64,000 bases of DNA, taken from contig CM055902.1 of assembly GCA_029582155.1 (NCBI GenBank), forward strand, positions 13,794,041 to 13,858,040, written 5' to 3'. Shown in pieces: positions 1-64,000 of the stretch. This DNA is from Panopea generosa (Eukaryota > Mollusca > Bivalvia > Adapedonta > Hiatellidae). The notes below the pieces were generated by a model. It searched no databases and was not told the origin of the DNA. It saw only the letters and a list, made by a program, of their open reading frames with translations. The position numbers were made by a program, and so were the translations under genes. Position 1 is the stretch's first letter. The number at the start of each line of letters is the position of its first letter.

Positions 1-2290
1 ACTTTTTACATTTAAGGAGGGTAATATTTGTGGGTTATAAGGTATTTTTGTAACACTATATTTTGTAAATTACGCATCATATACTTTTTTTACACATTTT
101 TTCTTGGTTTTAAGTGAGAATTAAGACTCGGTCAACTTGTTTTACAATATCTTAATGCTACGAATAGTCGCGCGAGTACGGAATCTACGAGAGTGTCGAA
201 GGGACGAATCTATAAGAATGAACAAATCTATGAGAATAAGGCAATCGGTATTAGAAAGAAGTATCTACATGCATATGCTATATTGTTCTTGGTCAACTTG
301 GTTGTCATAACCGGGTCTTCAAAAAGCTAACAGTATCAGCACAATATTTTAAAACAAAACATGTTATATTTCATTGATAAGTTATCTATATGGTACTATC
401 TCTATTCCCGTTACTATACAACTATAATATTACGACTTACAATTGTAGTCACGCTTATACGATTCAGTCGTAACAGTAAAAAAAATCGAAGTGGTTAAAT
501 CTGTCTCATTGACATGGGAATATAAAATTCTTTGTCATGTTGCTAGATTGATGTGTTGTTGACCATAGAAGGTCATCCCATACTCTTGTAATCAGTAGTG
601 CTATAATGCGCTAATACAGTAGAGGGCGTTAAGAAAGTCCTCCCTCAGCGTTACTTGAAAATCCTCCTGTAGAATTGATGCCAGAAGAAGTGCTTCTATA
701 TAAATGAACCTATACAGATATGTATAATTCATTAGAATTTAGCTCGTCAAGCATTTCTCAAAAATAATAAACTGCTTAAACCTCTTCTATGCTTCAAATT
801 GTGTTCCCTGTTCTTGAGAAAAAGTATTTAAAAGCCGTTCTACTTAATCAGTGACGTCGCACACGGTACAGTTACTTAAGTTATAAAACTAATACCCGAT
901 ATATATAAAACTGTCCCTGAAAACTTGATCGTTTAGGAATTTTCTTACTAAATATCAAATAAAAGGTGGTCGCGAAATGATATTTTCAGTTGACGGGTAT
1001 AAATATAAAAAATAAAATCATACCATACTTAAGTAAAGTATCAGGGGAACATGCTTACGTGGAATGGCATACATTCACTTTGCTCTGAATGGTTCATATT
1101 TTGCATCTATAATGTCCTATATGATTTGCCAACTCTTAGCATTTTTATCGGAAAATAGCCTATGTCATCACATTTTGACCATATATACAATATTTTTAAC
1201 ACAGAACATTTTGTTTTGAAAAACACATTTTCGAGTAAATATAGTTTCTGTTGGTGTCCCAAAATATTGAAAACAAATAGGAAATTATTTTTACCTTGTA
1301 TCAAGCATCAAGTCCTCTGTCAAATATTAACAACGCCTGTTTGACGTTGTTGTAATACGGCAAAAAACTTATGGACGCCGCTATTTATGATATAATGAAT
1401 TCTTATAGTTCACGTAGAACGAATGTCATTAAAAACATGTTTACCAATAGAATGAAGACGTATTGTTTTATTCGTAACGTCTTTTAATTGTTTATGACGT
1501 TGTGTATTATCATTTATATAGAACCTGGTGAAGGCTGTATAACCGAAATGCAATGTTCTACATAAAAAAATACATTGCGTTTGCCTTTTTGTTTTGAATT
1601 TATTGATTCGTATAAGTGTGTTTTGCGTGCTGTTTTATTCCATTATGCATGATTTATTTTTGTATTCGCTATTTGCTTTTTATCAACGATGATCGTGAGA
1701 TTACATTAGAATTCATTAGGAGAAATTAATTCGCTTTGATTACATTGTTTTAAAAAAGTATCGTTATATCACATGACCATTTATATAATTCTAAAATAAA
1801 AAAATGCGAAAGATATTTAGTTATTTTTTATCGGTTTGATATAAAAGATATCAAGAAAATATGAATTTATATTTTAACGTGACGCCGTTAGCTTTATAAT
1901 TATAGTATCTTTAAATAATTTCTTAAATATAAAGCATTTGATGGTAACACTTGGACATAATTACATACGGTTATCAGTTCATAGTTACTTTTATAAACTT
2001 ACAGGAATATAACGATTAAAATCGATTTCAACATTGTCGTGGTATTTTAAAATCAAATAAACAATAAAACCACGTTCTTAAACATATCTCTTAATAAGTT
2101 ACATGTAATGACAACCAAGAAATAAAATTTTATCTCACGGAATAATTGATATAATAAACACTAAATATGATTAGTAATAGCCTGATACATCTACTCGTAG
2201 ATAAAATTCAATTTGATACTTTGCTTTATGTCAGATAAGACTCATAATTTTTTTCTTAAACCACAATTTTTTTCCTACTTAATATTTTTG
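1..2290. other. upstream DNA, no gene seen
   Basis: AT-rich DNA upstream of gene A. I see no splice-bounded module exon here, and the two short ORFs overlap on opposite strands. About 1035-1250 is a diverged copy of 48050-48205 inside an intron of gene B, so part of this stretch is repeated DNA. Confidence 0.6.
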
Positions 2291-2294
2291 GTTT

Positions 2295-2481
2295 ATGGTG
2301 ACTAATTTACAGCTGCCGAATGCAGATGGTAAACCCTTTAGAATTACTCGGGGACAAAATTCGTATCGTTGTCGTCATTGGTCCCCGCCAGAGCATTGCC
2401 TTACTAACTGTATATAAGACGAAACTTTACAAAATTGATCAAAGGTTTAGCGATACACGGATATATAAAAACGTAGTTATG
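2295..2481 (+). promoter_or_regulatory. core promoter and 5'UTR exon of gene A
   Basis: A TATA box (TATATAAG) lies at 2411-2418, 61 bp before the ATG at 2479-2481, which is the last codon of exon 1 and is followed at once by a GTAAGT donor. The 120 bp upstream of the TATA box is paralogous to the matching stretch of gene B (41505-41697), including a block around GTCGTCATTGG. A normal TATA-to-start distance puts the cap site near 2440-2450, so the 5'UTR would be about 30-40 nt. Conservation with B supports function; the cap site is inferred. Confidence 0.72.
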
Positions 2482-5400
2482 GTAAGTCGTTTCAGAAACT
2501 GTGGACTTTTTTATTTGATCAATCTAGAGATATTAAGCAGATAGAAGTAAGTTTTTCAATTGTTATGTATACAACTCTCCAATTGTAGGTGTTTAAAATA
2601 GTTGGGTTAGGTGTCGTTTCGTGTTGAATTTCGACAGACAGAATGAATATAAAAAAAACATTATCTGACAGAAATATTTTTTTCTGGAGGAAAATTATGA
2701 AAAATCACTTGAAGTTTTGAACAATTTCATGTACATTGCTTGCATTGTTAAGTATTCGTCGTACTTGTAATCGAATTGTTTCTCATCATATGTAACATAT
2801 TCAATTGATATGTCACATATAATCATCGCCCATTATAGTGGTTTCAAAACTGATTAACACGACTAATGATTTTATTATTCTTAAACTGTCGATCTTAATT
2901 CCAGGAGCGATTTATCTGCACCGTGGTGTTGTGCTATTGTGTCAGCAGTGTGTTAATTACGCAATCATCAGGTATGCCATTTTTGTAAATAATAATGTAA
3001 ACCTTTACAAATCTACCTTTACACAACTTTGCGATATACCTCAGCATCTGTTGTAATATCTATACACAGCTGTATACGTTTTAAAAAGTAGTTTTCTTAT
3101 TAAATTATACCTTCCTATTATCCCTGTTGAACAGACTCAATAACACTGATTCTGCTAGTTTTCGTGATTAGTATCGAGGAGCAGTTTTGCGGACGTAACC
3201 TGTCTTCCCGCATTTCAGTGTTCTTATTATTCGATTAATTATACGGTGTACTTTAGAAAAAGAATATCGGTGAAACCTGTTAAAGGGGTGCCGCATATCC
3301 TATTCCATTTGCTTTTCATAAAACTTGAGTATTCTATTCTATGTACTGGTTACGTTCTGGGTTTCCAAAGAATCCTTATATCGCATAGCTTGTTTTCCAT
3401 CTTGATAGAAAGTTAACACATTTATTGTTTACAAATATACATTTGAATCAGATGTAAACATTTATGCTCTTTGCATATTATATTAAATATGTTGACATTT
3501 TCAGGTCTATTCAATGTACTATTTGCAAAACGCTGATGTTGCAAATGCGTTGCTAATATATATTTAAACTATGTTATGACATATTTTGGCGGCTTAAATA
3601 TTTCAGTTTTAAATATAATTAATTTATTAATTATATTGGGAAAAATCTATTAAAGATAAATCTATTAATAGATCAAAACATTGAACTAATAATATCTGAA
3701 AGTTCACACTCATAGATTTTGGTCATAATTCAAAATCAAAGAAATACCATTAACATAATTTATCGTGATTGCAAACCAAGTGTTACAATGCTTAAGCCAA
3801 TCCATGCATAATCAACACACACACATATATATATTGATTGCGATCTATTCTTGTCAATAAAATGTAGGTACATTACAACCACTTTTGCCAATATACTAAC
3901 GTTGTATAAACTGATAAAAATGTAGAAATGAAATAATACTGTTTGTGTTGGATGTAGCGCGAAATATTATATAAGCATACTGATTGAAAGTGATTAAGTT
4001 GAGGCTACTTTTTACACAGCATTGCTTGTTGTATGTATACAACACAATACATAAGGCAGGATAATACTTTATTTTATTTGTTGAGAAAGTGTAAATAGTT
4101 CATAGTCTCCAAGATAATAGATATTGTATATATGTTTCAAAGAAAAATAAAAACAATTCCCAAGTTTACATAACTGTTAATATTAAAGGAAAATCTACAA
4201 AATGATCTTAATATACTGTCTAACCTATCCTTGCGGTCACCTCTTATAAGCAGTCACCTGTGTTAAGCGGCCACTTCAAAATCCCCCGTGTAAATTGCCA
4301 ATATAAAGTACATGTATTAAACGGTCACCTCTTTAACGCGGCCTGCGGCCTGTCTATTTCATCCCAAACAATGCCCATAAGCGGTCAGCGGCCAGGTGCA
4401 AGAGGTCAGATGTAGCGGCCGGCCCTTATCACTTAGCGGTCATACCTTTTTCCGATTATATTGTATAATCCCGTGATCAATAAACACTTCTGCTTCTGTT
4501 AAAAAAACAATACTTTACCCCAAGAGCAAGAGTGCGTGTATTTACGATAGTTTTATTTAGGTTTATTGTCGCGTGTAAACACATTGGAAACAAATATCAC
4601 CGAGGTGTTTATCATGTTTATGCACAATCATAGAACTGGGTAAGATCAAAAAGATAATTGCAATTGGTCAGTTTGTTTAAATTATAATTGAATTAAATTT
4701 TATCGCCTATGAAAGCGGGTGCGAATGCAATGGAAAAAACATTATTTATATCATTATACGATTGACCCGATGCATATCGTACACAATATCTGCTGCGAAT
4801 TGAAAGTGTTGACTTTGAATGAATTAAACGTCTGAATTTTCAGAAAAATGTGTCGATAAAACACATAATCTGAATGAGATAATGGAAGAATACAAGCTAC
4901 ACGTTTTTACTGGATTGTCCGGCGTCTGCTAAATTCATACGGATTTATTTTATGCTAAATTGAAACATGATTTTTAATTTTATAACACAATTTATTTATT
5001 TATTTAAATGAATTTCTATATAACAAAGTATCAGTTCATAAATTTTCTTCCTGCAGATTTTTCTCATTTACCCCCAGTAGGCCTACAACTAACAGGCATG
5101 GTACATGTACCATCATGTGTGCTCACTTTTTATCTGTCTCAATAAACATCATGACTTCAGCTTTCTCGGTAAAAATATGAACTCTCTATTAAGCAGCCAC
5201 CTGTGTTAAGCAGCAAGTTTGACCATTTCCCTTGGGTGGCTGCTTAATACTGCTTAATTAGACTGTGTATATATTTAAGAAATGGTTTTGTCCTTAATTC
5301 GAAGTATATAATGAGTTTTTAAAAAGTAAATTTTCAAGTTCAATCATATGTTTAAAATGTCCCTCTCCAAATTATAGTATGTATTTCAAAGAAAGGCCAA

Positions 5401-8400
5401 TTCCTAGGTTGATTTCAATGTATTTAAAAAAATAGTGTTCTCCAAGATAACCTAGATGTATATATTTAAAAAGGTTCAATATTTAAGTTGAATTATATAT
5501 TTAACCCCCCCCCCCCCACGTTTATGTATTATACATATCCAAGTTAGTTAATGTATTTTAGAGAATGCCTAAAGTCCGAGATGATCTACATGTATAACAA
5601 TCATCACGGAGACTGTTGCAGGGCGGTGATTCGAACTCTGAATTGATAGTCAGACGCGTTACCGACTGAGCTAATGCAACCCGTTATGTCAGAGTCAATA
5701 AACTATATATATTCATGTACATATATATGTGTGCATATATGAAAGCTAGTGTAATAATTTTATTTTGTTTTTAACCTTTCTTTTTAGTATTCGTTTATGG
5801 AATACGGTTAAACGAAATAGTTTTGCTGGTAAAAAGAACAAAATAAAAAGTTTTCCGAATGCGGGATTCGAACCCAGTCGCCTGGGTTATAATCGCCGAC
5901 TGTATCCATTATGCGACGGAGATACAATTATGCTCATGAATCCATTTACGAAACTTAACACCCGTTTGACTTATCAGATAATGAATACGAAAAGAATAAT
6001 CAATTAATCAAATATGCATATAGAATATTAGAATGTACGTAATATAGTTCCAAACTATATCTTCAAACTAAATTAGACTAATCGGCGAGTCGGAACTCAT
6101 CGTCCGTCGGTTTTTGAACGATGTTTTTTTTCTTTATAGACCATCTATCCTACGAAGCTTCGAAACGCGACTACTAAACCTAGATAAAAATTCATTTTTA
6201 CAAACAATGACGAATATAACTTGTTAAAATCGTATAAGACCAACGCATGTATTGAATGAATGGAAACTGTTTAAAACCATCATGGAGCAATTTAGATATG
6301 TTTCATAACTTGAACTTGAAAGTAACATCATTATCATCATATTATTCCGATATGATAAAGACTAACATGTCAGCTATAATTCCCTTTTTCATAACTTTAG
6401 AACAAAAAGCAACTTTTATACACAACATGTATTATAGAGTACATTTTAGGCCATTTTGGGATAATACTTTTTCTTCAAATTTATTAAGGTTTTATTTAGA
6501 AAAACTGAAAAATTCGAAGAAAAAGTATTATCCTAAAATGGCCTAAAATTTAAAATTATGGATCGACCGACTATCGATGGACTACCACTAGCAATACAAA
6601 AAGCTTTATTGTCTGATTTTACAATTTTTCAACAGGAGATATTTGTGTTAAGGACGTTAAAGTAAAATGCTGAGTTAATATTTTACACTGTAATTAGTAT
6701 TTCCCTATTCCTATATATTCTCATTGATATCGTCTATATCCTGTGTGTGGAGAGTGCATCTAGAATGTTTGTTTTTATTACTGGTATAACTTTTGATAGG
6801 CCGTAAAACCCCAATGTTTATTATCAGATATAATGATTGTTTTGTAGGGTGAACATGTCTGGAACTTGAATAATTTGTTAAAATATTTTAAAATAATAAA
6901 TTGACTTTAGTTAAATTGATATGAGTACATACTCTGGTTTGGATCTTAAAACTTGTTAAACTGAGAATGAATTTAGAGTGAGAAAAAGACATGTTCAACA
7001 TTATGTATTTTTAGTATGAGTCTGTTTAAACATTTGTCTGTGCATGTAGTAAATAAAGTTTAAGATATATAAATATAAACTTGGAGTTCATTATATTTCA
7101 TCTCTATCCTCAGGTCTAACAATAGAACGGAGCGCCCCCGTTTTACATCCCGTAATACATGTATGCATTTAGGTATTAAGGCATATCATGATTCATTACA
7201 TTTGAAGCAGATTATGTTTGTTTTATTGTGGGGTAACGCACACATCAAAATGTCGGAGTATAGAAGTACCGTATAAATATTACTAACAACTTCAGGAATA
7301 ACGTTTACATACGAGGTGTATTAAAAAAATACATGGACCTTTGTAATATTTTCAACATTTAATATTGCACAAGAATAAAAATTATATTGCCATTAATCGT
7401 AATAGTTCCTCTATGCAATTGCCAAAGTTCACATTTATATTGCATACGCTTATGTAGCAACAGCGCTAGAAAACATGCATGGTATCACTCGGAACACCTT
7501 GGCTATTACTACGTAATAACCTCGGAAATAATACGGGGGCCGCCATATTGCTGTGACCCGGCCTTTCTGCCGAGTACCAGACTAACACATGGCCGGACTA
7601 CATTCAAAATGGAGAGTATCAACCTGAAAACGTGCTCATTATTTTTACTAAAGAATAGAGACATGTATAATGTTATTGGCAGAAAAAGCTTTGAAATAAA
7701 GCGTGCACGTCAAAAAATCAGCCATTTTTGTTTACGATAAAAACGGGAAGTAACTTGCCGGGGCAAATTACCAATTGGTGTATTCCTACAATTATTTACG
7801 AGGTCTAATACCGAAGGATGACGGAATTTGCCGAGTACGTACGATTGGCATGGTATGGTATATGGAGCAGTCCGATGACGTCAACGACGTCAAATTTTGC
7901 ATGGCATTAAACCAACCAAATCACATCTTGTCAAAGTACCCACCTGGCTCCTGGGATGCACTTCATACATGTCTTTTCACCCATTCACCATACACATTTC
8001 TATATAGCTTTTCCTTAAATTGTTCAATGACACAATGCGTTTGAAACTGAAGTTCATTTAACATGAGCTCAACATTGTGCTAATACTTGACGTCGTTGAC
8101 GTCATCAGATTGCTCCGGGTAGCCATTACATGTATATTTTTAGCACTGTTGCTACATTACGGTATTTAATAACAATATTAAATTTGGCAATTGCATAGAG
8201 GAAATATCACGATTAATGGCAATATGTTTTTTATTCTTGTGCTATATAAATTGTTGAAAATATTACAAAAGTCCATGTATTTTTTAACACACCTAGTAAT
8301 GCAATATCATCGACAGCTTTTTGATTAATATAAATTTGATAAGGGCAGGAATAAGAAAACATATTCTCAATATAGCATGTGAAGGAAGTGATGTAAAGAC

Positions 8401-11400
8401 ATCGGTCCACGTTGCATGGATAGCAATAATATGTGCATGTAACGACATCACTGTACGTCTATGTCAATCAGTGATGCAAGAGTCCAAATAATTATTGAAA
8501 TAATAAAAAGTATAAGAAGAAAAATCCATTTGAATTCATATCATACTAGGTATTTTTGAAAGTGGCAATTCTGGAGTGGATTGTCATAGATTTTACCTCT
8601 TGTGTCACAGATCAAAATTCTGAGTTTAACAGTGTAAAGACAATATCTTATATTGGATTTGTACACATTTGTAGATGATTTGTGTTTATTTTCTTGAAAA
8701 TTTAATAAACTTTACATTCTTCAAAACTTTTATGTAAACAATGCACATGTAACGAACACGTATGCATAAAATACATATTGAAAACGTGTTAATAAATTAA
8801 ACTTTGTTACAGCATTTGATTGCACCGGTGTCACCGATGCCTGTAAGAACGGCGGTACGTGCCCGGCCGCGAAAACAACGTGTTCTTGTGTAGCGGGATA
8901 TACGGGAGATGATTGCGGAACAGGTAAGTGGCAAAATCAAACTATCATTAGAGTAATGACATGTTTCCTTGACTTTAATTGTAGTATTGTCAACTTAAAA
9001 TGTCTTTATAAGAAATATTTATCTCGATTGTTATGAAGTTCGTTCCACACGTTCGGTGTATTTTTCTGATATGGATAAAACCAATGCTTAGCCTTATTGT
9101 TTTTCATGTCTGATTGTGGCGTGGGATACTACGCGCATACAAATCATTCTACTCTTGATATAGAATATGTCGTGTTCTCAAATATGTATTTTATATGGGT
9201 TCATACGCTTTGTTGGGAATTGAACGTATTATAATATGGAGCAGCTGTTATTGTAGCTGCTCCATCTAAATAAATATCAGATGTAACGGAGCATTCAGTC
9301 AAGCTAAGACCCGTCCAATTGTAGCCAAATTCGCTTGGTCAGCAGATAAAGAAAACGTAAAAAGGTCGGCTAGAAACCTAAAGGGAACCACATATGGCAT
9401 CAGCGAGCAGTACCCAAAAGAGATTATGGACGTTCGCCGGAAACTCATGCCGATCATGAAACAGGCCAGACAGGAAGGAAAAGACGCGTATATCAGGATC
9501 GACAAACTATATATAGACAAGCAGTTGTACAGGGGAGATAACTAGGACAAATGTGAGAGTGAACTAAAGTGTTTAGCGTGGAATATTGAAGGGTTGACTA
9601 TTGATAAAAGATCAAGCAAGGATTTTGTAAATTTAATTAATGGTTATGATGTTATATGTTTTAGCGAAACATGGACCAACAAAACTTCAGATATCGACTT
9701 CAAAGGGTATAGTAATCCTATTCATTCGTTTAGACGATTTCAGCACCGGAGGGCAAAACGCTCTAGCGGTGGTATCATTATTTATATAAAGGACTCGATG
9801 AGAAAAGGTATTAGCCTTATAAAGAATGATTATGATTGTTTAGTTTGGTTGCACTTTGATAGATTATTTTTTAATATTGATGAAGATATTTATTTGGCAG
9901 TAACATATATAGCGCCAGAAAATTCTCCTGCTCATAACATGTATGATATAGATATTTTTAGAACAATTGAACAAGATGTAAATTATTTCCAAGATAAGGG
10001 GAAAATATTTATTGTAGGAGATATGAATAGTAGAGTAGCTTTAAAAACCGACTACATAGATAATGACAGAAACATTGAGCAATTTGATTTTCTCGAGGTA
10101 GACAATCCAATACCTCGTGCGACCTCAGACTTGGTATCAAACCGTTACGGTGAATATTTAATTGATCTATGCAAATCAACGAATTTACGTATTGTTAATG
10201 GCAGGTTACATCGGGATAAAGGTTTAGGTAAAATTTCTTGCGTAACACATAATGGACAGAGCCTAGTTGACTACCTGTTAACGGCCCACAATAACTTTGA
10301 CACACTTTCAGATTTTTGTGTTCACAATTTTAACGAATTCTCCAATCATGCCCCAATCACATTTTCATTCGATATAACGCCTCAATATGAATCACGTGAT
10401 ACAAGAGAACACATTTATTACAAGTGGAAACCCGAATTTAAAAACGATTTTATTAATGGCATTTCTCAAGGTATAAATGATTTAGAACAATCGCTATTAG
10501 ATGGGATAGATAAGAACTGTAGTACTGATGAACTAGTATCGAGTCTCACTGACTTCATAGACAAAAATGCAAATAAATATTTCAGGCATACTGTTAAACC
10601 TTCGGGTAATTATTTTTTGTCAAATCAAAACAAAAATAAGTGGTTTAATGATGAATGTAAAACTCGCCAATCACTATACAAGGAATATATTTTATTGTAT
10701 AATATGAATAAATCGGATGCGAACAGGCAATTGATGCTACAATCGAAAAAGAATTATAAATATTATTGCAGAAAATGTAAATATGCGTACAATCGGAACT
10801 TAGGATATAAGATGAACGAAATGAGACGTAAGCGGTCAAAAGAATTCTGGAACATGTTTAAAACACGTAAAAAACAGAGTATCAGTGATATACCATTGGG
10901 TAAATTCTATGACCACTTTAAAAACTTATCATCGGATGTCACTATAAATCCTGATAACGAATGCGAGGATTTCTTAGATAACTTCGATGGCTTTATAAAT
11001 CCAAGTACTTTTTCTGAATTAGACAACCCGATTAATCGTGAAGAAATAATTTCTGCGGCTAAGAGACTTGGCACGAATAAATCAAGCTCACTGGATAATA
11101 TGCTCTATGAGTACTTTAAAGAGACAATCGACCTAACAGCGAAGTCGCTGGAGATTTTATTTAATTATATTTTAAATACAAATAACTTTGTAAATTGTTA
11201 AATCTACTCAGGTCTATGTATAATGACATCAAATTATGTGTTAAACATTTGAATAATTTGTCAGACTTTTTTAAATGCGAAGTAGGGCTATTGCAAGGGG
11301 AGATAACCTCGCCGATATTTTTCTCGTTATTTTTAAATGACATTGAACTGTCTCTTCAATGTAACACCGATATAGGAATAACACTTGATCAGCTATCTAT

Positions 11401-14400
11401 TTATCTTTTGATGTTTGCTGATGATGCAGTGTTATGTTCAGAAACACAAAAGGGATTACAAGCGTCACTTAATAATCTAGAAATATATTGCCACAAATGG
11501 AATTTAACAGTTAATACAGAAAAAACTAAGATCGTTGTATTTCGAAAGGGCGGGATATTAAGTAAAAATGATAAATGGACATACTCCGGGTCAGAAATTG
11601 AAATAGTCAATAGTTTCAATTATCTAGGTATAGTATTGTCAAGTGGAGGGTCATTTATTAAAAACGCGAGCACTCTATCTGGTAAAGCCTTGCGGGCAAT
11701 GAGTACCTTGCTTAGCGTAACAAAAACATATGAAATACCTATCAATATAATGTTTAACCTACTTGACTCATACGTTCTATCTGTCTTGAATTATGGTTGC
11801 GAAATATGGGGTTTTGATAAATCAGAGCAGCTGGAAAGGGTGCATAGAAAATTCTGTAAATGGACACTAAATGTAAAAATGTCTACAAATAGTTTATCTT
11901 TATACTCAGAAACGGGTATATTCCCACTGTATATTGAAAGGTATATACGAATAATAAAATACTGGCTCAATTTACATAAAGAAAAAAGCCGAAATTGTGT
12001 TTTAAACACAATAAAAAATGTACAGAGACAAGAAATTGAAACAAACCACAATGCAAAAAACTGGTCTTCGAAAGTGCGAAATTTATTGTGCCAAAGCGGC
12101 TTTGCAGAAATATGGATGTATCCGGACTCAGTTATTGTAAACTTGTTCATACCTTTGTTAAGGAATAGATTAAGAGATATTCATATAAATCATTGGCAAG
12201 AAACTATTTTAATCCACACTTCGTTGTCTTTGTACAGAAATATCAAACATACTTACCAAATATCAGACTACTTGATAAAACTGAACAACGAAAAACATAG
12301 ACACATTATTGCCAAAATAAGATTGTCATCTCATTGTTTGTACATAGAAACCGGACGTCACAGGAACATAGTTAGAAATGAAAGGAAATGTGTGCTTTGT
12401 AACAAAAACGATATAGAAGATGAATATCACTTTATTTTAATCTGTCCTTATTATAATGATATGCGAAAGCAATATATTCCAAACTATTATATCAATAAAC
12501 CTAGTATGTACAAATTCATTAATCTTCTGCAGTCAAACAAAAAGTCTGTCTTAAACAAACTTGCATCATATTGTATCAACGCATTTAAAATGCGAGAACA
12601 GGTGCTTAATGCAAACACCTAATAAGCTAATATTTTTGATTATATTATAAAGTCATATGTTAATAACAAGTCAACCAGCCATGTTATTCACTCTCACTAT
12701 ATTTACTATTACCACCATAATTATTATTATTACTACCATATTTTCTAAAATGTTTGTATTTAATATTGATATGCATTTTTGCATGTGCCTTATGTATTTG
12801 ATTATGTATTTATATATGTTATTTATGGTGAAAAGCTTTTGTAATGCTTAAGCCAAAATAAAAGAATGTTCTGTTCTGTTCTGTTCTGTAACTTTAACAC
12901 GCAACACGTATTTTAATAACATACCTACTCTTGCATTAAAGATTGATTTTCATAACGGCTGCTAAGTAAACACATTCATTGTGTCACAAATATCAGAGTA
13001 ACTATTGATGGAATAAAGAAATGATTTATGTATCAACTTGTTTCGTTAGTTACTGGATGTCCAGCGTTGTCGATTACATACAATGCTACATATGAAGCGA
13101 ACACTATATCCTTACACTTGTTAAAATATCATCACTTAGCAATGTAGTTCAAACAGTCAGAATAATCTCTTTTTTGACGTGCGCTTCGTACTTTTTCCTC
13201 ATGACCTACGCATTTTGCTTATATTTGACCAGTACACATCACAGGAGCAAAAACAATTATATATTATATAAAGATAAAGTTTAGAACAGAGAAACAATAT
13301 TTTAGGATTACTTAAAAGCGGATAAACACATATTTTCCTCCTAGGTGGTTAAACTAGGCACTGACATTATTTAATAACTTTTATTAGCTGACGTCGTTGT
13401 ATGAACGCCCGTGACAGTGAAAGGATGTATCTAAATGTTTCGTGTTCAGGAAATGATGTTTGTTAAATTAAGTTACCCTATATGAAATATTAATATGAAT
13501 TAAATATACTTTAGTTAAGTTGCTTTCATTTTTCCGTCACTATTTAGTATTTTGCTCCGTATTCTGCGTATAGTGTATTTCAGGTACATGCATTATGATT
13601 AATGTATATATTGATTAGGTTTGTGCTATTGTGATGTGGTGTTTTATGAATAATACATCTTCTGTTGGACATATAATATAATGTATGATTTGGTCATATG
13701 TTTAATTTTTTAACCGGTGCCTATATTTATTTTAGACACGGATGAATGTCAGTCAAATCCTTGTTTGAATGGCGCTACCTGTGGAGATCGTGTAAATTCG
13801 TACACTTGCACCTGTGTTGCAGGGTGGTCAGGGACGACTTGTGACAGTAATACTGTTTTATTATGTCATTGAGCTATAAAATGCATTTACGGGGAATGTC
13901 AATTATTTAATTTTGTTCCGAATTTGTGACCCAACGCATTTGCTAATATATGATTCTGATGAAATATGTTATAATTATATGAAATTGGTTATACATGTAA
14001 TAACAGTCTCACTTTCTTGCATGTATTCAAAACATTTTCATAATTAAGTAGGTCACATAATTTTTGAGATGTAACGATACAAGATCTTGTACAATTAAAT
14101 GATCCTGGTTTTTGTTGACAAAACGTTTCTCCACAAGACCAATTTATTCGACAGGATAGAAATAACTTGAAATATACAGATTTCAAAAATTAGCTACAGG
14201 AGATCGTAAACAAATGTAACTACACAAACCTTGCTAGTTTGTTACGATCCAAAATCAGGTCATAATTCGGTACCTTCATTATGAGCGATATTTATATCCA
14301 CATCCTTTTGGATAAACAGAGATTTTTATTTCACCTAGACCAAACTGTTTTTATCTAGCTCGCGTCATCGATTTATGTCCTAATGGGAAGCAGAATAGCA

Positions 14401-17400
14401 GTTCTGGTTTTGTATGGTAATATTTCTGTACTTTGATCACATACGAACTAACTTGATTTGGTGTATTTTATACATTTATTACTTGCTTACATAATTATGT
14501 TCTAGTTTAAAGACAATACACTCCAAAATATGATAGTAATTATATGTATTAATTATGTTAGATCATTCATTTAAAATAAAATGGTAATATAAAACTCCAA
14601 ATGCCACTGATATTTAATTTCGACCATTTTAATTATCGTAAAATCAATTAAAACTTAATGAAAAGGCCACTTAACAATGTTAATACAATACTGAAGTATA
14701 TTGGAACTTTACACATTTTCAGTTGTGTTTATTTAACTGATACTTTTATAAGCTTCACAGTTTTACAATTTGTCAAAACTGACATTTAAAAGACGTAATA
14801 TACATTGATTTTATTTACGTATATATTCAAATACTTATAGTTATATTCTAGTTATAAGACTATATACTTAAAAGATGCGTGAAATAATAAAAAAGTATAA
14901 GAAGAAAAATCCATTTGAATTCATATCATACTAGGTATATTTGAAAGTGGCAATTCTGGGTGGATTATCGTAGATTTTACCTCTTGTGTCACAGATCAAA
15001 ATTCTTGTATAAATTTGTGTTAATTCTTTAATTAAAAAAATGTTTATTTAAAACTCATTACGCCACCCTCGGGTTTAATTCTGATCCATGTGAATAAATG
15101 TAACATGAACTATTATTTAAAACATGAAAAGTATAACAGTGTAAAGACAATATCTACTATTAGATTTGTACACATTTGTAGATGAATTGTGTTTATTTTC
15201 TTGAAAATTTAATAAACTTTACATTCTTCAAAACTTTTATGTAAACAATGCACATGTCACGAACGCGTTCGCATAACATACAAATTGAAAACGTGTTAAT
15301 AAATTAAACTTTGTTACAGCATTTGATTGCACCGGTGCAACCGATGCCTGTAAGAACGGCGGTACGTGCCCGGCTACGAAAACAGCGTGTTCTTGTGTAG
15401 CGGGATATACGGGAGATGATTGCGGAACAGGTAAGTGGCAAAATCAAACTATCATTAGATTAATGACATGTTTCCTTGGCTTTAATTGTAGTATTGTCAA
15501 CTTAAAATGTATTTGTCTGATATGGTTAAAACCAATGCTTAGCGTTATTGTTTTTCATGTCTGATTGTGGCGGAGGATACTACGCGCATACAACGCATTC
15601 TACTCTTGACATAGAATATATCGTTTACTCAAATATGTATTTTCTGTGGGTTCATACCCTTTGAATGGAATGGAACATATTATAATATGAAGCAGCTGTT
15701 ATTGTAGCTGCTACGTGTAAATAAATATAAAGGTGTAACAGCTTTTGTCAATGCACACCTAACTTAAATACTGTAGGTCTAGTTATATGTGTATATGGTC
15801 ACTAGTTGCCATCAGAGTGAAATTGACTGTACGCCTAGTTGCTTATATTATGATCATACAACTATGATTATGATCGCACAACTATGAACATAGTTACAAA
15901 AATATTTTCGGAAGCAAATCAATTAAATAATAAATACATTGTTGCATTAAACATAAAGCACTTAAGACAAGAGGTTACACGTTAGACCGACACTTTTTGC
16001 ATACCAAATGTGACTTTCATCAATGCTCTAAGCACTCAGCGTCCGTCGAATGACCCAATGAATAAGTCGGTCTCATGATTTTGTCAACCTTTACCATGTT
16101 AAGCCATTGAAATATAATCCAATATTTTGGCCTTTTTTGAACGCGCCTCAATATAACCAATATGATAATGGGCCGTAAAATAATATCGTTTTTACCTCAA
16201 ATCAGAAATTATATATTTTTTACTGAAGAGTTAAAATATAGAAAACGGACATTTATATCAGACACAATGGCAATCGAAACATTTCAGAGTATTTCTTAAA
16301 GCGCATATACACACATATAAATATAAACATATACATATTACAAGCAACGAATTCAAAAGGGTCAGGCCACAAATGCTCACCACAATACTTCCTAATTTTC
16401 GGTACCATACACGGATGCTTTCTGAAAGCAATATCGTCTCAGGAAGACTTTTTCATTTTAATAATCAATGGAATTTGAAAGAAATGTAACGATACCATAG
16501 ACAGATCCAATATTTTTGATCAGGTCGGATAGCTTACGCCAATTTCACGGGGAGGGCTGATTAAAAAAATAATATTCTAAAACATCTGCCGACACGCACA
16601 CACACAGCACTCACATACATACACCTCTTTGGATCTGACATTGGTTATATATTGAAAATGACTCTAAAATCATTTTCGAACTCGATTATATTGACTCGTC
16701 CAATATCATGATTATACGGTTCTGTTGAACTTATAAAGTCACTTTTTACTAAACAGGATCTTATATGCAAATCATGTATGATATATATTATAATACAATT
16801 ATACCTTTTATTAAATCCTTACATGCCATACCACGTAGAAATAGGGTTCCTATATGGGTCACACCACGTAGATTGCTTGATATTAGGGGGACAACAGCGT
16901 TCATCCTCTTGCTGCCTATTTAGGGCCCATATAGAAATCAACATAGGTTTCCTATATGGGTCACACCACGTAGATTCCTTGAAACCAGGAATACATTAGC
17001 GGTCAACCTCTCGCTGCCTTTTTGGGGCCCATATAAAAATCGTCATAGGGTTCCTATATGGGTCACTCCGCGTAGATTGCTCGAGACTAGGGGTAAAATT
17101 TGAAAAATAATCCATCAGCGGTCATCCTCTCACTGCCTATTTTGGGTTCATATAGAAATCAACATAGGGTCCCTTTATGGCCCCCGTATGCTTTGCTTGC
17201 TGGGAAGCTATTTCATATTTACATGTTCAAAGACCCTGTAATTCCGACAGCTTCCTTCCTAAGGCACTTCATTAAATTGCTTGGTATAAAAGTCTGTACT
17301 GAAATAGTATGTTTATTGTCTATATAGCCAGCTAATCACACAAGTATGTACGTTCAATTAATCGTTATCTTCCATTAGAAACCCGTGTTGTTCCGGCTGA

Positions 17401-19640
17401 GCATTATTTCATTGTCGATCACTGAAACAGGGGTGTCTTTTTTCATTTTACTTTTGTGTTATGTTTAATAATTTTATATTAAAATCATTTCAAATAGTCA
17501 GCCTAAATTTCGTATGCCATACAATAGGTTATGATATATACTTTGGTCCTGTAAACAACGTATAACAGGTACAGAATTTCATTAAATCAGTGGTATAACT
17601 GATCTTTTTAACTGTCAACTAGCCGTGCAGTCGATAAAGTGGAATAAACAACTAGGTGTACAGTATTGAAGTGAAGAGTAAATTGACAAAAACTATCCGT
17701 TTTTAATAAAAACATAAAAATAGGCAGAATTCAATACAAGTCCTTGATAGGAAAATGATTTTTCTGCACCAACATCTAAGTAACAACTGCATATATTCGT
17801 GGAAAAGCCAATTTAGCCTCATTTGATTGCAACAAAATCCTCGAAACACGTGTAAAAATCAGAGATCACCATAGCGTATTTTGATCGATATTGTGACACA
17901 TTTAAATGTTTCGGTTTTGACACAAATCAGCGTAAGAAAACAATACTGCGATAAAAGATTACTTACTACAAATCCTAAATATCGTCTTTCTTCTTGAAAT
18001 CTATAATGAAATTGAGCAATAAACAAAATACATATTTGTTATTTTCAAACAGCAACTGACAATTCATCGCCGTACAGATCAGCAACTTCCATACACTTAT
18101 TATTCAGTGGCCCCAACAGGCACATAATCACAATTTAGTTGCCCCAACAGGCATAAACTTATTATTCAATTGCTCGCACAGGTATACACTTATTATTCAG
18201 TTGCCAAAACAGGCATACACTTATTATTCAGTCGCCCCTACAGGCATACAACAATCATTACTTAGTTGCCCAAACAGGCATAAAAAATATTATTCAGTTG
18301 CCTTTACAGGTATACAGTTATTATTCAATGGCCCAAACAGGCCAACAATTATTCACATGTCCCAACAGGCCTACACTATTATTCAATGTTCAATTCAGTT
18401 CAAAACGATTAATCAGAGGAACAGTAACCTTTGCAGTTTATTGACCAGCCCTGTGCCAATTATCAGTGGCTAGGCATTGGTGACTTTCATATTCAATTGT
18501 ATAGTATTGTTTAGTTCGCGTTTAACCATAAACAAGATTGTTTACATTCACTGAATCCTGCACAGTGCACCGAGGCCCTGCAAATATATAACTATACATT
18601 TCCACTAATTATCATTTTAACCATACGTATGAAAGCCGTGATTAATTTGTCGTGTAGCAGAGTTCGTTGGCATCACTCCGCTTGGTATTGTTAGTCTGTA
18701 CTCCAGGTCTCCATCTTCCGCCTGGATAACCATCGTAATAGAGTTTCTCCGCTAAACCATACGACAGTTGTGTTTGTTTTCCGTCTAAAGAATGCCGAAT
18801 AACTATGAAATATAATTAAGCTGCATATTCTTTTTCGTACATTTTAGGTTGGGATGGTGGGTTTTATAAGTATAGCATTTCAATGAACTGTTTAAATTAA
18901 ACTTTTAAGTTACTCAATCTTTTTTCACCGTCTTCCGTTTGGACCTGGCAAGAGAAAGTAAACCGACTTGCCCTCTATTAACAAAGGACACCACTCTGCA
19001 TTGTTTTACTGACTGAGGCGCGACTGGTTGTATTCAATTACACTGAAGTAGTTAAACGCTGAGATAAATTGATTTATTAATTTAGCTTGTCATCAATCTC
19101 ATTATTTTCTAAGATTTTTTTATTTGAATTTTGTAAAAATACTACTTGTCTCATAGGATTCTTAAGAACATTTTGTCTGTATCGATATCAATACCAACAC
19201 AACCTAAACTTATACTTTGTTTTGTGGTTTTATCAGCAGCAATGGAAGCACTCTATTCCATACAAATACGTGTATCTTCAAACATACATTACTTTCATTT
19301 GTCGCCTTATATCCTAAAAAAAAGAAGTCATCGACATTTGAAACTATCCGTTTTGTAAATAAAGCAGTCAATTAGGATATATATATAATTATCTATGTTA
19401 TAATTGTTATTGACTTGACACCCCAATAACCCAAAATTGCTTGAATATATTGCTGTTAACTTAAATGCAGATTTATGTCCATTTTTGCCATTCACGTTCA
19501 AGCGCGTAGATATTTAATTACGTGTAAAACTTCATCAAACATTCAATAATACATACATATAGATAAAAGTAAATGTACATAGTAAATGTACTTATACACT
19601 CATTAATACTATTTCTCTCTGGATAATACACATATGTTAT

Positions 19641-19681
<41 letters not shown>

Positions 19682-22600
19682 TTGTGGTTTAGCTAGGCGC
19701 ACTCGCCGTAGTCTGGTCTGTACATTTATGTCTGGTTGTTCGCAAATAATTATCTTCATATATACATATCTGAAAAGATCCCAAATATTGGAAATCCCGT
19801 TGTATATATATATATGTAAATAAATATTTGTGAATAACCAAGACATAAATGTACAGACAAGACTACGGCGAATGCGCCTAGCTACAATGCAAACCATAGA
19901 TATAATATCAAGACCTCTGCCAAACCAATAAATTTGGTGTCGACCATGACTTATATACTATTGAATTACATGCAACACATCTGGACAGGGTGGACAATTT
20001 ACATACATGAACAGATTTATTAACCCGTTGGATCATATAGATACAGTGAATATATATATATATATATATGGAGATAATTATTTGTGAATAACCAAGACAT
20101 AAATTTGCAGACCAGACTATGGCGAGCGCTCCTAGCTACAATGCAAATCATAGACACAATATCAAGGCCTCTCCAAAACGAAAACATTTGGTGTCGAGCA
20201 TGACTATGTTTATATACCTATATATCTATTATAATGTCAGTTTAGTAACAATGGTTGATGAAGTGGAGTTTAGAAATAAATATTATATGATATGTTCAGA
20301 TCAGCCTAATATACCCAAATATATATGTACACATCAAGAAATGTGTACATTTACACGTATTGCTCATACGACTTTACACCAAACTATCCTTATTGTGGTC
20401 AATTACTGAATCATATGCTTTAATAGAAAATAGATTGGAAATTTGTATTTACACCAAAAATACAGAACGAGTGTAATAATGGTCTAAACTATAAATATAT
20501 CCCGGTGCCGTATAGTATTTTGACCACCGTTGTAATATGGCTTTACAGCTATTTTATATAGAGAGAGTGAAATGACCCCTCCCCCCTATTGTAAAATGAC
20601 CACCCCCCTTATCTTATAATCCAAATAACTTTTTAGTCAACTTTATCTTACGTTAAGGGCACAATTATAATTTCGGATACAAATCAGATTAATTATCAAA
20701 GAAAAAATATAGGAAGGTGGGGGTCACTTTACTATATATTATAATGACTTTCGTGTAGAATCACAACAACTAGAACAATTAATGATCACATAACACAATT
20801 GTAATATGATAGTCACTTAACATGAAAAGATGATGGGGGTGAATATACAATGGCCATAGTATGTGTGTTTTTTTTTTCAATTTAACTGTAATGATGAATT
20901 TCTTGTAGATTGATGAATTCTAAAACAAAATAAAATCACATAGTAAATTTATAATGTGATAATCCCTAAACATGAAAATATAATATTGGGTTGGAATGGG
21001 GGGAGTCAATATACAATAGCCACGGTAAAGTGAAACCCCTCCCTGAAAATGTTTTTTTTTTAAATTAACTGTAATGGTGAATGTCTTGTAGATTAACGAA
21101 TGGTAAAGTTGCCCCAATACCCACACAAAAAATTGATATATTTTAGATTTATCTGTTATAATGAATGTCTTGCAGAAACACACATACTAGAAACATGTTC
21201 GGATCACACAATACAATTATAATGTGAAATTCACTAAACATGAAGAGATGAAGTGTGTGTGGGTGAGAGGGGTGGGGGTGAAAGGGGTTCAGTATGCAAT
21301 GGCCATTGAAGAGTGTGTTTTTTTTATTTAACTGTAATGATGAATATCTGTTGAATCACAAATACTAGACCATATTATGATTGTGTAGCACAGTTATTAT
21401 GTGACAAGTACTAAACATAAAGTGATGAGTGGGTGTCAATATACTATAGACATGATAAAGTGACCCCCTCCCCCAAATTAATGTATGTTTTTTTTAATTT
21501 AACTGACTGTAAGGATTATTCTTTTTTAGAATCACAAAAATAAATGTAACTAGAACAATAAAAAAATAATATTTCAAAATATGTCGGTTCACGGTGTCAT
21601 AACACATGTTTCTCCGTATTTAAGATATTGATGAATGTGCCACGAATCCTTGTAACAATGGTGGTTCTTGTGCTAATGGAGTGAATGAATACACTTGTAC
21701 CTGTGCTGCAGGGTGGACAGGGACGACTTGTGAAACAGGTAATACTGTTTTGCTCTGGGTGATGAACTGCGTTCTATTTAATGCTATATAATGCATGATG
21801 TCTCAAATTCAATGGCAATGCAAATACTGTGATTTGTTAAAAGTAGTGTATTTTTGTTTAACTCTCATATAAGCATTACAAGTATAAATATTTGCGTATA
21901 ATATATATAGCGTTTACATATCAAAACATATATGATCATTTACAAGTTTCGGTATCTATATTAATGCACAAAATATATAATTGATAACGGACAATCGTGA
22001 AATATACATGTATTGCCTTTTTGATAAAACACACAGGTTAAAAACACAAAACGATAAAATCAATTTTTTAAAAAAAATCAGCAAGTTTTCTATATAATGG
22101 TATAGCATTCGATAAGAAAAAAATGAAAAAAAGAAGGAGTGCTATTGTTTTATCTGAATTATGCAATATAAGTTCTGACAAATACTCTAACACAGACATC
22201 GGACTCAAATCGACCCGCAGAATCGCAGTCATTCATTTATATATATTAATACACAATTTTGATTCTAGGTATGTGGGTTTCATAATATTGGTAAATAAAA
22301 TGGGTATACCTTCTAACTTTATACATACAGCTTTGTAATGATATGTATTTGTGTATCAGTTATATTTCAGTAGTAGATTTCATCTTGTTTTATGTATGCC
22401 CGTTAATCCATATTCCTGTGAAAGAGTCTAGTATATTTTAGGTTGCATAAGTTTGGTTTAAAGCTAAAATCTGTTATCTACTTGACACCCCAATAACCCA
22501 AAATCGCTTGAATATATTGCTGTTTTCCTAAAGGCAGATTTAATGTCCATTTTTGCCATTCACGTTCAATAGCGTCAATATTTAATTATGTGTAAAACTT

Positions 22601-22764
22601 CATCAAACTTTCAATAATACATACATATAGATCAAAGTAAATGTACCTAGTAAATGTACATAGTAAATGTACCTATACACTCATTGATACTATTTCTCTT
22701 TGGGTAATACACATAATATTATGTTATAATATTGTAGCTCTCTTTCTCTCTCTCTCTCTCTCTC

Positions 22765-22820
<56 letters not shown>

Positions 22821-25800
22821 TTGTGGTTTAGCTAGGCGCACTCGCCGTAGTCTGGTCTGTACATTTATGCCTGGTTTTCGCAAATAATTATCTTCATATA
22901 CACATATCTGAAAAGATCCCAAATATCGGAAATTCCGTTGTTGATTTCATTCATCTCCCCGTGTGTATATATATATATATATATATATATGGCGATAAAT
23001 ATTTTTGAATAACCAAGACATAAATGTCTGCCAAACAATATATTTGGTGTCGACCATGACTTATTTACATGCAGCACATCTGGACTGGACGGACAATTTA
23101 CATATATGAACTGATAGCTTTATAAGAGTAGGATCCAATTACGGATTCATGACTACTCATATGCTATATAAATGACAGATTTGTTAACCTGTTTGGATCA
23201 TAGAGATACAGTGAATTCATATATATTTTATTTTATAAAGGGAGGTAATTTAATTGACAACAACGTAATTTACGATATTTGGGATCTTTTCAGATGCTCA
23301 TTCACAATGTATGATATATATATTATATATATATATATAAACATATAAATATATATATGGAGATAATTTTTTTGTGAATAACCAAGACATAAATGTGGAG
23401 ACCAGTCTATGGCGAGCGCGTCTAGCTAAAATGCAAATCATAGACACAATATCAAGGCCTCTGCCAAACGAATACATTTGGTTTCGAGCATGACTGATAT
23501 ACTATGTTTAAAGTGATCCCCTCCCTGAAATTAATGTTTTTTTTTTTAAATTTAACTGACTGTAATGATAATTCTCTTTTAGAATCACAAACGTTAGTAC
23601 AAATTATGGTCACATAACACAATTATAATGTGGTGTCTCTAAATATGATTAAATGAGAGGGGGTCAATATATAAAGGCCATAGTAAAGTGATCCCCACGT
23701 CTCACCACACTAATCATTCTTTAATGATATAACGATGTTGATGAATATGTTATAATTTCTCTTTCCCAATAAAGGGATATAGAGATACCCAAACAGTCAT
23801 AATTGATATAGAGCATATCTAGAAAATACAATGGTTAAGGTTTTACACATGTGTGTGTAATTGTTATTTTTTTGTGATATTTTAAAAAAAATCATCAAGA
23901 GATGTATCCATAAACAATTATTTGACCTTAAACTGAGATGAAAGTAACTATAATGGTGATAAATCGAAGGGTTCCTTTTAATTTTAGGGGGTGGGGGGGG
24001 GGGGGGGGGGGGTTGGGGTGCATTTTACTGCTATTTTTGGGCCGATTTGTTTGACCTCTATATTGAGTGCCTAGCTGGACCCTTCACAAAGTTTTAGGAG
24101 TAAATGTATCAGTCAATTTACTAACAGGAATTCACATAGAAAAATAAAGTTTTTCGTTACATTTGGATTAAACATTGAACTGAAACCAGTGGATTTTAGG
24201 ATAACTTTGAGGCGGATAATCACATATTGTCTGTCCTCCGAGATGGTCATGCTAGGTAAACAAATGCTTTTCAGTTTTTAAAAGGTGACGTTAAATTATT
24301 GAAACATATGTTTTAATAGCAAATATTTTTGAAATACATTTGAACAAAAATTATGTTTAACATAGGACGAGTGTCAAAATGTTCAACAATATTAATAAAC
24401 CCTGGCTTTAATAAAGATTTTACCATAATCAAATGAAACTTCGCTGTCCAATTATTAGTAACTTTTTTTAGTTTTGCATTACTTTTTGTTCAATTATGGG
24501 TTTAGTACTATTTGTGCTACGAGATACAATACAGTTCATTTATTAGCGTTTGAATTGTTCTTTACGCTAAAATATATGTAGATTCCTAACTGTTAAGGTG
24601 TTTCTAGTCAGGCAACAGAAGGCGTTCTAAAGTGTATGCTCTTTAACTATCATCAAATGACCTCGCTAGCTTTAAGTACCATTCAAACAGTTTTGTTTGA
24701 AGGCTTTCTTCGATCTTAAATATAATCTGGAACTATTACACTGACAATGTTTGTCCATTTTGATTAAATATAATCATTTGCGAGGATTGTCATATAAGCA
24801 ATATACTTACATGATAACTGTTCATGAACTTTACAACAGGTCGTTCAAACTACCGTCAACTAATTAAGGAATTCATTGACTTTATCATTTAAGTCTTTAG
24901 GAAGGATTATTAACCAGTTTTTCCTCAGGACAAGGTCGTTCTACAATGAAAAAGAAAAAGGAACACATAAAACTCTAAAGTGCAGCAAGCTGTAGCAAAT
25001 CATGGTTTAAAGTAATGAAATACGAACTTTATTAGTATTTTGGAAAATATCTATTTATAAAAATATTTATTAAATTCGACCACAGGAAAGCATCCTCTAG
25101 TAAGTTGCATATGCATTTATTATGAACATTTCTCATCTAAATGCCAAGGTAGTACAAAAATCAACCGTACACAAACCATCACACACTCTGTCACAGTGGT
25201 AATGTCGTCTTCCAACAAATTCTCAAAACAGTGTTGATAAAACTATACCTATAAATAGTTAAACATAAATGTCAATAGAACAATATAAAATGAATATTTC
25301 AAAATATGTTTTTTCCCGGTGTCATAACACATGTTTTTCGTATTTTAGATATAATTATAATTATCATAATTGTTAAAACATTGATGATAAAACAATACTT
25401 ATAAATAGTTAAATGTAAATAGAGTGTATAAAATGAATATTTCTAGATATGTCATTTTGACGGTGCCATAACGCACGTTTTCCGTATTTTAGATATTGAT
25501 GAATGTGCCTCGAATCCTTGTAAGAATGGTGGAACCTGTGGTAATCAAGTAAATGCATACACGTGTAGCTGTGCTGCAGGTTGGACAGGGAAGACTTGTG
25601 AAACAGGTAATACTGATTTGCTCTGGGATTTGAAATACAATTATATTACTGTTATAATACATGATATCTCAAATTATGTATACATTTTATCAAAATAAAC
25701 ATAACAAAAAAGATTGTAATGAATTAAAGAGGAACTTATCATGTCAATGACTACTAAATATTCATGATGATTTATTGACTTCTTGGTTATCTATTTGTGC

Positions 25801-28649
25801 TGACAAAACCATTTCCATTTATTAACAAACAGGAACAATAAAATTTAATGTACTTAGGTGTGCTATGTTTTCTCTTATTTGTGTAATATTAGCACAGTCA
25901 AATACACACACACCTGACTAAATTATCCCATTTATTTCACAGAATTATCTTTTTTTTTATTTAGTTGCATATATATATAACCATTTTCGGTTCGGTAAGT
26001 TTGGTTTCGTAATCTTGGTGATTGAACGAACATACCTTCAAACAGTATACACAATGCTTTGTGATTATAATTTATGTTTTTTTATTAATCAATAATATTT
26101 CAAAAGTAGATTGTTATAGGTATGTCCGTATGTTCCTTTGAAAGAGTCTTTGTTTTAGGTTGCTTACATCTACTGTCAAGTGCGTTTAAAGATTAAATAT
26201 GTGTTCTACTGAAAGCTAACTAAGACTTAAAAAACCTGGCTAGTCTTTCATAGAAATATTACCATTCTAATGTGTAAAACATATAAATGCATACAACGAC
26301 AATTTGTGTGGAACGCGTGGTCTAGTGGTATAGCACCGAACCCATGATCGGAGGGTCGTGGGTTCGTCCTCTGCCACGGCTCTGTGTGATATCCTTAAGC
26401 AAGACACTTTTTCCTCATATGCTTTGTACTGGTTCTACCCAGAAAGACTTCTAGCATGATTAGTCTAAGTTGAAAGAACTTGTTTTACAATCAAAGTAAA
26501 ATAAATAAGTTTAACCAACGTTAATTTGTTGTTACATATTTTTATTTATATGAGAAGCCGTTTATGAAGTACAGTAAGAAAAATATGGTTTTCGTGAAAC
26601 TAAACACTTTGTCATGGAATTCTAACTGGAATCGCTGGAGTCACAATCCATAAACGTATCCACTGCGCCCTGTAGGCATATAATAACATTAGTCGTATAA
26701 ATCTAAGTTTAAATTTGAACTGCTTACTCTGGTTTAATCGATAATGCCCGGACATTTCCGAACGTTTACAGATATAACTGAGATTATATATTTTAAATCA
26801 TTACTTTATTCCGTGGATTAAGTTTTATTCAAATATTGGCGATAATAGCGAGTATGAATACATGTTTTGACAATAAACAACAATATTTTGCAACAGATAT
26901 GATCCAGATAGTCACAACATATGCAAATATTACAATTATACCAGTTTTATTTAATTAAATGGTAAAAACTTCTGGTTATGCCGCTTTAAATATATACATA
27001 CATTATTCTTTCTAATAAATAAATACTTTCTCTGTTTGCCTTAAGGGTTTTAGACCAATTTCTCTATCTATATGTGATTTTTTTTGCGATATCGTTCCAA
27101 ACAGGTTGAAATAACACAAGACCACAACTATATATTGTTATATATACGCAAAATTAAAAGGTCTAATATATAACAAGGACAATAAAGGCAAGCGATAGTT
27201 TAATGTTTATGAATTGGAAAAATACATCATACAATGAAATGAAATGAAAGCTATGGATCGATATTTACATGTACTAATCAGTATAAAAATTGTTTGGTTT
27301 TATTTTAAGCTACGGTTGGTGCCTGCACTGGTGAAACTCCTGCATGTCCTGACACTGTAGATAATGGCGAATGTTCCGGTACTGCCTGTGTATGCAAGGA
27401 TGGTTATAAAAAAGAGGACGATAACTGCGTTTTCGGTAAATTAATTGTTTACGGTTTACGTTACTTGCATTCAATAAACACTATGTTTTAATCAATAACG
27501 TGACTGTAAAAGGGAGCATGATTTTTCAAAATAAAAAATAAAAATAAAATGGCTTAAAATGTTTTTCCCAATATGTCATGTCTATATATACTCACTGACA
27601 ACGTATCGCCAAAAGGGTGTGTGTTTAAGCATGCCAAACTCATATACTGAAAAAGGTGGTCAGTCAGACTAAAGTATATGTTTCGCTAAAAATTACATCA
27701 TATTTTGTGACGTTTTAAATGAGTCACTTGATTTCATTTTTATTTCAATTTGATCTGCCATACAGACTGACATGTTGTAAAACGGGTTTATCTTAGAAAA
27801 GTCAAGATGACAATGTAAAGGTCGTCAAGCAGTGGGGATTTCGTTTCAAGTTTACCACGCAACTCCGTTTGATATATCGATTTTGTCCTGTTTTGTTAGA
27901 TTTGATATACCAAACCATTAGGACTTTATTCATTCATAATAAAAAGATGCTTTTTCATCCATTTGAAAAATATTATTTAAGCACTACATAGTATTGTATG
28001 TATTTTATTGTTAATTTGGTCTTATATTACTTAATATATCAACTAATATTATGAAATCATATTTTAAAATATCTAAATATATAACGCACTATTGGTTTAT
28101 GGTGGAGAGCATGGCCCCGTGGTACAGAATCGGATCCAAGATTTGGGTGTGTTTTCAATTCTCTGTCACTGTTATGAGTGGTATCCTTGGGCGAGACACT
28201 TTATCTGCATATTCTTAGTACTGGTTTTACCAAGGAATTGTTGAAAAGTTGTAAAACCTTATTACACAATCGATATATTAAAACATTAGTTTATGCATAT
28301 GTTTTTTTTAAATACGTCTATACTATTAATATGTATGAGTTGTATATCCTAATTACTAGTATTAATTTAGGTAATATCAAACCGTATGTCTCTTTTAAGT
28401 CATTTATATAGTTTGCCCGTAACACTAGTGTTTGATTTAAGTTTTTTTCTGAATACATTTTCTAGATATTAGTGAATTGGTGTATTTAAACCGACTTAAC
28501 ATAACATTTCTTCTATCAGATATAGATCTTAATATATTGAATATCTATATTTTTCTTCAGTTCCCGATAATGCTGCTGGCAAGACAACGATGGCTGCAGT
28601 TACACTGATGATGGCTGTCCTGACAATCATTTTAATGCACATATTTTGA
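2479..28649 (+). CDS. gene A: multi-EGF secreted or GPI-anchored protein (spliced, 281 aa)
   Basis: Nine coding exons: 2479-2481, 2905-2971, 8813-8923, 13736-13846, 15320-15430, 21625-21738, 25493-25606, 27310-27435 and 28561-28649. Together they are 846 nt with no internal stop. Order: signal peptide (about residues 1-22), EGF, calcium-binding EGF, EGF, two calcium-binding EGFs, an EB-like six-cysteine module, and a hydrophobic tail ending at TGA. Intron 1 is phase 0 and all others are phase 1, the hallmark of exon-shuffled extracellular modules. A signal peptide, only disulfide modules and a hydrophobic C-terminus without cytoplasmic residues suggest a GPI-anchored surface protein; a secreted form is possible. 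Gene B downstream has the same plan. No orthologue can be named from sequence alone. Exons I failed to see in the 5.8-kb second intron would change the length. Confidence 0.82.
2905..2971 (+). CDS. gene A exon 2, signal peptide
   Basis: Flanked by AATTCCAG and GTATGC. Read from the ATG that ends exon 1, it gives [16 protein letters not shown] then VLITQSS: a short charged start, a hydrophobic core and small residues suited to signal peptidase. It ends one base into a codon, matching the phase-1 module exons. The exon in gene B (42086-42152) has the same length and nearly the same sequence. The two conserved splice sites and the preserved reading are strong evidence that it is coding. Confidence 0.87.
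2972..4210. other. gene A intron 2, first part: no feature seen
   Basis: AT-rich intronic sequence after the donor at 2972. I found no cysteine-module exon, RNA gene or clear transposon end here. Gene B has an EB-like exon in the corresponding position (44576-44701); I did not find its counterpart in A. Confidence 0.5.
4222..4450. repeat. GC-richer repeat built on a 'taagcggccacctgt' word
   Basis: Variants of AAGCGGTCACCT and AAGCGGCCACTT recur six or more times in about 230 bp, in a block more GC-rich than its surroundings. A related fragment lies at 5187-5265. It looks like a dispersed non-coding repeat; I cannot name its class. Confidence 0.55.
5187..5268. repeat. fragment of the same 'taagcagccacc' repeat
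   Basis: Contains TAAGCAGCCACCTGTGTTAA followed by an inverted form (GGGTGGCTGCTTAA), so it can fold back. The word is shared with the longer repeat at 4222-4450, which supports one dispersed family. Confidence 0.5.
5505..5517. repeat. poly-C tract (13 C)
   Basis: An uninterrupted run of 13 cytosines in otherwise AT-rich intron. Confidence 0.95.
5600..5690 (-). mobile_element. tRNA-derived SINE head (minus strand)
   Basis: The reverse complement reads like a tRNA: GTTGCATTAGCTCAGTCGG (acceptor and A box), a CTGA/TCAG anticodon stem, B box GTTCGAATC, and TGCAAC closing the acceptor, followed by AGTCTCCGTGATG. The same tail word follows the element at 59745-59825, so this is a SINE family and not an isolated tRNA. 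The anticodon loop does not fold cleanly into seven bases, which argues against a working tRNA. Confidence 0.62.
5855..5927 (-). pseudogene. tRNA-like sequence, probably pseudogene or SINE head
   Basis: On the minus strand there is an A-box-like D arm (CATAATGGATACAG) and a good B box (GGGTTCGAATCCC). The anticodon and acceptor stems pair poorly, so a functional tRNA is unlikely. It lies 165 bp from the tRNA-derived element at 5600-5690. Confidence 0.5.
6443..6549. mobile_element. 107-bp fold-back element with 34-bp inverted repeats
   Basis: The left arm 6443-6476 and right arm 6516-6549 are inverted copies differing at one position, with outer ends ATTTTAGGCCATTTT. A 39-bp spacer separates them and pairing continues weakly inward. 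It resembles a very short MITE. I see no convincing target duplication. Confidence 0.75.
7312..8296. mobile_element. non-autonomous Tc1/mariner-like element with long inverted repeats
   Basis: The left end CGAGGTGTATTAAAAAAATA and right end (CTAGGTGTGTTAAAAAATA in reverse complement) are flanked by TA on both sides, the target expected for Tc1/mariner elements. The right arm spans about 8088-8296. The left arm matches it over 7312-7485 and resumes at 7857-7893, because another sequence is inserted in it. The arms contain the palindromic word TGACGTCA twice. No transposase is encoded, so it would need one in trans. It lies in gene A intron 2. Confidence 0.8.
7477..7856. mobile_element. 362-bp insertion with 9-bp target duplication, nested in the mariner-like element
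   Basis: GCATGGTAT occurs at 7477-7485 and 7848-7856, and the 362 bp between them interrupt the left inverted repeat of the host element. The insert is more GC-rich than its surroundings. Its ends (CACTCGGAAC and, reversed, CAATCGTACG) match only loosely. A 9-bp duplication suggests a Mutator-like element; the class is inferred. Confidence 0.62.
8495..9287 (+). repeat. segmental duplicate carrying an EGF exon (copy 1)
   Basis: About 790 bp around exon 8813-8923 is near-identical to 14884-15738 around exon 15320-15430. A diverged third copy in gene B spans 45170-45745. The match ends at 9287, where the LINE begins. Copy 2 has an extra block at about 15005-15125 that copy 1 lacks. Confidence 0.85.
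8813..8923 (+). CDS. gene A exon 3, EGF-like domain
   Basis: The 111-bp phase 1-1 exon between TTGTTACAG and GTAAGT encodes one EGF-like domain with cysteine spacing C-x6-C-x5-C-x6-C-x1-C-x8-C, including the KNGGTC and AGYTG signatures. It lacks the acidic D-x-D-E start of calcium-binding EGFs. Exon 15320-15430 is almost identical, and 45536-45646 is the counterpart in gene B. Confidence 0.9.
9288..9545 (+). pseudogene. LINE ORF1 C-terminal fragment
   Basis: Eighty-five codons end at TAG (9543-9545). RPIVAKF, then [17 protein letters not shown], then [12 protein letters not shown] and KLYIDKQLY match the C-terminal region of L1-type ORF1 RNA-binding proteins, which bind the element's RNA. 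The N-terminal part is missing because the copy is 5'-truncated. The frame is the same as that of ORF2 after the stop. Confidence 0.78.
9546..11201 (+). pseudogene. LINE ORF2 first part: APE endonuclease and start of RT, broken
   Basis: Continuing in frame after the ORF1 stop, this reads through the endonuclease signatures WNIEG, FSETW (catalytic Glu), [14 protein letters not shown] and SNHAPI (catalytic His). A linker and the N-terminal RT region ([20 protein letters not shown]) follow, then a stop at 11199-11201. There is no in-frame ATG near the start. The endonuclease would nick target DNA. The frame breaks in the RT fingers because of a deletion, so no full polyprotein can be made. Confidence 0.88.
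11189..12622 (+). pseudogene. LINE ORF2 second part: RT palm and C-terminal zinc region
   Basis: It resumes in another frame after the deletion junction. It keeps the [11 protein letters not shown] block, the catalytic FADDAVL motif, [10 protein letters not shown] and [12 protein letters not shown], then ends with a C-terminal region containing [14 protein letters not shown] and CPYY. RT blocks upstream of LLQGE, including the first catalytic Asp, are missing, so it cannot polymerise. The ORF would copy element RNA in an intact relative. Confidence 0.88.
12623..12892 (+). other. LINE 3'UTR and TGTTC-repeat tail
   Basis: About 245 bp of AT-rich non-coding sequence, an AATAAA at about 12857-12862, and TGTTC repeats at 12868-12889. 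Short simple-repeat tails rather than poly-A are known from several LINE clades. Confidence 0.75.
12893..13735. other. gene A intron 3, end; shared with gene B
   Basis: No gene. About 13310-13700 is recognisably related to 58300-58570 in gene B, upstream of the paralogous cbEGF exon, and more weakly to the intron stretch at 24200-24300. This suggests the exon was duplicated with its upstream intron. Confidence 0.6.
13736..13846 (+). CDS. gene A exon 4, calcium-binding EGF domain
   Basis: Acceptor TATTTTAG and donor GTAATA, phase 1-1, 111 bp. The junction codon plus exon reads DTDEC, then [14 protein letters not shown] and AGWSG. The acidic start and the aromatic residue after the fourth-cysteine loop fit the calcium-binding EGF class. 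Spacing is C-x4-C-x5-C-x8-C-x1-C-x8-C. The closest relative is gene B exon 60246-60359, which shares the CLNGATC and VNSYTCTC words. The donor is read as A|gtaata, one base shorter than in the other cbEGF exons. Confidence 0.9.
13847..14880. other. gene A intron 4, no feature seen
   Basis: AT-rich intron; I see no exon or RNA gene. From about 14880 it merges into the second copy of the EGF-exon segmental duplicate. Confidence 0.5.
14884..15738 (+). repeat. segmental duplicate carrying an EGF exon (copy 2)
   Basis: Near-identical to 8495-9287 apart from a block at about 15005-15125 missing from copy 1. That block has a match in gene B near 45296-45360, so it is ancestral and was lost from copy 1. 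Confidence 0.82.
15320..15430 (+). CDS. gene A exon 5, EGF-like domain (recent duplicate)
   Basis: The 111-bp phase 1-1 exon has the same borders as exon 8813-8923 and differs by a few bases; changes include VTDAC to ATDAC and PAAKTTC to PATKTAC. All six cysteines are kept. The near-identical introns show a recent exon duplication with flanks rather than gene conversion of the exon alone, although conversion of the whole segment is possible. Confidence 0.9.
15740..16836. other. gene A intron 5, no feature seen
   Basis: AT-rich intron with no exon-like cysteine module and no clear transposon end. Confidence 0.5.
16838..17190. repeat. tandem repeat, about 105-120 bp unit, 3-4 copies
   Basis: Each unit carries GGTTCCTATATGGGTCAC, GTAGATTGCT, a CATCCTCTCGCTGCC-like stretch and GGCCCATATAGAAATC. 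Units are diverged. The short ORFs at 16778-16999 and 17100-17327 are by-products of this repetition. Confidence 0.8.
17200..18090. other. gene A intron 5, no feature seen
   Basis: Intronic DNA between the 110-bp repeats and the minisatellite; nothing recognisable. Confidence 0.45.
18096..18388. repeat. 31-bp minisatellite, about 9-10 units (array 1)
   Basis: Units of the form GTTGCCCCAACAGGCATACA plus CTTATTATTCA repeat with period near 31 bp. Units are degenerate and vary in length. A longer array of the same unit is at 50779-51400. Both arrays are followed by the same 1.25-kb sequence, so the array is part of a dispersed element. Confidence 0.9.
18390..19642. repeat. dispersed repeat following the minisatellite (copy 1)
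   Basis: Paralogous to 51395-52671 over about 1.25 kb. Partial copies lie at 45770-46430 and 22470-22737. All but the 45.8-kb copy end at a (CT)n tract. No protein is encoded. A central minisatellite in a non-coding repeat resembles the pearl-type or Helitron-like elements described from bivalves, but I cannot see diagnostic Helitron ends. Confidence 0.7.
19643..19678. repeat. (CT)18 microsatellite
   Basis: Pure CT run joining the dispersed repeat to the fold-back element at 19679. Confidence 0.97.
19679..19895. mobile_element. 217-bp fold-back MITE
   Basis: Ends are GGTTTGTGGTTTAGCTAGGC and the inverted ...CTAGCTACAATGCAAACC. Inverted arms of about 75 bp include CGCCGTAGTCT and CTGTACATTTATG. 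Related arms occur at 20070-20148, 22818-22900, 23360-23438 and 52779-52862, so it is a family. Confidence 0.78.
20070..20148. mobile_element. solo right arm of the fold-back MITE
   Basis: Matches the right arm at 19816-19895 (GAATAACCAAGACATAAAT, then CCAGACTATGGCGAGCG). No left arm lies nearby. It is preceded by an (AT)n run at about 20049-20069. Confidence 0.65.
20550..21560. repeat. satellite-like array, unit about 190-220 bp
   Basis: About five diverged units each contain a C-rich stretch (AAGTGACCCCCTCCC), a poly-T, TTTAACTGTAATGATGAAT, CTTGTAGAATCACAAA, ATCACATAACACAATTATAA and AATATACAATGGCCATAGTA. Extra single units occur at 23510-23705 and 52990-53160. The array ends about 40 bp before the homology block that precedes cbEGF exon 21625-21738. 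Confidence 0.75.
21625..21738 (+). CDS. gene A exon 6, calcium-binding EGF domain
   Basis: The 114-bp phase 1-1 exon after TATTTAAG ends at a GTAATA donor. It reads [16 protein letters not shown], then NEYTCTC and AGWTG, with spacing C-x4-C-x5-C-x8-C-x1-C-x8-C. The D-x-D-E start and the Asn and Tyr in the middle fit a calcium-binding EGF. Closest relatives are 25493-25606 and gene B exon 53829-53942. Confidence 0.92.
21739..22460. other. gene A intron 6, first part: conserved among cbEGF introns
   Basis: No gene. Blocks such as CATGATGTCTCAAATT near the donor and a stretch at 22355-22450 recur after other cbEGF exons (25607 on, 53943 on) and in gene B at 56120-56660. Confidence 0.6.
22738..22817. 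repeat. (CT)n microsatellite
   Basis: 80-bp CT tract with few interruptions, followed at once by a fold-back MITE arm, as at 19643-19679. Confidence 0.95.
22818..23438. mobile_element. fold-back MITE, longer or composite copy
   Basis: The left arm starts GGTTTGTGGTTTAGCTAGG at 22818 and the right arm ends near 23438. Part of a second right arm (23001-23030) and AT tracts (22967-22990, 23313-23337) lie between, so the copy is rearranged or two copies have merged. Confidence 0.6.
23510..23705. repeat. single unit of the 190-bp satellite-like repeat
   Basis: Shares the C-rich start, poly-T, TTTAACTGACTGTAATGAT, AATCACAAA and ATCACATAACACAATTATAA-like order with the array at 20550-21560. Confidence 0.7.
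23993..24012. repeat. 20-base poly-G tract
   Basis: Uninterrupted run of 20 G with more G-runs on both sides (GGGGG at 23987-23991, GGGG after the TT), a candidate G-quadruplex on the + strand. Assembly length may be unreliable here. Confidence 0.95.
24030..25492 (+). repeat. intron block upstream of a cbEGF exon, duplicated in gene B
   Basis: About 1.4 kb matches 54800-56110 in gene B closely over long stretches, and 24660-24850 also matches 53160-53350. It always lies upstream of a cbEGF exon or of the place where one has been lost, so the cassette of intron plus exon was the unit of duplication. Confidence 0.8.
25275..25340 (+). pseudogene. orphan cbEGF splice acceptor without its exon
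   Basis: The sequence up to TCGTATTTTAG|ATAT matches the acceptor region of exon 21625-21738 (GGTGTCATAACACATGTTT), but after four exon bases it changes to AATTATAATT. A second acceptor region leads into the true exon at 25493. This is a remnant of a duplicated cassette whose exon was deleted. Confidence 0.6.
25493..25606 (+). CDS. gene A exon 7, calcium-binding EGF domain
   Basis: The 114-bp phase 1-1 exon lies between CGTATTTTAG and GTAATA. It reads [16 protein letters not shown], then NAYTCSC and AGWTGKTC; all six cysteines and the calcium-binding signature are present. It is probably a duplicate of exon 21625-21738, since the introns on both sides share blocks. Confidence 0.92.
26309..26515 (+). 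mobile_element. tRNA-derived SINE in gene A intron 7
   Basis: A box GCGTGGTCTAGTGG and B box GGGTTCGTCC lie in a tRNA-like head. A body follows with AAGACACTTT, TACTGGTTCTACCCAG and ending AAATAAATAAGTTTAA. Two relatives of this body are at 28102-28290 and 61531-61742. Confidence 0.8.
26520..27309. other. gene A intron 7, remainder: no feature seen
   Basis: AT-rich intron with no recognised element. Confidence 0.45.
27310..27435 (+). CDS. gene A exon 8, EB-like six-cysteine module
   Basis: The 126-bp phase 1-1 exon between ATTTTAAG and GTAAAT encodes a module starting ATVGACTG, with [15 protein letters not shown] and DDNC. Spacing C-x6-C-x8-C-x4-C-x1-C-x10-C is EGF-related but longer at the end, like EB modules. 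Gene B exon 61174-61299 is the direct counterpart, with the same length and phase and most residues shared. Confidence 0.88.
27436..28100. other. gene A last intron, first part: no feature seen
   Basis: Intron between the EB-like exon and the SINE; nothing recognised. Confidence 0.45.
28102..28290 (+). mobile_element. tRNA-derived SINE in gene A last intron
   Basis: A degraded tRNA-like head (GCATGGCCCCGTGGTACAG) is followed by the body words GAGACACTTTATCTGCATA and TACTGGTTTTACC. The copy in the last intron of gene B (61531-61742) occupies the same place, so it was inserted before the genes duplicated. Confidence 0.75.
28561..28649 (+). CDS. gene A exon 9, hydrophobic C-terminus (probable GPI signal)
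   Basis: The exon begins after TTTCTTCAG with two bases completing a Val codon and ends at TGA (28647-28649). It encodes PDNAAGKTT followed by about 19 hydrophobic residues ([19 protein letters not shown]) and no further tail. Small residues N-A-A-G before a short spacer and a terminal hydrophobic run fit a GPI-anchor signal; a tail-less membrane anchor is the alternative. The gene B exon 62166-62254 has the same length. Confidence 0.85.
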
Positions 28650-29500
28650 TATCCAATCCAAAAAGTATATTTTGTTTTTGTGCTGCTTTTTAAATAATAT
28701 TTATATATATATATATTGATGTTGCTAGCTAATGACAAGGCTAATATTAAAACATTTCTTATTTTCTAATACAGTTAAAGATATATATCGTGGATGTTGT
28801 TATATTCTTTTATTGATCTCACACAACAATTAATTTTACGCTATTCTACATAACGAGAAATGCATTTCTGAATCACTGAACACATTATCAACATTGTAAT
28901 CCTCTGTTGGTTCAAATACGCAGACAAAAACATGGAGTTGATCAGATTGCTTTCATATTTGTGAAGGTTTGATGGCGCCCTTTCACTTTTGACAATTCAG
29001 CCCATTAGTTGGCACTACTCATCTTTAAATTGCTTCATCTAACAGTACCCAATGTTATTGAAACTTGGCAGAACTAATGACAATGTTTCGGTATTCTGAC
29101 ATTTTCAAAGAAATATGATGATATTATGCATTTTCAACAAAAATAATGTCCAACCGATTTACACAGCTCTACTTTCTTGGGCGCAAAAATCTTGCTATAG
29201 TCAGTAAGGGAAGGCAATTCTTATGTGTCATTTATAGTGCATTTGTTACATCTGCTAATTTTCAATCCGAGTTCGAATCACGTGGCATGAATTATGTTGC
29301 CTTTTTTTGCTTTTTTCCCCGCGCAAACACTATTTTTCATACAGTGCTCTATAAGCGGCTTTTCATATCCAAAACATAAGTTCCAACAAAATGAATATTG
29401 TTTTATGCTGCTTTTTAATAAGGTTTGTATATATCTGTTGACAAGGTTAACATTGTAACATTTCTGATTTTCAAATTGATTTTTTTTCAACGTGAGTTAT
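28650..29500 (+). repeat. 3' flank of gene A with internal duplication and inserted repeat
   Basis: The stretch 28660-28760 is repeated in diverged form at 29385-29480 (TGCTGCTTTTTAA, then GACAAGG and AACATTTCT). The unit between holds a diverged copy (about 28815-29235) of the repeat seen at 33481-33943 and 36110-36572. Gene B lacks the insertion at this place, so it arose after the genes split or was lost from B. Confidence 0.65.
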
Positions 29501-29579
29501 CACATACCAAACTACAAATAGAACTTTATGTTAAAGAATCGTTGTTTACCATACACCTGCCCAAATGATTTGCTATGAT

Positions 29580-30350
29580 GAATGTTTATAAGTGAGAATT
29601 ACATTATTGTTTTGTCTTTAATGTGTTTCATCGTCGTTCGTTGGTTGTTAACTTTGGAGGAGGATTGTTGAAACAGCAAGTAAATAAAATATTTGTATAG
29701 AAAGAAAGGCATTCAAACTTGTATCATCGGCTACATTATATTTGCCTAACTCACTGCTAGCTGTAAATCATATATGCTCACATATGTGTGTCCAAATATT
29801 ATGACTTTGTGTTAATTTTATATTTACCATCTGTGTTTACCATGTGACATGGATCGTGAAGTTTACGTACTTTTAAACGAATACTTCAGCATTGCTAGTG
29901 GTTTAGTATGTGTTTTGGTTGTTGAAATGTACATGAAACAAAAGATCTGGCAAGTATGCAGTCGAGTATGGAACTGAATATTGCAATGGTGAAAAAATCT
30001 TATAATAGTATGGTTACTTGAATGTACATTGCAATGAAGATTCACTGTGTATAGACGTGATATAGTGATATGGTAAGCTAAAATTACATTGCGATGACGA
30101 CTCGTTAAAGATATTTATGGATTCAGTAATCTAAAATCGATTTTTTTTAATAAAATTGCTAGTGGATAATTAATTCATTTAATTAATCCAGATTAAATTT
30201 TACAGTTATAAAGGTTATAATCATATTTTTTTATTAGTTTGACTATCCGATAGAATAAAACTAAATTGCCTTTGTTGGTTTTATATTCCTGCAGAAAACC
30301 ATATGAACATGGATAAATGCTAAGCTCGGACACACAATATTCTTAAAATG
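29580..30350 (+). repeat. 3' flank of gene A, paralogous to the 3' flank of gene B
   Basis: Matches 62480-63215 well (shared words include GATCTGGCAAGTATGCAGTCG and CAGAAAACCATATGAACATG). A possible poly-A signal AATAAA is at 29683-29688 in A but is not kept in B. The block may be partly 3'UTR; I see no coding sequence. Confidence 0.7.
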
Positions 30351-30617
30351 TCAAACTTTAAATGAAACTGTCATTTACTGTTATGCAATGATGTTAATAA
30401 TATAAAAACAACTGTATAAGTGGCATAACCGGTTTTTATGAATATCAATAATAAAACTGGTATACTTATTGTAAATGTCTGGATGATGTCAGGTACAAAA
30501 TAGCATTGTTTATCGCCAAGCAACATATATTTAAACTTGCTATTATCGTCGATAAAAGTTGAATTAGACATAACCAGTACAATAACATTAACGATTTTGT
30601 AGTTTTATCTGCAAACG

Positions 30618-31270
30618 TCCGAAAATTTGCGGGCGTTGCCGATTAAATCCGGGTAAGTGGTTCAGTTTCAACATAGATTGGTACCGCCGATCTTCGTATA
30701 TTCTTACAAAGCATAGTGGTTATATCTGCGGATTGTCGCTTGGTCGATCGAATAAATAATATGTGTTTGCTTATTTCTCTAGCAACACAATTGTTCCTAT
30801 TTTGCTCCATAAACGGCATATGATATAAGAAAACAGACTTCAAATACTCCCGAAAAACAAAATAATCCATATATTCATGTTTATCTTTTCATATATCTAG
30901 CGACTAGATAACATTACTGGTCGAGTATATGCAAATGAATCGGAAATTTGCGGGCGTTGTCGATTAAATCCGGGTAAGTGGTAAGTTTCAACCTAAATTG
31001 GTACAGCTGATCTTCATATATTCTTACATAGCATAGTGTTTATATCTGCGGATTGTCGCTTGGTCGATCGAATAAATAATATGTGTTTGCTTATTTCTCT
31101 TGCAACACATTTTATTCCTATATTGCTCCATAAAAGGCGTATGATATATGAAAACAGACTTCCAACACTCACGAAAAATTATCCATATATTCATGTTTAT
31201 CTTTTCATGTATAAATACTAAATAATACTAAAGGATAACATTACTGGTCGAGTATATGCAAATAAATCGG
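30618..31270 (+). repeat. tandem duplication, two units of about 326 bp
   Basis: Units 30618-30943 and 30944-31270 are highly similar throughout (GCGGGCGTTG, GATTAAATCCGGGTAAGTGG, GGATTGTCGCTTGGTCGATC). The block is absent from the paralogous flank of gene B, so it is specific to this copy. It has no consistent ORF. Confidence 0.88.
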
Positions 31271-31439
31271 AAATTTTATGATAATTTTCGTCGGCACAGC
31301 AGCTACATCTAAAATGTATAATAAAATAAATAACCAGTAAATACTCATTAAAATATGAGTTATTTACGTTAAGATAATAACATCGAAGTCCATTGGAATT
31401 AATGAAAATTTTTGTTACTCATTAACAAATTGTTTTCTT

Positions 31440-31975
31440 TCTTTATAAAAAAAATATTTTTCAGATACCGGTTATGCCGCTTAACAGAGTTACTTTGCTT
31501 CCAGTTTATAAATTTATAACATAGAAAAGTTGTTTTTATTTGTGTGTTTTATATGTGCTTACAAAATAAAAAAAATATAGAATAAACAAAGTGCCTTTAT
31601 TCAATTTCATATCCAGAATAGTGTAGCTATACCAATCTGTTATAATAATCTTTGCATTACACACAATGACTAACAAAAGACCGGACCCTGACTTTGATTA
31701 CAAACTGATTTTGTGACAAGGGAATTTCTCCCGTAATAGTTATTTGTGAAATTATATGACGACATTTATATGACATGTATATTAGACTACAGCCAAAAAC
31801 ACTACACAACAATAGAAAATGAAATACAACAATTATAAGACAAAATCTAGAAATAACAGAAAGGGTAACTGAGTTGAAAAAGTCAGTTGAAATAATGTTT
31901 CGATTCACCCTTTGACAATCTATTCTAAGCACATATTAATGCAATTTTCTTACTTGCAATTATTGTTCAAATGAT
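31440..31975 (+). repeat. distal 3' flank, paralogous to the window's end
   Basis: Words such as ACCGGTTATGCCG and the 31555-31970 stretch match 63535-64000, so the large duplication continues past the end of the window. No gene is seen in either copy. Confidence 0.7.
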
Positions 31976-32024
31976 ATCATAAGAATAGCAAAATAATTGT
32001 TAACCAGCGTACGGTGTTTCTAAA

Positions 32025-32165
32025 CCGCTGCAGTGGTGTAGGAGTAGATCGTCCGCCAGTATGCGGAAGGACGTGGGGTGCGATCTCGGGCCGGATGAAA
32101 ACAAAGACTTGGAAAAAGTATACGTTTGAAGCTTTTTCTTTTGGTGCTCAACATTTAAAGGATAG
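32025..32165 (+). mobile_element. degenerate tRNA-derived SINE
   Basis: Head with GCAGTGGTGTAGGAGTAGATC and GGGGTGCGATCTCGG resembles decayed A and B boxes, followed by AAACAAAGACTTGG. Only the head is convincing. Confidence 0.4.
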
Positions 32166-32266
32166 TTCTAGGACGGTGTCAGTATAATGTGACTGGACGG
32201 GGTATTATACAATGTGTTTGCGTGCGGCATGATACTCCAGTTCGGCAGCACTTAGAATTCTTTTTC

Positions 32267-32309
32267 TTTTTCAGTTATTTAAATCGCAACGATTTAAATA
32301 ACTGAAAAA
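32267..32309. repeat. perfect 20-bp hairpin with 3-base loop
   Basis: TTTTTCAGTTATTTAAATCG and its exact reverse complement are separated by CAA. It may be the centre of a fold-back element; it is not in a gene. Confidence 0.9.
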
Positions 32310-32616
32310 AAATGTTTAAAACGACACTTTACACTATACAACATTTTACCTAATTGAAGATTAATTGTTTTAAACGTTGCTCTATTTACTGGCGTTATTT
32401 ACTCTTTGTTCGTTACTGTCACTAGATTTTTAGGTATACGTTTCTTTGATAAACTGGTTAAAAGTGAAATATATTTACTGTTTATTGGTCCCATTTTGTT
32501 CTTAAAGTAGTTATTTGACAGTAAATTTAGGTTTAGGACTTGTGTGCATACTTTACATATGTAATTCATATTTTGACATTAAACTTTAGAATGAGGAAAT
32601 GTGTTTTATTTATATA

Positions 32617-32660
32617 CGAGGGAGGATCAGAAAGTTCGTAGACTTTTGCCACAACTTATT
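32617..32660 (+). mobile_element. solo mariner-like terminal repeat
   Basis: TACGAGGGAGGATCAGAAAG followed by TTCGTAGACTTT looks like the outer end of a mariner-family inverted repeat. I found neither the opposite end nor a transposase; it is probably a decayed remnant. Confidence 0.4.
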
Positions 32661-33480
32661 TATATCAATTATACAATCCACAATATTGTTATTGTATTTG
32701 AAATAAATGTATATGGGACATATTTTAAACATTTTAGCATGAAATGTCAACTATTAAAAACATGGTGCTATTCAAAACATAATAGTTACATATGTCGAGG
32801 CAAAATGACGACGCTGTATTCACCAAAAACTGACGTCAGTATTAACAGGTGCTTTCTTATCACATTTAGGAAGTCACTCATTCTCAAAAATATTTTCCTC
32901 CTTTGTGTTTACATTTTGGTCCATGGCTGTTTCTCTGCCTTGCAAATTTTGTATATAAAGTCAAAGGCTTATTATTGTATATCAGTTTTACAAGTTAAAC
33001 ATTTCATTAATTTCTTAAGTAGATTACATCTTCTAATTTCCGTCTTTTTTATGTAGCCTTAGACATCAATGCGATTATGCTTTTAGATTGTGTACACCTG
33101 TTTCGCACCTTTTATTGTTAGTTTATATCTGTATTTAAGGCTTATCAAACAGGTCAGCGTTGTGTCTTAATTTCTATGACAACAGTTTTAATACAATCTA
33201 CTTTATGTCTATAGTATCGATACAATACATTTTAATTTCGGCAGTAACAAAGTTCGGACGTAATGTAATTATACCGTCTCTAAGAAGTGGATATTTTCCG
33301 TTCTTACTAAGATATCAAAATCGTTTATATATTCTAAATTCAATCATGATTACTGGACTTAAACAAGTATTGTGCTGTTCTACGGCTACATGTGTTTATA
33401 ATTCGTAATTTATACGTCCTCTACTTGATATATTAACAATTGCAACTAACGAATACAATTAATAAACTTCATGAAGTGTT

Positions 33481-33943
33481 GACGTCTCACATACCAATTA
33501 ATTTTGTACTGTTCTACATATAGAGACATGCACTTCTGGAACACTGGATACATTACCAATGGTTCTAAAAGTGCCTTATTACCATAGATAGACTTCTATT
33601 GGTCCAAATATGCAGAAAAAAACATGGGGTTGACCAGGTTGCTTTTTCACAATTTCGATGGTTTGATGGCACCCCTTCATTTTTGACAATTCTGCCCATT
33701 TGTTGCAGTATATCACTACGCATCTTTAAACTGTTATAGCATCATCAAACAGTTCCCAGGGTCACCCAAACTTTGCAGAAATCATGAAAATGTTCCAATG
33801 TTCCCATATGCACAAAGAAATATGACATTTTATGCATTTTTTAAAAAAAAATTACCCAACCACTTTACACAGCTCTATATTCTTGGGCGTACTAATCTTG
33901 CTACCGTCATGTAAGGGAGGTAATTGTTCAGTGAGACCTTGAA
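33481..33943 (+). repeat. dispersed repeat, copy 1 of a near-identical direct pair
   Basis: About 460 bp nearly identical to 36110-36572 in the same orientation. Both start ACGTCTCACA and end near GAGACCTTGA. A diverged third copy is downstream of gene A (about 28815-29235). There is no coding signal. Confidence 0.87.
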
Positions 33944-36109
33944 GAGTAAAAATTGTCATGACATGTGACTGAAATTTTTGTCGAACAAACCTTTACCATT
34001 TCTAAATATAAAAATACGCCTTTTGAATTCATCGCGCAACTGTTTTCGAATTCATGCACCAAAACAAGATGGCGGTCACACATGCATAAATCAGTTTCGG
34101 ACGACTCGAAAACAGGAAAAACTGCCAAATTTTTTTAGCCATTGTACCTTTATAAACATAATTCTAGAAAAAGAAATACTTTGAAAATGTCCTTGTATTG
34201 CCTCCTATAGTGTATCTATCTGACTGCATATTCATTTTATTGTATATGCAACATTACATAACTAAAGTGTCAAAATACATGACCATATATTGATAAATAG
34301 TTGTTTTTGCTTCAAATAATGCTCTGTTTTGTTGCTAAACTATATAATTGACTTTTTTTATATCTATAACAAACGAATATTAATGTTTGAAGGTGCCCAG
34401 CAATAATTTGCATGTCACTGACACTAATCATACCCCCTTTTTCAATACATGAATGAATAACATACTTTTGTACATGCATTAGATTCATTATCAACTATGA
34501 ATATATCCCTAACCAATTGAGGTATCTATTAGGTATATATTAAATTCCAATACTATTTTGTTTATTTTATCAATAAAAATAGCAAATGAAAGTAAAGTGT
34601 GCATGAAAGTCACTTTAAAGCAAGAAAATGAAACGATGAATGAAAATGATACAAAATATGGATACAGCATGTTTGGCTGGACCGTTAAGCTCATTGCAAA
34701 AAGATGGTTTGCTAAAGCGCATCTCTTTCTGACAAATTAGTTTGAAATAAATATATCAAAGAATATCGCGATAAGAAATATTTGTCGCGAGATGACTCGT
34801 TACTTTACAGATTTTCCAAAACTGGCATAACAAAATGGGCAGTTAAAATAGAGTTGTTGCAATAATTATATGAAAATAAGAAATTGTCATATTGGAGAAT
34901 GCTATACTGTTGAATGTGGAGAAAAATATTGTACACATTCAATAACAGACATTGAAAAAACATCATCTTCAATGAGAAAAATCTATATTCTATAGCAAGC
35001 ATCATGTATTTTTATTTGAAAAAAAAGTAAGAAGATCAACCGAAAGAAATCAGATGATGGTACAAAAGTTTCAAGCACAGGTTAACTAAATGCTGAGAAA
35101 TTATTCCGCGAATCTGTTTCGCGTCATTTCAAAGATGTTGCATTTTACCATTTACCTGAATGTCCAAGAGTAGGTAAATACTGTGTATAAGCCAGACCCA
35201 GCCGCATAAATATCAACAATGAGGAGAAAAAAAATGACAGTAAAACAAAAATGGCAGTCATACGCAATACCATTAAAATGAAACGAGACAGTTTGGCGGT
35301 CGGTATATCGAAAACTGGATACAGAGCTGTTGATAACAAATATCAATGACAAAATAATGAAACAGGAAATTTCTCCATAATTCATGATCAATATAATATT
35401 AATTGATAAACAGCGACATAAAAACAATATTGCTCATACGCGACCAACCGTATTGTCAAAAAGCATGCGCTAAAGAGTTGAAACAGTATCGCGACAAATG
35501 TTACCATTTTTATGTGGGTGGGGTATGAATTATACATAAATAATGAGTTTCTAACACAAAAAAATGGTTTAACTTACATGAATCATGAAATCTGGATGCA
35601 GTGAATGCGCTAGACATGCTTTTGTTGTGATATATTAGCATCACTGTCTCTCTGTGTGACTTTCAAGTGTTTTTAAGTGCAAACTTCTATTCATTTTAGC
35701 CAGGATTTTGAGACAGATGGCTAAAATCAAGTCTTATCACATGATGCAGCAAAGCATATTTGCATACATGATCATTTCTTTTTCAGTTAAATAGATGATC
35801 TCACTTTGTGTTCCTTCCATTGAATTGAATAAATCCTGATTCCAACATTTCCATGACAAATTTTCAGCTGCTCAGTCTCATTGCCCTATTTGCTTTACTG
35901 TTTTAGCTTCAAGTTTGGTTTTGCCTGTGTGACACTTCTCTATTTCACTCAAAGTCATCCATTTTTCACAAAAATACATTTATTTTTCCATTTAGAGGTT
36001 TCAAATACAGTATTTCTCATAGAAAGTGACATATTTTGAAAAAGAAAGTAAATCTGAATCACAAAGATGCAGTTTCCTCCCAGCGTCTACCGAAAATGAT
36101 CTGGTTCTT
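33944..36109. other. 2.2 kb between the two direct repeats, no gene seen
   Basis: The interval contains only short ORFs on both strands and no recognised protein motif. Being flanked by near-identical direct repeats it could be the inside of a decayed non-coding element or simply the spacer of a duplication. Confidence 0.45.
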
Positions 36110-36572
36110 GAACGTCTCACACACCAATTAATTTTGTACTGTTCTACATATAGAGACATGCACTTCTGGAACACTGGATACATTACCAATGGTTCTGAAA
36201 TACCTTATTCCCATAGATAGTCCTCTGTAGGTCCAAATATGCAGAAAAAATCATTGGGTTGACCAGGTTGCTTTTTCACAATTTCGATGGTTTGATGGCA
36301 CCCCTTCATTTTTGACAATTCTGCCCATTTGTTGCAGTGTATCACTACGCATCTTTAAACTGTTATAGCATCATCAAACAGTTCCCAGGGTCACCCAAAC
36401 TTTGCAGAAATCATGAAAATGTTCCAATGTTCCCATATGCACAAAGAAATATGACATTTTATGCATTTTTTAAAAAAAATTACCCAACCGCTTTACACAG
36501 CTCTAGTTGTTTGGGCGTAATAATCTTGCTACCGTCATGTAAGGGAAGTAATTGTTCATTGAGACCTTGATT
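36110..36572 (+). repeat. dispersed repeat, copy 2 of the direct pair
   Basis: See 33481-33943. Short differences such as a one-base change in the poly-A stretch and GGTTCTGAAATACC in place of GGTTCTAAAAGTGCC show recent divergence. Confidence 0.87.
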
Positions 36573-37880
36573 ACTTCTCCCACAAACCACAACAGTACAA
36601 ATCACCGTTCCATTAATTTTTGCCACTGTTTACACCATTGAGTGAACTTGTCAACAAAATCTGAAGATGATATATTGGACACAATATTCTGTAAAGCACG
36701 TTTTAATTCCAACATGTCTTTAAATCCGTGTCCTGTTTGTCCTTTTTTAATGACTGCTTCCCAGCCATCTCAAAAACATATGTGACATTTGTACACTAGA
36801 GCCCTTGAAACATTAAAATCAAAGGTGTAAAACCTAACAAAGAGCTTAATGAAACTGCTATATTCAAAGCGCTTACCCATTTTCAAGTGCCCCAACGTCA
36901 TTTTGTTTCAAACAAAATTGGCATAGCTTAATACCATAATATTGACATGACACCATTTTAAGATGCGCATAATTGGTGCCATTGTCTTGAAGGGTGTAAA
37001 CAAGCATATGATACAGCACAAATTGATCGTTTTTATTTAAAAATAGAACCGGTTCCGGCAACGATATGCTTGTTTGAATAGTAAAGGTAGAATAAAAGTA
37101 AAAACTGCCCCGACTACGTAAATCATGTACATGTAGATATATCAAGATTCAAAGGAGGTATACATCCATTAAAATGGCTTCCATTTATAACATAGTAGTT
37201 TATCTTGAAAATGGTCTTCAACCAAATTAAATATATAACTGGGATGTATGTTACTTAATTTAAACGCGCTGTCAAAAGTATTGGTTTATGATTTTTGTTT
37301 TATTTAAACAGGCTGATAGGTACATAACTGTGGTATATAATTGAGTTACCTTTCAAAATTGCAAGAATAGCACAATATCGTTTATGACATACACGTAACT
37401 TAAAACGTAAGCTATCATTAGAAGAGGACATGGGTTTTGTTGACGGAAATAAAATTAGTGTTAAAACTACGGATTGAAGTATTACGTACCGTGTAAGGTA
37501 GTAAAAGCTATGTAATTTTTACAAAATGAACAATTAATGGTATTAATGACATGATACTTGAAGGGTTGCCTTTGCTGGTTTTTCATTTACATTACATGAA
37601 TTGAATATTTCGGAAGAAGAACGGTAAGATGAACATGTCGATATTCGTAATAAAGTATAATTCCCCGACTGATATTTTAGATAGTTAACAAACATCGAAG
37701 AGGCAACCCGACGGTAGCGTTAGGCACATACTTCTTGTAACCACAGAGGTTATATCATTTCATTTTCTTAACTCTGCGGTGAATATGTAAATCGTTAAAT
37801 GGCTGATGTTTATTGTATTTTAGTTACATCCACACTTGACAAGCAACTATGAAAATATAAAACTACTCCTATTAAAGGAC
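36573..37880. other. intergenic, no feature seen
   Basis: AT-rich intergenic DNA without a supported gene. Confidence 0.45.
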
Positions 37881-37884
37881 CAGC

Positions 37885-38075
37885 CACAATTGGCTGATGA
37901 GAGACTTTTATGGGGTACACAGGTCTTGCCAGGCGTAAGGCTGTAAGTTATTCGATACCCCTCAGTTTAACTATCTGCTGAGTGGACAACAGGCTGCATC
38001 AGAAAAAAATGCTTCCACCAGGATTCGATCCTTTAACGCCTTCACCCACTATGCCATGCAAGGCGGTATATTCCA
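37885..38075 (-). mobile_element. tRNA-derived SINE or tRNA pseudogene (minus strand)
   Basis: The reverse complement has an A box (TGGCATAGTGGGTGAAGGCG) and a good B box (GGATCGAATCCTGG) with correct spacing for a tRNA head. The length of the body is inferred. Confidence 0.5.
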
Positions 38076-38644
38076 GATATATGTCCATTATGAGATGTAG
38101 TTTACAAAAGACATAGCCACTATACCAACGTAAGCATATTCATTAATTTAGACTAATTATAATCAGTACACAAGTCTTGGAAGTGTCTATAACGAACCCG
38201 ACACCGACGAACTTATATCTGATATCGGGTGTGTTCAACTGCAATCTTTTCCCGTCATCAAGTCATTAAACGAGTCAGTAAAATCAAATTTTCTCAAAAG
38301 GGGCGACTTCAGCTTGCACACGTAAATGGTATAAAACGCAAAGTGCACGTTGTTTTATGGAAATAGAACGTAATATCGTGGTTACACTTATTGAACATCA
38401 AGTTACTCACATGAATATATGTACTAGAATAATATAACAAAATAACTCTCAATAGTATCGTTTCATTATTGTTATTTCGAAAAAGTAAATATACTCATAT
38501 GCTTCCTTTTACAAAATAATCACCTACAACATGTTCTCGAAACGAATGCTTAATATATAAAAACTAAAGTAGCTAAAGGAAGATACTTGTTTGGTCCCAC
38601 GTATTTATGTCAGAAAGTTGGTGAAAATGTGATTTGCAGCTGTG

Positions 38645-38855
38645 ATATCAAATGTACTTTGCCGTCTTAGTAAGAATATGTTTGCCAGTTTTAGTAAGAA
38701 ATATATTTGCGAGTCTAAGTAAGATACTAGATGTTTAGCAGGCTAAGTAACGTGCGGAACTATGTTTGCCAGGCTAAGTAAGAAATATGTTTGTCAAGCT
38801 AAATATGTTTGTAGTCAAATTAGAAATATATTTAGCCAGTCTTTGAAAACTGATG
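38645..38855 (+). repeat. short tandem repeat, unit about 30-35 bp
   Basis: About six variants of ATGTTTGCCAGGCTAAGTAA with GAAAT follow one another, diverged and unevenly spaced. Confidence 0.7.
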
Positions 38856-38869
38856 TCAACCATAGGCAT

Positions 38870-41490
38870 ATTCTTATTTGTATGTTTGTTTTTGGAGGGG
38901 GGTGGGGGGATAAGTTTAAGCTCATAGATGTTATAAGGAATCTGTAATTTAATGTCTTTGCTCTCTGGTAAAAAAGGCAATAACGCTTTGCTTATCTAAA
39001 AATATATGATATAATTTTGGTGGATATGAGTTTTAATTTATATTGTATTTACCTTATCTGTCAGCTGAATATTCCTGATATATGAATCGAACATATCCTA
39101 TTCGCAATTATGTATCATTTCAATATTTACATTAGTCTATTTTTAATAAGTTGCAACCTAGTGTATTCAGCATTCCAAAATACCACCATGGCCATACTAT
39201 GGTATCATCGAACAAGAAACTTTATCTGCATATGCTTAGTTCTTGTTCTATCGAAGACGACTTCGAGTGTGATTGATCTTAGTTGTTCCACAATTGATGA
39301 ACTATGAAAATATGTTATAAAGCATTCAAGTGCAAAGTCTTACCTATATGTGAAATGTATTGTAATATTATAATTATTTAGAACACCTTCAAGAGTGGGT
39401 AACTTTAAACGTTCTTTATATCCGTCTCTTAAACGTTCTGTATGCCCGTCTGTTTATTCATTCACATTAATTTTAAATTAATAAAATCGATGAGTTTTAA
39501 TAAAAATGTCTTGCTTAATTAACAATATATTTGCAATGATTGTGCATAAAATACAACATTACAGTATATAAATGATCTATTATATTGAGTGTGACAGCAA
39601 TATGGTGATGCTAAGGGAATAACTATCAATCGAGGTTGACACTGTTTCTTCAAAGGGTGACAATATTACGGTCACCTTCAACAGAATACAATATATATTT
39701 TATTATTCAGAACAAACGATTTTCTGATTTCTTTTCTTAGGGATTATTTGACGTGTTTTTTTATTTATCAAGGGTTTATGTGTAATAAATTCGATCTATC
39801 ATTTAACACTCTAGCAATATCTATTTTAAAGCAATTGTGTTTCACTACTGCAAACTTTAAGTTTCTTCACATATAATATCATGCTGTTTACGTCTATCAC
39901 ATATGCTTTAGTGACTGGGTAGTACTTTCCAATTTTGCACTTTACAGATGTCTTCACTGTCAAATATGTTCGACTATAAGTAATATTTGTATCAAACGAC
40001 TGTTTAAGGTGTGGATTTTTAATGTACGACAATTATTATACGTATATAGTAACCAGGATAATCTATCGATGTTGCCTTTTTCAATTTGAAAAATAGATAT
40101 ATATTGATAGATAACAGTGACCGATTAATATTTGTTGAAGTGTACGTGTTTCTAGTTCGTCGCTATAATTGAACTTTTTGATTGAAGTTTACAGCAACTT
40201 GTCATTTCCGTTTCATCACTTCAATCGTAACAGATACGATGTTTTGTGTAACTTATTGAGTAAATGCAATACTTCATTGTGAGGTTCATACGGATCAACA
40301 TAAATATCACCTAGGTCTATTTTAAGGACATTTTCATTTGAGCTACTAGTACAACGATGTATTGGAATGTTTCGTTTGAAACATGGAACAAACATTGAAC
40401 AGATAAATTAGAAAACAACATTATTGTGTAATGTATACACACAAAATTGTATAAAACGAATACGTATTTAGTTTGCAAAATACTACCATATTTTGTATCT
40501 TATTTTTAAATGCAACATAATTTTAACACTGATGTGACGTTGTTCTGTCATGTATGTTTTTTTCGTGATATAATTTACAAGCTTCATATAAATAGGTCAT
40601 TGTCACATTTAAACATTTTTTGCTTATCATAGTGTTACAACCGAGAGGTATGTTTTCCCAGTGCTATTGATTTAATGTTAATTTGAATTCAAATTTATGA
40701 AAAAAACAACCCGTCATTTTATTCAATCATATCTTATTATAGTAAAATAAGTAAAGTTTAACATAATTATGTAAAATTCAAGAACTTGTACCAGAGTTTT
40801 TTTGCCGCGTTTAAATCAATCCTGGCGTAATGATGAGATGTAAAGGTAACATAAACTGCGTTGTATATGTTATAATGTTAAACTCCTATCACTGGAACTA
40901 AAATAAGTAATTTAAAACTATAATTGAAATAGTTTTCAATTAATATTGACCATTTTATAAGAAAAATACGATGAAAATAGTCCAAAAAACACGTACCGCT
41001 AGGAGGCGTTGTTAACAAGATTTTGCGGTACTATATTATGAAAAAGCAAAGCCAAATCGTAATCTGATACTTCATAGTATAAGAGTACAGATTTTCGATA
41101 ATTTACGCCCGATGTAAAAAATCTGACGAGAACGCCGCGAACTAACTTAAATCGTTTCAAACATTTCCTGTGGCGATCTAAAATAGTATTAATTTAACAT
41201 TTATTACTAAAATGAATTGAAATCTTTGACGCAATAAATAGAATGCACCTTTTTTTTATTAAAAAACAACATCAACACTTACTCTTAATGTATTACATAT
41301 TGCGATAACCAACCAGAAAATAGAATGTTATCTTATTTGATAATTGATAAATACATAACTGATAATATACACAGAGTATATGATACTGTAGCATTTTGCT
41401 ATATATATATTTTTTTTTATGGTTTTACTTTTTTATTATAGTGTCCTTAAGGCCAATTCTACACTTAAACGACATGTAGTTTGCCACTTA
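38870..41490. other. intergenic before gene B, nothing firm
   Basis: About 39205-39300 carries SINE-body-like words (AACTTTATCTGCATATGCTTAGT, shortened here), a probable fragment. The remainder is AT-rich with no supported gene. Confidence 0.4.
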
Positions 41491-41504
41491 AGATGTTTGT
41501 TTAA

Positions 41505-41694
41505 TGTGACTGATTTACAACTGTTAAAATAGGATGGCAAACACTTTAAGATATTTGGGACAAATAATCATTTCGCTGTCGTCACTGGCCCTCGTCTGAG
41601 CGGTCCTCTGTCTGTATATAAGGTGTGAATTTAAAGAATTGGTCAAAAGCTTAACGAAACACAGACGACTAGAACGTGGTTAGGATGGTAAGTC

Positions 41695-41697
<3 letters not shown>
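41505..41697 (+). promoter_or_regulatory. core promoter and 5'UTR exon of gene B
   Basis: The TATA box TATATAAG is at 41615-41622 and the ATG at 41695-41697 is followed by GTAAGT, as in gene A. Shared upstream words include TGACTGATTTACA and GTCGTCACTGG. The spacing from TATA to ATG is 12 bp longer than in A. Confidence 0.72.
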
Positions 41698-62254
<20,557 letters not shown>

Positions 62255-64000
62255 TATGATTCAATTTGACAAATACATTTTGTTGTTGTGCTTTTTAAAA
62301 GTGTTTTATATATTGCTGTTGCTAGCTATTGACAATGTTAATTTTTAAACATTTTTTATTTCCTATTTGAGTTTTCAATGTTTTGAATGCCAAAACATGC
62401 CAAAATACAAATAGCATCTTTTCCCTTAAAGTATCGTATTTACATTACATCTGCCGAAATGATTAGCTATTATTAATGTTTATTAATCAGAACTTCATTG
62501 CTTTTCTTTTATGTTTCTTGTAGACGTTCGTTGGTAAGTCACATTGGAAGATGACTATAAATGGAAGACTTTTTTAGAAAGAAAGTTAATCAAACTTGTA
62601 TCAACGGCTATATTATATTTACCTATTTCACTGTTTGCTGTTAATAGTAAATACTTACAAATGTGTGTTCAAACACTATGATTGTGTTAACTGTATATTC
62701 ACCAACTGTGTTTACCATGCGACATGGATCTTCAAGTTTATGTACTTTTAATCAAATAAGCCAGCATTGATCGTGGTTTATTATGGTGTTGTTGTTGTTG
62801 AAATATACATAAAACGAGAGATCTGGCAAGTATGCAGTCGAGTATGACACTGAATATTGCAATGATAAACAGGTCATGTAATTATATGGTTATCTAAATT
62901 AATATTGCAAAGATGAAACGGCCATATGTAATTATAGACAGGTTATCTAAATTTGCATTGCGATGGTGAGTCGGTAGTCGTCATATAATGATATGGTTAG
63001 CTACATTTACATTGCGATGACGAGTAGTAAAAGTCATAGATCGGACAATCTATGATAAATATACTGTTCAATCATAAAGGTAAGACACATAGCCTTTTAT
63101 CAGTTTAGGTATCAGATAAAATAAAACTAAATTGCGTTTGCTGGTTTTATATTCCTGCAGAAAACCATATGAACATGGAAAAATGCTCAGTTCGGACACA
63201 CAGTCTTCTTTAAATCTAACATCAGACTGTTCTCGCAACACACAATATCGTTTCCTTGCAATTAGACTTTCATTCATTGCTATGGAAGGATGTAATAATG
63301 TAAACATAGCGTTTAAAGCGGCATTGCCAGTATTTTTACTCTTTCAAATCACTAAACAAACAGGTATCATTGCAATATTTATTATTATAAGTTGTGACAA
63401 TCTGGACCATGTCTGGTGCAAAATACCTTTTACACATGTAAGAAAGATATCGACTGTTATAGATGAATAAAAGGCCAGAAGAACTCACGAAAATGATTGT
63501 CATTCATAAACACATTTCTTTTGTTATCAAAGAAATACCGGTTATGCCGATTTAAATAACTTGGCTTCATATTTGTTGTCGATAATGTCTCCGTAACAAA
63601 TATTATCATGTACGTTTAATGTGTGCTTAAAAAATAAAAAAAATAGTATATAAAATATTGCTTGTTCAATGTCATACCCAGAATGTGTAGATATATCAAT
63701 CTATTGAAATAACATACGCATTCCACAAAAGAGCAAACAAAAGATCGGACCTTGACTTTGATTTCACAGTTATTTTTTTTTAAACTGTAATTATTTTACA
63801 AAGGAATATCCCCCGTAGTAGCTAAATGTGAAAATGTATGTCATATATATGACATAAATATGTCCGCTACAGCCAAGTACTGCAGTCAAAAATAAGAACT
63901 GCATTACCTAATTATAACACAAATATTAAGCAATGGCAAAAAGGATAACTGAGTTGGAACGGTCAGTTGAAACCCGCCTACTAAAGAGCTTAAACATGCT
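62255..64000 (+). repeat. 3' flank of gene B, paralogous to gene A flank
   Basis: 62480-63215 matches 29580-30350 and 63535-64000 matches 31440-31975. The 326-bp tandem duplication of A (30618-31270) is missing, and 63216-63530 is largely unmatched. No coding exon is supported, although a 112-codon ORF covers 63132-63470. Confidence 0.65.

Follow-up and report, generated by a model that had tools for sequence, protein, structure and literature searches.

A one-contig cluster of modular EGF-type genes with differing module strings in Panopea generosa

Anatomy of the two genes in the window

The window, ie the whole 64,000-nucleotide stretch of Panopea generosa DNA analysed here, is C9:13794041-13858040, and the genome against which its parts were searched comprises 1.47 Gb in 39 contigs. 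Two genes, copy 1 and copy 2, were found on the plus strand. In each, a TATA box is followed by an exon whose last codon is ATG, then by a signal exon, by six exons of phase 1-1 with one domain apiece and by a hydrophobic last exon. The module types bear names coined in this analysis: 'd', cb (cbEGF), EB1, EB2 and EB3. Positions without a contig name are those of the window.

In copy 1 the TATA box (TATATAAG) lies at 2411-2418. The start codon at 2479-2481 is, by both the splice model and leader reading, the last codon of exon 1 (ATG/GTAAGT, the stroke marking the splice junction). The signal exon of the splice model (2905-2971, phase 0 in and 1 out) is followed by a short EGF of 'd' type at 8813-8923, a Notch-like cbEGF with a weak donor at 13736-13846, a second 'd' at 15320-15430, cbEGF exons at 21625-21738 and 25493-25606, and a six-cysteine EB3-type module at 27310-27435, the final one ahead of the tail. 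The coding part of the tail exon up to the stop, a putative GPI-signal-like sequence, was placed at 28561-28649 by the splice model and a tail rule. The spliced model, signal-d-cb-d-cb-cb-EB3-tail, is open and encodes 281 aa.

Copy 2 has its TATA box (again TATATAAG, from leader reading) at 41615-41622, its start codon, also at the end of exon 1, at 41685-41687, and its signal exon at 42086-42152, the last two from the splice model. A six-cysteine EB1-type module at 44576-44701, a 'd' type EGF at 45536-45646 and a six-cysteine EB2-type module at 48827-48949 precede cbEGF exons at 53829-53942 and 60246-60359 and an EB3-type module at 61174-61299. The coding part of the tail exon up to the stop (62166-62254) was given by the splice model, the tail rule and the genome search with this tail. 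The spliced model is signal-EB1-d-EB2-cb-cb-EB3-tail, open, of 290 aa. Both leaders have TATATAAG, ATG/GTAAGT and the signal exon in common, and the promoter/leader regions of the two copies align over 772 columns with 68.5% identity.

The domain exons of the splice models were compared with the output of an exon finder that accepts an exon only if it has splice sites, is of phase 1-1 and shows the cysteine pattern of an EGF, with six cysteines or more. The same 12 exons were returned on the gene strand of the window and none on the opposite strand; in 200 kb of the cluster the counts were 33 and 0. A simple EGF pattern run through all six frames of the window gave 12 matches, all on the plus strand. 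For copy 1 domain 2 the finder favoured an in-phase donor at 13864, and 13846, which gives the family length, was adopted. From the signal exon to the tail none of the 14 junctions breaks the frame, each domain exon being phase 1 on entry and exit. In a phase-agnostic check the best-scoring acceptor left phase 1 for all 12 EGF exons and the best donor for 11; the two donors of the twelfth, 13846 and 13864, are both phase 1 by hand. The preliminary description of modular EGF genes with a common leader and one-domain phase-1 cassettes is thus borne out by the open models, and so is its statement that the domain string varies between copies. Its emphasis on genes built only from phase-1 cassettes is true of the models, but the property is nothing unusual for EGF proteins: that EGF modules are carried by symmetric phase-1 exons is textbook knowledge.

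The two 'd' exons of copy 1, at 8813-8923 and 15320-15430, are duplicates, 95% identical over 300 bases with the flanks included, and cluster together in the tree (96/95). The intron after domain 1 contains, at 9270-12622, the remains of a non-LTR retrotransposon with an endonuclease and a truncated reverse transcriptase in two overlapping frames, adjoining the end of the duplicated 'd' segment. A dispersed repeat of 1.6 kb that includes a 31-base minisatellite occurs at 18090-19678 and at 51100-52706 (approximately 81% identical). The introns reach about 6.3 kb and are filled with repeats, so that they may harbour further exons, and skipping may also occur. An Rfam scan of the window gave no matches.

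The cluster on contig C9

The signal exon matched 15 places in the genome, all of them on C9 between 12.79 and 15.77 Mb and 13 outside the window; nine are on the plus strand, up to 14.25 Mb, and six on the minus strand, from 14.55 Mb. The copy 2 tail exon matched at least 17 places, all on C9 between 12.89 and 14.98 Mb and at least 16 of them outside the window, both counts being lower bounds because copy 1's own tail was absent from the matches listed. Eleven tails are plus, up to 14.384 Mb, and six minus, from 14.457 Mb. All six promoter matches fell on C9 at 12.79-15.78 Mb. Among domain exons, the best 32 of 150 scored 'd' matches (E<0.001), the best 45 of 150 scored cbEGF matches and nine strong EB3 places all lay in the same stretch of C9. 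A second, weaker group of EB3-like exons was seen at C9:46.44-46.61 Mb. Exons resembling cbEGF were also noted at C5:7.495-7.515 Mb and C5:9.81-9.92 Mb, regularly and often about 1.7 kb apart (62-64% identical to the query), and at C19:38.43-38.49 Mb (62-72%).

Judged from these matches, the window genes belong to a one-contig cluster that spans about 3 Mb and has at least 15 predicted members. Leaders and tails together show that left-hand members read rightward and right-hand members leftward, with a single strand switch near 14.4 Mb, which may record an old inversion or an inverted duplication. The exception among domain exons is a minus-strand 'd' at 14.366 Mb, to the left of plus matches at 14.372-14.384 Mb.

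Ten leader loci were read. All ten have TATATAAG and an in-frame signal exon; nine have the ATG/GT donor, and in these the TATA box begins 68-75 bases ahead of it. The tenth, at C9:12787329 (the 12.787 Mb member), is otherwise intact, with ATG/GA in place of the donor. For the 14.855 Mb member no tail was found before the next leader. Because of the lost donor in the one and the missing tail in the other, some members may be pseudogenes.

At C9:14887222-14922324, 1 Mb from the window, 15 cbEGF exons are spaced by 2,243-2,246 bases, with one gap of 5,815. Thirteen units of this 2,244-base array are mutually 99.4-100% identical; in the stretch that was compared the remaining two resemble them less. 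At C9:14199028-14230213 the 'd' pairs 14199028/14214562 and 14210359/14225893 are both spaced 15,534 bases apart, which suggests a recent segmental duplication inside one gene.

Kinship, module strings and selection

In a tree of the ten leader regions copy 1 grouped with the 12.787 and 14.553 Mb members (100/100), which lie 1.0 Mb upstream and 0.76 Mb downstream of it, and copy 2 fell on the opposite side with six others. The copy 1 promoter is 94% identical to those of its two relatives and 73% identical to that of copy 2. The window genes are therefore neighbours and not sisters at their 5' ends, and a pair of sister duplicates was rejected for the leader regions. The 'tandem pair' of the preliminary description is accordingly given up, at least 15 members being spread over about 3 Mb.

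Five members could be read from signal to tail, copies 1 and 2 among them. Each gives an open, in-frame splice product, and no two have the same string, subject to the possibility that the finder missed an exon. The 12.878 Mb member reads EB1-d-EB2-d-d-cb-EB3 (327 aa), the 14.665 Mb member EB1-d-EB2 and the 14.837 Mb member EB1-d, so that the module counts of the five are 2, 3, 6, 6 and 7.

The two ends of some members appear to have different histories. The leader of copy 2 is 76% identical to that of the 12.878 Mb member and its tail 96%. The two gene bodies are largely colinear, introns included, and identity tends upward, unevenly, toward the 3' end: by segment it is 70% in the leader, 93% in EB1, 72-78% in 'd' and EB2, 82-83% in the last cbEGF and EB3, and 74% then 90% in the tail. 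The 3' data reject a clade of the 12.878, 14.665 and 14.837 Mb members (AU p 0.00017) and the 5' data reject one of copy 2 with the 12.878 and 14.665 Mb members (AU p 0.0015), p-values which are optimistic because the clades were chosen after seeing the identity table. From these conflicting trees it follows that ends have probably been exchanged between members.

Paralogous exons were more alike than either of their flanking introns in every 'd' pair (21 of 21) and every cbEGF pair (28 of 28); the random level of identity is 0.54. In the EB classes several pairs, the distant ones, were no different from the intron level. Values of dN/dS, all of which rest on small numbers of changes, were calculated for 'd', cbEGF, EB2 and EB3 with only one copy of the 2,244-base array retained. 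The medians were 0.42 for 'd' (11 exons, 2 of 55 pairs above 1), 0.37 for cbEGF (10 exons, 4 of 42), 0.61 for EB2 (7 exons, 5 of 21) and 0.40 for EB3 (3 exons, 0 of 3). In the separate set of pairs used for the exon/intron comparison, 3 of 28 cbEGF and 7 of 26 computable EB pairs exceeded 1. For EB1 the sample was the window exon 44576-44701 and the EB1 exons of five other members, in all of which it is the first module after the signal; the median was 0.82, the value was above 1 in 6 of the 14 pairs for which it could be computed, and the pooled pN/pS was 0.92. By these estimates most modules appear to behave as coding sequence under purifying selection. The outermost EB1 appears relaxed or diversifying, and selection is not uniform across modules.

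The predicted product and its interpretation

A domain search of both conceptual proteins placed Pfam EGF above its gathering score of 21.5 in each (E 6.5e-32, 109.8 bits for copy 1; E 5.9e-18, 65.2 bits for copy 2), and the Pfam models above cut-off were exclusively EGF types. The best PDB sequence matches were the EGF strings of Notch1 and Delta-like 1, reached via the cbEGF exons. The earlier designation as EGF repeats is loose for four of the 12 domain exons (27310, 44576, 48827 and 61174), six-cysteine modules that are EGF in a wide sense only. The Pfam EB model scored 17.2 bits on the first module of copy 2 (44576), below its cut-off of 24.3. For the EB3 module at 27310 the best of five structure models had a pLDDT of 86 (the others 63-81) and four short strands, and a fold search of the PDB with it gave no match with E below 1.

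The mature parts are predicted to be about 23-25 kDa and acidic (pI 4.05), with 15% cysteine and 2.6% (copy 1) or 1.7% (copy 2) tyrosine. Patterns of the O-fucose type occur in five exons of copy 1 and three of copy 2, and of the O-GlcNAc type in five and none, respectively, according to the usual consensus sequences. By sequence reading the features of a GPI-anchored protein are present, with a signal exon at all ten leaders and a small-residue region plus hydrophobic end in all eight tails read. Those tails have DN[SA]A[GD] followed by a hydrophobic, protein-closing end, a constancy partly built in, since likeness to the window tails was what led to them. The hydrophobic ends differ, and that of copy 2 is interrupted by P and N. 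A constant motif with differing hydrophobic ends is what a GPI signal would allow, in keeping with the GPI-like tail first proposed. Reduced to an acceptor, small residues and a hydrophobic end, the tail rule gave six matches on the wrong strand in 200 kb, two on the wrong strand of the window and two unrelated ones on the gene strand, so that it is the PDN-type motif alone which singles out the family. The product is likely to be a secreted, GPI-anchored adhesion or recognition protein, as judged from the gene anatomy.

We consider it probable that the window holds two members of a one-contig multigene family whose small secreted products are put together from EGF domains and EGF-like six-cysteine modules that can stand in for one another. 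The leader, which comprises the TATA promoter, the exon that ends in ATG and the signal exon and from which the genes would be transcribed, and the last exon, with a probable GPI signal, would be constant; between them the phase-1 exons, one domain each, form a string that varies. Since every internal exon is symmetric 1-1, duplication, loss or replacement of any of them leaves the reading frame intact, and cluster members therefore differ in the number and order of modules. Swaps of ends between members would go back to gene conversion or unequal crossing-over. The product would most likely be rod-shaped, acidic and O-glycosylated and would stand on the outside of the cell membrane. It may serve in adhesion or in recognition of a binding partner, with specificity given by the module string.

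Several known systems offer other explanations. Shell-matrix EGF proteins carry a ZP domain, and the Pfam ZP model found none in either window protein at E up to 0.1, on which ground membership of the EGF-ZP egg-coat or shell-matrix proteins was rejected. It is improbable that the genes encode structural or adhesive secreted proteins of a matrix, either byssal (the foot proteins fp-2 and fp-5) or of the shell with EGF domains, tandemly expanded for bulk production. Molluscan precedents do exist: green mussel fp-2 has 23 EGF-like repeats and fp-5-like proteins 1-7, with tandem copies of both (PMC7971044), and EGF-domain shell-matrix genes form tandem pairs in the pearl oyster and are reported to be tandem in Lottia too (PMC4759782). 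The Perna and Mytilus proteins are EGF-rich and secreted, with variable repeat numbers and tandem genes, and PVFP-5 is among the PDB sequence matches (E 7.7e-13 for copy 1, 1.8e-9 for copy 2). However, Notch and Delta strings score far better. The mussel proteins belong to the byssus, and fp-2 has tyrosine-containing ends; here the mature parts are acidic and low in tyrosine, and at least 15 leaders stand in one cluster. The conserved hydrophobic end, too, points to a membrane anchor more than to a matrix protein. With neither a terminal peptide outside the modules nor a tyrosine-rich composition, fp-2/fp-5 membership was rejected. Gamete-recognition proteins of egg coat or sperm surface, diversifying between individuals by analogy with ascidian HrVC70, would be an unlikely explanation. 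HrVC70 has 12 EGF-like repeats, polymorphic between Cys3 and Cys4 and in the linkers, and its relative HaVC80 has one repeat more (PMC9265791). Repeat number varies among the present genes as well, and EB1 evolves with dN/dS near 1 in five members. Against this, purifying selection prevails in the 'd' and cbEGF exons. The HrVC70 and HaVC80 precursor has a C-terminal ZP domain, in contrast to the GPI-like tail and multigene cluster seen here.

Soluble or GPI-held modulators of Notch signalling, ie decoy ligands like the EGF-only ligands of DLK type, are very improbable. Notch1 and Delta-like 1 are the best matches of the cbEGF exons, in which O-fucose-type patterns also occur, but the models have no intracellular part, and no DSL, LNR or ankyrin domain was found at E up to 0.1. 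Delta/Jagged EGF models did appear, below cut-off. Membership of the Notch or Delta families was rejected for want of the LNR/ankyrin and DSL domains, and a variable multigene cluster is untypical of a conserved pathway. It is scarcely probable that the cluster consists mostly of decaying tandem duplicates with few working genes. The lost donor at 12.787 Mb, the tail not visible at 14.855 Mb and the broken LINE and many repeats in the introns are signs of decay, but all five fully read members splice open in frame and median dN/dS is below 1 in every module class.

Lamprey variable lymphocyte receptors are likewise GPI-anchored, modular and cassette-assembled; their modules are LRRs and their assembly is somatic, to which nothing here points. 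No named family was recognised in the preliminary description, and this holds for Pfam, the PDB sequences and the literature searched. Within titles and abstract openings of the open-licence literature, no description of a GPI-anchored EGF cassette cluster in a mollusc was found. The family is ordinary in its parts and unusual in its cluster.

Taking the multigene family of interchangeable modules a step further, the cluster could be a germline-shuffled repertoire of GPI-anchored EGF strings in which individuals differ, for allorecognition, recognition of symbionts or pathogens, or gamete choice; we offer this tentatively, as a possibility. Variety would then come from exchange of ends across the 3 Mb two-armed cluster, from the growth of exon arrays, of which the one with 15 units of 2,244 bases is an example, and from the fast-changing outermost EB1. 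Symmetric phase-1 exon shuffling is usually inferred from old events, and here it is open to study within one chromosome region that combines fixed ends, differing strings, conflicting end histories and a young exon array. Should the strings of individuals prove to differ, an animal that lacks adaptive immunity would have in this cluster a candidate system of variable recognition, and one that can be tested.
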